From positions 5,704,001-5,768,000 of the forward strand of contig NZ_LT907842.1 of assembly GCF_900215245.1 (NCBI RefSeq): a stretch of 64,000 bases of DNA, read 5' to 3'. The stretch comes from Pseudomonas fluorescens (lineage in GTDB: Bacteria; Pseudomonadota; Gammaproteobacteria; Pseudomonadales; Pseudomonadaceae). Below, piece by piece: positions 1-64,000 of this stretch (positions within the stretch are counted from its first letter, which is position 1; each line of letters starts with the position of its first letter). The notes under the pieces are model-generated. The model saw nothing but the letters and a program-made list of their open reading frames with translations, was not told where the DNA came from and ran no database searches. A program made the translations under genes and the position numbers.

Positions 1-405
1 ACCACCACCCTGGCGCAGGCCGCCGACCTAATTGCCATTGACGTCCATCGCGACGCCAACTGCGGCTGCTGCAAGAAGTGGATCAGCCACCTGGAAAGCA
101 ACGGGTTCAAGGTCAATGACCATGTGGAAGCCGACATGAGCGCCGTCAAGCAGCGCCTGGGCGTAGCGCCGCGCCTGGGCTCGTGCCATACCGCGGTGAT
201 CGACGGCAAGTTCGTCGAAGGCCACGTGCCCGCCGAGCAGGTACTGGCCCTGCGCAAGCGCGACGACTTGCTGGGGATTGCCGCGCCAGGCATGCCCATG
301 GGTTCGCCGGGCATGGAAATGGACGGCATGAGCGATGCCTATCAAGTCATCGGCCTGACCCGGGAAGGTCAAGACGTGGTGGTGGCCGACTACCCGGCCC
401 GTTGA
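1..405 (+). CDS. DUF411 metal-binding protein (5' end outside window)
   Basis: The reading frame is open from base 1, so the start and any signal peptide lie upstream. The visible 134 residues begin TTLAQAADL and contain a CGCCKKW motif, then a GSCHTAVIDG segment and a Met-rich stretch (GMPMGSPGMEMDGM). This is the layout of the DUF411 family, small periplasmic proteins linked to copper or other soft-metal handling. The cysteine pair and the Met-rich C-terminal region are the likely metal ligands. The family is clear; the metal and the pathway are inferred. The next gene follows within 3 bases, so the two are probably co-transcribed. Confidence 0.8.
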   Translation, partial: TTTLAQAADLIAIDVHRDANCGCCKKWISHLESNGFKVNDHVEADMSAVKQRLGVAPRLGSCHTAVIDGKFVEGHVPAEQVLALRKRDDLLGIAAPGMPMGSPGMEMDGMSDAYQVIGLTREGQDVVVADYPAR

Positions 406-408
406 TTG

Positions 409-849
409 ATGCTCGCCGGTTACCTGGGGCTATTTTTCGCCGCCTTCGGTGCGGCCACGCTGCTGCCAATGCAATCGGAGGCGGTGCTGGTGGGCCTCTT
501 GATCAGCGGGCATTACAGTGTGTGGGGGCTGCTGTGCATCGCCACCGTCGGCAATGTACTCGGCTCGGTGGTCAATTGGTGGCTGGGGCGCTCGGTTGAG
601 CGTTTTCAGACGCGGCGCTGGTTTCCGGTCAGCCCACGGCACCTGGAAAAGGTCCGCGTGCATTACCAGCGCTGGGGGCATTGGTCGTTGTTGCTCAGTT
701 GGGTGCCCATCATCGGTGACCCGCTGACCCTGGTGGCCGGGGTCATGCGCGAGCCCTTCTGGCGCTTCCTGCTGTTGGTTACCGTTGCAAAAGGCGCCCG
801 CTACGGCGTGCTGGCCCTGCTGACGGTGAACCACCTGGCAGCCGCATAA
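409..849 (+). CDS. YqaA/DedA-like (VTT domain) inner-membrane protein
   Basis: A protein of about 146 residues with several hydrophobic segments: near residues 3-22 and 27-50, and again near the C-terminus (FLLLVTVAKGARYGVLALL). The central part, with GNVLGSVVNWWLGR and the later LSWVPIIGDPLTLVAG, matches small DedA/YqaA-type VTT proteins, which are implicated in lipid flipping and membrane homeostasis. ATG at 409 is used; TTG at 406 would add one residue. It abuts the DUF411 gene and is probably in the same transcript. The exact substrate cannot be told from sequence. Confidence 0.8.
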   Translation: MLAGYLGLFFAAFGAATLLPMQSEAVLVGLLISGHYSVWGLLCIATVGNVLGSVVNWWLGRSVERFQTRRWFPVSPRHLEKVRVHYQRWGHWSLLLSWVPIIGDPLTLVAGVMREPFWRFLLLVTVAKGARYGVLALLTVNHLAAA

Positions 850-972
850 CCCGGCTTGAATGCCTCTGACGGATCGCTGGCGCAGCGCCGGCCTATCTCG
901 CTGCGCTGCGTTAATCCTCGCTTAATCCCCTCGCCACAGCATCCGGACACTGTTGTTTTCGGAGCCTGACCC

Positions 973-1746
973 ATGACGCTGATCCGTTCACTGTGCGCTG
1001 CCGGCCTGCTGCTGGGCAGCGCCCTTCCCGCCTTCGCGGCCAGCGAAAGTCCCGCCTACGGCCCTGAACTGCAAGGGTTTCAATACCCCTACCCGGTCGA
1101 ACACTTCACCTTCGAGTCCCAAGGCAAACCGTTGCAGATGGGTTACATGGATGTGCCCGCCGAGGGCAAGGCCAACGGGCGCACGGTGGTGTTGATGCAC
1201 GGCAAAAACTTCTGTGCGGCCAGCTGGGACGCGTCGATAAAAGCCCTCAGCGCCGACGGTTATCGGGTGATTGCGCCGGACCAGATCGGCTTTTGCACCT
1301 CCAGCAAGCCGGATCATTACCAATACAGTTTCCAGCAATTGGCGATCAACACCCACCAACTGATTGAACATCTCGGCATTCAAAAGGCCACCCTCGTCGG
1401 CCACTCCACCGGTGGCATGCTCGCCACCCGTTACGCGCTGCTCTATCCGGCGCAAACCGAGCAACTGGGGCTCGTTAACCCCATCGGCCTGGAAGACTGG
1501 AAAGCCCTGGGCGTGCCCTACCGCAGCGTCGACCAATGGTATGCGCGCGAGCTTAAACTCAGTGCCGACGGCATTCGCCAATATGAGCTCAACACCTATT
1601 ACGTCGGGCGCTGGAAGCCTGAATACGAGCGCTGGGTGGAGATGCTCGCCGGCTTGAATAAGGGGCCGGGGCATACCCAGGTCGCCTGGAACTCGGCGTT
1701 GATTTACGACATGATCTTCACACAACAAACGGCAATGTGGGGATGA
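973..1746 (+). pseudogene. Alpha/beta hydrolase, 5' part, split by the integrated element
   Basis: This is the N-terminal part (about 250 host residues) of a secreted alpha/beta hydrolase. It starts with a signal peptide (MTLIRSLCAAGLLLGSALPAFA) and carries the HGKNFCAASW oxyanion region and the nucleophile elbow GHSTGG (Ser). The host sequence ends at codons for IFT at 1714-1722; the remaining codons to the stop at 1744-1746 come from the element. The acid and His of the triad lie in the distant 3' part (24536-24800). Joining the parts at the CTTCAC core restores one frame of about 337 residues, so the gene is interrupted rather than decayed. Confidence 0.9.
1716..1721. other. attL core (CTTCAC)
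   Basis: Left crossover core, placed by comparing the broken hydrolase with its 3' part. Host sequence reads into ATCTTCAC here and element sequence (acaacaaacggc) follows. The same six bases occur at 24530-24535. Short cores are typical of large serine recombinases, whose true crossover is only 2 bp within the shared stretch. Confidence 0.8.
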
Positions 1747-1820
1747 ATGACGGAGCTTATCCGTATGGGGCGGGACGTGCAACCTGTAGCGGGGTGTTGC
1801 GGGGATATGGGCGGTTAGCC

Positions 1821-2117
1821 CTACTCGTATTTCTTGCCAGTGATGACCAAGGCTGATGGCCCCCGCTGCTTCAAGAAGGTTTCAGACTCAGCACTGGTTA
1901 CGCACCGGGTCTTAACTTCTATCTTCGGGTCTTTCACGTTGTTCTTCTTTGCCTCCTGCAAGATTTGCTCTGTGGTCTTCCTTTCAATCGAACTGGCGCC
2001 TGTGTAACAGCTAACCAACCCAAGATACTGTGTGTCTATCAACTTCTCTTTCTGACAATGGTCTTCATATCCTGTTGCTGAAACACAAAAACTGAACACA
2101 ACATAAAAGAATCCCAT
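1821..2117 (-). CDS. Small secreted or membrane-anchored protein, unknown
   Basis: 98 residues. The N-terminus MGFFYVVFSFCVSATG is a short hydrophobic signal-like segment. The rest is charged with several cysteines (EDHCQKE, GLVSCYTG, KTRCVTS), suggesting a secreted protein with disulfides or a lipoprotein-like anchor. Start chosen at 2117 because AAGGAG lies 8 bases upstream. It is the last element gene before the left end. I do not recognise the family. Position at the element edge fits accessory cargo. Confidence 0.6.
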   Translation of the reverse strand: MGFFYVVFSFCVSATGYEDHCQKEKLIDTQYLGLVSCYTGASSIERKTTEQILQEAKKNNVKDPKIEVKTRCVTSAESETFLKQRGPSALVITGKKYE

Positions 2118-2137
2118 CTACACCACTCCTTGGCTAT

Positions 2138-2350
2138 CTAACAGAATGTACAGCCCTCACATCGTTGCACGTAGTGTGTCAATGGTTGGTTGTCTTCCAC
2201 ACTCACTATGAAAGCCACAAGCCCAAACCTAGACGCACAATTCCTCAATGTTGCGGCTGTATCCAATGCTTTGAAGCTGTACATCTCGTAAACATTTGAA
2301 TCGTATCCCTTTTGAACGTACACATTGTGTGTCTGCTGGAGTGTATCCAT
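2138..2350 (-). CDS. Small hypothetical protein with cysteine-rich C-terminus
   Basis: A longer frame reaches 2515, but the internal ATG at 2350 has GGGAG five bases upstream and gives a 70-residue protein beginning MDTLQQTHNVYVQKG. The last residues are CEGCTFC, three cysteines near the stop. No family is recognised. If the upstream start were used, the extra residues would include a hydrophobic segment (FLLTWCAVVIGLLC), which would make it membrane-anchored; the site at 2350 looks better. It follows the gene at 2512-2892 beyond a terminator. Confidence 0.5.
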   Translation of the reverse strand: MDTLQQTHNVYVQKGYDSNVYEMYSFKALDTAATLRNCASRFGLVAFIVSVEDNQPLTHYVQRCEGCTFC

Positions 2351-2471
2351 GGCAGCTCCCTTTTCGTCAGGCTTCACAGGGTGCGAAACCTTGTGACATA
2401 GCAAACCTATCACAACCGCACACCAAGTCAACAGAAAGCGTGACACATGAGAATGAGACAGACACAAAAAA

Positions 2472-2487
2472 GGCCACTTATGTGGCC
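2472..2487 (-). terminator. Rho-independent terminator after the 2512-2892 gene
   Basis: Read on the minus strand: stem GGCCAC, loop ATAA, stem GTGGCC, then TTTTTTG. It lies 25 bases after the stop of the 126-residue gene. Confidence 0.75.
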
Positions 2488-2511
2488 CTTGGGGTTTGTG
2501 AAACTCTGCAA

Positions 2512-2892
2512 TCAATCAAACTTGGTTAGCTTGTCACGTGCTCTGATAAGGTCATTCGTCACACGTTCAAGCTCAGCTTGTAGCTGCTGCTCTTGCTCTT
2601 CAAGGTTGGTGATGAGGGTTTCAATACTTCTTTTGTATGCAGCTTCTACATCGTCCAACGTGGCAGCAGTGAGAATTGGGGCTGCTGTATGGGTTGGCGT
2701 GTGTTTCATTGTGTTATCAAAACTCTTTGAGGACTTTGGCTTCAACCAATTATTCAGCCCGCCATAGGTGACTTCTAACTCAGTGCCTTTAACACACTCA
2801 TGAAAGCTCTTACGTGACTCGCCTTTGGCCTCCGCGTCATGCCATGCGGAAATGATCTTCGCCTTTACCTCTGGAGATTTTGCCTGTGCCAT
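2512..2892 (-). CDS. Putative small DNA-binding protein with C-terminal coiled coil
   Basis: 126 residues from ATG 2892, which has AGGAG 8 bases upstream; a longer frame to 2979 lacks such a site. The N-terminal half (SPEVKAKIISAWHDAEAKG, then GGLNNWLKPKSSK) looks like a helical, possibly helix-turn-helix, domain. The C-terminal 45 residues are a heptad-like coiled coil (LEEQEQQLQAELERVTNDL). A small regulator or dimeric DNA-binding protein is the inference. No family assigned. A terminator follows directly, so it is the end of its transcript. Confidence 0.5.
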   Translation of the reverse strand: MAQAKSPEVKAKIISAWHDAEAKGESRKSFHECVKGTELEVTYGGLNNWLKPKSSKSFDNTMKHTPTHTAAPILTAATLDDVEAAYKRSIETLITNLEEQEQQLQAELERVTNDLIRARDKLTKFD

Positions 2893-2956
2893 CGTGAAAG
2901 CTCCTGTGAATGCTGTGTGGGCAGACTGTAACACATCACATTGCACACAGGGAAGC

Positions 2957-3262
2957 CTACCGGGACAGACAAATAACACTCACATCACGATACCAAGGCT
3001 CACGGCTGCTCTGTTTGGTCAGAACGGCCATGCTCTCACATTCATCATGGGACATTGGGCCAAGCTCACGCTGTTTGCAGTCGAATAACCCAAGGGTGCA
3101 GGTTGTGGAACGGATTGTTGTGTCTTTCGCACCAGAAGACAGAGAAGACATGGCATAAAACAAGGCTGCACTCTTCTCTTGGGGTATTGTGTCAGCAAAG
3201 GAAGCTGCACAAAGGGAAAAGCTTAAAGCTACAGCACAAGCTAGCTTGGAAAGGATGTTCAT
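2957..3262 (-). CDS. Small periplasmic or secreted protein
   Basis: 101 residues from ATG 3262, which is preceded by AGGAG. A classical signal peptide is visible (MNILSKLACAVALSFSLCAASFA, cleavage likely after ASFA). The mature part has four spaced cysteines (TTCTLGLFDC, HDECES, VICLSR), so two disulfides are plausible. No family recognised. Two such exported small proteins at the left end of a phage-like element suggest cargo that changes the host surface or periplasm, but this is inference. Confidence 0.6.
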   Translation of the reverse strand: MNILSKLACAVALSFSLCAASFADTIPQEKSAALFYAMSSLSSGAKDTTIRSTTCTLGLFDCKQRELGPMSHDECESMAVLTKQSSREPWYRDVSVICLSR

Positions 3263-3701
3263 AATGGTTACTCCTGTAAGGTTGATAGTTAGGTGAAGAA
3301 GTGTAAGCAAAATATTTTGCTCACGTAGAAATCGAGGTTGGTTGAGTGCGCGTGATGGAAAATGCACACAAGAATTCCAGCCCCGCCGCCAGAACAGAAT
3401 CACTTTCAAGAGTGTTACTCAATTCACAGTCTGGAAAATAAGGTAACACACCATAGAATACTTTCTGGAATGGCTTTCCCATTTCCCGCCAAAAAATACG
3501 GCCTCATGTTTTGTGAGATGTGGCTTGCACTGGGAAATATAAGATGGAGGGTGTGTGTTACGGGGAGTTGTTAGATGGCGTGTGATGATTGGAAAAGCCG
3601 ATTTCAAGCGAGAGGTATCAAGCAACACGCGAGCGCCCAAATGGGAATCGTTCTTAATTATGAAATAAGTCCGTGACCTCCTGAGAGCCTGCCCACGCTG
3701 T
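3263..3701. other. Intergenic stretch, no convincing gene
   Basis: Frames in this stretch (for example 3419-3640 on the minus strand) have no good ribosome binding site and no recognisable domain. It separates the exported-protein gene from the small serine recombinase and may hold the promoter of the former. Confidence 0.4.
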
Positions 3702-4403
3702 TTACTTCTTGAAGCTTACATCCAGAGCCAGCATCAAGCGACGTACTGTTGTAGGCGACCACAGACCGCCACGGGCTGTGTAGATACCCTTTGTGTTCAG
3801 ACAGTCAGCAAGAGACTGAAGTGTGTTCACGCCTCTGTACAGACACTGCTCAACGTGTGTTCCAACCAACGTGTGGTGGGCTTCCTGCTTGACTGCTTTG
3901 ACTGCATTCATGTTGGTGGTGTTGCCTTTGATACGTCCCTTGGAAAGCGCCTGTGAGCGACGTTCCACTTTAGCTAAGCTCTCTTCACAGCCACTGTCTG
4001 CACGCTCCTGTAGCGCCTTCAAGGCGTCTTTTGTACGCTGGCTGATGAATGCACGTTCCTGTTCTGCCAAGGCTGCAAACAAGTGCAGTTGAAACTTGTC
4101 AGCTTGCGGCATGGTTGCCACCTTGAAGTCAACACGCTTCATCAAGCTGGCTATGTGCTCAACGTCCCGTGACAAACGATCAAGCTTAGCCACCACCAGA
4201 GGCAAACCCTGTGCAATCGCCTTGGAGCATTCAGGACGTTCTAGGGGCGGTGTTGTACCAGAGATTGTTTCAGAGAATTCAGCTACCACTGTCCAACCAT
4301 TTTGCTTGGCTGCTGTTTCAATGTACGAACGTTGAGCCTCAAGACCTAGCCCACTCTCGCCTTGACCTTTGGTAGAAACCCTGATGTAAGCAACAACGTT
4401 CAT
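3702..4403 (-). CDS. Small serine recombinase (resolvase/invertase family)
   Basis: 233 residues. The N-terminal catalytic domain shows YIRVSTKGQ with the nucleophilic Ser near residue 10, then GLGLEAQR, VVAKLDRLSRD with the conserved Arg/Asp, and the long helix region FAALAEQERAFISQRTKDAL. The C-terminal part ends with a putative helix-turn-helix (LADCLNTKG...WSPTTVRRLML). This is resolvase/invertase size and organisation, unlike the large recombinase at the right end. It may resolve dimers or invert a segment. No paired crossover sites were identified nearby. A promoter and a GGA-type site precede it. Confidence 0.85.
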   Translation of the reverse strand: MNVVAYIRVSTKGQGESGLGLEAQRSYIETAAKQNGWTVVAEFSETISGTTPPLERPECSKAIAQGLPLVVAKLDRLSRDVEHIASLMKRVDFKVATMPQADKFQLHLFAALAEQERAFISQRTKDALKALQERADSGCEESLAKVERRSQALSKGRIKGNTTNMNAVKAVKQEAHHTLVGTHVEQCLYRGVNTLQSLADCLNTKGIYTARGGLWSPTTVRRLMLALDVSFKK

Positions 4404-4436
4404 TGTCTGTATTCCTGTTTACTCTGTGTGGTTGTC

Positions 4437-4465
4437 ATTCTACACGTCACAAACACATATGACAA
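4437..4465 (-). promoter_or_regulatory. Sigma70-like promoter of the small recombinase
   Basis: On the minus strand TTGTCA (4465-4460) is followed after 17 bases by TAGAAT (4442-4437), about 34 bases upstream of the start codon at 4403. Confidence 0.5.
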
Positions 4466-4833
4466 ATGTCTGAACGACCATTACCAGAAATGACAAACAA
4501 TGATTACACAGTGTGTCAGCTCACACCTACGGTGTTATGTCAACAGGATTAATTGCTTGTGTTCTATTTGTTGTGTGTTTGTTGGGAATCCTCTTGACTG
4601 GACACACCTTTGTATGAGCGACCTTTGAGAGTGTGAGCTTCGATGTGCCAAGGCACGGTGCTTTCGCATCAAGAGGATTACCACTTGAGAATGTATCCCA
4701 ATACAAACACAAACATATCCATCACCAACCAATCAGCGTATCCGCTGGAGCCGCCATAGGCTCAATGGCTTCTGTGTTCATTGGAAATGAAGGGTTGTCC
4801 TGCTTATGCCTCGGGGCATGGGGCTGTGACTCT

Positions 4834-4849
4834 CTGAACGTCCGTTCAG
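4834..4849. repeat. Palindrome family A, copy 1 (CTGAACGTCCGTTCAG)
   Basis: Perfect inverted repeat with CTGAACG arms around 2 bases. It is followed by TTATATCACT. Same family as 5535-5550 and 5790-5805; likely the operator of a dimeric regulator. Confidence 0.7.
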
Positions 4850-4931
4850 GGGTTATATCACTGGGAGTTTGTCACAACCGTTCTGGGCTGAGAGCCTTAT
4901 AAACCGTGGCTTCCAGCCGAGTGAGACACGT

Positions 4932-4951
4932 TTTTAGTGGACACTATTTCA
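4932..4951 (+). repeat. 20-base motif, copy 1 (TTTTAGTGGACACTATTTCA)
   Basis: Matches 15207-15226 (TTTTAGTGGACAACATTTCA) at all but a few bases in the middle. Both copies lie in the element's two non-coding regions, which suggests a shared functional site. Confidence 0.5.
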
Positions 4952-5534
4952 GAACACCTTACGGCGTCTGAGAGAGAGTTTGCACAGAATGTTGTTGACG
5001 CTCTGCACCATCTATGAGGCTTGGATTGTGTGTTCGCACTTGAGTGTGTGCCACGTCCGTCAGCGTGATATCCCATCTGTCAACTGTTATTCATCACATA
5101 ACACAGATGAGAATCCCTACCATCTCCAAATTGAAGCCTTCCGGCAAATCGTGTGAAATTCCTTGATGGGAATCACTCTCATCTATCTGAGAAGTGTAAA
5201 GATTGCACAGATGTGCGCTGAAGTGGTTGACACATGTTCTTGGTTGTGAATCTGTGGTGATTTCTTCGATTATTTTTCACTTTTGTGCAAAAATCTCTTG
5301 CATGTGCAAAATGGATTTGCTTAGTAAAACAGCACACAGACAAACTACCCTCAAGTGTCACCACCACTGGTAATACGACATCAAGCTAACAAACCGTTCA
5401 AACACACTCTCATCAAAGTATTCACACTCATAAAGCGGTATCAGCAGAAAGGAATACTCCTACAGATAATAGATAGCAAGCTAACAGTATTACTACCCTA
5501 CTCCTGATGGATGATTTAACAGTGGTACTACTCT

Positions 5535-5550
5535 CTGAACGGACGTTCAG
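5535..5550. repeat. Palindrome family A, copy 2 (CTGAACGGACGTTCAG)
   Basis: Inverted repeat with CTGAACG arms and a 2-base centre, preceded by CTCT as at copies 1 and 3. Followed within 35 bases by GTGATATA. Confidence 0.7.
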
Positions 5551-5565
5551 AAGCTTACATACCTA

Positions 5566-5579
5566 GTGTCGTGAGACAC
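5566..5579. repeat. Inverted repeat GTGTC-N4-GACAC
   Basis: Sequence GTGTCGTGAGACAC. Related in arm sequence to the repeat at 5685-5699. Confidence 0.55.
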
Positions 5580-5658
5580 AGTGATATACCAGTCAAACAA
5601 GAAACATAACAACCAACTATCAAATGAGCTAACCGCTCTTATATTGGTGCAGAAAGCC

Positions 5659-5673
5659 TTGTCAGAATGACAA
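5659..5673. repeat. Inverted repeat TTGTCA-N3-TGACAA
   Basis: Perfect 6-base arms around GAA. Lies between the other palindromes upstream of the FRG gene. Confidence 0.55.
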
Positions 5674-5684
5674 AGGATATACCC

Positions 5685-5699
5685 GTGTCGGTACGACAC
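5685..5699. repeat. Inverted repeat GTGTCG-N3-CGACAC
   Basis: Perfect 6-base arms around GTA; shares GTGTCG with the repeat at 5566. Confidence 0.55.
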
Positions 5700-5775
5700 A
5701 GAGTTACTATCTCTTTAGGTTTCTTGTTTCTATTGTTGGTTGTATGTGGGAACCACATCAGGCGAGAACACTTGA

Positions 5776-5805
5776 AGTGATATATCACTCTGAACTGACG
5801 TTCAG
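5776..5805. promoter_or_regulatory. Abutting palindromes upstream of the FRG gene
   Basis: A perfect 14-base palindrome, AGTGATATATCACT (5776-5789), directly joins palindrome family A copy 3, CTGAACTGACGTTCAG (5790-5805). The pair ends 86 bases before the FRG start codon, a normal place for an operator. Confidence 0.6.
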
Positions 5806-5891
5806 GGGCTGCACAACAGGTGCTCTCTTGCGGCTCTGGATTATCGGCCCGTACACTTGGATACAACCAACGGAACAAGGATCAAGCAACG

Positions 5892-6818
5892 ATGGGAAGC
5901 CCAACTGAGATAGCCTTTGAGACTGCACGTCAGTTGCTTGACCACGTTTCGCCTCTAAATGACGCTTGGAAAAACGGGAAATACGTCTTCAGGGGTCAGC
6001 CAAGCGACGAGTACAAACTAACCCCTTCTGTGTGTCGTAATGGCGAAGGCTCATTTGGGTACGGCTCCCCTCGAAGAATGTTTGATAAGTCAAGCTCGGG
6101 CCAAGTCCGCTTTGAGTTAGACATTCTGAAGAAGTTTTTAGATGGCTGTGACCGGTCTGGGCTGATTGTACCCGGATATACAGAACAGATTAGAGACAGG
6201 CTGATAACTGCTCAACACTCGTTCATGAGTGGACACAGACCTTGGCCTCAGCCAGAAATGCACCAAATCATGGCGATAGCTCAACACTATGAAGTGCCAA
6301 CCCGCCTCCTAGATTGGACTGATCGAAGCTTTGTTGCATGTTATTTTGCAGCAGCATCAGCAAGCTTTGAGATTGACTTTATGGGGATGCCAAAGATTGC
6401 TGTGTGGGCGCTGGAAACAACTTCTGCACCTTTCTGGAAAACGATAAAGATCATTCGACCACCGGGAGGCACAAGTCAGAATCAAGCGGCTCAATCTGGT
6501 TTGTTCACTGCTCACCATGCGACGGATTACAGTGTAGACGACACATACAAGGCTGACGCACTTGAAGACGTTCAGGAGATATACGACATAACAAACGGCT
6601 ATGCTCCACTTATCAAAATGACGCTACCATTAAGTGAGGCACCTGACTTACTGGATTTGTGTTCTAAGATGGGCATTGATGGCTCAACTCTCTTCCCCGG
6701 ATTCCACGGTGTGGCAAAGATGGTTAAAGATTGGGGTAATGTCGAGATTGGTGTTAGACACACTCGATCAGCAATAGACGAATATAACGCTGAGGGTTAT
6801 GACCCTGACTTCGACTGA
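5892..6818 (+). CDS. FRG-domain protein, likely anti-phage cargo
   Basis: 308 residues from ATG 5892 (AAGGA about 10 bases upstream); an upstream in-frame ATG at 5820 lacks a good site. FRG signature: YVFRGQ near residue 31-36 and AQHYEVPTRLLDWT near residue 140, with further aromatic-rich segments to the C-terminus. FRG domains recur in bacterial defence islands and abortive-infection loci; the biochemical activity is not settled. It is the only well-supported plus-strand gene of normal length in the element, convergent with the spike gene and behind a dense operator region. That is the arrangement of an independently controlled cargo gene protecting the lysogen against other phages (inference). 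Confidence 0.85.
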   Translation: MGSPTEIAFETARQLLDHVSPLNDAWKNGKYVFRGQPSDEYKLTPSVCRNGEGSFGYGSPRRMFDKSSSGQVRFELDILKKFLDGCDRSGLIVPGYTEQIRDRLITAQHSFMSGHRPWPQPEMHQIMAIAQHYEVPTRLLDWTDRSFVACYFAAASASFEIDFMGMPKIAVWALETTSAPFWKTIKIIRPPGGTSQNQAAQSGLFTAHHATDYSVDDTYKADALEDVQEIYDITNGYAPLIKMTLPLSEAPDLLDLCSKMGIDGSTLFPGFHGVAKMVKDWGNVEIGVRHTRSAIDEYNAEGYDPDFD

Positions 6819-6831
6819 GCATGAATAAGAA

Positions 6832-6850
6832 AGCCCGTTCATGGCGGGCT
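6832..6850. terminator. Bidirectional terminator between FRG gene and spike gene
   Basis: Stem AGCCCG / CGGGCT with a 7-base loop. Read on the minus strand it is followed by TTCTTATTC, and on the plus strand by GTTCTGTTG. It separates two convergent genes. Confidence 0.65.
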
Positions 6851-6859
6851 GTTCTGTTG

Positions 6860-7615
6860 TTAGGCTGTTGGCAATCCAGATACACCACTACCCGGTGTAA
6901 CCCCGGCGTGTTTGTGGGTGTCAAATGGAATCCCGTTGAATGTCCATGTTCCGCTGATAGTGGTGTTGCCTGTCCATGTGGTGTTAGGCACATTCACTTT
7001 CAGAGAAGAGGCATTGATAGAGACACTGTTGCTTGCGTTCAGCTCAATGTCTTTAGCAATAACTTTCACTGTGAATTGTGAGTTGATTTCAACGTTGCCG
7101 TCTGCTTTGAGAGTGACGTTTGTTTCTGCACCAGTCCCTGTGTTGTGGATGATGGTTAGATCATTCGCATCTCTTGGGAGTTTCAAGCTCTGGAGTTGTT
7201 GAGCAATCACGCCCGGTGGAGCCAACCCCGGAAAGAACACAACATCCATCTCATCCTTCATCCGGTTGTTATTCACTTTGGTAGGATTGGAGTTGGAAGC
7301 AATCTTGAAGTTATCTAGACTGTTATCGGCAACATCGCACCACCCTTCATCACCTACGCTAACAGGGAAGAGGATTGCACTTCTGTGAGTTCTGATATGG
7401 CCAATAGGAACATTGAGGATGTGCAAGTCATCCATGTTTTCCCCATCGTCGGTGTACCGTTGAATCAAAGACTTCACTGTCACGGATGGAACAGCGGTAT
7501 TATTGACGCCAACTACAACAGCGGGAAAGCCTGTTCTAGCGTTGTCGTTGTGGTTATGAATCTCTGTTTTGATAACGTCGATATAGGACGCGTCTGGATA
7601 GGTAATATTGAACAT
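6860..7615 (-). CDS. Phage baseplate spike protein (Gp138/gpV-like)
   Basis: 251 residues. The N-terminal half (PAVVVGVNN, then VKSLIQRYTDDGENMDDLHILNVPI and ILFPVSVGDEGWCDVAD) looks like the OB-fold region of Gp138/gpV-type spikes. The C-terminal half is a beta-helical repeat (NVTLKADGNVEINSQ...DIELNASNSVSINASSLKV). The end, FDTHKHAGVTPGSGVSGLP, carries the HxH pair that binds the apical metal ion in such spikes. It is the membrane-piercing tip of a contractile-type tail. Start ATG 7615 overlaps the upstream stop (TAATG), so translation is coupled. Confidence 0.85.
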   Translation of the reverse strand: MFNITYPDASYIDVIKTEIHNHNDNARTGFPAVVVGVNNTAVPSVTVKSLIQRYTDDGENMDDLHILNVPIGHIRTHRSAILFPVSVGDEGWCDVADNSLDNFKIASNSNPTKVNNNRMKDEMDVVFFPGLAPPGVIAQQLQSLKLPRDANDLTIIHNTGTGAETNVTLKADGNVEINSQFTVKVIAKDIELNASNSVSINASSLKVNVPNTTWTGNTTISGTWTFNGIPFDTHKHAGVTPGSGVSGLPTA

Positions 7616-7848
7616 TAAGCTACCTTGCTTAGACGTACTGGGAGACGGATTTCAGGTAGAGGAAGAACATCACCTTTGTTGTCTTGTAGAACAAAGTAGA
7701 CTCCACCATTATCTGTCTTTGCACGGAACACTTTGGAAGTGTCGTAAACGTCTTGCTCTTGAAGGAACTCATCAGCAGCAGCCTCAGCTTCTGCTTGAGT
7801 TTTAAAATGGGATGGGTATGTGATACCCTCAATTGTTACTGGGAACAT
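7615..7848 (-). CDS. Small hypothetical tail-module protein
   Basis: 77 residues, MFPVTIEGITYPSHFKTQAEAEAAADEFL at the start, then a beta-rich segment (KVFRAKTDNGGVYFVLQDN). It is coupled to the spike gene by TAATG and follows the membrane protein at 7866-8222. No family recognised. Position between the tape measure and spike genes suggests a minor baseplate or assembly protein. Confidence 0.6.
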   Translation of the reverse strand: MFPVTIEGITYPSHFKTQAEAEAAADEFLQEQDVYDTSKVFRAKTDNGGVYFVLQDNKGDVLPLPEIRLPVRLSKVA

Positions 7849-7865
7849 GTTTGATTCTCCTGTGT

Positions 7866-8222
7866 TTATTTGGATTTGATTGCTGAGTTTGGGCTTGTTG
7901 TGATTGCTGGATTTGCAGTTTGATTGATGTTGATAGGCGAAACACTGTAGATAGCGTCTCGGGCCTTCAATGGGACTTGAATATCAATGTACTGCTTGAG
8001 TTGTTCATTGCCGTTGTTAATCTGCATCCTGAAAGAATCAGATTGAGCAAGAGACGTTCTTACAATCTCCTGCCTCATCATGGCAATGTCTTGGCTTCTT
8101 GTGACTTGATACTCATTGAGTGTGATGTGGGCATTGACCGTTAAGATGCAGCACCCAATCAGGACAGTGAAACAAGCTGCAAGAAGCCAACCCCAAACTT
8201 TATTATCTAGGGCTGACGACAT
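7866..8222 (-). CDS. Membrane-anchored protein, paralog of the 18700-19137 product
   Basis: 118 residues. One N-terminal membrane segment (VWGWLLAACFTVLIGCCILTV, about residues 9-29), then a helical stretch and a C-terminal motif NINQTANPAITTSPN. The same plan, with VQQTANPIINVSPT at the end, is found in the protein at 18700-19137. The membrane anchor and long periplasmic or cytoplasmic helix recall spanin-like or holin-associated proteins, but no lysis partner is seen. The start overlaps the tape measure stop (TAATG), so it is co-translated with tail genes. Confidence 0.6.
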   Translation of the reverse strand: MSSALDNKVWGWLLAACFTVLIGCCILTVNAHITLNEYQVTRSQDIAMMRQEIVRTSLAQSDSFRMQINNGNEQLKQYIDIQVPLKARDAIYSVSPININQTANPAITTSPNSAIKSK

Positions 8223-10537
8223 TAGTTGCCTCTTGCTTGGGACTGTGTAGCAGCGGCTCTTGCTGGACTCAACTTGTTAACAATGTCCTGCATCGTTCTT
8301 TCGGTTTCTCGACGATGATCCTCAAGCACTCCTTTCATTTCTTCAGGAGCAACACCGTTTAGGGTGATTGGTGCTTGGTTGAGTGTGATTGTGTTAACAA
8401 CGTTGTTATTGACAGCAGAAGCGGCGGCTTGTCCGTTTACAGCAGGTTGAACAAGTGGCGTCTTTGGAGTTGCACCCACCATGTTAGGGAAGGCTTTAGG
8501 GCCAGCATCAGGAGCAACAACAGTGTCTAGCTTTGGAATATCACTACCATCAGTTAGACGCCAAGGCGCTGTTGGGTCAACATTGCCAGCAGGGTTAGGC
8601 ATAGGGCCACCGCCCTGACGGTCTAGCTCTCGTCTTGCAACGATATCTGCACGTTGCTTGTCGTCAACTTCACGCTGCTTAACAATCTGGTCATACTTGT
8701 CATCATCAATCTTACCAACAAAGTGCAAACCATCTTGAACCTTGCGTAGTAGGTATGTGATTACATCAGCAAATGTAGTGATTGCATCAACGACAGCCGT
8801 AATCACTCCAATCAGAGTTTCACCTACAGTCTTGAACACACCAACATCATCAGCAATACCAAAGGCTTGCTTGATCGTGTGGTAGTAAGTAGTGAAGCTT
8901 GTTCCTAGCTCATCCATTGCAGAGCTAAGGTCTTGCATAAACTTAGGATCAAAGTAGCTCTTGCCGTTGTTAAACCAGTTGGCAAGCTCAGTCAAACCCT
9001 TAACCATACCTGTAACACCGTCAAGCACCGTGCTAGAAGAACGGCCCAAAGCTTCAAACTGTGGCTCAATAGCTTTTAGGAACTCTACAAGGCTGCTGTA
9101 TAGGGCAGGCATTGTGGTTTCCAATCCAGTGTTGTCAAAAGCAGAAGCCATGTTTGCTTGGTATTGGTTGGCGATTCGGTTATCCCAAGAGTCTTGGGTG
9201 TTGCGGGCTTTATCCAACAAGCCACCGTCATTAGCATGTTGATCCAGTGTCTTACCGAGTTCCATCATGAATCTTGTAAGTGCATCACCACTGATCTTTC
9301 TGTCTTGACGATCCTTACCGAAAGCTTTCAAGGCTTCATCACCAGTTAGCTTGCCACCGGATGCTTTTTGCCAAGCTTCAGCACCAAACTCGTTGGCGTG
9401 TGCCCCAAGGTGTTCTGCAATTTGGCCTGTCCATTCTTCAGAGAAGAGTTGACCTTTACCAAGGGCTTGACGCATACCAAGACTAATCTTAGACATATTT
9501 TCGTTAGACAAGTGTTGAGCCTTACCATATCTGAAGATGCCTTCAGCAGTGTTAGCAGCTTTATCAACTCCAACTTTAGAAGACAATGCACCAACGATTT
9601 TAGAGTAATCTGCTCCAAGCTCTTTTGTGGATAGTCCTTCTGTTTGTGCGAAGTTCTCAAAACGGTTGTTCATACGTGCAGCGTTCTCAGGAGTCTTATC
9701 TCCTACAGCTTGGAACTGCCCAAGGCGTTGGTTTCGAGTGTTAGCAGCTCGTTCAGCCGCTCGGGCAAAACCTGTGGAAGCGGCAACGATTGCAGCGAAT
9801 GCAGCCACTACCAGAGCAGCGGCACCAGCTACAGCACCCAACCCCATTGCTGCACGGCCTAGACCACCTGCAAGCCCTTCCAAGCCACCTAGAGCGCCTT
9901 CAGCACCACCAGTGACGCCACCAGCGAAACGACCAACACCGCCAAAGCGGTGAATGGCGTGGCTACCTACACCAAGCAAGCCACCGCCGTGAGCGGATCG
10001 TGGGCCACCGTGCCCAGGAGTGTTAGCCTGTCCTGCTGCACGTCTGTTTGCGGCATGTTGTTGTGCTGCTGCACGGGCTGCACGGATTTGGTGTTGCTGC
10101 TGGAGGTTGGCTAGACGGGACTGTTGAATCTGGTGTCCCACGGCTTGAGCGTGTTGCAAGGCTTGAGCTTTTGCAGCGGCATAGGCTGCTTTCTGTTGTT
10201 GTGCTGCCAACTGAGCTTGTTTGATCTGTAGAGCCACCTGTTGTTGCTGTGTCTTCAGACCACTTGCTCGGCTACTATTGTTGATCTTGGCAAGCTTGGC
10301 ATTCTGTAGCTGTGCTTGATGTTGAGCTTTGGTTTGTGCCTGTTGTGCAACAACCATGTTCTTAGCTGCCTGTCCTGCACCACCTGTACCCTTCAAAGCT
10401 TTATCAATGGCTTTACCAGTGTTACGGGCTTGAGCTTCGAGAGCTTTCATTACTGCTTTGGCTTGTTGGATTCCCTTTAGGTCAACCTTGAAACCAATCT
10501 TGGCGAATAGCTCGCCTAGTTCTTGATCAGTAACCAT
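8222..10537 (-). CDS. Phage tail tape measure protein
   Basis: 771 residues, the largest product of the element. The first 220 residues are Ala/Gln-rich coiled coil, then a Gly/Ala membrane-like segment (LGAVAGAAALVVAAFAAIVAA, about residues 235-258). A tape-measure core domain follows (RFENFAQTEGLSTKELGADY...FSEEWTGQIAEHLGAHANEFG...DALTRFMMELGKTLD). Such proteins set tail length and may enter the host envelope during injection. Start ATG 10537 overlaps the upstream stop as TGATG; a GTG lies 3 bases earlier. No frameshifted chaperone pair is seen immediately upstream. Confidence 0.9.
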   Translation of the reverse strand: MVTDQELGELFAKIGFKVDLKGIQQAKAVMKALEAQARNTGKAIDKALKGTGGAGQAAKNMVVAQQAQTKAQHQAQLQNAKLAKINNSSRASGLKTQQQQVALQIKQAQLAAQQQKAAYAAAKAQALQHAQAVGHQIQQSRLANLQQQHQIRAARAAAQQHAANRRAAGQANTPGHGGPRSAHGGGLLGVGSHAIHRFGGVGRFAGGVTGGAEGALGGLEGLAGGLGRAAMGLGAVAGAAALVVAAFAAIVAASTGFARAAERAANTRNQRLGQFQAVGDKTPENAARMNNRFENFAQTEGLSTKELGADYSKIVGALSSKVGVDKAANTAEGIFRYGKAQHLSNENMSKISLGMRQALGKGQLFSEEWTGQIAEHLGAHANEFGAEAWQKASGGKLTGDEALKAFGKDRQDRKISGDALTRFMMELGKTLDQHANDGGLLDKARNTQDSWDNRIANQYQANMASAFDNTGLETTMPALYSSLVEFLKAIEPQFEALGRSSSTVLDGVTGMVKGLTELANWFNNGKSYFDPKFMQDLSSAMDELGTSFTTYYHTIKQAFGIADDVGVFKTVGETLIGVITAVVDAITTFADVITYLLRKVQDGLHFVGKIDDDKYDQIVKQREVDDKQRADIVARRELDRQGGGPMPNPAGNVDPTAPWRLTDGSDIPKLDTVVAPDAGPKAFPNMVGATPKTPLVQPAVNGQAAASAVNNNVVNTITLNQAPITLNGVAPEEMKGVLEDHRRETERTMQDIVNKLSPARAAATQSQARGN

Positions 10538-10950
10538 CACATACGCTCTTGAATCAGTTGAAGTGCACGTGTTTGTACAGCGTCATCAGCATCAGCAATG
10601 CCATTCAAAGCTGTCTCAGAATCCAATACACCAGATGTTAGATACTGGGCCATCACTTCGATGTTTTTAGCATCTTCGGTTGTTGGTGCAATGAAGGCCA
10701 GAGCCTGTTCAATAGCGTAAGTGGAACGGATTACACGTTCATCACTCAGCACCTTGTCAGCGTATTTGAGGTCTGTGTAAGAAGCGTGTTTCAACACCTC
10801 TTCACCAAAACGCTTGCCGTATTCTTTGAAGTCGATCAGAGACAGGATGTAATCAACATCAGTGTGTTGGTTTGCAGCTTCCAAGCCTTGGCGGAATAGC
10901 TTCTCTACAAGATCAGAGAAGTAGGCTTGATGTGTACGTGTCATTGTCAT
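10537..10950 (-). CDS. Hypothetical tail-module protein upstream of tape measure
   Basis: 137 residues, all-helical and acidic (FSDLVEKLFRQGLEAANQH, DSETALNGIADADDAV). AAGGA is 9 bases upstream of ATG 10950, and its stop overlaps the tape measure start. In phages the gene just before the tape measure is often a tail assembly chaperone, and size and position fit that role, but the sequence shows no motif I can name. Treat the role as inferred from position only. Confidence 0.6.
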   Translation of the reverse strand: MTMTRTHQAYFSDLVEKLFRQGLEAANQHTDVDYILSLIDFKEYGKRFGEEVLKHASYTDLKYADKVLSDERVIRSTYAIEQALAFIAPTTEDAKNIEVMAQYLTSGVLDSETALNGIADADDAVQTRALQLIQERM

Positions 10951-10972
10951 TATTTGGTGTCCTTATAGGAAA

Positions 10973-10997
10973 AGAGCCGACACGGAATGTCAGCTCT
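10973..10997 (-). terminator. Terminator between the 11034 and 10950 genes
   Basis: On the minus strand, a 10-base stem with one G-U pair (AGAGCTGACA / TGTCGGCTCT), loop TTCCG, then TTTTCC. It may divide the small-gene cluster from the tape measure operon. Confidence 0.6.
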
Positions 10998-11033
10998 TGA
11001 AATTGGGTAAGAAAGGAAAGCTCAAAGCAGTTG

Positions 11034-11372
11034 TTAAACAGCCTTCAGCTTTGCATTCTCTTCTAGTAGTTGTTCCATGCGGATGCGGAAACCTTCAGCT
11101 TGCATGTTGGTGTAAAACAACTCACGCTCCAGCTTGTCAGATTGGCGAGAAAGAGTTTCCAGTTGGTCAACAATCAACTTACGATCATAAGCAACCTTGC
11201 GTGCTGCCTCACTACATACAGCGTTCTTTGCTTCCTCTTGTTCAAGCGTGCTCACCAACATCTGTACAGCGTAGAGTTGATCAGTTAGAACAAGATGATT
11301 GATGATGTGGTGATAACTGGATGGTGTTGTGGCTTGGTACTTCAGAATCAGTGCGTGTTGACCGTCTGTCAT
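11034..11372 (-). CDS. Coiled-coil hypothetical protein
   Basis: 112 residues. The C-terminal two thirds is a long helix (LIVDQLETLSRQSDKLEREL, then RIRMEQLLEENAKL) with heptad-like leucines. Likely oligomeric. It is one of a run of small genes transcribed toward the tape measure gene, ending at a terminator. No family recognised. Confidence 0.55.
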   Translation of the reverse strand: MTDGQHALILKYQATTPSSYHHIINHLVLTDQLYAVQMLVSTLEQEEAKNAVCSEAARKVAYDRKLIVDQLETLSRQSDKLERELFYTNMQAEGFRIRMEQLLEENAKLKAV

Positions 11373-11393
11373 TGTCTTAATCTCCTGTGTCTC

Positions 11394-11768
11394 TTATTTG
11401 CTGAAGTTGAAAACCAAACCTTCTTGGGGTTTGACGTTGCCCGCTGCATCAACACCTTTCTTCTCCTGCACCTTTAGAGGAATGAAGACAGGGCAATAAC
11501 TCTTGAAGATGTCGTGACATTCTTGTTCGACAGTCTTGGAGCCTTTGCGTGGGCGTCCGGGGGACTTCTTCTTAACTGGCAATGTGATGTGTTCAAAGCT
11601 TGCAATCATCTTGGCTTCTTCAATCATGTGTTGAAGACGTTGAATGTGCTCTTCTGGAAAGCCACAAGAGAGAGCACGTGTTAGGGCTTTCTCAAGTGGT
11701 TCAATTGTTTGTTTGTAGATGCGAGCAGCAAACTTTAGCTTCTGCTCTGCTGTCATAGCGTTGGACAT
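11394..11768 (-). CDS. Hypothetical protein with AT-hook-like motif
   Basis: 124 residues. The middle carries KKKSPGRPRKGSK, a textbook AT-hook core (PGRPRKG), after a helical N-terminal part (LKFAARIYKQTIEPLEKAL). An AT-hook binds the minor groove of AT-rich DNA, so a DNA-organising or regulatory role is plausible in this AT-rich element. The start overlaps the stop of the 43-residue gene (TAATG). The assignment of the hook is by motif only. Confidence 0.6.
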   Translation of the reverse strand: MSNAMTAEQKLKFAARIYKQTIEPLEKALTRALSCGFPEEHIQRLQHMIEEAKMIASFEHITLPVKKKSPGRPRKGSKTVEQECHDIFKSYCPVFIPLKVQEKKGVDAAGNVKPQEGLVFNFSK

Positions 11769-11899
11769 TATTCTATTTCCTCTTGTTCGTAACGACGTTT
11801 ACCGTCCCTACGTTGAGAGCGGTTCTTGTCTTTGTGTTTTGGTTTGGACTTAGAAGGGGCAGCGCCCCATTCATCGTTGTCGTATTGGGCAGTGTTCAT
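11768..11899 (-). CDS. 43-residue highly charged protein
   Basis: Short frame starting MNTAQYDNDEWG and rich in Lys/Arg (SKPKHKDKNRSQRRDGKRR), ending EQEEIE. Both ends overlap neighbours as TAATG, so it sits in a chain of coupled genes and is very likely translated. The basic stretch suggests nucleic-acid contact. No family recognised. Confidence 0.6.
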   Translation of the reverse strand: MNTAQYDNDEWGAAPSKSKPKHKDKNRSQRRDGKRRYEQEEIE

Positions 11900-12204
11900 T
11901 ACTTCTTGTATCTCTCTTGCAGCATCTGCATTGTCAGCTCAGCAGATGTTAGCTGTGGTGCTGTTTGTGCGAGCGTTACTGTATGTACATTTGTCTTGGC
12001 TACAGACTTAGCGACTGCCTCGGCCTTAGAAGCTTTGGCCTTCTGCACTGTCTCTCTGAGATAGTCTTGCTCTTCAACAAGCACTTTGTAGAACTGAAAG
12101 AATCCAGCGTCATCTAGGTTGATGGCTGAAGTGGCGAGCACTTCAGTAACATCAGCGTCAAACAGCTTAGCAATAAGCATCTTGCGGTATTGTTGTTCAC
12201 TCAT
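11899..12204 (-). CDS. Small hypothetical protein
   Basis: 101 residues, helical (MSEQQYRKMLIAKLFDADVTEV, later KAKASKAEAVAKSVAKTN). Start overlaps the upstream stop and its stop overlaps the downstream start, so it is part of a coupled run. No function can be assigned. Confidence 0.55.
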   Translation of the reverse strand: MSEQQYRKMLIAKLFDADVTEVLATSAINLDDAGFFQFYKVLVEEQDYLRETVQKAKASKAEAVAKSVAKTNVHTVTLAQTAPQLTSAELTMQMLQERYKK

Positions 12205-12446
12205 TACTTGGCAGCCTTCAATTCTTCTACATCCTTAACAAGCATTGCTGTCTGTGCAGCACGGCCTTTGGCGATGTCTTGTGTTCTTTTCAAGGAGGAC
12301 TCCAACTGATCAACCTTCTTGGCAAGGTCTAACTCTTCAGCGGTAATTGCTTCGATCTTGGCATCCAATTCTTCCACTTGTTCTTGTAGAAGCCTGATTG
12401 CATAGTGCAGTTGGCTAGACAATTGACACAGTTCTCGTTTAGTCAT
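12204..12446 (-). CDS. Small coiled-coil protein
   Basis: 80 residues, almost entirely predicted coiled coil (LLQEQVEELDAKIEAITAEE, LAKKVDQLESSLKRTQD). Overlaps both neighbours by single bases. Likely a structural or adaptor protein; no family recognised. Confidence 0.55.
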   Translation of the reverse strand: MTKRELCQLSSQLHYAIRLLQEQVEELDAKIEAITAEELDLAKKVDQLESSLKRTQDIAKGRAAQTAMLVKDVEELKAAK

Positions 12447-12967
12447 TACTTAGCCCCTTTCATACGAGCACGTACACGCTTATCAAAATCAGCCTGTACA
12501 CGTGCTGCGTCTTCTTCTTTGAGTTGAGCAGCAATAGCAGCTTCTTCAGCTTTCAATGCTTCAGCTTCTTGTGCAAACACACGTTCGTTATGTGCGTCAA
12601 TGTCTGCTGTGTATTTGGCTGTGACCTCAGATGTGATGGCCTTAATGTCTTCAGCCTGAAGAACTTCAGGCTTAACAACATAGATTTTTACGAGTTTGTT
12701 ACCGATAGATGGTTGGTAGATACTGCCTGTGTAGAGTTTGTATCCTTGATCAACTTTGTTTTGCACTTCGTTCATTGCCGCTTGAGGGAAAGAAGCTTCT
12801 ACAACTTCCAAGGCACCACGGAGGTTGAACTCACCAGTTCGCAGACGGCCATGTCCATCAAGAAAGCTGTCACGGCCTTGTACAGTTACAGCGTAGGCTT
12901 GCGTTTCGTAGTCAATGAGCGTTTGCAGTTCTTGTTTATCGTGCTTCTTGATTGTTAGGGTAGTCAT
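12446..12967 (-). CDS. Hypothetical protein with helical tail
   Basis: 173 residues from ATG 12967 (AAGGA a few bases upstream in the leader ACAAGGAAAAACATT). N-terminal alpha/beta part (LTIKKHDKQELQTLIDYETQAYAVTVQGRD) with HGRLRTGEFNLRGAL, then a charged coiled coil (EEAAIAAQLKEEDAARVQADF). A longer frame to 13081 overlaps the previous gene without a site. It resembles the next gene at 12993 in using xxPxI/K and VxVVxMEKP/VVKPEVLQAED-type endings (both have LQ(A/T)(E/A)(D/E)LKAI), so the two may be related. Confidence 0.55.
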   Translation of the reverse strand: MTTLTIKKHDKQELQTLIDYETQAYAVTVQGRDSFLDGHGRLRTGEFNLRGALEVVEASFPQAAMNEVQNKVDQGYKLYTGSIYQPSIGNKLVKIYVVKPEVLQAEDIKAITSEVTAKYTADIDAHNERVFAQEAEALKAEEAAIAAQLKEEDAARVQADFDKRVRARMKGAK

Positions 12968-12992
12968 AATGTTTTTCCTTGTATTCGTTTGG

Positions 12993-13262
12993 TTATTGAG
13001 CAGCGTCAATGGCTGCATAGATTGCTTTGAGTTCTGCTGTTTGTAGCTTGGCTGGCTTTTCCATATGCACCACTTGCACAACAGACCAGTTCATGTTGCT
13101 GGCAGTGATGAAAGGATCAGCAGCACGCTTGTAGCCTTTGCTAACAAGGTCGTCATACTGACGAAACATATCTACATGAAAGTTGGTGTAGATGATTTCG
13201 TACTTGCCTTGGGCTTCATATTTGGCTGAGGCTTCAGTCTTCAGTGTTTGTGTGTCGGTCAT
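12993..13262 (-). CDS. Hypothetical protein, possibly related to the 12446-12967 product
   Basis: 89 residues from ATG 13262, which overlaps the upstream stop (TGATG). The C-terminal half (KGYKRAADPFITASNMNWSV, VVHMEKPAKLQTAELKAIY) resembles the matching part of the downstream protein (QGYKLYTGSIYQPSIGNKLV, YVVKPEVLQAEDIKAI). This suggests tandem duplication of a small domain. Function unknown. Confidence 0.55.
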   Translation of the reverse strand: MTDTQTLKTEASAKYEAQGKYEIIYTNFHVDMFRQYDDLVSKGYKRAADPFITASNMNWSVVQVVHMEKPAKLQTAELKAIYAAIDAAQ

Positions 13263-13465
13263 CAGAATTCGTATCCTTGTTCTTTGCACCACTGGGAATA
13301 CTCTTCAAGCGTTTCGTCTTCAGAGTCACCAGCGTAGCGGTTAGATTTGATGAACATGAAAGACTCATGTGTTAGGTCGCCTTCATCCAAAGTGGCAAGA
13401 AACTCTGTACGCCACATCTCGTTAGAAAGTTGTGTTTGTGTTCCGATTGCAAAAGTGTTTTCCAT
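13262..13465 (-). CDS. Small acidic hypothetical protein
   Basis: 67 residues (MENTFAIGTQTQLSNEMWRT ... DSEDETLEEYSQWCKEQGYEF), strongly acidic. Its stop overlaps the next start. Acidic small phage proteins often act as inhibitors or DNA mimics, but there is no specific evidence for that here. Confidence 0.5.
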   Translation of the reverse strand: MENTFAIGTQTQLSNEMWRTEFLATLDEGDLTHESFMFIKSNRYAGDSEDETLEEYSQWCKEQGYEF

Positions 13466-13468
13466 TGC

Positions 13469-13570
13469 TCAAGCCTTCTTGTTTAGGAAGTGGCATTGAA
13501 GAACACCGAGGGAGTAGCCAATAGCCAAGAAGGCAAAGCAGAAAGCACCTACTGTGATTGGGTCAAACAT
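13469..13570 (-). CDS. 33-residue single-pass membrane protein
   Basis: MFDPITVGAFCFAFLAIGYS then LGVLQCHFLNKKA. Nearly all of it is one hydrophobic helix. AAGGAA lies 7 bases upstream of ATG 13570, and the start overlaps the end of the zinc-knuckle gene by 8 bases. Size and shape fit a small holin-like or membrane-regulator peptide; function is unproven. Confidence 0.55.
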   Translation of the reverse strand: MFDPITVGAFCFAFLAIGYSLGVLQCHFLNKKA

Positions 13571-13868
13571 GTTGAGATTCCTTGTTAAGCAGTTTGTAGA
13601 GCATGGATTGTTTTCTGTTCTTGCTGTCCTCTGGAGTTTCTAGAATCAATGCAGCTACTGCACCTAGGATTTCAGAATCAGAGAGTTTGGAGATTTGTTG
13701 TTTGTAGAATTCGAAGATTGAAGTCTTGGCTTGCTCAATCTCTTTATCAGGGTCTTGGTTGTGTCTGTACGAATGGGAGCGGCAAGAGCTACTGCAAAAA
13801 CGAGATGTTGAACGTTGTGCAGGGTAAAGCTCGCCACACCATCCGCACACTTTTGTAGTGTGGGCCAT
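13563..13868 (-). CDS. Zinc-knuckle protein 1
   Basis: 101 residues from ATG 13868 (AAGGA upstream); the frame extends to 13967 without a good site. The N-terminus has a CxxC...CxxxxC metal site (VCGWCGELYP, then RFCSSSCRSH), followed by a helical region (KTSIFEFYKQQISKLSDSE). Three other element proteins have the same knuckle at the N-terminus. It is the first gene downstream of the candidate structured RNA and its promoter. Likely binds nucleic acid or a partner protein via the zinc site. Confidence 0.65.
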   Translation of the reverse strand: MAHTTKVCGWCGELYPAQRSTSRFCSSSCRSHSYRHNQDPDKEIEQAKTSIFEFYKQQISKLSDSEILGAVAALILETPEDSKNRKQSMLYKLLNKESQHV

Positions 13869-13975
13869 GTAGATTTTCCTTGTATGTCTGTGGTGTGAAC
13901 GGGAGCGGAACGGTAAAAGATACGAGCACAAAGAAAAGCAGCACTTTGGCTGCATCGCTCTGTACAAGGAATTAG

Positions 13976-14408
13976 TTAGGGTTTCGCACCAGCTACCCTG
14001 AAGCTGTGAAAAAGTTGCTGCTCACTGTTTATTAAGTTTGCCGTGTGCTGTCTTGCTGACTCATTGCGAATCAACAGGAATCTGAATCAAGAGCAGTGTT
14101 CCACACCGTACTGCTAAGACGGCTCTTTCATCACTGAGCTAAGAACGACCAAAGCCGTGAGGTGTGTTCAAGTGATCGCCAGCAACTTGATGGTACTGAA
14201 ACAGGCCATGAAGAGCCTTGCGGATGTTTAAATGAGTGTTTCGAAGGAGTGCCGGTATTGAGCAACCACCGGCGCGGTGCTAACAAAGCGTGGGAGGACA
14301 CGCTTGCTCAGGCATACCAACCAGTTAGAAAGGAGGAGTAAACTAACGATCGGTATTAGAAGGGATTTTGGTAGCAAGAAAGACAACTAAGCATCTTTCC
14401 TTTGCTCG
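13976..14408 (-). ncRNA. Candidate structured RNA, about 430 nt (strand uncertain)
   Basis: No protein gene is supported here, yet many helices can be drawn. These pair 13978-13982 with 13995-13999, 14092-14097 with 14110-14115, 14119-14124 with 14153-14158, 14168-14173 with 14185-14190, 14267-14271 with 14275-14279, 14286-14292 with 14299-14305, 14324-14328 with 14343-14347, and 14374-14383 with 14394-14405. An outer helix (14254-14265 with 14304-14318) closes two hairpins into a three-way junction. On the minus strand two loops show UCCUCC-type sequence; on the plus strand the same loops show GGAGGA. The promoter at 14415-14442 favours the minus strand. Family not recognised. Confidence 0.5.
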
Positions 14409-14414
14409 TATGTT

Positions 14415-14442
14415 ATTATCTCACGGATTTGACAGAAGTCAA
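14415..14442 (-). promoter_or_regulatory. Sigma70-like promoter reading into the structured RNA region
   Basis: On the minus strand TTGACT (14442-14437), 16 bases, GATAAT (14420-14415). Transcription would start near 14408 and run through the RNA candidate into the zinc-knuckle gene. Confidence 0.55.
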
Positions 14443-14600
14443 TACCTAAGTGTCATTTTTATGCAACTTTTTGACAATTATTTTCAACTAGCTTGCTTCT
14501 CCTACCATAACTTAAACTGTATCTGACAAGCTCGTTTAGAGGCTCTTCAATTTATGTTCTGTTGTTGGATTGCGTTCGGTATTTAATGAGGGTAAATGGC

Positions 14601-14624
14601 AATCGGCCAAAAATTTGGCCGATT
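14601..14624. repeat. Perfect 11-base hairpin before a small ORF
   Basis: Arms AATCGGCCAAA and TTTGGCCGATT around AA. It lies 16 bases before the start codon at 14641 and could be an operator or translational control hairpin. There is no U-run, so it is unlikely to be a simple terminator. Confidence 0.55.
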
Positions 14625-14640
14625 GGATTAGGAGAACAAT

Positions 14641-14739
14641 ATGAGTATCAAACAGAGTGCTTCGCTCTGCTCGCTGACTACTGGCAGCCGTTGGGCTATC
14701 GGCTTCTCTGATTCTTGCCGGGGGCACTTTGATTGTTAA
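14641..14739 (+). CDS. Possible 32-residue peptide
   Basis: ATG at 14641 has TTAGGAGAACAAT just before it, a very good ribosome site. Encodes MSIKQSASLCSLTTGSRWAI and then GFSDSCRGHFDC. Three Cys and no domain. It would be on the strand opposite to the neighbouring genes. It may be a leader peptide or toxin-like micro-protein, or chance. Confidence 0.35.
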   Translation: MSIKQSASLCSLTTGSRWAIGFSDSCRGHFDC

Positions 14740-14952
14740 CCAACGCTGTGAGGCTTTCTGCTGCCATCTACAAGGCGAGAGATGTTCAGTCTAACCTTTG
14801 GACTGCTCACAGCTTAGAATTACTCACACGTTGCCGTGTGGAGCCTCAAGGCTTCTCGCATTTGAATGTGATTCACTTCAAAGCTGACTACCCTATCAAA
14901 CAACAAACAACACAACATTCAAAAGAGAGTAAGCCTCAAAGGGTTGTCTGCC

Positions 14953-14967
14953 GTGAACGATGTTCAC
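14953..14967. repeat. Palindrome family B, copy 1 (GTGAACGATGTTCAC)
   Basis: Perfect 6-base arms around GAT; identical copy at 15062-15076, 109 bases away. Confidence 0.65.
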
Positions 14968-15061
14968 AGTGTGCCCTTTGGCCTTGTGCCTAGTGATGGT
15001 GGTTTGTGTTTGTTGCTTGAGGGAGTACAGACGACAACGCGGGTTGTCAGGGAATACCACT

Positions 15062-15076
15062 GTGAACGATGTTCAC
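15062..15076. repeat. Palindrome family B, copy 2 (GTGAACGATGTTCAC)
   Basis: Identical to 14953-14967. The GAAC/GTTC arms resemble family A (CTGAAC/GTTCAG), so one regulator family may bind both. Confidence 0.65.
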
Positions 15077-15206
15077 GGGTTACTACTTGAGGTGTTGTAT
15101 CACGCTGTGGGTGTCAGCTTCAGAGTGGGTATTCTGTGCGGCTTGTCACACTCCAAAATGGCTCAAACCCTTGATTGGCGTGGGCTACAGGGCATATGGG
15201 GTACAC

Positions 15207-15226
15207 TTTTAGTGGACAACATTTCA
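15207..15226 (+). repeat. 20-base motif, copy 2 (TTTTAGTGGACAACATTTCA)
   Basis: Near-identical to 4932-4951. Located just past the end of the 445-residue gene. Confidence 0.5.
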
Positions 15227-15254
15227 CAGCAGATAGAGCGGTGTGTCTCAAGGT

Positions 15255-16592
15255 TTATGCAAAGATATGTTCAGCACGGTCGGACAGGTCACAGAAGTTT
15301 GCACCACCAATCAAAGCGTTGTAGCCGTAAGCTTCAGAAGCCATACGGACAATCTGAGCTTCAATGCGGGAAGTGCGTTCTGTTTCAGTTTCTGGCATGT
15401 AGCAGAAGTCTGCACAATCATCACCGAAACCAGCAAAGAAAGTTGCTGTGCTAGTCATACGCTTAACATGCTGCTCAGCATCCACAAGAAGGCTCTGTAC
15501 TGCTTCCTGAGCCTTTGCAGCCAGACGTTCTTGGTTACGTGCCAATGTGTCTTGTTGACGAGCTTCAGCGGCTCTCAGAGGTGCACGTAGTTCAAACTTG
15601 AGGCAATCAATCTCGTTGTCCATTGCATCGTTCTCAGAAACCATGCCGTGCATTAGATCGAACAGAGTGTTCTGTGCATCTCTAGACAAGCCAATGTGTG
15701 CAAAGTCACCACGGGTGTACTCTCTTGCGATAGATGCGAACTCTTCAAGCTCACAACGAAAGTCAGCGTGGCGGATAAGCTCTTTAATCATCATGGCAGA
15801 GTCAGACAATTTCTGTCCTTTCATCATTGGCTTAAACTCTTCACGACTCTGGATAGCTTCAACAGCAGCAATGATTTCAGGTGTCTTAGAAGTGGAGTCA
15901 TCTAGGATGGCAGCAAACTTATCATGATCCTTGTTTCCACGATCAACTAGCTTTTCAAGTTTGGCTAGAGAAGCTTGACGGCGAGACTCGGTAAGTTTGG
16001 CTTTCTTGCTGAACGCAATGATTGTCTCTGTACCAATGAAGTCGAAGATACGATCCAGCACGCCAGCTTCATCAGAAGCAACGTAGAGTTTAGGAAGAAT
16101 ATCGGTACGGTACATGAACACACCAGCGTTGTTGCTGTGAGTGTTGGAGTGGCGACGGTTCAGGTAGGCAGGAGCGACAATCAGGTTTTCAGCATTCATC
16201 AAACCAAGCACTGTTTCATGCTTAGTTGGGGCAACGTGACAGATGTGGAAACTGTCCTTGCCACTCATGACGTTGGCTGTCATACGAAATTTTACAACGT
16301 TGTACAGGTCAACTAGGTTATCAACCGATCCCACAAGGGTATCAAAGATTGCCAGGGTGCCAGCTCGTTGGGCTTCTCTTGTCAGGAACAGGAAGAAATG
16401 GTTAGAGCGTGGGATTGTGAACTCTTTTCTTCTGGAAACATTCTTGTTCAGGGATTTGCACGCTTCAGAGCAGTAGATTGTAGAGGCGTGAGCAGGACGG
16501 AATCTGTTAGAGCATCCTGTAGCTTTGCAACGTACTTGTTTCTTAGCTGGGGATTTCTTAACGGCTGTTTGTGTGTTCGATTGTGCTTTCAT
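15255..16592 (-). CDS. Zinc-knuckle protein with HNH-like segment
   Basis: 445 residues from ATG 16592 (AAGGAG upstream); the frame extends to 16715 inside the previous gene. Near residue 20 is a zinc knuckle (VRCKATGCSNRF, IYCSEACKSLN). Around residues 110-140 the pattern SFHICHVAPTKHETVLGLMN, then ENLIVAPAYLNRRHSN, recalls the His-Asn-His arrangement of HNH nucleases (HI..., NL..., N..H). The rest is a long helical region (TLARNQERLAAKAQEAVQSL). Nuclease activity is a hypothesis. It is too small and lacks the motifs of a portal or terminase. Overlaps the upstream zinc-knuckle gene by 35 bases. Confidence 0.6.
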   Translation of the reverse strand: MKAQSNTQTAVKKSPAKKQVRCKATGCSNRFRPAHASTIYCSEACKSLNKNVSRRKEFTIPRSNHFFLFLTREAQRAGTLAIFDTLVGSVDNLVDLYNVVKFRMTANVMSGKDSFHICHVAPTKHETVLGLMNAENLIVAPAYLNRRHSNTHSNNAGVFMYRTDILPKLYVASDEAGVLDRIFDFIGTETIIAFSKKAKLTESRRQASLAKLEKLVDRGNKDHDKFAAILDDSTSKTPEIIAAVEAIQSREEFKPMMKGQKLSDSAMMIKELIRHADFRCELEEFASIAREYTRGDFAHIGLSRDAQNTLFDLMHGMVSENDAMDNEIDCLKFELRAPLRAAEARQQDTLARNQERLAAKAQEAVQSLLVDAEQHVKRMTSTATFFAGFGDDCADFCYMPETETERTSRIEAQIVRMASEAYGYNALIGGANFCDLSDRAEHIFA

Positions 16593-16764
16593 TGTTGCTA
16601 GCTCCTTGAAGGTCGGCTTGGGATAGGGTTTGTTGTGTTGCTTTGTAGATCGTGTTGCAGTCGTGGCAGCAAACTGGCTGGTACTTCTTACGGGTGAACT
16701 GCTTCTCGCAGACACGGCAAATAAGAACCTTCAGAGCGCCACCACGTTTGTTTTGAACGGGCAT
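16558..16764 (-). CDS. Zinc-knuckle protein 2
   Basis: 68 residues. Knuckle ICRVCEKQFTRKKYQPVCCHDC near residues 15-37 (C-x2-C, CC-x2-C), with a basic N-terminus (MPVQNKRGGALKV). First gene after a strong promoter at 16886-16913 and overlapping the 445-residue gene, so the two form an operon. AGGAG precedes the start. Probably nucleic-acid or protein binding. Confidence 0.6.
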   Translation of the reverse strand: MPVQNKRGGALKVLICRVCEKQFTRKKYQPVCCHDCNTIYKATQQTLSQADLQGASNNESTIEHTNSR

Positions 16765-16885
16765 AGAAATATCTCCTGTGAGGGATGAGCCTAAAGGCTG
16801 TATTTTGGTTTGGGCTTGTGTGTAACTGATGGTGTTGCTGGAGGGTGTTTGCTATTGCGGCAAACAAATCATTCCCTACACTGTT

Positions 16886-16913
16886 AGTTTACCACGGAAA
16901 CTATCTCTGTCAA
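16886..16913 (-). promoter_or_regulatory. Strong sigma70-like promoter
   Basis: On the minus strand TTGACA (16913-16908), 16 bases, TAAACT (16891-16886), about 120 bases upstream of the gene at 16764. It reads into the zinc-knuckle/445-residue operon. Confidence 0.6.
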
Positions 16914-16985
16914 CCCCTTAGACAGATATTTAATACAAAATCAACAACTATTTTCACACTTCCCTACATACGACACACAAACAAA

Positions 16986-17015
16986 AACCCGCTTCAGCAT
17001 TACACCGAGCGGGTT
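16986..17015 (-). terminator. Terminator after the Dit-like gene
   Basis: On the minus strand stem AACCCGCT / AGCGGGTT with a 14-base loop, followed by TTTTGTTTG. It ends the transcript that starts near the hub gene. Confidence 0.75.
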
Positions 17016-17019
17016 CCTA

Positions 17020-17814
17020 TCATTTGTCAGGCGGCACGTACTCCAACACACTCTTTCCGGCGTAGCTGGATGGTGCATTAGCAACGTTGTCTGTGCCTGC
17101 TTTGGTCTTGATCTTTCCGTTTTTACGGCCTTTGTTATTCCTGATCTTTACAGCAATGTTTCGAGTGTTGGCGTAAACAACCTGCTCAAAAGCCAGCTCA
17201 GGGAAAATCCCGTCCCCTGTTTGCGTGTTCTCTTCAAAGGCAACGTTAGTGAAGACACAAGGGCCATAAGAACCAACGTTCAATCCACCTAGCAACTCAA
17301 TCACTTGGAACTCTTCCGAGTTTTGCCACATGCTGATTAGCTGGCGTTTCACCGCTTGAGACGATTTAGACTTTTCTTGAGGTGTCAGAATAACTGTAGG
17401 GATTGTGTCCCTTGTGAACTGTGCAATCACCTCTGGTAGAAGCTTGTTGATAGAGCCTACAGTGCTAATCTGAACAGGCGTCACAACCTGTGTGCTGTTC
17501 TTGTACTGCTTGTCACGTGGCATGTACAAACCATTTGCGTCAGTAGACACGTGGTCGCCAGTATCAAAAGAGAAAGCAGGGATTGCACCCAAGGTAGTTG
17601 GTCGGTTGATATTGAAGTCAGCATCAGACAGAACACCACTGATGGTGTACTTTGGGTTCTCTCTTGTTGTGTGGTCTGTAATCAAACTACCGTTAGAAAG
17701 TGGGTGCTTGGAGATGGCAGAGCTATATTGCTCTGTAATGCGAGTGATTGCGTCGAAGTAGATTACGTCAGATGTTTTAGTGACAATGACGAATCCAGAA
17801 AATGAAGCGTCCAT
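17020..17814 (-). CDS. Dit-like phage tail/baseplate protein
   Basis: 264 residues from ATG 17814 (AAGGA 8 bases upstream); the frame extends to 17886 without a site. The N-terminal part (FSGFVIVTKTSDVIYFDAIT ... NGSLITDHTTRENPKYTISG, VLSDADFN) matches the pattern of Dit-like N-terminal domains: a beta strand, then 'dg..itDH' and 'i.i.G..sd'. A later part has (SMWQNSEEFQVIELLGG) and (VFTNVAFEENTQTGDGIFPE), as expected for such proteins. The C-terminus is basic (NNKGRKNGKIKTKAG). It would form a ring joining tube and baseplate. A terminator follows. Confidence 0.55.
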   Translation of the reverse strand: MDASFSGFVIVTKTSDVIYFDAITRITEQYSSAISKHPLSNGSLITDHTTRENPKYTISGVLSDADFNINRPTTLGAIPAFSFDTGDHVSTDANGLYMPRDKQYKNSTQVVTPVQISTVGSINKLLPEVIAQFTRDTIPTVILTPQEKSKSSQAVKRQLISMWQNSEEFQVIELLGGLNVGSYGPCVFTNVAFEENTQTGDGIFPELAFEQVVYANTRNIAVKIRNNKGRKNGKIKTKAGTDNVANAPSSYAGKSVLEYVPPDK

Positions 17815-17934
17815 ATGTTTGTTCCTTATATTGGGCGTGCAGAGGGCCACAAGCCTGCTTGAGAGGCTTTGTAGGCTTACTGGCATGTTGGCTTAGGTTT
17901 GTAGCTTGAGTGGCTGTATAGCTCTGCGGGAGCG

Positions 17935-18213
17935 TTACACGGTCACTGCTTTGTAGATATCGACTACACGGCCACGAACAATAGTCTTCAAAGGCTTGTC
18001 GAGTTGGTCGATATAAGTGATTGGTTGCACTGGCTTAACTTCCCAAGACGCTGGGTTAGCTTCCATCCAATCCAGAGAGCGTACAAAGGCTGTAGCGGCT
18101 CGTTCTCTTGCTGGGAGTGTCAATGCCGGGGTGTGGTGCTCAAGAAGGCTCAGAACGCTTTCAAGTAGGCTTGGCGGGGTGTGCTGGTCTTCAGCTTGTG
18201 TGATTGCTTCCAT
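17935..18213 (-). CDS. Small hypothetical tail-module protein
   Basis: 92 residues (MEAITQAEDQHTPPSLLESV ... RAATAFVRSLDWMEANPASW), mixed helical, ending with a beta segment (LKTIVRGRVVDIYKAVTV). It starts 3 bases after the stop of the gp10-like gene and is probably co-translated. No family is recognised. The place between tail-completion and Dit-like genes suggests a head-tail or tail-terminator component. Confidence 0.5.
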   Translation of the reverse strand: MEAITQAEDQHTPPSLLESVLSLLEHHTPALTLPARERAATAFVRSLDWMEANPASWEVKPVQPITYIDQLDKPLKTIVRGRVVDIYKAVTV

Positions 18214-18216
18214 ACG

Positions 18217-18666
18217 TTAAGCCACAAACTTAAACTTGACGCTCTCAAGCATCTTGCCTGTGTCGTACAACGGACGGTCGAAGCCTTTAGCTGCAATCGT
18301 TCTTGCACTGTTGCTACCCGGATAGTTGGCAATCGTGATCTTGATTTCCTCAGCAACGATCTTACCTAGGGTGGCAAGGATGCGGCGTGCATTGCCTGTG
18401 TTATGGATCGTGGCCCGAGCTGCTGCCATGAGTCCTTTAAGTAGTTTTTTGCGTGTCTGCTTGTCTTCAAGTGTTTCACGCATGAATGGGCGTTCAGGGT
18501 GAAAGCGTGTTCCAAACTCGTTGTATGCCGCCACTTGAGCAACTGGCATACCATCGTCATATCTGTCTTCCTCAAAGAATCCTACTTTAACCTTTGTAGC
18601 GGCCAGCGTTTTTAGGCGTCTGGCCAGATTGTCAAATCCTTTGAGATTAAGTGTCGTCGTTATCAT
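18217..18666 (-). CDS. HK97 gp10-like tail-completion protein
   Basis: 149 residues from ATG 18666 (AGAGAG upstream); an ATG 12 bases earlier has no site. The pattern (LARRLKTLAATKVKVGFFEED), PVAQVAAYNEFGTRFHPERP, FMRETLE... and the ending DRPLYDTGKMLESVKFKF matches gp10-like/neck proteins: 'vGff....Y.yg.va.yNEfGt..iPeRPFmr' and 'PLidTG.l..si'. These proteins complete the tail before or at head joining. Its presence is notable because no head genes are seen. Confidence 0.75.
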   Translation of the reverse strand: MITTTLNLKGFDNLARRLKTLAATKVKVGFFEEDRYDDGMPVAQVAAYNEFGTRFHPERPFMRETLEDKQTRKKLLKGLMAAARATIHNTGNARRILATLGKIVAEEIKITIANYPGSNSARTIAAKGFDRPLYDTGKMLESVKFKFVA

Positions 18667-18699
18667 AATCTCTCTCATTGTTGTGGGGTTGTTGCTGTG

Positions 18700-19137
18700 T
18701 TACTTCCCTTGATTGTTGTTGTATGTTGGGGACACATTGATAATGGGGTTGGCTGTCTGTTGAACATTAACCCCAATGTTTCTATGAGCCTCAGCGGCTC
18801 TGTCTCTTACTAGCTTCATCATTTCCTTTGAATCTGCTTTGAACATCAAGTCTTCAAGCTTACGTGTTACTCTGTCAGTCTCTTGAAGCTGAAGATTAAT
18901 ACGGGCTTCAGATTCTTCTGTCCTGAGTCTAAGGCTGGCAATGTCCGTCTTGATTGGCATCAAGCTTTTATCTACAAGCTCCTTCTGCACAGTGATGTTA
19001 TCGAACTGGTATTGCTCCACTCTTCCAGTCGTTATGAACTGGGGAATGAAGACAATCCCCAGAACCAGAAGTGTTGCCATGATGAGGCCGTGTAGATACG
19101 TCATTGGACGTTGAAGCGGGGATTGTTTTTCATCCAT
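18700..19137 (-). CDS. Membrane-anchored helical protein, paralog of the 7866-8222 product
   Basis: 145 residues. One membrane segment near residues 14-35 (LHGLIMATLLVLGIVFIPQF), then a long helix with heptads (TEESEARINLQLQETDRVTR, KLEDLM) and a C-terminal motif (VNVQQTANPIINVSPTYNNN). The other protein has the same N-terminal anchor and NINQTANPAITTSPN. The shared ending suggests a common binding partner. It is placed among tail genes. A role in assembly at the membrane or in envelope disruption is possible. Confidence 0.6.
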   Translation of the reverse strand: MDEKQSPLQRPMTYLHGLIMATLLVLGIVFIPQFITTGRVEQYQFDNITVQKELVDKSLMPIKTDIASLRLRTEESEARINLQLQETDRVTRKLEDLMFKADSKEMMKLVRDRAAEAHRNIGVNVQQTANPIINVSPTYNNNQGK

Positions 19138-19150
19138 CTATAGATTCCTA

Positions 19151-19546
19151 TTAGATTGGCCCTAACTGGCTACCCCCATAGGAACGTGTGGAGGGTTTAG
19201 GACTGAAGTGGGTAAGGCATTGTTTTAGTTTGCCCATGAATAGCCCCTTGTCACGGCCAGAGAAGACTTCATCAGCAGTGCCAGCAATGCCGATTTGAAT
19301 AGCTTTGTTCATGAAGTCTTCCACAGCATCTACAAGGAACATGTTACCGACGTAAGAAACAATCACACTCTCTTTGGTGCGAAACCAGAAGAAGTGATAG
19401 TTGGTTACGTCAGGGTGTCTACGCTTGAGCATCATATTGAAGTGGCGTCCAAGACGCTTTAAGTCAATACGACCTTTCAACTCGTAAACTACAGAATGAA
19501 ACCCTTCTTTCTGAAGAGTCTCAATGTGTCTTTTGATTGTTGGCAT
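19151..19546 (-). CDS. Hypothetical tail-module protein
   Basis: 131 residues, starting MPTIKRHIETLQKEGFHSVV. Strong AGGAGG site before ATG 19546. Basic N-terminal part, hydrophobic middle (ESVIVSYVGNMFLVDAVEDF), C-terminus (GKLKQCLTHFSPKPSTRSYG). It lies between the chaperone-like gene and the membrane protein. I do not recognise it. Confidence 0.55.
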   Translation of the reverse strand: MPTIKRHIETLQKEGFHSVVYELKGRIDLKRLGRHFNMMLKRRHPDVTNYHFFWFRTKESVIVSYVGNMFLVDAVEDFMNKAIQIGIAGTADEVFSGRDKGLFMGKLKQCLTHFSPKPSTRSYGGSQLGPI

Positions 19547-19557
19547 TGAGCCTCCTG

Positions 19558-20385
19558 TTATTGGTTTTGCTTAGCCTGCCTCACAGACTCTTTGTGCATT
19601 TCGCAAGACTCGAAGTATTGTTTAACTGCAATCTCATTCATGTCGTGTGCATCCTCTAGATTGAGGCATGTAGAGAGTTCAGCGTATGTAGCCAAATCCA
19701 ACTGACTGTTGAGGATGCTGTAGATAATGCCAGCCTGACTAAAGCCAGCAGCCGACCTTTCCAAAGACTTTGGTGGAGCAATGCCCCCGCTGTCGTAGTT
19801 CTCAGGAAGAGCGAATCTAACTGTGTTCCACACTGGTGCTACGTTGTGCCCTACAAATGCGTAAAGCATCTGGGCAATCTGAGGCATTGTGAGTGAGGAA
19901 ACATCAACTGGCTCATCATCTAGGGTGATGTACTTGAAGAACTCACCAAACACAGAATCAAAGTCTGTAGACGCTTCTTGTTTGTTCGTAGCTTTGTAGT
20001 CAATGACATAACTCATTGGGGCTTGCACGTGAGCCTCTACAACTTCCTCCCTGTCTTCCAGAGTATTGCCAGCCAAAACTTCTCTAACCGTGAGTTTACT
20101 TCCTCTTGTGTCAGAGCTTGGGCGTTCAAACACTTTGTATGGTGCGTTGGGGTTTGCAACACGATCTATGAACATAAGCAATGCTAGAAACTGGCTGCTA
20201 GCAAATCCAGCCAATGGCATAATCTGATTGTTCATAAAGGAGTATGTACCCTCTTGCATCACGACACTGAACGCACTAATGGCTGTAGCGTAGTTTTCGA
20301 TTAATTCACACGCTTCTGTTGCTGGATGATGTTTGATCTTGTATGTTCTATCGTCAACGACGAACTTCTTTGTACTGATTGGCAT
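19558..20385 (-). CDS. Possible tail assembly chaperone-like protein
   Basis: 275 residues with an AGGAGG site before ATG 20385. The N-terminus FVVDDRTYKIKHHPATEACE resembles tail-assembly chaperone families that start with a short beta hairpin and then 'pat.a..l...l'. The later segment (SLTMPQIAQMLYAFVGHNV) is helical. At 275 residues it is longer than most such chaperones, so it could be a different tail protein. The gene follows the hub-like gene and precedes others of the tail module. Confidence 0.4.
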   Translation of the reverse strand: MPISTKKFVVDDRTYKIKHHPATEACELIENYATAISAFSVVMQEGTYSFMNNQIMPLAGFASSQFLALLMFIDRVANPNAPYKVFERPSSDTRGSKLTVREVLAGNTLEDREEVVEAHVQAPMSYVIDYKATNKQEASTDFDSVFGEFFKYITLDDEPVDVSSLTMPQIAQMLYAFVGHNVAPVWNTVRFALPENYDSGGIAPPKSLERSAAGFSQAGIIYSILNSQLDLATYAELSTCLNLEDAHDMNEIAVKQYFESCEMHKESVRQAKQNQ

Positions 20386-20430
20386 AAAGCCTCCTGTATT
20401 GTTGGTAGCTTGGGCAAGCTAGTTGGGTTG

Positions 20431-21378
20431 TTAAAGGACAGTGATGTCACTGCCACTCATTTCAGAGCATTGACATTCTGCATACCAATCATTACCGCGA
20501 GTGTCACCATTAAAACGCACGCTGTCGATTCTGTAGAAACCATTAATGTTGTCGGATTCCAGTTTCACAACCGTACTTGGCAGAAGAGCAGCGTCTAGCA
20601 GCACCTTGAACTGCAAGCCGTATCTAATACGCTTGTCTTTCTTAGGTAGTTTGGTTTGTTTTTGAGTGCGGAATGGGGTTTCAATCATCCCTGTTTCAGA
20701 AGAGATAACTGGACACAGCACTGTAGACTTTGTATCTGGCCCATTTACATCTGTTACAGTCAGGACGTTGTTAGAGACGTGATACTCAAGACCGTAAGCC
20801 TTTGTCAGTTTGTCCAACATATCCTTGGGAGTGCCAGACAAGCGCCAACCTTGAACCACTGGGCTATTTAGGTTTGTGCCTACGATAGAACCACGGGACA
20901 CACCGGGCATGTTGTCTGTGATGATGCGGAGAACGTCTTCAACTGTTTGGCCGGGGCTAGCCATTGCACTGAGACGGGTTTTTGTGAGGTTGACATATCC
21001 GTCACCAACAATCAGTTGTGTGATTGTGTCTGCTCCACGCTTGATAGTGGATTGGTCAGTGACGTTACCGCTAACAAGAAGTTTGCGGCCCTCTTCATTC
21101 TTGTAGCCAACATAGAGAGACACTTCTAGGTAGTGACTATCAAGAAGTCTTTCTTGTTCAGGGTTGAGGTTGTAGATTTCGATAGAGGCAGAGTTGCCGT
21201 TGTTGTTCTTATGGTCAGATGTTTTGCTAACATCGAATGTGATGCGGAGAGAGTCAGAGCCATAACCAGAACCTTCAATCTCGATTCCTTGGCCTTTGTT
21301 GTAGTTACCAACAGTTAGGGTGTAAAGCCTTTCAGACTTGCGGGTTAGCTGGGGATCGGTGTTTGTAGTTGTCGCCAT
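20431..21378 (-). CDS. Baseplate hub-like protein (gp27/gpP-type)
   Basis: 315 residues. The N-terminal part (LRITFDVSKTSDHKNNNGNS, ASIEIYNLNPEQERLL) is typical of hub proteins that begin with a field-like beta domain. The middle shows VEDVLRIITDNMPGVSRGSI and WRLSGTPKDMLDKLTKAYGL, then YHVSNNVLTVTDVN, matching the hub pattern 'sG.a.e.L..la...g..w.v.dg.l.i'. Such proteins hold the spike on the baseplate. AAGGA precedes ATG 21378. It overlaps the end of zinc-knuckle gene 3 by 34 bases. Confidence 0.65.
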   Translation of the reverse strand: MATTTNTDPQLTRKSERLYTLTVGNYNKGQGIEIEGSGYGSDSLRITFDVSKTSDHKNNNGNSASIEIYNLNPEQERLLDSHYLEVSLYVGYKNEEGRKLLVSGNVTDQSTIKRGADTITQLIVGDGYVNLTKTRLSAMASPGQTVEDVLRIITDNMPGVSRGSIVGTNLNSPVVQGWRLSGTPKDMLDKLTKAYGLEYHVSNNVLTVTDVNGPDTKSTVLCPVISSETGMIETPFRTQKQTKLPKKDKRIRYGLQFKVLLDAALLPSTVVKLESDNINGFYRIDSVRFNGDTRGNDWYAECQCSEMSGSDITVL

Positions 21379-21557
21379 AGTTGGATTCCTTGATGTTGTG
21401 GGCGTAGGGCTTGCACGATTGTTTGAACGGACATAATCAGAGCCTTGTGGTTGTGGTGATTGATGCGGCAGGACTTACCAGTGCAGAAAACCTTACGGGC
21501 TGTCTTGCATGGCATGGTGCACCCACAGTGTTTGCACTTACGTTCGGTGATAGTCAT
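21345..21557 (-). CDS. Zinc-knuckle protein 3
   Basis: 70 residues from ATG 21557 (AAGGA 9 bases upstream); the frame extends to 21731 through a terminator and is not used. Knuckle KCKHCGCTMPCKTARKVFC near residues 7-26, then GKSCRINHHNHK. The end (IVQALRPQHQGIQLWRQLQ) is helical. It is the first gene after a promoter and overlaps the hub gene, so it heads the tail operon and may regulate it. Confidence 0.6.
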   Translation of the reverse strand: MTITERKCKHCGCTMPCKTARKVFCTGKSCRINHHNHKALIMSVQTIVQALRPQHQGIQLWRQLQTPIPS

Positions 21558-21627
21558 TCTGAATGTTCCTTTGAAATAGATAGTTGTGACACTTAGGTTA
21601 ACGGTACTAAACATCAGGCATGAAAAA

Positions 21628-21645
21628 GGCCACGCTGTGGTGGCC
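21628..21645 (-). terminator. Terminator upstream of the hub operon
   Basis: On the minus strand GGCCAC, loop CACAGC, GTGGCC, then TTTTTC. It lies between the promoter at 21720 and the start at 21557, so it may act as an attenuator. Confidence 0.6.
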
Positions 21646-21719
21646 CTTTCAAATGCACTTGCCCAATGCAACACAACCAGTGAATCCAGTAACAAATACT
21701 TCTTCCTAATGTGTACTAC

Positions 21720-21748
21720 AGTATAACACACGTATCACAATCACACAA
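21720..21748 (-). promoter_or_regulatory. Sigma70-like promoter of the hub operon
   Basis: On the minus strand TTGTGT (21748-21743), 17 bases, TATACT (21725-21720). Transcription would pass the hairpin at 21628-21645 before the zinc-knuckle 3 start. Confidence 0.5.
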
Positions 21749-21788
21749 GACCTGTCAACACAGATATGTGATGAAATCACAAAAGAAA

Positions 21789-21814
21789 AGCCCCAGAGCG
21801 TGAGCAATGGGGCT
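21789..21814 (-). terminator. Terminator after the 21852-22187 gene
   Basis: On the minus strand AGCCCC, 14-base loop, GGGGCT, then TTTCTTTTG. Confidence 0.65.
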
Positions 21815-21851
21815 TCAGGGTTCCCACAACATTGGAATCTGTCTCACTGTG

Positions 21852-22187
21852 TCAGTGGAGTGTCTTTCTCTGTGTCTTTGGTGTGCTCTGCCTTTCTCTG
21901 TTGGCCTCTTGCATATCAGAGATGGCATTGAAGAGTGCTAACAATTCGTCGTCTTCCTCTTCTTCCACATCCTGTGGAATGGCTTCTTTCTTGGAAGGTT
22001 CACCAATCACAACTGGAGGAAGCTTTTTACTTCCATTCAGGTATTGGCGCTCTTCTTCCTTACGCCGTAAGTAGTTGGCATCCCTGCCAGACAAATTGCC
22101 ACGCATCCAAGCGTCAGCAGCTCTGTCTAAACGTGAGTCATCACCAAGTTGCAAAGCGTGTAAGTATTGCATGTTAACCCCCTGCAT
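21852..22187 (-). CDS. Hypothetical acidic-tailed protein
   Basis: 111 residues if begun at 22187; the second Met at 22172 (AGGGGG 5 bases upstream) may be the true start. The first half is basic (MRGNLSGRDANYLRRKEEER); then a very acidic run (VEEEEDDELLALFNAISDM) and a polar tail. No family recognised. It lies between the recombinase and the hub operon, with its own terminator. Charge distribution would fit a small regulator or a scaffold-like protein. Confidence 0.55.
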   Translation of the reverse strand: MQGVNMQYLHALQLGDDSRLDRAADAWMRGNLSGRDANYLRRKEEERQYLNGSKKLPPVVIGEPSKKEAIPQDVEEEEDDELLALFNAISDMQEANRERQSTPKTQRKTLH

Positions 22188-22859
22188 CCTCTTGTGTGTT
22201 TGTGTAACACATCATACCACAGAACAGGAAAATCACATAACACTATCTTACGCTGAAGACAAGATATTACACACTCAAGGCAACAACCACAGAGAAGGAG
22301 GGATAGTAGCCATTGCCAAGAGTGTGAAACAAGTACGCACCAGACCGCTAGGTCAGATGGTTTGAATATGGGTGATTATCAGTATGAGGATAACTCTTTG
22401 TCATCCTGACATATAGAAGCAAGATCAAAAGCAGAAGCTTTCTTGTCCTGTGTAGACATTGTTATGTGTTGGCTGTGTGTCAGACAGAGTAGTGTTGGTG
22501 CAGAAGACGTTAAGATCAACAGCCGCCCGTTCCAGTGGGAGCGTACACACTTCGCTACACTCAGTGTACGGGCAGACCGGGGCCATGTCAAGACAATTTA
22601 CACACGAATGACACAATTCTGTGTGCAATGCTTTATAGGTTGTGTATGTGTTACCTGTATAACAATGGAAGCTCTTGAGAGCGCGTATGGGCCGTTTTAC
22701 CCATCTTGGGTATGCAGACGTACTAGCAAGCTCACACAAGCCCCTATACAGCCTCATAGAAGCCATAACGCAAAAAGCCCCATGAGGGGCTGTATCACTT
22801 GAGAGTGTGAAAGCCTAGCGCTGGTATTCCAAAAGGCTTAAAGCGTCTCTGAGGGCTTC
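22188..22859. other. Intergenic stretch between the recombinase and the first element gene
   Basis: About 670 bases. It holds the recombinase terminator (22776-22791), TTGTCA/TGACAT-type inverted repeats near 22398-22412 and a TACACT-C-AGTGTA palindrome near 22556. Short frames on both strands (for example 22425-22766 minus) lack ribosome sites and domains, so no gene is called. It is likely a regulatory region. Confidence 0.45.
22776..22791 (-). terminator. Terminator after the serine recombinase
   Basis: On the minus strand AGCCCC, loop TCAT, GGGGCT, then TTTTTGC; 69 bases after the recombinase stop. Confidence 0.75.
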
Positions 22860-24455
22860 TCAGGAGCTTGGAGACACACCTTTGAAGTTTACCAGCTTCA
22901 CCCTTTCGAGCTTCCCGGCGAGTCCTGACATAACGTCTATAGGCTCACTCTTCTTGGCAGTCTTCCTAGGCTCCTGTCTAACAACTGGCAGCTTCAACAT
23001 CTGGCCTTGTGGGTTGACCACCTTGTGCACGTCCTCAGACCGCCCCCAACCCTCATAGATGAATGTCCCGGCAGGCGTATCAATCGTCCTGTTGACATTG
23101 CAGACAATCTTGTAGCCAACCGACTGAAGCAAAGCGTTGGCCTTGAGTGGGTCTAACATGATGTCTGTCATGTTAGTTATCTGATCCTTCACAGTCACGC
23201 TACCGTGTTGCAATGACTTCTTTTCAGACTCCAAGGAACGGCGCTGAGCCTTCAAGTCATTCAATGACACAATCAACTCTTCTACATCATCAACCTCAGC
23301 GACAGCCCTTGCCACTTTCGTAATCTTCACACTCAAATCTTTCAACTCACCATCAATCACAACTTCACGCTTCTGACTATCTGTGAGTATCTGGCCTTCT
23401 AGGGCGTCCTTGATGTGTTTCCAGCACGATAGTTGAAAAGCATAGGCAATCACACTCTCTGGAATACCCTTGCTGTTAGAACACGCTACAGAGCCTCGGC
23501 GGGCACGGCTTGAACATTCCATCACAGCGGGCGGAATAGCTCCCTTTGTTCTTTTGCTGTAACTCTTTGTGTTGAAGTTCTTTCCACAATCACCACACAC
23601 AACTAATCCTGTGTATTTGTGTTTGATTGGTGCAGAGCGTGGAACAAATTTAGCTTCCATACGTTTCTGCACACGATAAAACAACTCAGGTTCCACAACC
23701 ACAGGATACACATTCGGGATACCTTGCCACTCACCTAACACAGTGCGATTTGTCATCCAACGTTTAACAGTGCTGGGCGCCATACGTGCAAGGAGTGGGT
23801 TTGTGTTGCCTTCAAAGATACGTTCAAAGATGCGACGTTCTCCAAGACCGCTGGCGTAGTCTTCAAATGCCTGCTTAACCAACGGTGCAATCTCAGGAAT
23901 CAACTCACCTTCTGAGGTTAACCACACAGGCGTGTGACGCTTAGGTGTTACTCCTGCCAGTGCCAGTGTGTTACGGCTCTTGTAACTGGCCTTCATACGA
24001 ACACTGAGAGTTTCAGAGTAGTTAAAGGCAGCTTGCACCTTACCAACGAGAATGTAGAAGCTACCGCCCCTCAAAGACTCTTGTGTGTACACCTGATTGT
24101 CATCAAGCGTCACAAGAGACACACCAGCATTCAAGATGTTGATCAACACACCCGACATGATGCCCGGTTCCATACGTCCTGCACGGTCGATAGCCTCAAC
24201 CAACACAACGTCTCCAGCACCAATAGCGCCCTGTTCGATTGCTTCAAGGAGCTTGCCGAAACCGCTTTTAAGGTGCCTGCCGCTACGGCCAGAGATGCCC
24301 AAATCTTTAAAGGACAGCTCACGGTTTAAGGTGAATGCAGGGTTAGCTTCGGCCCAACGGTCAAGCATGGCCTGTTGACGCTCAAGGCTGCTACCCTTCT
24401 GCTGTTTCCCGGTGCTGAAGCGGATGTAGGAGTATGCGTTGTTCACTTTAACCAC
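22860..24455 (-). CDS. Large serine recombinase (site-specific integrase)
   Basis: 531 residues if started at GTG 24455 (GTG 24446 also possible). The longer frame to 24770 runs into host DNA and cannot be the native start. The N-terminal catalytic domain begins AYSYIRFSTGKQ with Ser near residue 14, then LERQQAML, DLGISGRSGR and EAIDRAGRMEPG. Next is the recombinase domain (PLVKQAFEDYASGLGERRIF), and a zinc ribbon (VVCGDCGKNFN, later CSSRARRGSVAC). A coiled coil follows, then an extended tail. It sits just inside attR, as expected of an integrase that inserts at CTTCAC in the hydrolase gene. A partner recombination directionality factor was not identified. Confidence 0.9.
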   Translation of the reverse strand: MVKVNNAYSYIRFSTGKQQKGSSLERQQAMLDRWAEANPAFTLNRELSFKDLGISGRSGRHLKSGFGKLLEAIEQGAIGAGDVVLVEAIDRAGRMEPGIMSGVLINILNAGVSLVTLDDNQVYTQESLRGGSFYILVGKVQAAFNYSETLSVRMKASYKSRNTLALAGVTPKRHTPVWLTSEGELIPEIAPLVKQAFEDYASGLGERRIFERIFEGNTNPLLARMAPSTVKRWMTNRTVLGEWQGIPNVYPVVVEPELFYRVQKRMEAKFVPRSAPIKHKYTGLVVCGDCGKNFNTKSYSKRTKGAIPPAVMECSSRARRGSVACSNSKGIPESVIAYAFQLSCWKHIKDALEGQILTDSQKREVVIDGELKDLSVKITKVARAVAEVDDVEELIVSLNDLKAQRRSLESEKKSLQHGSVTVKDQITNMTDIMLDPLKANALLQSVGYKIVCNVNRTIDTPAGTFIYEGWGRSEDVHKVVNPQGQMLKLPVVRQEPRKTAKKSEPIDVMSGLAGKLERVKLVNFKGVSPSS

Positions 24456-24529
24456 CGTGTTTGCTGGGGCTTCTGGCCTCTGGGGCCATTCTACCACTGG
24501 TTTGGAGGAGAACCCCACAGTGCCGCTTA

Positions 24530-24535
24530 CTTCAC
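24530..24535. other. attR core (CTTCAC)
   Basis: Right crossover core. The host frame resumes here as TTC ACC CAG (F T Q), continuing the hydrolase broken at 1716-1721. Confidence 0.8.
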
Positions 24536-24800
24536 CCAGCCGGTGTACTACGAGTTCAAGGATTTGCAGATGCCCACCCTGCTGCTGATCGGCACGGCCG
24601 ACACCACCGCCATCGGCAGCGATATCGCACCGCCTGCGGTCAAGGCCAGGCTCGGTCACTATGACGTGCTCGGCAAACAGGTGGCCAAACTGATCCCCCA
24701 CGCCACCCTGGTGGAATTCCCCGGCCTGGGGCATGCGCCACAGATGGAAGAACCGGCGCGGTTTCACCAAGCGCTGTTACAGGGCTTGAATGCCCTTTAA
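24536..24800 (+). pseudogene. Alpha/beta hydrolase, 3' part, split by the element
   Basis: About 87 codons, beginning (QPVYYEFKDLQMPTLLLIGT). It contains the catalytic Asp region (GTADTTAIG) and the catalytic His region (FPGLGHAPQMEEP), with the normal stop at 24798. It has no start of its own. Together with 973-1722 it forms one secreted hydrolase. While the element is integrated the enzyme cannot be made. Confidence 0.9.
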
Positions 24801-24826
24801 TCCAACCTTTTTCGAGGCACGCGTGA

Positions 24827-25780
24827 ATGTCGGTACAGATCGCAGTCATTGATGATTGGCAAAATGTGGCCAGTGGCGTGGTGGATTGGTCGCTGCTGGC
24901 GCCCGTCGGCGACGTGCATTTTCTTCACGACTACCCGGCGGATACCGCCACGATGGTCGAGCGTTTGAAGGGGTTCGAGGTAATTTGCGTCATGCGCGAG
25001 CGCTCCACCTTCGATAAGGCCCTGCTGCAAGGCCTGCCGAATCTGCAATTACTGGTGACTGGCGGCATGCGCAACGCCGCCATCGACATCCCTGCCGCTA
25101 AGGCCCTGGGTATCCAGGTCTGCGGCACTGATAGCTATAAACACGCGGCCCCGGAACTGACCTGGGCGTTGATCATGGCCTCTACCCGCAACCTGCTGGC
25201 CGAAGCCAACTCGCTACGAGAGGGTGGATGGCAGGTTGGCCTTGGGGGTGATCTGTATGGCAAAACCCTGGGCGTGCTCGGGCTGGGCAGCATTGGCCAG
25301 AAGGTCGCGAAATTTGCCCAGGTATTTGGCATGCGGGTGATTGCCTGGAGTGAAAACCTCACCCCTGAACGTGCGGCCGAGTCAGGCGTGACCTGGGTGA
25401 GCAAGCGTGAACTGTTTGAGCAGGCGGATATCCTCACCGTGCACCTGGTACTCAGCGACCGCAGCCGTGGCCTGGTGGATGCCCAGGCACTGAGCTGGAT
25501 GAAACCGAGCGCGCGCCTGGTGAATACAGCGCGCGGGCCGATTGTGGATGAACAGGCGCTGGTGCAGGCGCTGCAAGCCGGTCGATTGGCAGGGGCCGCT
25601 CTGGACGTATATGGCGAAGAGCCGCTACCGGCCGAGCATCCGTTCCGGCGCTTGCCGAATGTGCTGGCGACGCCCCATGTCGGGTATGTAAGCGAGCAGA
25701 ATTATCGGCAGTTCTATCAGCAGATGATCGAGGATATTCAGGCGTGGGCAAACGGCGCGCCCATTCGCGTGCTGGGCTGA
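24827..25780 (+). CDS. D-2-hydroxyacid dehydrogenase family protein
   Basis: 317 residues. Rossmann NAD-binding motif GLGSIGQKVAKFAQ near residue 150. Catalytic Arg in NTARGPIVDE, Glu in YGEEPLPAEHP and His in ATPHVGYVSEQ. The N-terminal part begins (VQIAVIDDWQNVASGVVDW), the usual substrate-domain fold. It reduces 2-oxoacids or oxidises D-2-hydroxyacids; the exact substrate is unknown. The gene follows the hydrolase by 26 bases, so it may have been co-transcribed with it before the insertion. A 7-base hairpin follows the stop. Confidence 0.85.
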   Translation: MSVQIAVIDDWQNVASGVVDWSLLAPVGDVHFLHDYPADTATMVERLKGFEVICVMRERSTFDKALLQGLPNLQLLVTGGMRNAAIDIPAAKALGIQVCGTDSYKHAAPELTWALIMASTRNLLAEANSLREGGWQVGLGGDLYGKTLGVLGLGSIGQKVAKFAQVFGMRVIAWSENLTPERAAESGVTWVSKRELFEQADILTVHLVLSDRSRGLVDAQALSWMKPSARLVNTARGPIVDEQALVQALQAGRLAGAALDVYGEEPLPAEHPFRRLPNVLATPHVGYVSEQNYRQFYQQMIEDIQAWANGAPIRVLG

Positions 25781-26213
25781 CGCACCAATCAGGTGCATAC
25801 GCACCCCTATGGAGAGGGCCCTTGCTCCTCTCCACACCCATCGCGCTGAGCCCTTGAATCAGCGCAGGCTGGCAAACTTGCCTATCGTTACAAGTTTTTT
25901 GTCCTACAAAATTCCCACATAAACCGTACAGCTTCTTGGATCTGGCCTAGACTCATGACCGATGGGTCCGTTCCAAAACAAAAACCCCGCAAAAAATCGA
26001 AACTTTCCAACTCTGCCGTAGGTCCAGTTTTTAAGGGAGGCGAGTGCACGCGGCTCACGCCAAATGCCCGTCCATCCAATCTTTTTTAGCAATCAGTGCA
26101 ACTGGCATACGCCTTGCCAGTTTGTACAGTGCTTGTGCGCCTGGCCGCAGGATGTGGCCAATCGGAGCCGATGGCAGCGGGCCATTAGCCGACCAAATAT
26201 GTGGGAGAGAACT
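25781..26213. other. Intergenic region before the glycogen/trehalose operon
   Basis: 433 bases. Contains a GGAGAGG / CCTCTCC stem at 25811-25833, probably the end of the dehydrogenase transcript. No gene is seen; a promoter for glgA is expected, but I cannot place it with confidence. Confidence 0.4.
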
Positions 26214-27770
26214 ATGATCAGTGCCGCTGTAGATACTCAGGGAGAGCGTTTTAGTCAGGTGGCAGGGGGACCGACTACGTTGGCCGACCTGCCCAATACT
26301 GTGCGGCCGATCGTGAGTCAGAACCCTAATCGCAAGAAAGTCCTGTTTGTGACCTCGGAATTTGCCGACCTGGTGAAAACCGGCGGCCTGGGCGACGTGT
26401 CCGCCGCCCTGCCCCGCGCCATGGCCCACTTGCATGATGTGCGGGTATTGATTCCGGGCTATCCGCAGGTAATGGAAAGCGACAACCCGATCCATATCAT
26501 TGGCGAGCTGGGCGGCCACGCGGCGCTGCCGCCCTGCAAGATCGGGCGCATGGACCTCAAGGACGGTCTGGTCATCTACGTGTTGATCTGCCCTGAGCTC
26601 TATGAGCGTGAAGGTACGCCCTACGGCGCCAATAACGGCCGTGACTGGCCGGACAACCATATCCGCTTCGCCCGCCTGGGCCTGGCCGCCGCTGACATCG
26701 CCGCCAACCTGGCGCAGATCCACTGGTGCCCTGACCTGGTGCATGCCCACGACTGGCCTGCCGGGCTGGCGCCCGCCTATATGCACTGGCGCGGGTCGCG
26801 TACGCCAACCCTGTTCACCATTCACAACCTCGCCTATCAAGGTGTGGTCAGCCTGGCCTCCACGCCTGAGCTGGGTATTCCGCCGCATGCCCTGCAACAG
26901 GAAGGCATGGAGTTCTACGGCAAAATGTCATTCCTCAAGGCGGGCATGGCTTACTCCAGCCACATCACCACGGTGAGCGCGACTTACGCCCAGGAAATCA
27001 CCACCCCGGAATTCGGCTGTGGCCTGGATGGTTTTCTGGCCAGCAAGACCCAGCAAGGTCTGCTCAGTGGCATTCCCAATGGTATCGATGAAAGCTGGGA
27101 AACCTCGACCGACACGCACCTGACCCATAACTTCAATATCGGTGACTGGGCAGGCAAAGGCATTAACGCCGCCCACGTGCGTGAACTGTTCGGCTTGGCC
27201 GACTCTACCGGTCCACTGTTCGCCGTGGTCTCACGCCTGGTGTATCAAAAAGGCCTGGACCTCACCGAAGCGGTCAGCAGCTTTATTGTCGAGAACGGTG
27301 GCCAAATCGCGATTATCGGCCGCGGCGAACCGGAAGAAGAGCAAGCCATGCGCGAACTGGCCTTGCGCTTCCCCGGCCAGGTCGGCGTGCGTATTGGCTT
27401 CAACGAAACCGATGCACGGCGCATGTTTGCCGGCAGCGACTTCCTGCTGATGCCGTCGCGCTATGAACCGTGCGGCCTGAGCCAGATGTACGCGCAACGC
27501 TTCGGCTCATTGCCGGTGGCGCGCAATACCGGCGGCCTGGCAGACACCATCGAGAATGGCGTCACCGGGTTCCTGTTCAATGAATCCACGGCGCAAAGCT
27601 ACGAAGAAGCGTTGAGCCGCGCGTTCAGGGTATTTGCCAACAAAGGCCTGCTCAATGCCATGCGCAGCCGCGCCATGACTCAACCTTTCAACTGGTGCCA
27701 GGCGGTAGAACCCTACGCCGAACTGTACGAACAGCTTGTCGCCAAGGCGCTGGGGAAATCGGCTAAATAA
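26214..27770 (+). CDS. glgA: Glycogen synthase (GT5)
   Basis: 518 residues from ATG 26214 (GGGAGAG 5 bases upstream); the upstream frame from 26064 is not used. The N-terminal domain has VTSEFADLVKTGGLGDVSAA, with the KTGGLGD nucleotide-sugar loop. The C-terminal domain has (VVSRLVYQKGLDLTEAV), then MPSRYEPCGLSQMYAQRFGS and (ARNTGGLADTIENG), typical of bacterial glycogen synthases. It elongates alpha-1,4-glucan. It heads the operon with treZ, malQ, treY and glgX and may supply or use maltosyl units in the GlgE-linked network of pseudomonads. Confidence 0.92.
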   Translation: MISAAVDTQGERFSQVAGGPTTLADLPNTVRPIVSQNPNRKKVLFVTSEFADLVKTGGLGDVSAALPRAMAHLHDVRVLIPGYPQVMESDNPIHIIGELGGHAALPPCKIGRMDLKDGLVIYVLICPELYEREGTPYGANNGRDWPDNHIRFARLGLAAADIAANLAQIHWCPDLVHAHDWPAGLAPAYMHWRGSRTPTLFTIHNLAYQGVVSLASTPELGIPPHALQQEGMEFYGKMSFLKAGMAYSSHITTVSATYAQEITTPEFGCGLDGFLASKTQQGLLSGIPNGIDESWETSTDTHLTHNFNIGDWAGKGINAAHVRELFGLADSTGPLFAVVSRLVYQKGLDLTEAVSSFIVENGGQIAIIGRGEPEEEQAMRELALRFPGQVGVRIGFNETDARRMFAGSDFLLMPSRYEPCGLSQMYAQRFGSLPVARNTGGLADTIENGVTGFLFNESTAQSYEEALSRAFRVFANKGLLNAMRSRAMTQPFNWCQAVEPYAELYEQLVAKALGKSAK

Positions 27771-27789
27771 TCAAGGGAGGGCTTCATAG

Positions 27790-29535
27790 ATGCCGTCACG
27801 GAATCTGGAAACCTGGCCCCACGGCGCAATCATGTTGGACGCGCAACACACGCGTTTTGCCTTGTGGGCGCCAGACGCGTTTTATGTCAGCGTTGAATTG
27901 GAAGACGGCAAGTCCATCGCCATGCTGCCCCAGGCAGATGGCTGGTTTGAAGTGGAGGTGAAGTGCCCGGCGGGCACTCACTACCGCTATAACATCGACG
28001 GCGAAACCGATGTACCCGACCCGGCATCCAGGGCGCAAGCCGACGATGTGCATGGTTGGAGCGTCGTCGTCGACCCGCTCGCCTATCAATGGCGACACCC
28101 TAACTGGCAAGGCCGCCCCTGGCATGAGGCGGTGATTTACGAGCTGCACGTTGGCGTACTGGGCGGGTACGCCGCTGTTGAACAGCAACTGCCGCGCCTC
28201 GCCGAACTGGGCGTGACCGCGATTGAATTGATGCCCTTGGCGCAATTCCCCGGCGAGCGCAATTGGGGCTACGACGGGGTTCTGCCCTACGCGCCGCATT
28301 CTTCCTACGGCTCCCCCGAACAGCTCAAGGCCCTGATCGACAGTGCTCACGAGCATGGCCTGGCCGTGATCCTCGATGTGGTCTACAACCACTTCGGCCC
28401 CGATGGCAATTACCTGGGCCAATACGCCAAAGGCTTCTTCCAGGAAGAGGTGCACACGCCCTGGGGCGCCGGGATTGATTTCGATCGCCGTGAGGTGCGC
28501 GACTTCTTCCTCGACAACGCGTTGATGTGGCTGTTGGAATACCGCTTTGATGGCCTGCGCCTGGATGCGGTGCACGCCATCGACAATCCGGGGTTCCTCA
28601 AGCAATTGGCACACCGCGTGCGCCAGCAGGTGGACAGCGGTCGCCATGTCTGGCTGGTCCTGGAAAACGAACTCAACCAGGCCAGCCTGTTAAAGCACGA
28701 TTTCAATGCGCAATGGAACGATGACTTTCATAACGTCCTGCACGTATTGCTGACCGGCGAAACCGACGCCTACTACAGCGACTTCGCCGCAAACCCGACC
28801 GACAAACTGGCGCGCTGCCTGGGCGAAGGGTTCATCTACCAAGGCCACACCACGCGCCATGGCCATGAGCGCGGCGAACCGAGTGGTGACCTGCCACCGA
28901 GCGCCTTCGTGGCGTTTTTGCAGAACCACGACCAGATCGGCAACCGCGCCTTGGGCGAACGTCTGCACCAGCTGTGCTCGCCCCAGGCGCTTAAGGCGGC
29001 GACCACCTTGCTGCTCATGTCGCCGATGATCCCCCTGATGTTCATGGGCGATGAAACCAACGCCAGCGAACCCTTTCTGTTTTTCACCGACCACCATGGC
29101 GAACTCGCGCAAGCGGTACGCGAAGGCCGGCGCAACGAGTTTGCCGACTTCGCCGCGTTTGCCGATCCGCAACGCCGCGAACGCATACCCGATCCGAATG
29201 CGCTGCCGACCTTTCGGCAATCGGCGCCCACGTTTACCGAGAACGCGCACGCCCAGCTCTACCGCCAGCTGTTGAGCCTGCGCCACCAGCATATCGTGCC
29301 GCACTTGCCGGGCAGCGTTCCCCTTGGCGCAGAGGTGCTGGCTGAAGGCGCCGTGACGGCGCGTTGGCGCCTGGGTAACGGCAGCGTGTTGCAAATTGAC
29401 TTGAACCTCAGTGCCACACCGCTGGATCACCCCGCGCCGCACCACCTGTTATTCGAAACGCATGCTGCTGATGGGGCGCACCTGTCGCCGTTCAGCGCAC
29501 GCGTCGCCTTATCCCCTGTTGGAGAGCACCCTTGA
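27790..29535 (+). CDS. treZ: Malto-oligosyltrehalose trehalohydrolase
   Basis: 581 residues; AGGGAGG precedes ATG 27790. An N-terminal beta domain (FALWAPDAFYVSVELEDGKS) is followed by a GH13 barrel. GH13 motifs: DVVYNHFG, DGLRLDAVHAI (nucleophile Asp), VLENELN (acid Glu) and FLQNHDQIGNR. It releases trehalose from maltooligosyl-trehalose made by TreY. The stop overlaps malQ by one codon, so the operon is translationally coupled. Confidence 0.93.
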   Translation: MPSRNLETWPHGAIMLDAQHTRFALWAPDAFYVSVELEDGKSIAMLPQADGWFEVEVKCPAGTHYRYNIDGETDVPDPASRAQADDVHGWSVVVDPLAYQWRHPNWQGRPWHEAVIYELHVGVLGGYAAVEQQLPRLAELGVTAIELMPLAQFPGERNWGYDGVLPYAPHSSYGSPEQLKALIDSAHEHGLAVILDVVYNHFGPDGNYLGQYAKGFFQEEVHTPWGAGIDFDRREVRDFFLDNALMWLLEYRFDGLRLDAVHAIDNPGFLKQLAHRVRQQVDSGRHVWLVLENELNQASLLKHDFNAQWNDDFHNVLHVLLTGETDAYYSDFAANPTDKLARCLGEGFIYQGHTTRHGHERGEPSGDLPPSAFVAFLQNHDQIGNRALGERLHQLCSPQALKAATTLLLMSPMIPLMFMGDETNASEPFLFFTDHHGELAQAVREGRRNEFADFAAFADPQRRERIPDPNALPTFRQSAPTFTENAHAQLYRQLLSLRHQHIVPHLPGSVPLGAEVLAEGAVTARWRLGNGSVLQIDLNLSATPLDHPAPHHLLFETHAADGAHLSPFSARVALSPVGEHP

Positions 29536-31616
29536 GCGAAGCGAAACTGGAAATTCTCGCCAGCCGTGCGGGCCTGGCCGTCGATTGGATCGATGCAAAC
29601 GGCCGCCTGCAACATGTCAAACCCGCTGCCCTGCGTGCCGTTCTCAAAGGCCTGGGCCACCCGGCCGATACCGACGCCGAGATCGATGCCAGCCTGCTGG
29701 AACTAGAGCGCGTGCAACAAGACAAACACTTGCCGCCGCTGCTGACCGTCGACACCGGCGATGGCCTGGATCTGGCGCGCTACTTCGCCCCGGACACGCC
29801 CTGCCGCGTGAGCCTGGAGAACGGCGAAACGCTGGAGCTGCGCCTGGATGGCAACGCGGTACTGCCCGGGGTCATCGCGCTCGGCTACCACCAGGTGCAT
29901 ATCGACGACCAGACCTTCACCCTGGCCGTAGCCCCCACCCATTGCTACAGCGTGGCGCAAGCCACGGACAGCGAACCTGCCCGCGCCTGGGGCCTGAGTG
30001 CCCAACTGTATTCGCTGCGCCGCCTGGGCGATGGCGGCTTCGGTGACACGCTGGCCCTGGAACACCTGGCACGCAGTGCCGCCGAACGCGGCGCCGATGC
30101 CTTGGCAATCAGCCCGATGCACGCGATGTTCAGTGCCGACACAGGGCGCTACAGCCCGTATTCACCGTCCAGCCGGCTGTTCCTGAACAGCCTGTATGCA
30201 TCGCCCGCCTGCATTCTCGGCGAACGCGAAGTGCGCAACGCCATAGAGGCCTGCGGTCTGGCCGATGAGCTGCACACACTCGAACAACACACCCTGATCG
30301 ACTGGCCCACCGCCGCCAAAGCCAAGCAACAGCTGTTGCGCGCCTTGTATGAAGATTTCCGTCACGGTGAGCACCCACAACACGCCGACTTCCTGAGCTT
30401 TCGACAGGCAGGCGGCGAAGCCCTGGAAAACCACTGTCGCTTCGAGGCCGTGCAGGCCGCTCGCGCCGCCGCCGGGGAAGACCTCGACTGGCGGCACTGG
30501 CCCGACGCATGGCGCACCCCGCAAAGCCCGGCGCTGGCACAGTTCGCCGAGGAAAACCGCGATGAGATCGGCTATTTCGCCTTCGGCCAATGGCTGATCG
30601 CCCGCTGCCTGGAGCGCGCCCAACAAGCCGCCCGTGGCAGCGGCATGGGCGTCGGGTTGATCGCCGACCTGGCGGTTGGCGCGGACGGCGGCGGCAGCCA
30701 GGCCTGGAGCCGTCAGGATGAGCTGCTGGCCGGCCTGACGGTTGGCGCGCCACCAGACATCCTCAACCGCGCCGGACAAGGTTGGGGCATCTCCGCGTTT
30801 TCCCCGGAAGGCCTCAAGCGCAACGGCTTTCGCGCCTTTATCGAAATGCTGCGAGCCAACTTCGCCCACGCCGGCGGGTTGCGTATCGACCATGTCATGG
30901 GCCTGCAACGCCTGTGGGTGATTCCGATGGACGCTTCGCCGCGTGAAGGCGCGTACCTGTATTACCCGATCGACGACCTGCTGCGGCTGCTGGCATTGGA
31001 GTCGCAACGTCACAAGGCGATTGTGCTGGGCGAGGACCTCGGCACCGTGCCCGATGGCCTGCGCGAAAAACTCATCGGCCGTTCGATTCTGGGCATGCGC
31101 GTGTTGCTCTTCGAACAAGGCCACGACGGCCAATTCAAACCCATCCTTGACTGGCCGGACAACGCCCTGGCAACCACCAGCACCCACGACTTGCCGACGC
31201 TCAATGGCTGGTGGCACAGCCGTGATATCGAATGGAACATCCAGTTGGGCCTGATCGATGCGCCGACCGTGGAGCAATGGAGCGAACACCGCCTGCGCGA
31301 ACGCCAGGCACTGCGCCAGGCCTTGAGCCAGGACCCGCAGAACTTTGTCGATGAAATTCGCAATGACACGGACCACATGATTGACGCCAGCGTGCGTTAC
31401 CTGGGCCACACCCGTGCGCCGCTGGTGCTGCTGCCGTTGGAGGACGCCCTGGGCGTCGAAGAACAAGCCAACCTGCCTGGCACACTTGATACGCACCCTA
31501 ATTGGCGACGTCGCCTGCCGGGTGAAGCGGCAAGCCTGCTCGACAATGCAGGCGCTGCCCGCCGCCTCGAACTGCTGGCCGTCGCGCGTAACCAAGCCCG
31601 TGAGCGTGACCGATGA
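29532..31616 (+). CDS. malQ: 4-alpha-glucanotransferase (GH77)
   Basis: 694 residues. Starts with TTG at 29532 within the end of treZ. Family motifs: AISPMHAMFSADTGRYSPYS, LRIDHVMGLQRLW (nucleophile Asp), VLGEDLGTVP (acid Glu) and TSTHDLPTLNGWW. It rearranges alpha-1,4-glucans and releases glucose. The ATGA overlap with treY indicates tight coupling. Its place between treZ and treY is the usual order in pseudomonads. Confidence 0.93.
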   Translation: MSEAKLEILASRAGLAVDWIDANGRLQHVKPAALRAVLKGLGHPADTDAEIDASLLELERVQQDKHLPPLLTVDTGDGLDLARYFAPDTPCRVSLENGETLELRLDGNAVLPGVIALGYHQVHIDDQTFTLAVAPTHCYSVAQATDSEPARAWGLSAQLYSLRRLGDGGFGDTLALEHLARSAAERGADALAISPMHAMFSADTGRYSPYSPSSRLFLNSLYASPACILGEREVRNAIEACGLADELHTLEQHTLIDWPTAAKAKQQLLRALYEDFRHGEHPQHADFLSFRQAGGEALENHCRFEAVQAARAAAGEDLDWRHWPDAWRTPQSPALAQFAEENRDEIGYFAFGQWLIARCLERAQQAARGSGMGVGLIADLAVGADGGGSQAWSRQDELLAGLTVGAPPDILNRAGQGWGISAFSPEGLKRNGFRAFIEMLRANFAHAGGLRIDHVMGLQRLWVIPMDASPREGAYLYYPIDDLLRLLALESQRHKAIVLGEDLGTVPDGLREKLIGRSILGMRVLLFEQGHDGQFKPILDWPDNALATTSTHDLPTLNGWWHSRDIEWNIQLGLIDAPTVEQWSEHRLRERQALRQALSQDPQNFVDEIRNDTDHMIDASVRYLGHTRAPLVLLPLEDALGVEEQANLPGTLDTHPNWRRRLPGEAASLLDNAGAARRLELLAVARNQARERDR

Positions 31617-34381
31617 AAGCCTTACCCCTGCGCGCCACCCAGCGCCTGCAATTTCATAAAGACTTCACCCTCGATGATGCGGTGCCGTTGGTGCCCTACT
31701 TCGCCCAATTGGGCATCAGTCATTTGTACGCCTCACCGCTGCTCGCCGCCCGCGCCGGCTCCATGCACGGCTACGACGTGGTCGACCCGACCACCGTCAA
31801 CCCCGAGCTGGGCGGCGAACCCGCTTTGCGCCGTCTGATCGCCGCGCTGCGTGAGCACGACATGGGGCTGATCCTCGACATCGTCTCCAACCATATGGCC
31901 GTCGGTGGCGCGGATAACCCCTGGTGGCTGGACCTGCTGGAGTGGGGCCGCTTAAGCCCCTACAGCGAATTCTTCGATATCCAGTGGCATTCGCCTGACC
32001 CGCTGCTCAAAGGCCAACTGCTGATGCCATTTCTTGGCAGCGACTACGGCGAAGCCTTGCAAACCGGGACCCTGACGCTGCATTTCGACGCCGCGCACGG
32101 TGCGTTCTACGTTGAGCATTACGAACACCGTTTCCCCATCTGCCCTCGCGATTACGCGGTAATTCTGGGCACCGATGCATTGCTCAAGCCGCTGTCCGAC
32201 CGCTTCAATGCCCTCGCCTATCAAGACGACGCCTACGCCGAAGCGGCGTGGCTCAAGCAGGCGCTGGCCGAACGCGCCACCGCGGACGAGGTGCTGCACG
32301 CCATCGAGCACAGACTCAGCGAATTCGACGGGCGCCAGCCTGACGGCTTTGAGCGCTTGCACCAACTGCTTGAGCAACAGGCCTACCGCTTGGCCAGTTG
32401 GCGCACTGCGGCGGACGACATCAACTGGCGGCGCTTCTTCGACGTCAACGAGCTGGGCGGGTTGCGGGTCGAACGCAGCGCCGTGTTCGAAGCCACCCAT
32501 GGCAAGATTTTCCAGCTGATCAGCGAGGGCCTGGTGGATGGCCTGCGCATCGACCATATCGACGGGCTGGCCGACCCACGCGGTTATTGCCGCAAGTTGC
32601 GCCGTCGCGTGGATTCGCTGTCACCCGAGCGGCACTTGCCGATCTTCGTCGAAAAAATCCTCGGCGAAGGCGAGACCCTGCGCGAAGACTGGCAAGTGGA
32701 CGGCACCACCGGCTACGAGTTCATGAATCAACTGTCGTTGCTGCAACATGCGCCCGAGGGCTTCGGCCCCCTTGCCGACTTATGGACCCGCCACAGCGAA
32801 CGGCCCTCGGCGTTTATCGAAGAGGCCTGGCTCGCGCGCCAGCAAATCCTCAATGGCTCGCTGGCCGGTGACTTTGAAAGCGTGGCCCAGGCCCTGCTGC
32901 AGGTAGCCCGCGATGATGTGATGACCCGCGACCTGACCCTGGGCGCGATCCGCCGCGCGTTGCAGGCGCTGATCGTGCACTTCCCGGTGTACCGCACCTA
33001 CATCAGTGCCCGCGGCCGCAGCGAGCGTGACGATGTGTTTTTCCTGCAGGCACTGGCCGGTGCCCGAAGCACCTTGAGCGAAGCTGACTGGCCGGTGCTC
33101 GATCACTTGGAAAAATGGCTCGGCGGCCAGCCTTGGCGCCAGCGCCCGGTGGGCCGTGAGCGCAAGATCCTCAAGCATGCCTGCGTGCGTTTCCAGCAAC
33201 TGACCTCACCTGCCGCCGCCAAGGCCGTGGAAGACACCGCGTTCTATCGCTCGGCGGTGCTGCTGTCGCGCAATGATGTGGGCTTCAGCACCGAGCAGTT
33301 CAGCGCGCCGGTGGACGAGTTCCACGCCGTCAACCAGCAACGTTTGCAGACGTTCCCGGACAACTTGCTGGCCACCGCCACCCACGACCACAAGCGCGGC
33401 GAAGACACCCGTGCGCGTCTGGCGGTACTCAGCGAATGTGCGCCGTGGTACGTCGAGCAGGTCGAGCACTGGCGCACCCTCGCGGCGAAATTGCGCGACG
33501 ACGCCCAAAGCCCTTCGGCCGGCGATGAACTCATCCTCTACCAAGTGCTACTGGGCAGTTGGCCGCTGGACCTCGACCTTGACGTTGAGGACTACCAGCA
33601 ACGCCTCTGGCAATGGCAGCAAAAAGCCTTGCGCGAAGCCAAGTTGCAAAGCAGCTGGAGTGCGCCCAACGAGGCCTATGAACAGGCCGTCGAAGCGTTT
33701 CTGTCGCGGCTATTGCTCAGCGAGGAAGGCCACGCACTGCGTACCGCCCTCGCTACCGCCGCCCAGGCCATCGCCGCGGCCGGTGCCGTGAACAGTCTGG
33801 CGCAGTCCTTGCTTCGCCTCACCGTGCCGGGTGTGCCGGACCTGTACCAGGGTGATGAGTTCTGGGACTTCAGCCTGGTGGACCCGGACAACCGGCGCCC
33901 GGTGGATTTCAACGCACGGCAACGCGCGCTGAACACACCAGCGGACATCGGCGAACTGTTGTTCAACTGGCGCGACGGGCGTATCAAACAAGCGCTGATT
34001 GCCCAGGTGTTGGCCCTGCGCAAGGCCGACCCCGAGATCTTTCGGCACGGCCGTTACACGCCACTGGAAGTCACCGGCAAACACGCGGACCACGTCGTCG
34101 CGTTCTGTCGCGAGCATCAAGGCAAACAGCTGCTGGTGGTGGTGCCACGTTGGTCCCATCGCCTGCTGGAAAATAGGCCTGAAAAGGGTCCGCAGCCCCA
34201 CGTCAATGCGCAGGTTTGGGGCGATACGCGGGTGAAATTACCATTCGCCGCCACGACACAAAACTGGAAGGGACTTTTTCATACAGGCGCAGTCACACCA
34301 AACAAGGAGCTGTTGATCAGCACTGCGCTGGGGGATTTCCCGGTCAATGTCTTTATCAATCCTGATGATCAAGAAAGCTGA
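31613..34381 (+). CDS. treY: Maltooligosyl trehalose synthase
   Basis: 922 residues. ATG 31613 overlaps the malQ stop. GH13 motifs: ILDIVSNHMAVGG, GLRIDHIDGLADP (nucleophile Asp), IFVEKILGEGE (acid Glu) and ATHDHKRGED. Length suits TreY, which carries long insertions. It converts the reducing end of a maltodextrin into a trehalose unit, the substrate of TreZ. Together TreY and TreZ make trehalose, a stress protectant. Confidence 0.93.
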   Translation: MKALPLRATQRLQFHKDFTLDDAVPLVPYFAQLGISHLYASPLLAARAGSMHGYDVVDPTTVNPELGGEPALRRLIAALREHDMGLILDIVSNHMAVGGADNPWWLDLLEWGRLSPYSEFFDIQWHSPDPLLKGQLLMPFLGSDYGEALQTGTLTLHFDAAHGAFYVEHYEHRFPICPRDYAVILGTDALLKPLSDRFNALAYQDDAYAEAAWLKQALAERATADEVLHAIEHRLSEFDGRQPDGFERLHQLLEQQAYRLASWRTAADDINWRRFFDVNELGGLRVERSAVFEATHGKIFQLISEGLVDGLRIDHIDGLADPRGYCRKLRRRVDSLSPERHLPIFVEKILGEGETLREDWQVDGTTGYEFMNQLSLLQHAPEGFGPLADLWTRHSERPSAFIEEAWLARQQILNGSLAGDFESVAQALLQVARDDVMTRDLTLGAIRRALQALIVHFPVYRTYISARGRSERDDVFFLQALAGARSTLSEADWPVLDHLEKWLGGQPWRQRPVGRERKILKHACVRFQQLTSPAAAKAVEDTAFYRSAVLLSRNDVGFSTEQFSAPVDEFHAVNQQRLQTFPDNLLATATHDHKRGEDTRARLAVLSECAPWYVEQVEHWRTLAAKLRDDAQSPSAGDELILYQVLLGSWPLDLDLDVEDYQQRLWQWQQKALREAKLQSSWSAPNEAYEQAVEAFLSRLLLSEEGHALRTALATAAQAIAAAGAVNSLAQSLLRLTVPGVPDLYQGDEFWDFSLVDPDNRRPVDFNARQRALNTPADIGELLFNWRDGRIKQALIAQVLALRKADPEIFRHGRYTPLEVTGKHADHVVAFCREHQGKQLLVVVPRWSHRLLENRPEKGPQPHVNAQVWGDTRVKLPFAATTQNWKGLFHTGAVTPNKELLISTALGDFPVNVFINPDDQES

Positions 34382-34404
34382 AATTTTCTGTGAGGAGCAT
34401 TGTG

Positions 34405-34674
34405 ATGAGTACTGAAGACAAACGCATTCGCGAGTTAGCGCATCAGATCTGGGAGTCTGAAGGCAAACCCCATGGGGAGGACGCGCGTCATTGGGAAATG
34501 GCCCGCAAACTGGCCGAAGCCGAAGCGCTGACGCCGAGCAAGCCCAAGCCCGCCGCCAAACCGAAAACCGCCCCCAAGCCTGCGCCAAAACCCAAGCCTG
34601 CGGCCCCGGCCGCCGGCAAACCGGCGCCCCCGGCGGCTAAAAAGCCGGCAGCACCGAAGAAGCCCAAGCCTTAA
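34405..34674 (+). CDS. DUF2934 protein with Pro/Ala/Lys-rich tail
   Basis: 89 residues from ATG 34405 (GAGGAG upstream). The N-terminal 40 residues (DKRIRELAHQIWESEGKPHG) are the DUF2934 domain. The rest is a low-complexity tail of Lys, Pro and Ala (KPKPAAKPKTAPKPAPKPKP). The gene is placed between treY and glgX as in other pseudomonads. Function unknown; it may be an adaptor or an enzyme-organising protein in this operon. Confidence 0.85.
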   Translation: MSTEDKRIRELAHQIWESEGKPHGEDARHWEMARKLAEAEALTPSKPKPAAKPKTAPKPAPKPKPAAPAAGKPAPPAAKKPAAPKKPKP

Positions 34675-34805
34675 GCCACTTTGTCTAATGAGCCTCCTTC
34701 CGCGTTGTCGGCGGGAGGTCATTTTCACTTTCCACTGCGTCAGCTGAACGATCGTCGGCACGGTCGCGCTCGGCCCGAAAAAAGACCCTTTGCAGGAGCA
34801 ACTCA

Positions 34806-36962
<2,157 letters not shown>

Positions 36963-36963
36963 A

Positions 36964-37962
36964 ATGGCCCTGCATGGATTCCTTCAAGGCAACCGCAGCT
37001 ATGCGAATACGCAGGCGCTGGGGGCTGCCCTGAGGGCGCTTCAGGAGGAAGGCCTGGACCAACTGCCGTTGCCTGGCAGCGGCCAGACGTTGGAGCGCTT
37101 CAGCCGGCTGGCACAGGTGGCAGGGCATGACCTGCGCCTGTGCAAGCTGTTCGAAGGCCACACCGATGCGTTGGCGATCATCGCGGAACTCGACAGCCCC
37201 TTGCCGCCCCTGGGCAGCGTTTGGGGCATGTGGGCCGCCGAGCCACCCACCGCTAAGGTTCACGTGCGCCGTGACGGCCATCGGCTAATTGTCGATGGGC
37301 GTAAAGCCTGGTGTTCCGGCGCGGCCGTGGTCAGCCATGGCTTATTGACGGCCTGGGACGAAGACCATCATCAGCAACTGGTCGCGGTAGAAATGGACCA
37401 GCCTGGCGTGAAGGTGACGGACGAAGGGTGGAGCGCGGTCGGTATGGCGGCAACCGCCAGCGTCGAAATCGTCTTCGACTCGGCACGCGGCATCGCAGTC
37501 GGCGGCCCGGGCGATTACTTGTCGCGCCCGGGCTTCTGGCAGGGTGGCGTCGGCATCGCGGCGTGCTGGTATGGCGGCGCCCAACGCTTGGCCGAGGTGC
37601 TGCGCGAGCAATGCAGCAAGCGGCCCGAACCGCATGCCCTCGGCCATTTGGGCGCGGTCGACAGCCTGCTCAACAGTGCGGCCTGTGTGCTGCGTGATGC
37701 CGCTGAGCAGATCGACCGCGAACCTCGGGCGAATGCTCGGCCGCTGGCCCAACAGGCACGCGCCTGCATCGAAGATACCGTCGAGCAGGTGATCCGCCAT
37801 GTGGGGCGCGCGGTCGGTGCGGGGCCGTATTGCAAAGACGCGCACTTCGCGCAGTTGATGGCGGACTTGCCGGTCTATGTGCGCCAGAGCCACGCCGAAC
37901 GTGACCTGGCCGCCTTGGGCGAGCTGGTGCTCGAACAACCTACAGGGAGGTGGCTGTTGTGA
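36964..37962 (+). CDS. Acyl-CoA dehydrogenase-like protein
   Basis: 332 residues from ATG 36964, one base after the glgX stop. The middle shows [20 protein letters not shown] and [20 protein letters not shown], like the FAD-binding middle domain of acyl-CoA dehydrogenases. The C-terminal helices include ([20 protein letters not shown]). The usual catalytic Glu is not evident to me, so it may act on an unusual substrate or not at all. It is linked by overlap to a PIG-L deacetylase, a NodS-like methyltransferase and a GT2, so the operon may build a modified lipid or glycan. Confidence 0.75.
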
Positions 37963-38717
37963 AACCCAACCCGATCGTCGGCCAGGGTACGCCGCTGCAT
38001 CAGTGGCAAGCCTCCTCTCATATGGCCGAGCTGCCACACATCAGCATTGAACAGTTGGTGCCCGCAGGGCATCGCGCTGTGATCATCGCCCCGCACCCGG
38101 ACGACGAAGTGCTCGGCTGTGGTGGCTTGCTGCAGGGTTTGGCGGCGCTGGGCCGGCCGCTGCAGTTGATTTCCGTGACCGACGGCAGCGCCAGCCATCC
38201 TGGCTCCACCCGTTGGCCGGTGGCGCGTCTGGGCGTGATACGCCCGCAGGAATCGGCGCAGGCCCTGCACCGCCTGGGCGTGCCGCTGCACAGTTTAATC
38301 TGGCTGCGCGCGGGGTTCACCGACAGCAAGGTGGCGGAACGAGAAGAGGCGCTGAGTGCGTTTATCCAACGCTACCTCAAGCCCACCGATGTGGTGTTCA
38401 CCACTTGGCGCGAAGACGGTCACTGCGACCATGAAGCCGTCGGCCGGGCCAGTGCAAAGGCCGCCCTCGCGGTGGGCGCAACCCTCTACGAGTTGCCGGT
38501 CTGGACCTGGCACTGGGCAACCCCCGAGGACAGCCAGGTGCCATGGCACCGTGCCCGCAAACTGCTGCTGACGCCCGAAGCGGTGGCGCGCAAGCGGCAC
38601 GCGATTCACGCCTTTGCCAGCCAGTTGGAGGGTGACCCGCAAATCGGTCTTGCGCCGGTGCTGGCGCCCTATGTAGTGGAGCGCTTGCTGCAACCTTTTG
38701 AAGTGGTGTTTGTATGA
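37959..38717 (+). CDS. PIG-L family deacetylase (first copy)
   Basis: 252 residues from GTG 37959 (AGGGAGG 8 bases upstream; GTG 37950 also possible). Motif PHPDDEVLGCGG near residue 45 carries the His-x-x-Asp-Glu metal site, and HCDHEAVG near residue 155 the third His. PIG-L enzymes remove N-acetyl from GlcNAc-type sugars. It overlaps the previous stop by a base and the methyltransferase gene by 4 bases. A second related deacetylase is at 40158-40919. Confidence 0.88.
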   Translation: MKPNPIVGQGTPLHQWQASSHMAELPHISIEQLVPAGHRAVIIAPHPDDEVLGCGGLLQGLAALGRPLQLISVTDGSASHPGSTRWPVARLGVIRPQESAQALHRLGVPLHSLIWLRAGFTDSKVAEREEALSAFIQRYLKPTDVVFTTWREDGHCDHEAVGRASAKAALAVGATLYELPVWTWHWATPEDSQVPWHRARKLLLTPEAVARKRHAIHAFASQLEGDPQIGLAPVLAPYVVERLLQPFEVVFV

Positions 38718-39313
38718 GTGTGGCCACGCCGTATTTTGATCAACTGTTCGCGGGCAATGACGACCCCTGGGCCTTTCGCCACCGCTGGTACGAGCAACGC
38801 AAACGCGCGCTGACCGGCGCGCTGCTGACCCGCCCCCGCTATGCCTCGATTTTTGAACCCGGTTGCGCCAACGGCGAACTGAGTGCCGAGTTAGCGCTAC
38901 GTTGTGAGCGCCTGGTGTGCTGCGACACCGCCGCTGCCGCCGTCGCGCTGGCGAAAACCCGCTTGCTGGAGTTCCCCCACGCCCAGGTCTACCAGGGCCG
39001 CCTGCCCGACCAATGGCCGACAGGCCGGTTCGAACTCATCGTGCTGAGCGAGCTGTGCTACTACCTCGACGCCGATGACTTGCACCGTCTGATTGACTGC
39101 GTCCTCGCTTCACTGACGGACAACGGGCAGTTGCTCGCCTGTCACTGGCGACCCATGATCGAGGGCTGCCCGCACACCGCCGAACAGGTACATGCGGTAC
39201 TGCAACAGCGACTGGACATGCCCCACGTCGTGCACCATCACGAAAGTGATTTCCTACTCGACCTGTGGAGCCGTGACGGCACCTCGGTCGCCAGCCATGA
39301 GGGCTTGCGATGA
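38714..39313 (+). CDS. NodS-like SAM methyltransferase
   Basis: 199 residues. The opening YFDQLFAGNDDPWAFRHRWY and (FEPGCANGELSAELAL) match the NodS type, with the SAM-binding glycine loop in EPGCANG and a following acidic residue in CCDTA. NodS methylates the amino group of a deacetylated chitooligosaccharide, so pairing with a deacetylase is meaningful. The ATGA overlaps at both ends couple it to the PIG-L and GT2 genes. Substrate unknown here. Confidence 0.85.
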   Translation: MSVATPYFDQLFAGNDDPWAFRHRWYEQRKRALTGALLTRPRYASIFEPGCANGELSAELALRCERLVCCDTAAAAVALAKTRLLEFPHAQVYQGRLPDQWPTGRFELIVLSELCYYLDADDLHRLIDCVLASLTDNGQLLACHWRPMIEGCPHTAEQVHAVLQQRLDMPHVVHHHESDFLLDLWSRDGTSVASHEGLR

Positions 39314-39969
39314 TCGGCATTCTGATCCCGGTACATAACGAAGAAGCGTTGCTGGCCGAGTGCCTCAACGCCGCAATGATTGCTGCAAGCCACCCCGGAT
39401 TACTCGGTGAACCCGTGCAGATCCTCGCGGTGCTCGACAGCTGCAGCGATGGCAGTGCGGCGATTGCCCAGGCGTATCCGGTGCAGTGCCTGCCGGTACA
39501 CGCGCGCAATGTCGGGCACGCGCGTGGGGTGGGTGCGCGGCATTTACTCAATCAAGGCGTGCGCTGGATTTCGTGTACGGACGCCGATAGCCGTGTCGCC
39601 CCCGACTGGTTGGTGGCGCAATTGGCGCTGGGCACCGACGCGGTGTGTGGCACCGTGACCGTCGACGCCTGGAGCCAGGGCTTCGGCCCTGCGGCGCAAA
39701 TTCGCTACCACCAGGCCTATGAGGCTCGCGACGGCCATCGCCATATCCACGGTGCCAACCTGGGTATCAGTGCGGGCGCCTATGTGCAGTCCGGTGGCTT
39801 CGAGCCGCTGGCCTGCCACGAAGATGTGCAACTGGTGCGCAACCTGGAGCGGTGCGGCGCATCCATCGCTTGGAGCCACACGCCGCAGGTCACTACCAGC
39901 GCGCGCCTGGACTGCCGCGCCCAAGGCGGTTTTGGCGATTATTTGAAAAGCCTGATGCAGGCCACTTGA
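39310..39969 (+). CDS. Glycosyltransferase family 2
   Basis: 219 residues. Opening IGILIPVHNEEALLAECLNA, then the metal-binding DxD in CTDADSRVAP near residue 97 and HGANLGISAGAYVQSGGFEP, typical of GT2 enzymes. It is the last gene of the overlapping cluster. It would transfer a sugar to a lipid or glycan acceptor. No membrane segment is seen, so the enzyme acts in the cytoplasm or at the inner face of the membrane. Confidence 0.88.
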   Translation: MIGILIPVHNEEALLAECLNAAMIAASHPGLLGEPVQILAVLDSCSDGSAAIAQAYPVQCLPVHARNVGHARGVGARHLLNQGVRWISCTDADSRVAPDWLVAQLALGTDAVCGTVTVDAWSQGFGPAAQIRYHQAYEARDGHRHIHGANLGISAGAYVQSGGFEPLACHEDVQLVRNLERCGASIAWSHTPQVTTSARLDCRAQGGFGDYLKSLMQAT

Positions 39970-40157
39970 AAAAATCGACATTGCACGATGTAAAAGCGCC
40001 GAATCCTTGTCTATGCTGAAACCGCCTTGCTGCCATCCAGGGTTGGATGGCCGCCGTTCACCGCAGCGGAGCCTGCGGTGAAACAAGACAGCTGATTATA
40101 AGAAGTCGTCTCCGCAGAGGGCACGACCCAGCATCAATCCACAAGGACGTACTATTC

Positions 40158-40919
40158 ATGAAGCCTGCCTCCTTAAGCGAGGGCCGTCGCGGCCCTGCGC
40201 AAATCTGGAACAGTGCGCCCCAGCTGGCGCAAATCCCCGCCATCAACCCCTCTTCACTGGTGCCCCGCGGGGCGCGAGTGGTGGTTATCGCCCCCCATCC
40301 GGGTGACGAGGTATTGGCCTGCGGGGGCTTGCTGCAACTGCTCAGCACCCTTGAATACCCCCTGCTGTTGATCTCCATCACTGATGGCAGCGCCAGCCAT
40401 CCAGGCTCTAACCTGTGGCCGGCGAGCCGCCTGAGCGTGATTCGCCCGCAGGAAAGCGCCGAGGCACTGCGGCGCCTGGGGATGCCGTTACACAGCCTGA
40501 AGTGGATTCGTGGCGGCTTTTGTGACAACGCCCTCGGCGTCCGCGAGCAGCCACTGAGCCAGTTTATTGCGCGCTACCTGCAACCCAGTGATGTGGTCTT
40601 CACCACCTGGCGCCACGACGGCAACGATGACCATGACGCCGTTGGCCGCGCCAGTGCCAAAGCCTGCACACTGACCGGCGCGCGCCTGTACGAGCTGCCG
40701 GTCTGGGCGTGGCACTGGCCGGCGCGCGAAGGCTCGGTGATCCCTTGGCAACGCGCGCGTAAAATTCGCCTGGACACCTGGAGCGTCGCCCGCAAACTGC
40801 ACGCCGCCCATGCGTATGCCAGCCAATTGGACGGCGACCCGGAAATCGGGCTGGCGCCGATACTCGCCCAGGATTTGCTGGAGCGCATGCGCGAGCCTTA
40901 CGAAATCGTGTTCACCTGA
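40158..40919 (+). CDS. PIG-L family deacetylase (second copy)
   Basis: 253 residues from ATG 40158. Motif PHPGDEVLACGG shows Gly where the first copy has Asp (PHPDDEV); NDDHDAVG gives the later His. A similar ending (GLAPILAQDLLERMREPYEI) shows that the two copies are paralogs. The loss of the Asp in the HxDDE-type site may change metal binding. The gene is separated from the cluster by 188 bases with its own leader. Confidence 0.82.
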   Translation: MKPASLSEGRRGPAQIWNSAPQLAQIPAINPSSLVPRGARVVVIAPHPGDEVLACGGLLQLLSTLEYPLLLISITDGSASHPGSNLWPASRLSVIRPQESAEALRRLGMPLHSLKWIRGGFCDNALGVREQPLSQFIARYLQPSDVVFTTWRHDGNDDHDAVGRASAKACTLTGARLYELPVWAWHWPAREGSVIPWQRARKIRLDTWSVARKLHAAHAYASQLDGDPEIGLAPILAQDLLERMREPYEIVFT

Positions 40920-40947
40920 GTGAGGCCTAGGTATCGCACTGTGAGTG

Positions 40948-41094
40948 ATGGTGAGTGCCCACGCCTATGCCGGTTGCGGCAACATCGCTGACAGCCACCA
41001 ACGCGCGTATTGCGAAGGCAAAACCAGTGGCCAAAGCTGTAGCAACATTCGCGACAGCACCTTGCGCAACGCCTGCGAGGCGATGAAGCGCTGA
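40948..41094 (+). CDS. Small cysteine-rich protein, possibly lacking its signal peptide
   Basis: 48 residues, MVSAHAYAGCGNIADSHQRA, then YCEGKTSGQSCSNIRDSTLR and NACEAMKR. Four cysteines, and the start SAHAYA looks like the end of a signal peptide. There is a stop two codons upstream of the ATG and no good ribosome site, so the N-terminus may be lost (pseudogene) or a different start is used. Confidence 0.4.
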   Translation: MVSAHAYAGCGNIADSHQRAYCEGKTSGQSCSNIRDSTLRNACEAMKR

Positions 41095-41225
41095 TCGCAG
41101 CCCACGCGGGGCCCGCCGCACTTGCTCGGCGCGGGCCCCGCGGCACTGAATGCCTCGGTTGTTATCACGCCTGCCCTTCTCTTACGCTTGTGAGCACCTC
41201 AACCCGAGTCGCTATCGGAGCACAC

Positions 41226-41846
41226 ATGGACTTTGCCACCCTCTGCCTCTTCCTCCCGGCCTGCTTTGCCCTGAACATGGCGCCCGGACCGAACAATTTG
41301 CTGTCCGTCAGCAACGCCACGCGCTATGGCTATCGCACCTCTTGCCTCGCCGGCATTGGCCGCTTGCTGGCCTTCGCGGGCATGATCGCCCTCGCCTCAG
41401 CCGGCCTGGCGGTGGTGCTGCAAACCTCGGAGCTGTTGTTTTACGCGCTCAAGATACTGGGGGCGGCGTACCTGTTTTATCTGGCGTTGCAGTTGTGGCG
41501 GGCTAATCCGGCGGCGCAGCCTGAAGCGGCTACGGCCAAGGTGGGATTGTGGGCATTGGCGCGTCAGGAGTTTCTGGTGGCGGCGGGCAACCCGAAAGCC
41601 ATCCTGATCTTCACTGCGTTCCTCCCGCAGTTCGTGGTGCCCGGCCAACCGATCACGCCACAGTTCGCACTGCTGGGCGCGATGTTTCTGATGCTCGAAT
41701 GGATCGCCATCAGCGCCTACGCCTATATGGGCCTGCACATGCGCCGTTGGTTCGCCGAGCCACGTGGCCAGCGGATGTTCAATCGCTGCTGTGCGGGGCT
41801 GTTGTCGGCGGCAGCAACGGTGTTGTTAATGGCACGCCGGGCCTGA
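41226..41846 (+). CDS. LysE family amino-acid exporter
   Basis: 206 residues from ATG 41226. Pattern FALNMAPGPNNLLSVSNATR near residue 15 is the LysE/RhtB signature (PGPN). About six membrane helices follow (LAFAGMIALASAGLAVVL, LLFYALKILGAAYLFYLALQ, AILIFTAFLPQF). Exports an amino acid or related compound; substrate unknown. A second exporter of this type is at 51261-51881. Confidence 0.9.
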   Translation: MDFATLCLFLPACFALNMAPGPNNLLSVSNATRYGYRTSCLAGIGRLLAFAGMIALASAGLAVVLQTSELLFYALKILGAAYLFYLALQLWRANPAAQPEAATAKVGLWALARQEFLVAAGNPKAILIFTAFLPQFVVPGQPITPQFALLGAMFLMLEWIAISAYAYMGLHMRRWFAEPRGQRMFNRCCAGLLSAAATVLLMARRA

Positions 41847-41876
41847 GCCGTATCGCCTATTACGGAGTGCGCATTG

Positions 41877-42269
41877 ATGACCAAAACCGAACTCGCCAAC
41901 TTCTACCAGGGCTACATCGCTTGCCTGAACCGTGAGGACTGGGACCGGCTGGGCCACTTCGTCCATCCGGATGTCACCTACAACGCCCGCCCGATCGGCC
42001 TCGCCGGTTACCGCGCCATGCTGGAACGGGATTTCCGTGAAATCCCCGACCTGGTGTTTCGCATCCAACTGTTGGTCGCCGACCCGCCCACCCTCGCCAG
42101 CCGCTTGAATTTCAGGGTCAGCCCCAGGGGTGAGTTTTTCGGGCTGCCGATCAATGGCAGGACGGTGAGCTTCGATGAGAACGTATTCTATGAATGCGTC
42201 GACGGCAAAATCGCGCACGTCTGGTCAGTGATCGATAAGGCGTCGATTCAGCAGCAGCTAGCTGGATAA
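41877..42269 (+). CDS. SnoaL-like (NTF2-fold) protein
   Basis: 130 residues from ATG 41877; TTG 41874 would add one residue. Opening (LANFYQGYIACLNREDWDRL) and (FVHPDVTYNARPIG), then (RVSPRGEFFGLPINGRTVSF), match SnoaL/ketosteroid-isomerase-like folds. Members are small cyclases, isomerases or hydratases, or have no known catalysis. A GGAG site precedes it. Grouped with the VOC gene that follows 19 bases later. Confidence 0.82.
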   Translation: MTKTELANFYQGYIACLNREDWDRLGHFVHPDVTYNARPIGLAGYRAMLERDFREIPDLVFRIQLLVADPPTLASRLNFRVSPRGEFFGLPINGRTVSFDENVFYECVDGKIAHVWSVIDKASIQQQLAG

Positions 42270-42288
42270 CACACCGTGGAGACCCAAA

Positions 42289-42771
42289 ATGAACAACAAA
42301 AATACGCTGTGCCTGTGGTTCAACGGCACCGCGCTGGAAGCCGCGACGTTCTATGCCCAGACCTTCCCGGACAGCGCCGTGAAGGCAGTACACCATGCCC
42401 CTGGCGACTATCCCAACGGTAAACAAGGCGACGTGTTGACCGTCGAATTCACGGTCCTGGGCATCCCCTGCCTGGGCCTGAATGGTGGGCCGGCGTTTCC
42501 ACACACTCAGGCGTTTTCATTCCAGGTGGCGACAGATGACCAAGCGGAAACCGACCGCTATTGGCACGCCATTATCCAAAACGGCGGCCAGGCCAGTGCC
42601 TGCGGCTGGTGCCAGGACAAGTGGGGGTTGTCCTGGCAGATAACGCCGCGCGTGCTGAGCGCTGCGGTGACCCATCCCGACCCGGCGACGGCCAAGCGTG
42701 CGTTTGACGCGATGATGACCATGAGCAAAATCGACATTGCCGCCATCGAGGCCGCCGTGGCCGGGCGCTGA
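42289..42771 (+). CDS. VOC family protein (PhnB-like)
   Basis: 160 residues. (LCLWFNGTALEAATFYAQTF), then VLGIPCLGLNGGPAFPHTQA, and later (CGWCQDKWGLSWQITPRVLS) match the PhnB/3-demethylubiquinone-methyltransferase-like VOC group. These proteins bind metal or small ligands; most have no known reaction. Probably co-transcribed with the SnoaL-like gene. Confidence 0.85.
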   Translation: MNNKNTLCLWFNGTALEAATFYAQTFPDSAVKAVHHAPGDYPNGKQGDVLTVEFTVLGIPCLGLNGGPAFPHTQAFSFQVATDDQAETDRYWHAIIQNGGQASACGWCQDKWGLSWQITPRVLSAAVTHPDPATAKRAFDAMMTMSKIDIAAIEAAVAGR

Positions 42772-42875
42772 AGGCCTGCAAAGATCGCGGGTGGGCGCGG
42801 GCGTGAGCGCTCCCACAGACATCGGCGTTCTGGCATCCTTACCGCCCCAAGTCGTCAAACGCGAGCGGTAGGCCC

Positions 42876-43853
42876 ATGAACCACGGCGTCAAACTTGAAG
42901 CACGCACTGTCCCGGTCCCGCAGTCGATCAGCCCTGAAGCCCAAGCGACCCTGCAACGCCTGGTTGGCGCGGACGGCGTGCCGCTCAACGCGCTGCACGC
43001 CATGCCCGCGCCCGACGACCACGACGGCTGGCGCCGCCTGCAAGCCGCCGTTGCCGAGCACTACGCCAGTGTCAACGCCGGGCAGGCGGCCGCCCTGCGC
43101 GCCAGCCTGCACACCATCACCGTAGAAAATGCCACTGTGCACGTGGCCACACCGGCGACTGAGAGTGAGTTTGCCTACATCGACCTGCACGGCGGCGCGC
43201 TGGTCTTCGGTGGCGGGGAAAACTGCCGCATCGCCGCAGGCAAGCAGGCCGATTTGCACAACATGCTCTGCTACGGCATCGATTACCGCATGCCACCCGA
43301 GCATCCTTACCCGGCCGCGCTGGATGACTGCATGGCCACCTACCGGCATGTGCTGCAGCACCACGCCGCAGAACACATCGTGATTGGCGGGCGTTCGGCC
43401 GGCGGCAACCTCGCGGCGGCCCTGGTGTTGCGCGCCCGTGATGAAGGTTTGCCACTCCCGGCGGCGCTGGTGCTGCTGTCACCGGAGGTGGACCTGACCG
43501 AGTCCGGTGACAGTTTCCAGGTCAACCGGACCGTCGACGTGATACTGCCTAACCCGTTGATGGGCACCAACCTGCTATACGCCAACGGCGCCGACCTGAC
43601 TCACCCGTACCTGTCGCCACTGTTTGGCGATTTTGCACCCGGCTTCCCGCCGACCTTCCTGCAAAGCGGCACGCGGGACCTGTTCCTGTCCAACACCGTG
43701 CGCCTGCACCGCGCCTTGCGCCAGGCGCGGGTGCCGGCGGTGCTGCATGTGTTCGAGGCGATGCCCCATGGCGGTTTCATGGGCGCGCCGGAAGATGCGG
43801 AGTTGGCCGCCGAGGTCGCAGAATTTGTGCGGACGCAGCTGCAGCGGGGTTGA
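42876..43853 (+). CDS. Alpha/beta hydrolase of the hormone-sensitive lipase type
   Basis: 325 residues. The HGGALVFGGG motif near residue 104 is the HSL-type oxyanion loop. The nucleophile is in GGRSAGGNLAAAL (Ser near residue 172). Later GTRDLF gives the Asp region and AMPHGGFM the His. The enzyme is an esterase of unknown substrate. No signal peptide. The region upstream contains a REP-like GGGAGCGC-type palindrome half. Confidence 0.88.
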   Translation: MNHGVKLEARTVPVPQSISPEAQATLQRLVGADGVPLNALHAMPAPDDHDGWRRLQAAVAEHYASVNAGQAAALRASLHTITVENATVHVATPATESEFAYIDLHGGALVFGGGENCRIAAGKQADLHNMLCYGIDYRMPPEHPYPAALDDCMATYRHVLQHHAAEHIVIGGRSAGGNLAAALVLRARDEGLPLPAALVLLSPEVDLTESGDSFQVNRTVDVILPNPLMGTNLLYANGADLTHPYLSPLFGDFAPGFPPTFLQSGTRDLFLSNTVRLHRALRQARVPAVLHVFEAMPHGGFMGAPEDAELAAEVAEFVRTQLQRG

Positions 43854-43865
43854 CACATTCAGTCA

Positions 43866-43900
43866 CACGCCCTGAAGATGGAGGCCTTATTCAGGGTGTG
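43866..43900 (+). terminator. Hairpin terminator after the HSL-type gene
   Basis: Arms CACGCCCTGA and TCAGGGTGTG (10 bases with one G-U pair) around 15 bases. Only a short T-run (TTACC) follows. Confidence 0.5.
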
Positions 43901-44138
43901 TTACCTCATGTCCGCATCGTCTTTCGCTAACGTTTCCGTCATTGGCTTGATTGCCAAGGCGCAAGCGTGCGTTGCGCACACCCTCAAATCGAAGAAACAG
44001 TCGCTCATGTGACCGGGGCGCGCTGTCCCGTCAGATGAGCTGACTGGACATTGAGCGCGACGGACCTCCCTCCTCTTTGCACAATTGCCTAGGCCCTTCT
44101 GACGGTGACTCCAGCGGTCAACTATCAGGAGAAAGTGC

Positions 44139-44990
44139 ATGTCATCGTTTCAAGATATCTGGGTTCCCGTGGTCACGCCGTTTCATGACGGCGCCATCGA
44201 TTTTATCGGCCTGCGCCGGCTGATCAGCCATTTGCTCGACAAGCACGTGGCCGGGATCATGGTCTGCACCACGACCGGAGAAGCCGCCTCGTTGAGTCGT
44301 TCCGAACAGCTGGCGGTGCTGGATGCCGTGTTGCAGCAGGTCCCGGCGCACCGCGTGGTGATGGGCCTGTCGGGCAACAACCAGATAGAACTGCTGCAGT
44401 TTCAGCGCGAGATCCTCACGCGCCCGGTGGCCGGCCTGCTGGTGCCGGCGCCGAGCTACATCCGCCCTTCGCAGGCGGGCCTTGAAGCGTTTTTCCACAC
44501 CGTCGCCGATGCGTCCGGCGTGCCGATCATTCTCTACGACATTCCCTACCGCACGGGCGTGACCTTCGAACAGGCCACGTTGCTGAGCATCATCAAGCAC
44601 CCGCGAATCGTCGCTATCAAGGATTGTGGCGGTAACCTGGCCAATACCCTGGCGCTGATCGCCAGTGGCGAGGTGGCGGTGTTGTGTGGCGAAGACATGC
44701 AGATTTTCAACGCGTTGTGCCTGGGTGCCAGCGGTGCGATTGCGGCCTCGGCGCATGTGCAGACTGCAGACTTTGTGGCGCTGTGCCAGCAGGTGCGGGA
44801 TAACCAGCTCGTCGAGGCCCGGGCGACTTTTTTCACGTTACTGCCACTGATCAACACTCTGTTTATGGAGCCCAACCCGGCGCCGGTCAAGGCTGCGCTG
44901 GCCCTTGAAGGGTTAATCGGCAGTGAGCTGCGGGCGCCGATGCAAGCCGCCAGTGCACGGGTACAGCAGGCATTACGCCAGCGGCTGTAA
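44139..44990 (+). CDS. DapA-family lyase (dihydrodipicolinate synthase-like)
   Basis: 283 residues; AGGAG 5 bases before ATG 44139. Opening VPVVTPFHDGAIDFIGLRRL, then CTTTGEAASLSRSEQ, YDIPYRTGV (Tyr) and the Schiff-base Lys in IVAIKDCGGN near residue 160. The protein may be a dihydrodipicolinate synthase or another aldolase/lyase of the same fold; most genomes carry several. It is separated from the transsulfuration genes by about 140 bases and a different leader. Confidence 0.88.
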   Translation: MSSFQDIWVPVVTPFHDGAIDFIGLRRLISHLLDKHVAGIMVCTTTGEAASLSRSEQLAVLDAVLQQVPAHRVVMGLSGNNQIELLQFQREILTRPVAGLLVPAPSYIRPSQAGLEAFFHTVADASGVPIILYDIPYRTGVTFEQATLLSIIKHPRIVAIKDCGGNLANTLALIASGEVAVLCGEDMQIFNALCLGASGAIAASAHVQTADFVALCQQVRDNQLVEARATFFTLLPLINTLFMEPNPAPVKAALALEGLIGSELRAPMQAASARVQQALRQRL

Positions 44991-45133
44991 AGAGCCGACC
45001 CGGCTCATGCGCCAAAAAAAGACATCCAGCGGACCGCCCGGTTGCGACCGGCGCGATCCCGGCCTATGTTCCAAGCCATGCTGTGCATTTCTGCTGTGCC
45101 TCCCTTACACCTAATCCGTGCCCAGGTGATGAC

Positions 45134-46510
45134 ATGCCCACGCTTTCCCGCCCCGCCGTACTGGAGCTGATCGGCAACACGCCGTTGGTCAAGGTCAGCC
45201 GTTTTGATACAGGCCTGTGCACGCTGTTTCTCAAACTTGAATCGCAAAACCCTGGCGGCTCGATCAAGGACCGTATCGGCCTGGCCATGATCGACGCCGC
45301 CGAACGCGACGGCCGTTTGCGCCCCGGCGGCACCCTCATTGAAGCCACTGCCGGCAACACCGGGCTGGGCCTGGCGCTGGTGGGCCGGGCCAAAGGCTAC
45401 CGCGTGGTGCTGGTGGTGCCCGACAAGATGTCCACTGAAAAAGTGCTGCACTTGAAGGCGATGGGCGCCGAAGTGCATATCACCCGCTCCGACGTCGGCA
45501 AGGGCCACCCCGAGTATTACCAGGATGTTGCCGCGCGCCTGGCCAAGGACATTCCCGATGCATTCTTCGCCGACCAGTTCAACAACCCGGCCAACCCGCT
45601 CGCCCACGAAACCAGCACCGCCCCGGAGATCTGGGCGCAAACCCAGCATGATGTGGACGCGATTGTGGTGGGTGTCGGTTCGGCCGGCACCCTCACCGGC
45701 CTGACACGCTTCTTCAAGCGGGTGCAACCGGACCTGGCCATGGTGCTGGCCGACCCGGTGGGCTCGGTAATGGCTGAATACAGCCGCAGCGGCCAGCTGG
45801 ACACGCCAGGGTCGTGGGCGGTGGAAGGCATCGGCGAAGACTTCATTCCATCGATAGCCGACCTTTCCAGCGTGCGTCACGCCTACTCCATCAGCGATGA
45901 AGAAAGCTTCGACCACGCCCGCCAGTTACTCAAGGCCGAAGGTATCCTGGGCGGCTCGTCCACCGGCACCCTGCTGGCCGCCGCCCTGCGCTATTGCCGC
46001 GAACAAACCACACCGAAACGGGTGGTCACCTTCGTCTGTGACACCGGCACGCGCTACTTGTCGAAGGTCTACAACGACCAATGGATGAAGGACGCGGGCC
46101 TGCTCCAATACAAACACTACGGCGACTTGCGCGACCTGATCGCACGCCGTTTCGAAGACGGCCGGGTGATCAGCGTCAGCCCCGACGACACCTTGCTCAC
46201 CGCCTTCCAGCGCATGCGCCTGGCGGACGTTTCCCAGCTGCCGGTGCTGGTGGACGGCCAGCAACTGGTGGGGGTGATCGATGAGTCCGACATCCTGCTG
46301 GGCCTGCACAATGACGCCGCGGACTTCTCCATGACCGTCGCCAGCGCCATGACCGCCACCGTGCACACCCTCGCCCCCGGCGCCAGCCTCGCCCAATTGC
46401 AGGCGGAACTCGATCGCGGCCTGGTCGCCATCATCGCCGACGCGGCGGGCTTCCACGGCCTGATAACCCGCGTCGACTTGCTCAATCACCTACGGAGATC
46501 CCTTGCATGA
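45134..46510 (+). CDS. Cystathionine beta-synthase (PLP enzyme with CBS domains)
   Basis: 458 residues from ATG 45134; frame extends to 45083. The PLP domain has LIGNTPLVKVSRF, LESQNPGGSIKDRIGLAMID (Schiff-base Lys) and TAGNTGLGLALVG. The C-terminal part is a CBS pair (RVISVSPDDTLLTAFQRMRL, LAPGASLAQLQAELDRGL). It joins homocysteine and serine to form cystathionine. The ATGA overlap with the next gene shows a coupled reverse transsulfuration pair. Confidence 0.88.
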   Translation: MPTLSRPAVLELIGNTPLVKVSRFDTGLCTLFLKLESQNPGGSIKDRIGLAMIDAAERDGRLRPGGTLIEATAGNTGLGLALVGRAKGYRVVLVVPDKMSTEKVLHLKAMGAEVHITRSDVGKGHPEYYQDVAARLAKDIPDAFFADQFNNPANPLAHETSTAPEIWAQTQHDVDAIVVGVGSAGTLTGLTRFFKRVQPDLAMVLADPVGSVMAEYSRSGQLDTPGSWAVEGIGEDFIPSIADLSSVRHAYSISDEESFDHARQLLKAEGILGGSSTGTLLAAALRYCREQTTPKRVVTFVCDTGTRYLSKVYNDQWMKDAGLLQYKHYGDLRDLIARRFEDGRVISVSPDDTLLTAFQRMRLADVSQLPVLVDGQQLVGVIDESDILLGLHNDAADFSMTVASAMTATVHTLAPGASLAQLQAELDRGLVAIIADAAGFHGLITRVDLLNHLRRSLA

Positions 46511-47673
46511 GTCAGCCCGATAAAAGCGCCTTTGCCACCCGCGTGATCCACGCCGGGCAATCACCCGACCCGACCACGGGAGCGCTGATGCCGCCGATCT
46601 ATGCCAACTCCACCTACCTGCAAGACAGCCCCGGCGTGCACAAGGGCTTTGATTACGGTCGCTCGCACAACCCGACGCGTTTTGCCCTGGAGCGCTGCGT
46701 CGCCAACCTTGAGGGCGGCAGCCAGGCGTTCGCCTTCGCGTCCGGGCTGGCCGCGATTTCCACCGTGCTGGAACTGCTGGATGCCGGTGCGCATGTGGTG
46801 TCCGGCAACGACCTGTACGGTGGCACCTTCCGCCTGTTCGACAAGGTGCGCCAACGCAGCGCCGGGCACCGTTTCAGCTTTGTCGACCTGACAGACCTGG
46901 CGGCGTTCGAAGCGGCGTTGCAGGACGACACGCGCATGGTCTGGGTCGAAACCCCGAGCAACCCGCTGCTGAGCCTCACCGACCTCAGCGCCATCGCGCG
47001 GATCTGCCGTGAGCGTGGCATCCTCTGCGTGGCTGACAATACGTTCGCCAGCCCGTGGATTCAACGCCCGCTGGAATTGGGGGTCGACATCGTGGTGCAC
47101 TCGACCACCAAATACCTCAACGGCCACTCCGACGTGATCGGCGGCATCGCCATCGTCGGCCACAACCCGGACCTGGCCGAGCGCCTGGGCTTCCTGCAAA
47201 ACTCGGTCGGCGCCATCGCGGGCCCGTTCGATGCCTTTTTAACCCTGCGCGGCGTGAAAACCCTGGCACTGCGCATGGAGCGCCATTGCAGCAACGCCCT
47301 GGACCTGGCGACCTGGCTGGAACAACAGCCGCAAGTGTCACGGGTGTACTACCCGGGCCTGGCGTCGCACCCGCAACACGCGCTGGCGCGTCGGCAAATG
47401 CGCGGGTTTGGCGGGATGATTTCAGTGGACTTGAACACAGACCTGGCTGGCGCTACGCGCTTTCTGGAGAATGTCACGATCTTCGCCCTGGCCGAGAGCC
47501 TCGGCGGCGTGGAAAGCCTGATCGAACACCCGGCGATCATGACCCATGCCAGCATCCCCGCAGCGACGCGGGCGCAGTTGGGCATTGGTGATGGGTTGGT
47601 GCGATTGTCGGTGGGGGTTGAGGATGTGGAGGATCTAAGGGCCGACCTGGCCCAGGCGTTGGCGCGTATCTAA
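46507..47673 (+). CDS. Cystathionine gamma-lyase/synthase family PLP enzyme
   Basis: 388 residues. Opening FATRVIHAGQSPDPTTGALM, then EGGSQAFAFASGLAAISTVL, CVADNTFASPWIQRPL and the PLP-Lys in VVHSTTKYLNGHSDVIGG. Ends with (VRLSVGVEDVEDLRADLAQA). With the coupled beta-synthase upstream, the natural assignment is gamma-lyase in cysteine formation from methionine-derived homocysteine. Gamma-synthase activity cannot be excluded. Confidence 0.88.
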   Translation: MSQPDKSAFATRVIHAGQSPDPTTGALMPPIYANSTYLQDSPGVHKGFDYGRSHNPTRFALERCVANLEGGSQAFAFASGLAAISTVLELLDAGAHVVSGNDLYGGTFRLFDKVRQRSAGHRFSFVDLTDLAAFEAALQDDTRMVWVETPSNPLLSLTDLSAIARICRERGILCVADNTFASPWIQRPLELGVDIVVHSTTKYLNGHSDVIGGIAIVGHNPDLAERLGFLQNSVGAIAGPFDAFLTLRGVKTLALRMERHCSNALDLATWLEQQPQVSRVYYPGLASHPQHALARRQMRGFGGMISVDLNTDLAGATRFLENVTIFALAESLGGVESLIEHPAIMTHASIPAATRAQLGIGDGLVRLSVGVEDVEDLRADLAQALARI

Positions 47674-47697
47674 CCCGATCGTCGAACCATGAATAGC

Positions 47698-48926
47698 CCG
47701 CTCCCACCGTTGGTTTAGCGTCAGGCTGGAGTGATGATGGCAACTGCCGGTTTGGCGTTGGCGCTGATCCAACGGCAACACTCGGTCAAGTGTGGGAGCG
47801 GGCTTGCTCGCGAAAGCGCCGTGTCAGTCAACTGGTGTATCAACTGACCCAACGCCTTCGCGAGCAAGCCCGCTCCCACCGTTGGTTTAGCATCAGGCTG
47901 AGGTGATGATGGCAACTGCCGGTTTGGCGTTGGCGCTGATCCAACGGCAATACTCGGTCAAGTGTGGGAGCGGGCTTGCTCGCGAAAGCGCCGTGTCAGT
48001 CAACTGGTGTATCAACTGACCCAACGCCTTCGCGAGCAAGCCCGCTCCCACCGTTGGTTTAGCATCAAGCTGAGGTGATGATGGCAACTGCCGGTTTGGC
48101 GTTGGCGCTGATCCAACGGCAACACTCGGTCAAGTGTGGGAGCGGGCTTGCTCGCGAAAGCGCCGTGTCAGTCAACTGATGTATCAACTGACCCAACGCC
48201 TTCGCGAGCAAGCCCGCTCCCACCGTTGGTTTAGCATCAGGCTGAGGTGATGATGGCAACTGCCGGTTTGGCGTTGGCGCTGATCCAACGGCAACACTCG
48301 GTCAAGTGTGGGAGCGGGCTTGCTCGCGAAAGCGCCGTGTCAGTCCACTGATGTATCAACTGACCCAACGCCTTCGCGAGCAAGCCCCGCTCCCACCGTT
48401 GGCTTAGCGTCAGGCCGAGGTGATAGTGGCAGCTGCCGGTTTGGCGTTGGCGCTGATCCAACGGCAATACTCGGTCAAGTGTGGGAGCGGGCTTGCTCGC
48501 GAAAGCGCCGTGTCAGTCAACTGGTGTATCAACTGACCCAACGCCTTCGCGAGCAAGCCCGCTCCCACCGTTGGTTTAGCGTCAGGCTGGAGTGATGATG
48601 GCAACTGCCGGTTTGGCGTTGGCGCTGATCCAACGGCAACACTCGGTCAAGTGTGGGAGCGGGCTTGCTCGCGAAAGCGCCGTGTCAGTCAATTGGTGTA
48701 TCAACTGACCCAACGCCTTCGCGAGCAAGCCCGCTCCCACCGTTGGTTTAGCATCAGGCTGAGGTGATGATGGCAACTGCCGGTTTGGCGTTGGCGCTGA
48801 TCCAACGGCAACACTCGGTCAAGTGTGGGAGCGGGCTTGCTCGCGAAAGCGCCGTGTCAGTCAACTGATGTATCAACTGACCCAACGCCTTCGCGGGCAA
48901 GCCCCGCTCCCACCGTTGGCTTAGCG
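47698..48926. repeat. Seven-copy tandem array of a 172-bp REP-type unit
   Basis: The REP arm GGGAGCGGGCTTGCTCGCGA starts near 47792, 47964, 48136, 48308, 48481, 48653 and 48825, so the period is 172 (once 173). Each unit carries an inverted partner (TCGCGAGCAAGCCCGCTCCC) after about 50 bases, a spacer with GTATCAACTGACCCAACGCC, and a stretch with (GCCGGTTTGGCGTTGGCGCT). The units differ at few positions. The repeating minus frames in this region (64 codons each) are a by-product of the array, not genes. Each unit also contains a copy of the last codons of the adjoining YcaO gene. Confidence 0.9.
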
Positions 48927-51125
48927 TCAGGCCGAGGTGATGGTGGCGCGTGCGGCGTGCAGTTTTTTGTAGCTCTCGATTAAGCGCAAATGCCGGTCCA
49001 GCCCTTCCAGCTTCAGGCTGGTCGGCGTCAAGCCATGGAAGCGCACCGTGCCATTCACCGAGCCGATTACCGCGTCCATCCGCTCGTTACCAAACATGCG
49101 GCGGAAGTTGGCTTCGTAGTCTGCCAGCACCAGGTCCTCGTCCAGGTGCATCTCCAACACCGCATTCACCGCCTGGTAGAACAGGCCGCGATCGGCAGTG
49201 TTGTCGTTGTACTGCAGGAACATTTCCACGCACTCTTTGGCCTCTTCATACTGCTGCAAGGCGAGGTAGATCAGCAGCTTCAACTCCAGGATGGTCAGTT
49301 GACCCCATGCAGTGTTGTCGTCGAACTCGATGCCGATCAAAGTGGTGATGTCGGTGTAGTCGTCCAGCTCGCTTTCCACCAGGCGCTCGACCAATGCCTT
49401 GAGTTCGTCATCGTCCAGGCTGTGCAGGTTGAGGATGTCGGCGCGGAAAAACAGCGCCTTGTTGGTGTTGTCCCAGATCAGGTCGTCCACCGGGTAAATT
49501 TCCGAGTAGTCCGGCACCAGGATGCGGCAGGCGGTAGCGCCAAGGTGCTCGTACACGGCCATGTAGGATTCTTTGCCCATACCTTCGAGAATACCGAACA
49601 GGGTCGCAGCTTCTTCGGCATTCGAGTTCTCACCCTGGCCCGAGAAGTCCCACTCGACGAACGCGTAATCGGACTGGGCACTGAAGAAGCGCCACGACAC
49701 CACACCGCTGGAGTCGATAAAGTGCTCGACGAAGTTGTTCGGCTCGGTGACCGCGTGGCCTTCAAAGGTCGGTTGCGGCAAGTCGTTCAAGCCTTCGAAA
49801 CTGCGCCCCTGGAGCAATTCGGTGAGGCTGCGCTCCAGCGCCACTTCCAGGCTCGGGTGCGCGCCAAACGAAGCGAATACGCCGCCGGTGCGCGGGTTCA
49901 TCAGGGTCACGCACATCACCGGGAATTCACCGCCCAGGGACGCGTCCTTGACCAATACCGGGAAGCCCTGGGCTTCCAGGCCTTGAATGCCGGCCAGAAT
50001 TCCCGGGTACTTGGCCAGTACCTCGGCAGGCACGTCCGGCAGCGCGAATTCGCCTTCGATGATTTCGCGTTTTACCGCGCGTTCGAAAATTTCCGACAGG
50101 CACTGCACCTGGGCTTCGGCCAGGGTATTGCCCGCGCTCATGCCGTTGCTGAGGTAGAGGTTTTCGATCAGGTTGGACGGGAAGTACACCACCTCGCCAT
50201 CGGACTGGCGTACAAACGGCAGCGAGACAATGCCGCGCGCTTCGTTGCCGGAGTTGGTGTCGAACAGGTGCGAGCCACGCAGTTCGCCGTCGCGGTTGTA
50301 GATCTTCAGGCAGTAGGCGTCGAGGATCTCCGTTGGCAGCTCATCGTTACGGCCCGGCTGGAACCAGCGCTCATCCGGGTAATGCACGAACGGCGCGTTG
50401 GCCAGTTCTTCACCCCAGAACTGATCGTTGTAGAAGAAGTTGCAATTGAGCCGCTCGATAAACTCGCCCAACGCCGACGCCAGTGCGCCTTCCTTGGTCG
50501 CGCCCTTGCCGTTGGTAAAGCACATCGGCGAGTGCGCATCGCGGATATGCAGCGACCACACGTTAGGCACGATGTTGCGCCACGAGGCGATTTCAATTTT
50601 CATGCCCAGGCCAGCCAGGATGCCGGACATGTTGGCGATGGTCTGCTCCAGCGGCAGGTCCTTGCCCGCGATGTAGGTGCCCGCGTCGGAGGTCGAGCCG
50701 GGCATCAACAGCGCCTGGGCATCGGCGTCGAGGTTTTCCACCTCTTCGATGACAAATTCCGGCCCGGCCTGCACGACTTTCTTTACCGTGCAACGGTCGA
50801 TGGAACGCAGGATGCCCTGGCGATCCTTGTCGGAGATGTCCGCCGGCAACTCGACCTGAATTTTGAAGATCTGGTTGTAGCGGTTTTCCGGATCAACGAT
50901 GTTGTTTTGCGACAGCCGAATATTGTCCGTGGGGATATTGCGCGTTTCGCAGTACAGCTTCACAAAGTACGCCGCACACAACGCCGACGAAGCCAGGAAG
51001 TAATCGAACGGACCCGGGGCCGAACCGTCGCCTTTGTAGCGGATCGGCTGGTCGGCAATCACCGTGAAGTCATCGAACTTGGCTTCAAGCCGAAGGTTGT
51101 CGAGAAAGTTGACCTTAATTTCCAT
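48927..51125 (-). CDS. OsmC-domain/YcaO-domain fusion protein
   Basis: 732 residues from ATG 51125; an upstream ATG 51155 has no support. N-terminal 140 residues form an OsmC-like domain (DNLRLEAKFDDFTVIADQPI, FDYFLASSALCAAYFVKLYC, with a redox Cys). The rest is a YcaO domain: CFTNGKGATKEGALASALGE, FIERLNCNFFYNDQF, then GNTLAEAQVQCLSEIFERAV (ATP and metal contacts), and a C-terminal helical part. YcaO proteins activate amide carbonyls with ATP; in E. coli YcaO supports the RimO thiomethylation of ribosomal protein S12. No peptide substrate gene is seen next to it. The 172-bp array begins at its 3' end. Confidence 0.9.
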   Translation of the reverse strand: MEIKVNFLDNLRLEAKFDDFTVIADQPIRYKGDGSAPGPFDYFLASSALCAAYFVKLYCETRNIPTDNIRLSQNNIVDPENRYNQIFKIQVELPADISDKDRQGILRSIDRCTVKKVVQAGPEFVIEEVENLDADAQALLMPGSTSDAGTYIAGKDLPLEQTIANMSGILAGLGMKIEIASWRNIVPNVWSLHIRDAHSPMCFTNGKGATKEGALASALGEFIERLNCNFFYNDQFWGEELANAPFVHYPDERWFQPGRNDELPTEILDAYCLKIYNRDGELRGSHLFDTNSGNEARGIVSLPFVRQSDGEVVYFPSNLIENLYLSNGMSAGNTLAEAQVQCLSEIFERAVKREIIEGEFALPDVPAEVLAKYPGILAGIQGLEAQGFPVLVKDASLGGEFPVMCVTLMNPRTGGVFASFGAHPSLEVALERSLTELLQGRSFEGLNDLPQPTFEGHAVTEPNNFVEHFIDSSGVVSWRFFSAQSDYAFVEWDFSGQGENSNAEEAATLFGILEGMGKESYMAVYEHLGATACRILVPDYSEIYPVDDLIWDNTNKALFFRADILNLHSLDDDELKALVERLVESELDDYTDITTLIGIEFDDNTAWGQLTILELKLLIYLALQQYEEAKECVEMFLQYNDNTADRGLFYQAVNAVLEMHLDEDLVLADYEANFRRMFGNERMDAVIGSVNGTVRFHGLTPTSLKLEGLDRHLRLIESYKKLHAARATITSA

Positions 51126-51260
51126 GCGGGCACACCAGAATAACGAGCTAAACAAATTGGCCGCTATTATGAGGATTTTCAGCGGGAAGTCTCAGGGTTT
51201 TCAGAATTGCCTGCCGATCGGTGCTAACGTCCATCCACCTCTGATTAAAGACATTCGCCC

Positions 51261-51881
51261 ATGTCCATCGCCGATAACCTCCTCGCCTTCACCTTCGCCG
51301 CCACCGTGCTCACACTGACACCCGGGCTTGATACCGCATTGGTATTACGCACCGCCACGGTCGAAGGCAAACGCCAGGCGCTGCATGCCACGCTGGGCAT
51401 CAACGCCGGCTGTTTGTTGTGGGGCGCGGCCGTGGCCTTTGGGCTGGGCGCGTTGATCGCGGTGTCGGAGCTGGCGTACAACCTGCTCAAGTATTGCGGC
51501 GCGGCGTACCTGGCGTGGCTGGGGTTGAACATGCTGCTGCGCCCGCGCCGTTCACTGTCACCCGCCGAGGCCGACGGCAAGCCGGGTGGCAACTGGTTTC
51601 TGAAGGGCATGCTGGGCAATGTGTTGAACCCCAAGGTGGGGATTTTCTACGTGTCGTTCCTGCCGCAATTCATCCCCCAAGGGCATGCGTTGATTGCCTG
51701 GACCTTCGGTCTGGTGAGCATTCACGTGGTGCTCGGCCTGGCGTGGTCGCTGGCGTTGATTGCGGCCACCCGGCCCCTGTCGGGTTTACTGCGTCGGGAG
51801 AACGTCATCCAGTGGCTGGACCGCACCACTGGCATGGTCTTTGTGTTGTTTGCCGCGCGCTTGGCGTTCAGCAAACGCTGA
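51261..51881 (+). CDS. LysE family amino-acid exporter
   Basis: 206 residues. Opening ADNLLAFTFAATVLTLTPGL then DTALVLRTATVEGKRQALHA, the LysE/RhtB type with (TPGLDT). Membrane helices at several points (CLLWGAAVAFGLGALIAV, AYNLLKYCGAAYLAWLGL, VLGLAWSLALIAA). Convergent with the methyltransferase gene. Substrate unknown. Confidence 0.9.
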   Translation: MSIADNLLAFTFAATVLTLTPGLDTALVLRTATVEGKRQALHATLGINAGCLLWGAAVAFGLGALIAVSELAYNLLKYCGAAYLAWLGLNMLLRPRRSLSPAEADGKPGGNWFLKGMLGNVLNPKVGIFYVSFLPQFIPQGHALIAWTFGLVSIHVVLGLAWSLALIAATRPLSGLLRRENVIQWLDRTTGMVFVLFAARLAFSKR

Positions 51882-51894
51882 GCGCGGCGGGCCG

Positions 51895-52551
51895 TCAGCA
51901 CAGGCGGATCGACAGCTCGAGGTCATCGGCAAACGGCACCGACAGGTAGCCGTTCTGCGGCGAGCGCACATGGGCCAGGTATTCCGGGCAGTAGTTGGTG
52001 TTGTCAGCCACCACCAGCGCACCGGGCCGCAAGTGTTTTTCCACGCAGTTCAGCACCTCGCCATACAGCGCCTTGGCACCGTCGAGCAGCAGCAGGTCGA
52101 CCACTTCCGGCAGGTGCGTGGCCAACGTGACCAGCGCATCCCCTTCTCGGATTTCGATCAGATCACTCACGCCGCCTGCGATGAAATGCTCACGGGCCAG
52201 GGCAATCTTCGACGGCTCAAACTCGCTGCCGATCAACACTCCACCGCCGTTGTCACGCAGGGCGGCGGCCAGGAACAACGTGGACAGGCCGAACGACGTG
52301 CCGAACTCGACGATAGCCTTTGCTTGGGTGCTGCGCGCGAGCAGGTAGAGCAGGTTGCCGGTGTCGCGGGAAACCGGCAGCCACAAATCCTTAAGCATCG
52401 TGTAGAGCGCCACGTAGTCGGTTTTGCTGTGCATCAGGCGGTCGCGCTCTTCGTCGCTGACGCCGTTCAGGCTCGGGCTGGTGGCAGCGCCCGCTTGTTG
52501 GTAGAGGCATTCGATCAAGGGCGCCAAGGGCGCAGTAGTCAGGGTGGTCAT
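51895..52551 (-). CDS. Class I SAM-dependent O-methyltransferase
   Basis: 218 residues from ATG 52551 (GGAAATCCATC before it). (LLYLLARSTQAKAIVEFGTS) then FGLSTLFLAAALRDNGGGVL gives the SAM loop, and (EIREGDALVTLATHLPEVVD), LLLLDGAKALY, follow the O-methyltransferase pattern. Divergent from a TetR regulator with a palindrome between them, so it is probably under that regulator's control. Confidence 0.85.
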   Translation of the reverse strand: MTTLTTAPLAPLIECLYQQAGAATSPSLNGVSDEERDRLMHSKTDYVALYTMLKDLWLPVSRDTGNLLYLLARSTQAKAIVEFGTSFGLSTLFLAAALRDNGGGVLIGSEFEPSKIALAREHFIAGGVSDLIEIREGDALVTLATHLPEVVDLLLLDGAKALYGEVLNCVEKHLRPGALVVADNTNYCPEYLAHVRSPQNGYLSVPFADDLELSIRLC

Positions 52552-52578
52552 GATGGATTTCCGTGTGGTCGGGACTAG

Positions 52579-52600
52579 AATGCGATTAATTCGTCGCATT
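52579..52600. promoter_or_regulatory. Likely TetR operator between divergent genes
   Basis: Inverted repeat: AATGCGA at 52579-52585 and TCGCATT at 52594-52600, 8 bases between. It lies 28 bases upstream of the methyltransferase start and 62 before the regulator start. Confidence 0.6.
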
Positions 52601-52662
52601 AAAAGTATGCGAGTGATTCATCGCCTTCGCTATTCGCGTTCGCCCCGCTGCCGGAGCCCAGC

Positions 52663-53295
52663 ATGACAACCCGCCAGACACCGCGTATTTCCTCACGCAA
52701 ACAGCCACAACAGGCGCGCTCCACCGAGCTGGTAGCGGCGATCCTTGAAGCGGCTATTCAGGTTTTGGCCAAGGAAGGTGCCTCCCGTTTCACCACCGCA
52801 CGGGTGGCGGAAAAGGCCGGTGTGAGTGTCGGTTCGGTGTACCAATACTTCCCCAACAAGGCCGCAATCCTGTTCCGGCTGCAGAGTGATGAGTGGCAGC
52901 AGACCACACAGATGCTGCGCGACATTCTCGATGAAACCGAGGTGCCAGCGCTGACGCGCCTGCGCACCCTGGTGCATGCCTTTATCCATTCGGAGTGCGA
53001 GGAAGCGCTGATGCGCGTGGCGCTGAATGACGCCGCGCCGCTGTACCGCGACGCGCCCGAAGCCGCGCAAGTGCGTGCAGCCGGCCAGCGCGCCTTTGAA
53101 GACTTCATGCTGCAATTGCTGCCCGACGCACCACCGGCGAGCCGCGCACTGGCGTGCGAGCTGATCCTCGGCACCCTCACTTGCGTGGGTAAGGAATTTT
53201 CCGGCAGCCCACGCAGCGCCGCCGAGATTGAGGTTTACGCCGACGGCATGGCGGCGATGTTTTGCGCCTACGTGAAGTCGCTCAATCCACCCTGA
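52663..53295 (+). CDS. TetR family regulator
   Basis: 210 residues. N-terminal HTH: (ILEAAIQVLAKEGASRFTTA), RVAEKAGVSVGSVYQYFPNK, the standard TetR pattern near residues 25-70. The C-terminal domain is helical with (ALACELILGTLTCVGKEF). It probably represses the divergent methyltransferase gene and itself through the repeat at 52579-52600. Ligand unknown. Confidence 0.9.
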   Translation: MTTRQTPRISSRKQPQQARSTELVAAILEAAIQVLAKEGASRFTTARVAEKAGVSVGSVYQYFPNKAAILFRLQSDEWQQTTQMLRDILDETEVPALTRLRTLVHAFIHSECEEALMRVALNDAAPLYRDAPEAAQVRAAGQRAFEDFMLQLLPDAPPASRALACELILGTLTCVGKEFSGSPRSAAEIEVYADGMAAMFCAYVKSLNPP

Positions 53296-53372
53296 TTGTT
53301 TAACCCATTTATAACTGAAGGTTCACAAACGACGATTGATCGCACCGATACACGATGGGAGCATCGGTGCCC

Positions 53373-53528
53373 ATGATTTCGCTCCTGCGCTTGATCCGTG
53401 GTCACCTGCTGCCTTCCTTCCCGAAGGTGCAGGCGCGCCCCTGCGAAAACCCTCTGGTCCATATCATCCTGGCCTTCTGGGCGCTGTGGCATTGCCGCCA
53501 TGCGCGCCCGCCCGACACCCGCCTCTGA
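53373..53528 (+). CDS. Possible 51-residue peptide
   Basis: From ATG 53373 (GGGAGC about 10 bases upstream): MISLLRLIRGHLLPSFPKVQ then ARPCENPLVHIILAFWALWH, CRHARPPDTRL. One hydrophobic stretch and basic ends. ATG 53355 would add six residues. No family recognised; the start site and size make this tentative. Confidence 0.3.
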   Translation: MISLLRLIRGHLLPSFPKVQARPCENPLVHIILAFWALWHCRHARPPDTRL

Positions 53529-53579
53529 TTCAAGTCGAATACGCCTCGCCGGCATTCATTTATCAGAAGGATCACCCCC

Positions 53580-54893
53580 ATGACCGCAGCCATGCGCCCC
53601 GTCATCTGCGCTGCCCAGCGCAATGCCTCGTATTACACCGCCAGCCTCAACGACACCACTCAATACCCGACCTTGCAAGGCCAGGTCAGCGTCGACGTGG
53701 TGATTATCGGCGGCGGCTTCACCGGTGTCGCCAGCGCGGTGGAACTCGCCGAGCGCGGGCTCAAAGTGGCGATTGTCGACACCCACCGTATCGGCTGGGG
53801 CGCCAGTGGCCGCAATGGCGGGCAAGTCACCGGCAGCCTGTCGGGTGACGAAGCCATGCGCGCACAAATGCGCAAGCGCCTGGGCGATGAGGTCGACGAT
53901 TTCATCTGGCACCTGCGCTGGCGCGGCCATGAAATCATCGAGCAGCGGGTCAACAGATACGCGATTGCCTGCGACCTCAAGCACGGTCACCTGCATGCGG
54001 CGATGAAACCCTCGCACCTGACCGAACTGCGCGCCTTTCACGCTGAAGCACAACGGCGCGGCATGGGCGAGCACGTCAGCCTGCTCGATCAGACGGCGGT
54101 GCGGCAGCACCTGGACAGCACGCTGTACCTGGGCGCGCTGAAAAACACGCGCAACCTGCACCTGCACCCACTCAATCTGTGCCTGGGCGAAGCACGCGCG
54201 GCACACAGCCTCGGCGCGTTGATTTTCGAGAACTCCGAGGTACTGCAAATCGTGCATGGCGAGCGCCCCGCCGTGCTGACGGCACACGGCCGGATCGACG
54301 CACGCCAAGTGCTGCTGGCCGGCGATGTGTACCACCGACTGGAACCCAGGCAACTCAAAGGCAAGATATTCCCGGCGATGGGCGGGATTGTCACCACGGC
54401 GCCACTGGGCGAACTGGCACAGCAGATCAACCCGCAGGATTTGGCGGTGTACGATTGTCGGTTCGTCCTCGATTACTACCGCCTGACGGGTGATGGGCGG
54501 CTGCTGTTCGGGGGCGGCGCCCATTATTCCGGGCGAGACTCACGCGACATCGCAGCCGAGTTGCGCCCGTGCATCGAGCGCACGTTCCCGGCACTCAAAG
54601 GCGTGGCCATCGAGTTCCAGTGGAGCTGCGCGATGGGCATTGTGATGAACCGCATCCCGCAGTTGGGCAAACTCTCCGACAACGTCTGGTACTGCCAGGG
54701 CTACTCCGGACACGGCATCGCCACCAGCCACATCATGGGCGAGATCATGGCTGAAGCGCTGACCGGCACGCTGTCAGCGTTCGACACCTTTGCCGGGTGC
54801 AAGCACATCAAGGTGCCGCTGGGCGATGTGTTCGGCAACCCGATGCTGGCGGTGGGCATGTGGTACTACCAGATGCTGGAAAAGCTGCGCTGA
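53580..54893 (+). CDS. FAD-dependent oxidoreductase, PuuB-like
   Basis: 437 residues. N-terminal ADP-binding motif (VDVVIIGGGFTGVASAVELA) near residue 40, then GWGASGRNGGQVTGSLSGDE. The C-terminal half has (MGIVMNRIPQLGKLSDNVWY) and CQGYSGHGIATSHIMGEIMA, typical of gamma-glutamylputrescine oxidoreductase/DadA-type enzymes that oxidise amines with FAD. A polyamine or amino-acid substrate is likely. AGAAGG occurs about 10 bases before ATG 53580. Confidence 0.87.
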   Translation: MTAAMRPVICAAQRNASYYTASLNDTTQYPTLQGQVSVDVVIIGGGFTGVASAVELAERGLKVAIVDTHRIGWGASGRNGGQVTGSLSGDEAMRAQMRKRLGDEVDDFIWHLRWRGHEIIEQRVNRYAIACDLKHGHLHAAMKPSHLTELRAFHAEAQRRGMGEHVSLLDQTAVRQHLDSTLYLGALKNTRNLHLHPLNLCLGEARAAHSLGALIFENSEVLQIVHGERPAVLTAHGRIDARQVLLAGDVYHRLEPRQLKGKIFPAMGGIVTTAPLGELAQQINPQDLAVYDCRFVLDYYRLTGDGRLLFGGGAHYSGRDSRDIAAELRPCIERTFPALKGVAIEFQWSCAMGIVMNRIPQLGKLSDNVWYCQGYSGHGIATSHIMGEIMAEALTGTLSAFDTFAGCKHIKVPLGDVFGNPMLAVGMWYYQMLEKLR

Positions 54894-54962
54894 CACACGG
54901 CGCATTCCATCGCACCGGCAATCGCTGCTATGTTTCGCTCCTCGCCAGCCCAGGAACGCGCC

Positions 54963-55523
54963 ATGGAACCGTTAGACAGCAACGCCGCGCTGATCATCAT
55001 CGACATGCAACAGGGCATGCGCGATCCCAAGCTGGGGCGACGCAACAATCCGCAGGCCGAGTTGCAGATTCAGCAGCTGCTGCACGCGTGGCGGCAGGCG
55101 CAACGCCCCATCGTGCATGTCCGGCATATGTCTCGCTCGCCGGGTTCGGTCTTTTGGCCCGGCCAGCCGGGCTGTGAATTCCAGCCCGCACTCGCACCGC
55201 TCAAGCAGGAGCACGTGCTGGAAAAAAACGTTCCGGATGCGTTCACGGCCACAGGCCTGGAGCGCTGGCTGCAGGTCCGTGCGATTAAACAATTGGTGGT
55301 CGTTGGGGTGATCACCAATAATTCTGTCGAGTCTACGGCACGCTCCGGCGGCAACCTGGGCTTTGAGGTGATAGTCGCGGCGGATGCCTGCTACACGTTT
55401 GATCAAACCGACTTGTCCGGCCGCCTTTGGCCCGCCGAGGACGTGCATGCGCTGTCGCTGAGTAACCTGGCGATGGATTACGCCACGGTTGTAGAGACAG
55501 GCGATCTGTTGGCCCGTAGTTAA
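54963..55523 (+). CDS. Isochorismatase-like hydrolase, catalytic Cys replaced by Ser
   Basis: 186 residues from ATG 54963 (AGGAACGCGCC). (AALIIIDMQQGMRDPKLGRR) supplies the Asp of the triad. At the position where cysteine hydrolases have Cys (xxCVExTxR), this protein reads TNNSVESTARS, with Ser. The Lys region (EKNVPDAF) is present. It therefore may be an isochorismatase-type enzyme that works without the cysteine, or be inactive. Lies between two FAD oxidoreductases, 13 bases before the next start, so an amine or N-methyl compound pathway is plausible. Confidence 0.8.
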   Translation: MEPLDSNAALIIIDMQQGMRDPKLGRRNNPQAELQIQQLLHAWRQAQRPIVHVRHMSRSPGSVFWPGQPGCEFQPALAPLKQEHVLEKNVPDAFTATGLERWLQVRAIKQLVVVGVITNNSVESTARSGGNLGFEVIVAADACYTFDQTDLSGRLWPAEDVHALSLSNLAMDYATVVETGDLLARS

Positions 55524-55536
55524 CCCGGAGAGGCCG

Positions 55537-56604
55537 ATGAGTAAGGGCGCTGGCAAGCGAATCGTCGTCATTGGCGCCGGCATGGTCGGCGCATCATTGG
55601 CGTATCACCTGGCAAGCAAAGGGGCGAATGTTACCGTGGTGGAAGCCGGTGAAATCGCTTGCGGTGTGACCGCGACGTCGTTTGCCTGGATCAACACTTC
55701 ACACAGCGCGCCCGACCCGATTGCGCCCTTGCGCCGTGCCGCCATCAGCGAGTTTCGGCGCCTGGAACGTGAGCTACCTGACCTGCACATACACTGGACC
55801 GGCGCTTTATGCTACGGCGCGGGCACCGATGAAGCATTGCCGGCCAGCGCTCACGCCTCGCGGGCAACACAGGTGCCTCGCGCACGGGTTGCCGAGCTTG
55901 AGCCGACCTTGAGGCACCCACCAGAGCACGCCCTGTTCAAAGCCGAAGAAGGCGCGCTGGACGCTGTGCAAGCCACCCACGTATTGATCGCAGGCGCCAG
56001 GGCCCATGGCGCGAAGGTGCTCACGCAAACGCGTGTGCGCGGTTTCAGAACGCTGAACGACCAGGTCACCGGCGTCGACACCTCAACAGGCATGCTGGAG
56101 GTTGACGTGGTCGTCCTGGCTGCCGGAACGGCCATCCAGGCACTGACGGGTTTGCTCGGGCTGCCCGTACCCATCCAGGCGTCGCCGTCTGTATTCATTC
56201 GTTACGCGGCAACGCCCGGCTGCGTGCACACCCTTATCTCCAACGCCGTGATGGAGGTGCGACAAAGCGCCGATGGCGGGTTGTTGGCGGCGGAGGACTA
56301 CCTGGGCGATGGGCCGCACAATCAGCCGCTGGCCATCGCGCGGCGTACGGCTAAGGCGATTCACAGCGAACTTGAGGGAGTCGGCTCACTCGAACCCCAC
56401 ACCGCCTGTGTCGGGCTCAGGCCCATCGCGGTGGATGGCTTGCCGGTGATCGGCTACCTGCCCTCCATCGGCGGTGCGTACGTGTGCACCATGCACCCCG
56501 GCGTGGCGCTCGCGGCCGTTGTCGGCCGCCTGGCCAGTGAGCAGATCATGGGCGACGCGGCCTGCGACCTGCTGCTGCCCTGTCAGCCGGGCCGATTCTT
56601 CTGA
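55537..56604 (+). CDS. FAD-dependent oxidoreductase (DAO family)
   Basis: 355 residues. (RIVVIGAGMVGASLAYHLAS) near residue 8 is the dinucleotide-binding motif, and (GVTATSFAWINTSHSAPDPI) follows. The C-terminal part (PHTACVGLRPIAVDGLPVIG), YLPSIGGAYVCTMHPGVALA, is typical of glycine/D-amino-acid oxidase relatives. Operon-like with the isochorismatase-like gene. Substrate unknown. Confidence 0.87.
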   Translation: MSKGAGKRIVVIGAGMVGASLAYHLASKGANVTVVEAGEIACGVTATSFAWINTSHSAPDPIAPLRRAAISEFRRLERELPDLHIHWTGALCYGAGTDEALPASAHASRATQVPRARVAELEPTLRHPPEHALFKAEEGALDAVQATHVLIAGARAHGAKVLTQTRVRGFRTLNDQVTGVDTSTGMLEVDVVVLAAGTAIQALTGLLGLPVPIQASPSVFIRYAATPGCVHTLISNAVMEVRQSADGGLLAAEDYLGDGPHNQPLAIARRTAKAIHSELEGVGSLEPHTACVGLRPIAVDGLPVIGYLPSIGGAYVCTMHPGVALAAVVGRLASEQIMGDAACDLLLPCQPGRFF

Positions 56605-56615
56605 GCGCCCAACGC

Positions 56616-57062
56616 TTAGAACACGCCTGCGTTCACCAGCATGTCGATCAGTGCCTGCGGCCATAGCGTATCCGTCGTCGATTGCAACTCGTCAGCGGAC
56701 CACCAGTGATGATCCGCCATGACCTGGGCTTCTTGCACCGTCCATTCGTCTCGGGAAAGGACTTCGTTTTGCGCATGAACAACAAAATACTGCTCAATGG
56801 CTAACACGGTTTCGCCACTGGGTAACATCAGCGAAAACCGGCGGTCTGCCACCGGCGCTTGCACAGCGCTGACCACAATGCCGGTCTCTTCACGCAACTC
56901 GCGGAGTGCAGCCGCCTGGAAGGTCTCTCCCGCCTCAACGCCGCCGCCGGGTGTCGCCCAGTAATTTCTGCCGGCCAGCGCCCCCTCTTTATGCACGAAC
57001 CTGAAAAGAAGCACCTTTCGCGAAGGGCTGATAACCAGCAGCCGAGCGGCTTTTCGCTCACG
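56616..57062 (-). CDS. Nudix hydrolase
   Basis: 148 residues from ATG 57062; the frame to 57110 overlaps the VOC gene. The Nudix box GGGVEAGETFQAAALRELRE, ETGI near residues 38-61 is complete. The N-terminus (RKAARLLVISPSRKVLLFRF) gives the first strand. It hydrolyses nucleoside diphosphate-linked or related compounds. The start overlaps the upstream stop by a few bases, so the two genes are coupled. Confidence 0.9.
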   Translation of the reverse strand, partial: RERKAARLLVISPSRKVLLFRFVHKEGALAGRNYWATPGGGVEAGETFQAAALRELREETGIVVSAVQAPVADRRFSLMLPSGETVLAIEQYFVVHAQNEVLSRDEWTVQEAQVMADHHWWSADELQSTTDTLWPQALIDMLVNAGVF

Positions 57063-57513
57063 CATGGGACGTGATTCCTCCTTCAAAAGCCTTACATACG
57101 CGTTCGCCAAGCCGCTCGACCAGCCTCACCAAATAGCCGTCCGGGTCCTGCACCAGAAACTCGCGCTGCCCCACTTCGACCTCGCCCGCCCGGTACCACA
57201 CGTCCTGGCTGGCCTTGAACAACGCATAGCCAGCGGTCTCAAGCCGTTGAATCACCGGGCGTACCGCCGTGACATCAATCTGCAAGTTGATACCGCGCCC
57301 AAACGGGCGATCCAACGCAGCGGTCAGCCATTGATTGGCCTGGGGGTCGACCTGCTCAAGCATCACCTGGGCGCCATCCAGGTCGAGATAGGCGAAGCCG
57401 TCTTCCAGACGTTGATAGGCAACCTTGAACCCCAGGTACGTGACCCAGAACGCCAGGCTCTTGTTCAGATCGGTCACCATCAACTCCGGGACCAGTTTAT
57501 TTCTCTTCATCAT
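57058..57513 (-). CDS. VOC family (bleomycin-resistance-like) protein
   Basis: 151 residues (Met 57513 or 57510). (LVPELMVTDLNKSLAFWVTY) and (LGFKVAYQRLEDGFAYLDLD), then (REFLVQDPDGYLVRLVERLG), show the glyoxalase/bleomycin-resistance fold. It may bind a drug or small compound. Coupled to the Nudix gene. Metal residues are only partly visible. Confidence 0.88.
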   Translation of the reverse strand: MMKRNKLVPELMVTDLNKSLAFWVTYLGFKVAYQRLEDGFAYLDLDGAQVMLEQVDPQANQWLTAALDRPFGRGINLQIDVTAVRPVIQRLETAGYALFKASQDVWYRAGEVEVGQREFLVQDPDGYLVRLVERLGERVCKAFEGGITSHA

Positions 57514-57674
57514 GGACCTGCTTCCATTGCGGGTTAACTCAGTCGCTGGGCAATCTTCCTGCCGGCGCTTGCACGCCTAGCTTACATGAGCCTGGCGTTG
57601 ATAACCGCTGTTACGGGCCGCCTCTGTTGCGCTCCAGCACAGCGAAACCGCGCTGAATGACCTAGTGAACTTAC

Positions 57675-57697
57675 ACAACAAAAACAATTTTTGTTGT
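57675..57697. repeat. Perfect 10-base inverted repeat in the chemoreceptor leader
   Basis: Arms ACAACAAAAA and TTTTTGTTGT around CAA, 118 bases before the chemoreceptor start codon. Could be an operator or, read on the plus strand, a transcript hairpin. Confidence 0.5.
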
Positions 57698-57814
57698 ACA
57701 CAAAATATCGCTAAAGATTTTCCGGGCACGCGCCGAAACAGCAGTGATAGCAAATCGCCGTACCTCGCCCGCGAGTCGACGATTTGGCCGCCCTCCCCGC
57801 TGATGGTCGTCTCG

Positions 57815-59755
57815 ATGAAAATAAAAAATAAGCTGGTGCTCGCGTTTGTATCCGTTGCTTTTATCCCCGTCAGCGTGGTTGCAGTGATCTCTGTGGTGAA
57901 CACACGGACCGAGGCCGTTGAGCAGTTCATTGATGGCAGCACCCGCGAAATACGCCAGATCGATGGCAACATCCGCCAGTTTTTCGATGGCACGATGCAG
58001 AACGTCGATCAAATGTCCGCTGATCCTGTATACACTTCCGTGAACACGCTGAAGGATTACCAACCGGCCAATGCTGCCAGCCAACCGATGCCGGCGCAGG
58101 CGCAACAGGTGATCGACCAGTTTGCCCGGTTCGGCGCCACGCACCCGTCGGCGGCGATTCTGTCGATTGGCCTGGAAGACGGCACCTACGCCAAATGGCC
58201 CGACGACCCACAGCTGGCCAAGTACGACCCGCGCGCCCGCCCGTGGTACAAGGCCGCGATGGCCTCCCCCGGCAAGACCGTGCGTACGCCCGCTTACTAT
58301 TACGACAAAGATGACGTGGCGCTGGTCGGTACTGCGCGGGCGCTTCTCGACGCTGCCGGCAAAGCCAAAGGCGTGTTCGTGGTCAGCGTGTCATTAAAAA
58401 ACCTCACCGAATTGCTCAAAAGCATCAAGCTCGGCGAGAGCGGCTACGTGATGTTGATCGAGGATGGCGTGGTGCTGGTCGACCCGCGTAACGCCGCGCA
58501 CAACTTCAAGCCGCTCAAAGACCTCGGCGTGCCCTATGCGCAGTTGGCGGACACACCCCAGGGCTCGACCGAAGTGGTGATCGATGGCGTGCGCTATATG
58601 GCCAACGTGTGGACCTCGCCGGGCCTCGGCTGGCGGTATGTCGGGTTGATCGAATACAACGAAGTGATGGCCACAGCCACGCGCATGACCTACCTGACCA
58701 CGGTGATCGTGGCGGTACTGGTGCTGATTTTCGGCTTGATCGCCGCGGCGTTTTCCAAGGTGATCGTTAAACCGATCGGCCAGGTCAGTACCGGCTTGCA
58801 GTCCATCGCCGAGGGTGAAGGCGACTTGCGCCATGAGCTGCACGTACAAGGCAAGGATGAAACCGCCGAGCTGGCCGGCTGGTTCAACAAGTTTCTCACC
58901 GCGATCCGTCAGCTGATCCAGCACATCGGTGCGGCCTCCACCAACTTGCAGGACGCGTCACGGGTCAACAGCCAAGTGGCGCACAACATGAACGAAGCCG
59001 CCGGGCGTCAGCGTGAGGCGGTGGAGTTGGTATCCACGGCCTTCAACGAGATGGTCGCCACCGCCAACGAAGTGGCGCGTTCGTGCAGCGGTGCGGCGGA
59101 ATCGGCCGAGAACGGCCATCGCCGCGTGGCCGAGGGCAAGCAGCAAATCGAAGTCACCACCGACAACGTTAATCGCCTGGGCCGGCGGTTGACCGAGTCG
59201 TCCCAGGCCATGGTCGAACTGGAAGCCGGCAGCCGCAGCATCAACCAGATCCTCGGCACGATTCGCGCGATCGCCGAACAGACCAACCTGCTGGCGCTCA
59301 ACGCCGCCATTGAAGCCGCCCGGGCCGGCGATCAAGGCCGTGGGTTCGCCGTGGTGGCGGATGAAGTGCGGGCGCTGGCCAAGCGCACCTCCGATTCCAC
59401 CGGCGAAATCGAACAACTGCTCGGCACCCTCGGCAGCAAGACCGAGGAAGTCACGCAGAAGATGAACAGCTGCATGGACCTGTCGCGGGCCAGTGTGTCG
59501 TCCATCGAAAACGCGCGGGACAGTTTTGAGGGCATCCAGTTGTCGGTGAATGAAATCCGCGACCAGAACCTGCAGATTTCCGCCGCCGCCGAGGAACAAC
59601 ACAGCGTCGCCGAGGAAATCAACCGGCATATCCAGCAGATTTATGACGAGGCGCGGCTGGTGGAAAGCCTGGCCAACTCTGCCCAGGATGATTCAGGGCA
59701 GTTGGCCAAACTGTCGGAAGAGTTGAATGGCTTGGTGGGGCGGTTCAAGTCCTGA
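57815..59755 (+). CDS. Methyl-accepting chemotaxis protein with dCache sensor
   Basis: 646 residues from ATG 57815 (the frame extends upstream to 57665). First membrane segment ([20 protein letters not shown]), then a periplasmic Cache-type domain ([39 protein letters not shown]). Second segment ([20 protein letters not shown]), HAMP, and the signalling domain with the conserved hairpin ([40 protein letters not shown]). Cache sensors bind amino acids or similar ligands. It signals to CheA/CheW. Confidence 0.93.
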
Positions 59756-59830
59756 CGTCATGCACCCGTTGATCAAGGACGATCATCGGCGTGACGCATC
59801 GAACAGGGCGTTGCATGCCCACCAAGCGAC

Positions 59831-60601
59831 CTAAGCCTGCTGTGAAACCATCCAGGTGACCAAGGCTTGCAGGCGCGTGGTAAACGCTTCGCGCTCGGCA
59901 CTGGGGTTGCGCGCCTCAAACAGGAAATACGCGATCTGGATGCGCATGCTCGGGTAATGTTGCACGAACAACGCAACATGTTCTTCCAGGCTATGCGGCC
60001 AGCCTGAGGCGTCATCGGCGCGCAACGTGTGAGTGGCCCGAATCACCCGGCGTGCCGCCTCTCGCTGCAAGCGAAGACGCTCTGCCTCAGTCGCGGCGCG
60101 CGTGATGCGCGCAAGATAAGTGCTCAACACGGGTTCGAAGTCAGCATTCAAGGCCAGGGCAATTTCCCGCGAAGGCTTGAATCGTTCGAACTGCACAGAG
60201 AGGTCATCGCCCCACACACAACGGCAATGATGCTTGAGCCAGAAGCCCCATTGGTTGGTGTTCTCAGGCGCCAGCACCTCGGCGCGATACCCCAGGTCGA
60301 AGTCGATTTTGCTGACGATCGGATGTCGCTGTTCCAGCACCTGGCGCAGCGCTTCCAACGACTCAAGCACCTGCGCATCCGGCCGCTCGCCGGCTACCAG
60401 CGTGAGGTCAAGGTCCGACTCACCCGGGCGGGCGTTGCCCCTGGCCACACTGCCATACACAAAAATCGCCTCCAGCCCCAACCCGGCCTGCGAAAGGGTC
60501 GCACACACATCCGTCAGCACGGGCTGGAATTCAGGCTGAAGGGCAGCATCGCCAACGGTTTGCACAAAGCCCTGGGCATCAACACCGGTCACCGTACTCA
60601 T
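59831..60601 (-). CDS. Nucleotidyltransferase-domain protein
   Basis: 256 residues. The pol-beta nucleotidyltransferase motif (FVYGSVARGNARPGESDLDL), with GS...SDLD, lies near residue 45-65. The C-terminal half is helical (EAERLRLQREAARRVIRATH). The family includes aminoglycoside adenylyltransferases and MNT-type antitoxins. It overlaps the P-loop kinase gene by 4 bases, so the two probably work together. Substrate unknown. Confidence 0.82.
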   Translation of the reverse strand: MSTVTGVDAQGFVQTVGDAALQPEFQPVLTDVCATLSQAGLGLEAIFVYGSVARGNARPGESDLDLTLVAGERPDAQVLESLEALRQVLEQRHPIVSKIDFDLGYRAEVLAPENTNQWGFWLKHHCRCVWGDDLSVQFERFKPSREIALALNADFEPVLSTYLARITRAATEAERLRLQREAARRVIRATHTLRADDASGWPHSLEEHVALFVQHYPSMRIQIAYFLFEARNPSAEREAFTTRLQALVTWMVSQQA

Positions 60602-61077
60602 GGGCGATGCACCTCAATCAGCAAGCCTTCCGCCTCACTCGGCGCACAGAAGTGGCGGGTGATCAGATCAAACTCGGCATCGGTGGCGGCAAAATCATGC
60701 TCGCCCCGGGCATTGCGCGCATGCAGGCGAGCACGGCAGGTGGCGTCATCCAGTTCGAGGTAATGCAGGCGATGGGGCACCTGCGCCGCCTGTGCCAGGC
60801 CCAGCAGCCATTCGCGATTGGCCAGTGTATTGGCGGGAACATCCAGCACCACATTGACCCCGGCCTGCAACAGGTTAATCACCAACGGGCCGAGTACTGC
60901 GCGAACGCGCTGGGCACGGCTTACGTAATCGGTAATCGCGCGGATCTCGCCGGGGTAAAGCTGTGCAAGCCAGTGGTCCTCGCTGAGGACGATGGCCGCG
61001 TGCTCGGCAGCAAGGGTTGTAGCCAGGGTGGATTTTCCGGAGGCGATCTTGCCGCAAAGCAGATGCAGGGTGGGCAT
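60598..61077 (-). CDS. P-loop kinase (AAA/zeta-toxin-like)
   Basis: 159 residues from ATG 61077 (AAGGAACCGACGC). Walker A (GKIASGKST) near residue 9 and (SEDHWLAQLYPGEIRAITDY) follow the small-kinase plan. Then (NVVLDVPANTLANREWLLGL) and the lid-like (CRARLHARNARGEH). The family includes zeta toxins and chloramphenicol phosphotransferase-like kinases. Paired with a nucleotidyltransferase gene, it may modify a small molecule or act as a toxin-antitoxin-like pair (hypothesis). Confidence 0.82.
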   Translation of the reverse strand: MPTLHLLCGKIASGKSTLATTLAAEHAAIVLSEDHWLAQLYPGEIRAITDYVSRAQRVRAVLGPLVINLLQAGVNVVLDVPANTLANREWLLGLAQAAQVPHRLHYLELDDATCRARLHARNARGEHDFAATDAEFDLITRHFCAPSEAEGLLIEVHRP

Positions 61078-61335
61078 GCGTCGGTTCCTTATGTATGGCA
61101 CGCAAGCATGGCATTTTTTCGGCCTGAGCGACCTCACCAGTGCGCATAAAGTGCCAGCGGTGCCAGGTTGGGTTGCTGATGGCCTGGGTGGAATCACACG
61201 CGGGGACTGCGCCTGAACCGTGTGCTCATAATATTTGGACACGAAATACCCTGAACTATCTGACGAACGCGAGGCTCCTTTCCTATGCGCTGCCCCGACC
61301 CCAGGGGCGTTGTACAACAAGGAGCCGCCCTCACC

Positions 61336-61752
61336 ATGACTACCCTTCCCGTCTACCGCCACTCAATCCCGGGACCGCTGCACGCGACCCTGCTGGCCGG
61401 CACCGTGCCGCTGTTTCTGGGCGCCCTGCTCAGCGACATCACCTACACCCAGACCTACCAGATTCAATGGGCCAACTTTGCCTCCTGGCTGATCGCCGGT
61501 GCGCTGGTGTTCTGCGGGCTCGCACTGTTGTTTGCGCTGGTCAATCTGGTGCGTGCCGAGCGCAAGTCGGGTCAACCGGTGGTGTATGCCCTGCTGCTAT
61601 TGGCGACATGGGTACTGGGCCTGGTCAATGCGTTCCAGCATGCCAAGGACGCCTACGCCGCCATGCCGACCGGCTTGGTGTTATCGGTGGTCGTCACCGT
61701 GCTGACGATTGCCGCGACCTGGACCGGACTGCGCACAGGAGCCGCCAAATGA
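61336..61752 (+). CDS. DUF2231 membrane protein
   Basis: 138 residues from ATG 61336 (AAGGAG). Four hydrophobic segments: (HATLLAGTVPLFLGALL), (ASWLIAGALVFCGLALLFAL), (VVYALLLLATWVLGLV) and (LVLSVVVTVLTIAATW). This is the DUF2231 shape. It overlaps the sugar dehydrogenase by 4 bases, the common arrangement of a membrane partner for a PQQ-type sugar dehydrogenase, perhaps for electron transfer. Confidence 0.82.
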   Translation: MTTLPVYRHSIPGPLHATLLAGTVPLFLGALLSDITYTQTYQIQWANFASWLIAGALVFCGLALLFALVNLVRAERKSGQPVVYALLLLATWVLGLVNAFQHAKDAYAAMPTGLVLSVVVTVLTIAATWTGLRTGAAK

Positions 61753-63041
61753 AAACCGCCCACACACTGACCTTACTCAGCGCTGCCCTGTTATTGACCG
61801 CCTGTGGCGGCGAAGGCGACAAGACCCAGGCCCGTGGCCCCGATCCTAAATTGCCGGAACAGCAAAGCAGCCTGTTGCCGAGCATGAAAATCGCCGAGCC
61901 CACGCCGTGGGGCACGCAAAAACCCACAGTGCCCGAAGGCTACAGCGTCACCGCCATTGCCACTGACCTGGCCATCCCGCGGCAAACCCTGGTATTGCCC
62001 AACGGCGACATTCTCGTCGCCGAAGGCCGTGGCGGCAGCGCGGCCAAGCTCAAGCCCAAGGATGTGATCGCCAGCGTGATCAAGGCCCAGGGCAACACCA
62101 AGGTCAAGGGTGGCAACCGCCTGACCCTGCTGCGCGATGCCGATGGTGACGGTACTTACGAACTGAAGACGGTGTTCGCCGATAACCTCAACGCGCCCTA
62201 CGGCCTGGCCTTCGCCGACGGCAAACTCTACGTTGCCAACCAGGACGCGCTGGTGCGCTTCGACTATGCCGACGGCCAGACCAAGGCAAGTGGCCCGCCC
62301 ACCACAATCACCGACCTGCCGGCGCAGATCAACCACCACTGGACCAAATCCCTGGCGGTGAGTGCTGACGGGCGCCAGCTCTATGTGGGCATTGGCTCCA
62401 ACAGCAACATCACCGAGCGTGGCATGGAAGTGGAAATCGACCGGGCGATGATCTGGCAGATCGACGCAGCGACAGGCGCACACAAGCCCTACGCCACCGG
62501 CATCCGCAACCCGACCGCGCTGACCATTCAGCCGGGTTCCGGGCAATTATGGACGGTGGTCAACGAACGCGATGAACTCGGCCCGGACCTCGTGCCGGAC
62601 TACCTGACCTCGGTGCGTGAGGGCGCCTTCTACGGCTGGCCCTACAGCTACTGGGGCCAGAACGTCGACCCACGCGCACAACCGCAGAACCCGGCGAAAG
62701 TCGCCGCCGCGATCAAGCCGGATTACAGCCTGGGTTCCCACGTTGCGGCACTTGGGGTGGATTTCTCGATGGCAGAAATGGGTGAGAAATTCGCCGAAGG
62801 TGTATTTGTTGGCGAGCACGGCAGTTGGAACCGCGAAAACCCGGTGGGCTACAAGGTGATTTTCGTGCCGTTCAGCAATGGCAAACCAGCCGGCGAGCCC
62901 ATCGATTTCGCCACCGGTTTCCGTGGCGATGACGGCAAAACGCGCGGGCGCCCCGTGGGCGTCACGGTAGACCCCAAAGGCGCGTTGATCATCGCGGATG
63001 ACTTGGCCAATACCGTTTGGCGGGTGACGCGCAACCGCTGA
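61749..63041 (+). CDS. PQQ-dependent sugar dehydrogenase (sorbosone dehydrogenase-like), lipoprotein
   Basis: 430 residues from ATG 61749 (the frame is open upstream but in another gene). The lipobox LLLTACGG places it at the membrane outer face. The six-bladed propeller is shown by (IPRQTLVLPNGDILVAEGRG), (DNLNAPYGLAFADGKLYVAN), (IRNPTALTIQPGSGQLWTVV), NERDELGPD and (GEHGSWNRENPVGYKVIFVP), typical of soluble glucose/sorbosone dehydrogenases. Oxidises a sugar in the periplasm with PQQ. Confidence 0.9.
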   Translation: MKTAHTLTLLSAALLLTACGGEGDKTQARGPDPKLPEQQSSLLPSMKIAEPTPWGTQKPTVPEGYSVTAIATDLAIPRQTLVLPNGDILVAEGRGGSAAKLKPKDVIASVIKAQGNTKVKGGNRLTLLRDADGDGTYELKTVFADNLNAPYGLAFADGKLYVANQDALVRFDYADGQTKASGPPTTITDLPAQINHHWTKSLAVSADGRQLYVGIGSNSNITERGMEVEIDRAMIWQIDAATGAHKPYATGIRNPTALTIQPGSGQLWTVVNERDELGPDLVPDYLTSVREGAFYGWPYSYWGQNVDPRAQPQNPAKVAAAIKPDYSLGSHVAALGVDFSMAEMGEKFAEGVFVGEHGSWNRENPVGYKVIFVPFSNGKPAGEPIDFATGFRGDDGKTRGRPVGVTVDPKGALIIADDLANTVWRVTRNR

Positions 63042-63050
63042 ACAAAGGCT

Positions 63051-63093
63051 TTGACTTGGTTGCCTTAGGCAACAATATAATTGCCCCAGGCAA
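63051..63093 (+). promoter_or_regulatory. Promoter with two TTGCC-N3-GGCAA repeats
   Basis: TTGCCTTAGGCAA (63060-63072) and TTGCCCCAGGCAA (63081-63093) flank TATAAT (63076-63081), with TTGACT at 63051-63056. A MarR-type repressor would cover the promoter; the downstream gene has a MarR domain, so autoregulation is likely. Confidence 0.65.
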
Positions 63094-63109
63094 CCAACCG
63101 AGCATCCTC

Positions 63110-64000
63110 ATGGCCACGCCCCTTGTAGAACGCGCCGCGATCATTCGCGGTTTCAACCGTTTTTACACCCACCAGATCGGCGTGCTGCAGGAACACCTGC
63201 TGCAAAGCGACTACTCGCTCACCGAAATCCGCGTGATGTACGAGCTGTCCTCCCGTGGTGACCTGACCAATGCCGACCTGTGCCAGATGCTGGGTCTGGA
63301 CCCGGGCTACCTGAGTCGGCTGATCAGCGGGTTCGAAAAGCAAGGTCTGATCCAGAAGGTCCGCTCCGTCACCGATGCGCGCGCGGTGCAACTGCACTTA
63401 AGCGACCTCGGCCGAACGGTGCTGGCGCCGCTGGAGCAGAAAACCCAGCAAGAAGTCATCGCGTTACTCGAAGCCTTGCCCGAGCAACAACAACGCCAAC
63501 TCACCGGTGCCATGCAACGCATCCAGTCACTGCTGCAAGGCAGCGCGCCAAGCTATTTGCTGCGCGACCCGCAACCGGGCGACATGGGCCTGGTGGTGCA
63601 GCAACAATCCGCACTGTATGCCCGCGAGTACAACTGGAATTGGGAATTTGAAGCCTTGGTGGCGGAGATCGTCGCCAAGTATCTGCGCGAGTTTGACCCG
63701 GCCTCCGAGCGCTGCTGGATCGCGGAAAAAGACGGCGACGTGGTAGGCTCGGTGTTCGTGGTGCGTCATGACGCGACCACCGCCAAGCTGCGCATGCTCT
63801 ACGTGGATGCCAGTGCGCGGGGCATGGGCATTGGTCAGCGTCTGGTCGACGAATGCCTGCGTTTTGCCCGCCACGCCGGTTACCAACGCATGATGCTGTG
63901 GACGGTTAACACCCTGATCGACGCACGCAAGCTCTATCAGAAAGCCGGATTTACCTTGGAGGAAGAAGAGCCCACGGTGAGTTTCGGCAAGGCATTGATC
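63110..64000 (+). CDS. MarR-GNAT fusion protein (3' end outside window)
   Basis: At least 297 residues. N-terminal MarR domain: (HLLQSDYSLTEIRVMYELSS), (NADLCQMLGLDPGYLSRLIS), GFEKQGLIQKVRSVTDARA (winged helix). The C-terminal GNAT acetyltransferase domain has (AKLRMLYVDASARGMGIGQR), the acetyl-CoA loop RGMGIG. The fusion is known as a bifunctional MarR/N-acetyltransferase type. Start at ATG 63110, after the repeats at 63051-63093. Confidence 0.88.
   Translation, partial: MATPLVERAAIIRGFNRFYTHQIGVLQEHLLQSDYSLTEIRVMYELSSRGDLTNADLCQMLGLDPGYLSRLISGFEKQGLIQKVRSVTDARAVQLHLSDLGRTVLAPLEQKTQQEVIALLEALPEQQQRQLTGAMQRIQSLLQGSAPSYLLRDPQPGDMGLVVQQQSALYAREYNWNWEFEALVAEIVAKYLREFDPASERCWIAEKDGDVVGSVFVVRHDATTAKLRMLYVDASARGMGIGQRLVDECLRFARHAGYQRMMLWTVNTLIDARKLYQKAGFTLEEEEPTVSFGKALI

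Follow-up and report, generated by a model that had tools for sequence, protein, structure and literature searches.

The window, a 64,000-nt stretch of Pseudomonas fluorescens DNA (NZ_LT907842.1) whose positions are used for all coordinates, contains an element of 22,814 bp (~23 kb) inserted within a chromosomal hydrolase gene that it splits. The borders are exact, as the earlier note had claimed, with the attachment core CTTCAC at both the left end (1716-1721, within the split hydrolase gene) and the right end (24530-24535), and the hydrolase divided between them. The hydrolase is intact at the insertion point in 14 of 14 compared loci of relatives, and one relative (G032) has a different element, of ~7.9 kb, at the identical spot. 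The GC content of the element is 44-50%, as against about 56-67% in the flanks. A large serine integrase (22860-24530, minus strand; start codon uncertain) matches phrog_95 (6.6e-53) and the Pfam families Resolvase, Recombinase, and Zn_ribbon_recom, and a second, small serine recombinase (3702-4403, minus strand) matches phrog_125 and Pfam Resolvase. Some relatives have another integrase type instead (phrog_1/phrog_216), which we take to be the tyrosine type.

Tail genes and their neighbors

The PHROGs profile search covered 30 of the 31 listed element ORFs (all but a 68-aa ORF at 16558-16764), and six tail genes are recognized, all on the minus strand. The baseplate hub (20431-21378) matches phrog_196 (1e-70), is 50-52% identical to its best phage matches and 52% to that of phage VCM, and matches gp85 of PDB entry 9zd7 in a profile search (3.9e-118); with 1,092 matching phage records in many genera (E <= 1e-5), its distribution is wider than the Otagovirus-type group. 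The tail assembly chaperone (19558-20385) has its N and C parts in a single frame. The C part matches phrog_4625 (1.3e-9) and corresponds to a phage ORF between the chaperone and the tape measure protein (TMP), and the N part aligns with phage TAC-N at an hhalign probability of 91%, against a set of eight frames of which three (L022, L028, and L033) were wrongly picked. The P. aeruginosa counterpart matches TAC PHROGs together with phrog_4625; a sequence search of the chaperone against the PDB gave nothing beyond weak unrelated matches.

The tail completion/Neck1 protein (18217-18678) matches phrog_222 (1.3e-44) and is 46% identical to that of VCM; no solved relative was found. The Dit-like baseplate protein (17020-17886) matches phrog_817 (5e-36), Pfam Dit_like, and 9zd7 gp83 (1.4e-41), with 49% identity to VCM. 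The 772-aa TMP (8222-10540) matches phrog_2335 (5e-7) and a 788-aa 9zd7 chain named gp88 (3e-7); its Pfam TMP_3 score is under the cut-off, and identity to the VCM TMP is 22% over part of its length. The baseplate spike/tail tip (6860-7615) is 39% identical to VCM and matches the 9zd7 tail tip gp86 (3.3e-33); its PHROGs match is weak (0.027), and Pfam and solved structures back the identity. The hub, Dit-like protein, and spike thus match three chains within one PDB entry, 9zd7/9zd8. Judging from sequence comparison, the phage group closest to these proteins is the Otagovirus-type myoviruses (~90-102 kb). The tail genes named in the earlier note are borne out, as is their order (hub, completion, Dit, tape measure, spike), although the chaperone was overlooked. 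No sheath, tube, wedge, or fibre gene is recognized in the window element.

Several other genes lie among these. A small zinc-finger protein with CxxC motifs (21345-21731, minus strand; start uncertain) and a small protein that is predicted from its sequence to be membrane-anchored (18700-19137, minus strand) both have counterparts in the relatives W4I3, L017, and L018. The s131 gene (19151-19546, minus strand) belongs to a family present in 7 of 25 element loci and also adjoins the TMP gene in some relatives without further tail genes. The hallmark zinc-finger protein zf486 (15255-16601, minus strand) has no significant PHROGs or Pfam family and no match among phage records, with none confirmed among 28 stretches in IMG/VR; its predicted structure (pLDDT 45.6) is too poor for use, and we regard it as a candidate replication or regulatory protein. 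The second hallmark protein, o211 (12446-13081, minus strand, with the true start inside), has a DUF1737-like part and a long helix, and its cluster is found in 24 of 25 loci; its model (pLDDT 82) gave weak viral fold matches, none at E <= 0.001 against the PDB and viral models. Directly upstream of the TMP gene is o137 (10537-10950, minus strand), matching phrog_5067 at 0.016 in the window and at 2.1e-11 in its P. aeruginosa counterpart, and downstream is another small protein read from sequence as membrane-anchored (7866-8222, minus strand). A divergent cargo gene (5820-6818, plus strand; Pfam FRG, PADLOC PDC-S15) is a candidate defence gene.

Head genes, relatives, and selection

The proposal that the element lacks head genes held up, in that none of the 30 ORFs searched with PHROGs matches a terminase, portal, capsid, or protease significantly; the ORF at 18700-19137 has noise-level matches to a head maturation protease (E 0.28) and an Rz-like spanin (E 0.017). 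No capsid-size or terminase-redirecting gene is recognized in the window element. One match speaks against the claimed lack of a lysis gene, that of the Dit-like protein to phrog_1517, labelled endolysin (4.8e-10, 53 residues), which the P. aeruginosa Dit-like protein shares. Because the protein matches Pfam Dit_like and a 9zd7 chain, we read this as a shared N part and reject an endolysin assignment, so that no lysis gene is accepted. By PHROGs, genes for autonomous virion production are absent, a general property of satellites.

The hallmark zf486 is present in 23 of 398 Pseudomonas genomes and in one of 274 gammaproteobacterial genomes, the element's own. With three distant genomes (G251, G265, and G286) set aside, there remain its own and 19 others, the latter providing 20 loci. 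Among the matched families listed (the best 25 of 36 and the best 25 of 62) for 145 proteins of these loci, chosen from 211 ORFs of >= 85 aa, excluding shorter ORFs and those across stretch joints (one each in 18 loci, often zf486), there are no head genes. Ten proteins of the P. aeruginosa record and 10 from L018/L174 with L171 were also profile-scanned, and W4I3 and L017 proteins were compared with the window's families only. PHROGs places two P. aeruginosa proteins in phrog_280, a family of its head and packaging category. Both match VCM virion structural proteins located between the sheath and the chaperone, and the one searched against the PDB matches chains annotated as tube or tail tube proteins; we therefore read them as tube-like and reject them as head genes. 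Relative L174 has a single weak HTH match to small terminases. Record MT836130.1 was considered as a packaged satellite and rejected, since host flanks are present and it thus provides no packaging evidence.

The suggested search for the gene set in other Pseudomonas genomes revealed the same tail set in a sister element of Pseudomonas sp. W4I3, where 28 of the 31 listed proteins have counterparts and the gene order is unchanged; this element sits elsewhere, in an FKBP-type gene. Between the two, dN/dS values of 0.08-0.15 indicate purifying selection on all six tail genes (hub, 0.078; neck, 0.078; chaperone, 0.150; Dit, 0.136; TMP, 0.154; spike, 0.136). Four small genes are less constrained (zf128, 0.52; zf134, 0.46; o101, 0.49; zf68, 0.91), and o92, which is shorter in W4I3, has a dN/dS of 0.63. 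Fifteen of the 25 element loci (13, plus L017 and L018) have a TMP gene, often as the sole recognized tail gene, and in 12 of those 13 it encodes 725-774 aa, close to the 784-787 aa of two phages. TMP is undetected in the other 10 of the 25, every one chosen via the hallmark protein zf486, so that not every member of the family has tail genes. In a hub tree, the element lineage lies apart from the phages with modest support (88/86); when PAER and JUb52 are added, two changes are needed.

The noncoding region and its endolysin copy

Next to zf486 lies a long noncoding region (13968-15254, minus strand) in which, when aligned with W4I3, a variable block is flanked by two conserved blocks. Two copies of a palindrome-like sequence, GTGAACATCGTTCAC (minus strand), 109 nt apart (14953-15076), are kept in W4I3. 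The region also contains a copy of an Otagovirus endolysin start (14630-14735, minus strand), which matches VCM at 83/84 nt (best E 1e-19) apart from a 22-nt insert (14658-14679), spans the ribosome site to about codon 24, and is oriented antisense to the phage endolysin on the tail-gene strand. A perfect 12-bp hairpin (14600-14625) adjoins it. The copy is matched in 14 phage records, all of 96-101 kb, representing 11 distinct phages, 10 of Pseudomonas and 1 of Pectobacterium, and so points directly to a candidate helper group, VCM-like phages being the source of the copy.

The predicted RNA fold of 14580-14800 is more stable than shuffles (z = -3.18); predicted promoter and terminator sites in 13960-15260 are about as frequent as in shuffles, and Rfam gave zero matches at gathering scores. 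The copy appears in one of four putative satellite noncoding regions searched against phages, those of W4I3, P. aeruginosa, and L018 giving nothing convincing as helper-derived DNA, and in one of 26 such sequences queried with phage endolysin starts. A further noncoding stretch (4404-5819) gave a single 30-nt match. Among 397 other Pseudomonas genomes the copy is absent, barring two short chance matches, rejected as lying in ordinary host gene surroundings without element proteins, and exact endolysin and palindrome patterns found nothing in IMG/VR.

A probable satellite with a partial tail set

We conclude that the element is probably a satellite that parasitizes Otagovirus-type myoviruses of Pseudomonas and builds chimeric tails. 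Its mobilization by such a helper is suggested indirectly by the near-exact helper DNA and the homologous tail parts. Helper infection would lead to excision, and the element's chaperone, TMP, Dit-like protein, hub, spike, and neck would take the place of their helper counterparts in tail assembly. Because no sheath, tube, wedge, or fibre is recognized in the element, the tails would be chimeric, combining its inner parts with the helper's sheath, tube, wedges, and fibres, and would join a head built by the helper and loaded with satellite DNA. We infer this packaging and induction, as well as an antisense role in which a transcript antisense to the helper endolysin start would adjust lysis; zf486 and the adjoining noncoding region may act in replication or control. 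Of the three explanations in the earlier note, a tail-supplying satellite is thus the best supported, albeit one supplying an inner tail set and not whole tails. The headless tail-completion gene, singled out there as an oddity, is indeed without head genes but becomes less odd in a satellite, where a tail-end part would meet a borrowed head.

Other explanations fit less well. The element could be an anti-phage island whose tail proteins are decoys that spoil an invader's tails and protect the population, with the element unpackaged. Some known defences act by interfering with the assembly of tails (PMC11364771, PMC10884400), and the FRG/PDC-S15 cargo fits, but low dN/dS throughout the tail set and a near-full-length TMP go beyond what a decoy would appear to need, and the two recombinases suggest mobility; we consider this unlikely, though compatible with a satellite. 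A reduced prophage, derived from a phage with this kind of tail through loss of the genes for head, replication, and lysis, would explain the homology of the tail genes to those of phages. However, W4I3 keeps the tail genes in order under purifying selection, the identical reduced set occurs at two sites in two strains, the relatives have no recognized head module among the matches listed, and the hub lineage lies apart from phages, albeit with that modest support, making this very improbable. Slightly less probable still is a self-sufficient tailocin-like particle that would serve as an injection device or weapon. It would account for the presence of tail genes in an element with no recognized head genes, but the lack of a recognized sheath, tube, and fibre (the complete set that distinguishes tailocins) and wedge, the lack of an accepted lysis gene, the integrase at one border, and the many relatives with TMP alone argue against it. 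For the endolysin copy the balance is even: instead of an antisense RNA it could equally be a packaging or replication site borrowed from the helper, or have been captured by accident. Its occurrence in a single satellite and the adjoining palindromes, which could mark an origin, favor this; its extent from ribosome-binding site to about codon 24 is that expected of an antisense target, and the stability of the predicted RNA points the same way, although a fold alone is weak evidence.

cf-PICIs form capsids. They are likewise satellites with partial virion gene sets, but own capsid and packaging genes like theirs are not found in the window element; the legend to Extended Data Fig. 10 of PMC12987554 reports some with a putative tmp. 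The Otagovirus/Flaumdravirus phages VCM and KIL4, of the group closest in tail proteins, are in contrast complete phages of 93-99 kb that encode heads, replication functions, and lysis. Phi AH14b, as described (PMC4936722), is a Pseudomonas satellite-like element with one tail-assembly-protein-I homologue, but has a tyrosine integrase and a P4-like primase, and VIRFAM finds no head-neck-tail proteins there. The Vibrio cholerae PLEs are more similar, being serine-recombinase satellites (a large serine integrase is found here) with a lytic myovirus partner (proposed from sequence here), their own TMP and chaperone and sometimes a hub, all three of which the window element has, and, which we count as a likeness, abundant noncoding RNA between inverted repeats (PMC12987554; PMC7567579). 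PLEs encode a chaperone, PLE11 particles contain their own TMP and hub, and without tmp three PLEs lose 96-99.9% of transduction; a study of March 2026 demonstrated that PLEs make chimeric tails, the first satellite family known to do so according to the authors, with the benefit of tail swapping left open (PMC12987554). Core PLE genes include RepA, LidI, and others (PMC7567579). The hallmark proteins of the window element's family are found here only in Pseudomonas; its tail set is wider (also Dit-like, spike, and neck), and its partner would be Otagovirus-type rather than ICP1. On our best reading, the element would work in the manner of the PLEs but belong to a separate Pseudomonas family.

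More tentatively, a genus-wide Pseudomonas satellite family may rebuild the whole inner tail of lytic myoviruses, with the freshly captured endolysin start of the window member acting as a structured, lysis-timing antisense RNA. If so, satellite noncoding RNA would be renewable by copying helper DNA. A second tail-swapping family, in laboratory-friendly Pseudomonas, with members from TMP only to nearly complete inner tails, would allow comparisons that show which swaps serve parasitism and which keep the helper out.

Element borders, tail genes and the W4I3 sister

The element occupies 1716-24535, bounded at either end by the identical six bases CTTCAC, spaced 22,814 bp, and has a GC content of 44-50% within and about 56-67% outside. 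The alpha/beta-hydrolase gene that it interrupts is intact at the insertion point in 14/14 relatives' loci compared. The exact borders proposed in the earlier note hold. A fifteenth Pseudomonas, G032, carries a different element (L132/L133; ~7.9 kb) at the same hydrolase position, with a related integrase and no recognised tail genes.

PHROGs and Pfam identify a large serine integrase and hub, Dit-like, Neck1/tail-completion, tape measure (TMP) and spike proteins, in agreement with the tail gene inventory and large serine recombinase first recognized from the sequence. That inventory overlooked a tail assembly chaperone (19558-20385, 275 aa), whose C-terminal part matches phrog_4625 and the small frame between the chaperone and TMP genes in phages; its N-terminal part aligns with the phage chaperone N part (TAC-N) with an hhalign probability of 91% (eight phage frames aligned, three of them wrongly picked). 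The 222-aa counterpart in a P. aeruginosa relative matches two named chaperone PHROGs as well as phrog_4625. Both parts lie in one frame in the window chaperone, whereas a ribosomal frameshift is argued to yield the long form in phage Adele (PMC12846349). The reported lack of head genes is also borne out, with no significant match to head or packaging genes in 30 of the 31 element ORFs by profile search. The Dit-like protein also matches a PHROG labelled endolysin (4.8e-10), which we take as a shared domain and not as a sign of endolysin function. A divergently oriented FRG-domain gene (5820-6818; PADLOC PDC-S15), also represented in W4I3 and at the G201 locus, is likely a cargo defence gene. 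Elsewhere in the host genome, a distant second hub match (24% identity; G000:C1:3985417-3986232) probably belongs to another phage-like element.

In Pseudomonas sp. W4I3, a sister element (about 23.9 kb) is inserted in an FKBP-type gene and encodes, in the same order, counterparts to 28 of the 31 proteins listed for the window element. Between the two elements the tail proteins share 79-95% identity, and purifying selection acts on the genes encoding them (dN/dS: hub, 0.078; neck, 0.078; chaperone, 0.150; Dit, 0.136; TMP, 0.154; spike, 0.136); values are higher, 0.46-0.91, for a few small genes. The integrase (39% identity) and the hallmark zinc-finger protein zf486 (15255-16601, minus strand; 34%) are far more divergent than the tail proteins, a sequence pattern that exchanged modules would give.

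A family of related elements in Pseudomonas

The earlier note had proposed looking for the gene set in other Pseudomonas genomes, and such relatives exist beyond W4I3. zf486 is present in 23 of 398 Pseudomonas genomes (including its own), only in its own genome among 274 gammaproteobacterial genomes, and has no match among 50,697 phage records. We examined 25 loci: the window, 20 loci from 19 genomes, W4I3, one P. aeruginosa record and two IMG/VR records (L017 and L018). The second hallmark protein, o211 (12446-13081, minus strand), clusters across 24 of them. TMP is found in 15 (13 by family clustering plus both IMG/VR records) and was not detected in the other 10. Hub and Dit clusters occur in just five of the 25 loci (window, W4I3, P. 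aeruginosa, L017 and L018), and TMP is consequently the sole recognised structural gene in ten (for example, G078, G164, G227, G271 and G135). Twelve of the 13 clustered TMPs, including that of the window, are 725-774 aa long, and the G095 TMP is split in two frames; the TMPs of phages VCM and KIL4 are 787 and 784 aa.

Several individual records bear mention. The P. aeruginosa record (L013, pHPA0698-2) is called a plasmid, yet has the chromosome-type genes minCDE; its satellite encodes Dit, chaperone, TMP, hub and spike proteins and, as an addition, two tube-like proteins. L171 (MT836130.1), a human stool record entered as Bacteriophage sp., is an integrated family member whose host flanks resemble those of G306; zf486 gave no match in it, and the protein encoded at the corresponding place has 206 aa and matches HTH/RepL weakly (E 0.17). 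In L018, the zf486 position (10135-11181) is taken by a different protein of 348 aa that has an HTH match, a hint that the protein for replication or control can be exchanged at this slot. In L174 (5714-6541), a 275-aa protein combines a phrog_3360 N-terminal part with an HTH C-terminal part that weakly resembles small terminase subunits (E 0.001), and packaging redirection is possible in this one relative. G256 has two separate zf486 matches (L126-L129), each with a large integrase nearby. Part of the predicted o211 fold resembles DUF1737, and a protein of Pseudomonas phage vB_PaeM_C2-10_Ab1 gives a weak match. For P0092, the close form of o211, 96 contigs are listed, and so the window's element may occur in many sequenced isolates.

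Relationship to Otagovirus-type phages

The hub is 50-52% identical to the best 30 of 1,092 matching phage records, all from Otagovirus- and Flaumdravirus-type myoviruses of about 90-102 kb. These phages are lytic, and the VCM gene listing contains no integrase. Identity to VCM is 52% for the hub, 49% for Dit, 46% for the neck, 39% for the spike and 22% for TMP, and the hub, Dit-like and spike proteins each match chains of one PDB entry (9zd7/9zd8), one chain being named tail tip. A branch of the hub tree parts 12 satellite or chromosomal hubs from 15 phage hubs; at support of 88/86 this separation is not decisive, and with more distant rows added two changes are needed.

The long noncoding region between zf486 and the next gene consists of a variable block flanked by two blocks conserved in W4I3, the first containing GTGAACATCGTTCAC in two copies. 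Within the variable block, positions 14630-14735 reproduce the beginning of an Otagovirus endolysin gene, starting at the ribosome-binding site and extending to about codon 24. Leaving aside a 22-nt insert, this copy agrees with VCM at 83 of 84 positions. Fourteen phage records match it (best E 1e-19), representing 11 distinct phages (ten Pseudomonas, one Pectobacterium). RNA transcribed in the same direction as the tail genes would run antisense to the endolysin start; the RNA fold of this stretch is more stable than those of its shuffles (z -3.18), but shuffles of the noncoding region contain promoter- and terminator-like sites at about the same frequency. The copy is absent from the searched regions of W4I3, the P. 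aeruginosa record and L018; of 26 satellite sequences searched with phage endolysin starts, one contains it, and none occurs in the 398 Pseudomonas genomes beyond its own, except for two short chance matches. As relatives the tail genes are old; the endolysin piece is recent, pointing to direct contact with a VCM-like phage.

Comparison with the V. cholerae PLEs

The PLE satellites of V. cholerae are parasites of a lytic myovirus; each brings a TMP and a chaperone of its own, in some cases also a hub (PMC12987554), and they have a large serine recombinase (PMC6002521). PLE11 particles contain its own TMP and hub alongside most other tail parts of the phage, and loss of tmp lowers transduction by 96% for PLE1, 99% for PLE4 and about 99.9% for PLE11 (PMC12987554, the main text of which does not contain the word Pseudomonas). 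In addition, a noncoding RNA that lies between inverted repeats is abundant in PLEs and shows antisense homology to PLE gene leaders (PMC7567579). In the kinds of parts it has, the window element is like the PLEs, with a wider tail set. Because of this likeness we propose that the element would excise upon helper infection, that its own parts would replace the inner tail parts of the helper, and that it would be released in helper heads; every step beyond gene content and conservation we infer. We consider chimeric-tail parasitism by the window element a fairly likely account. Judged by titles, abstract openings and selected passages, we found no description of this family in the literature on satellites, chimeric tails, tail genes, large serine recombinases and Otagovirus, drawn mostly from outside subscription journals and bioRxiv. 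The satellite-like Pseudomonas family itself is real, conserved and selected.
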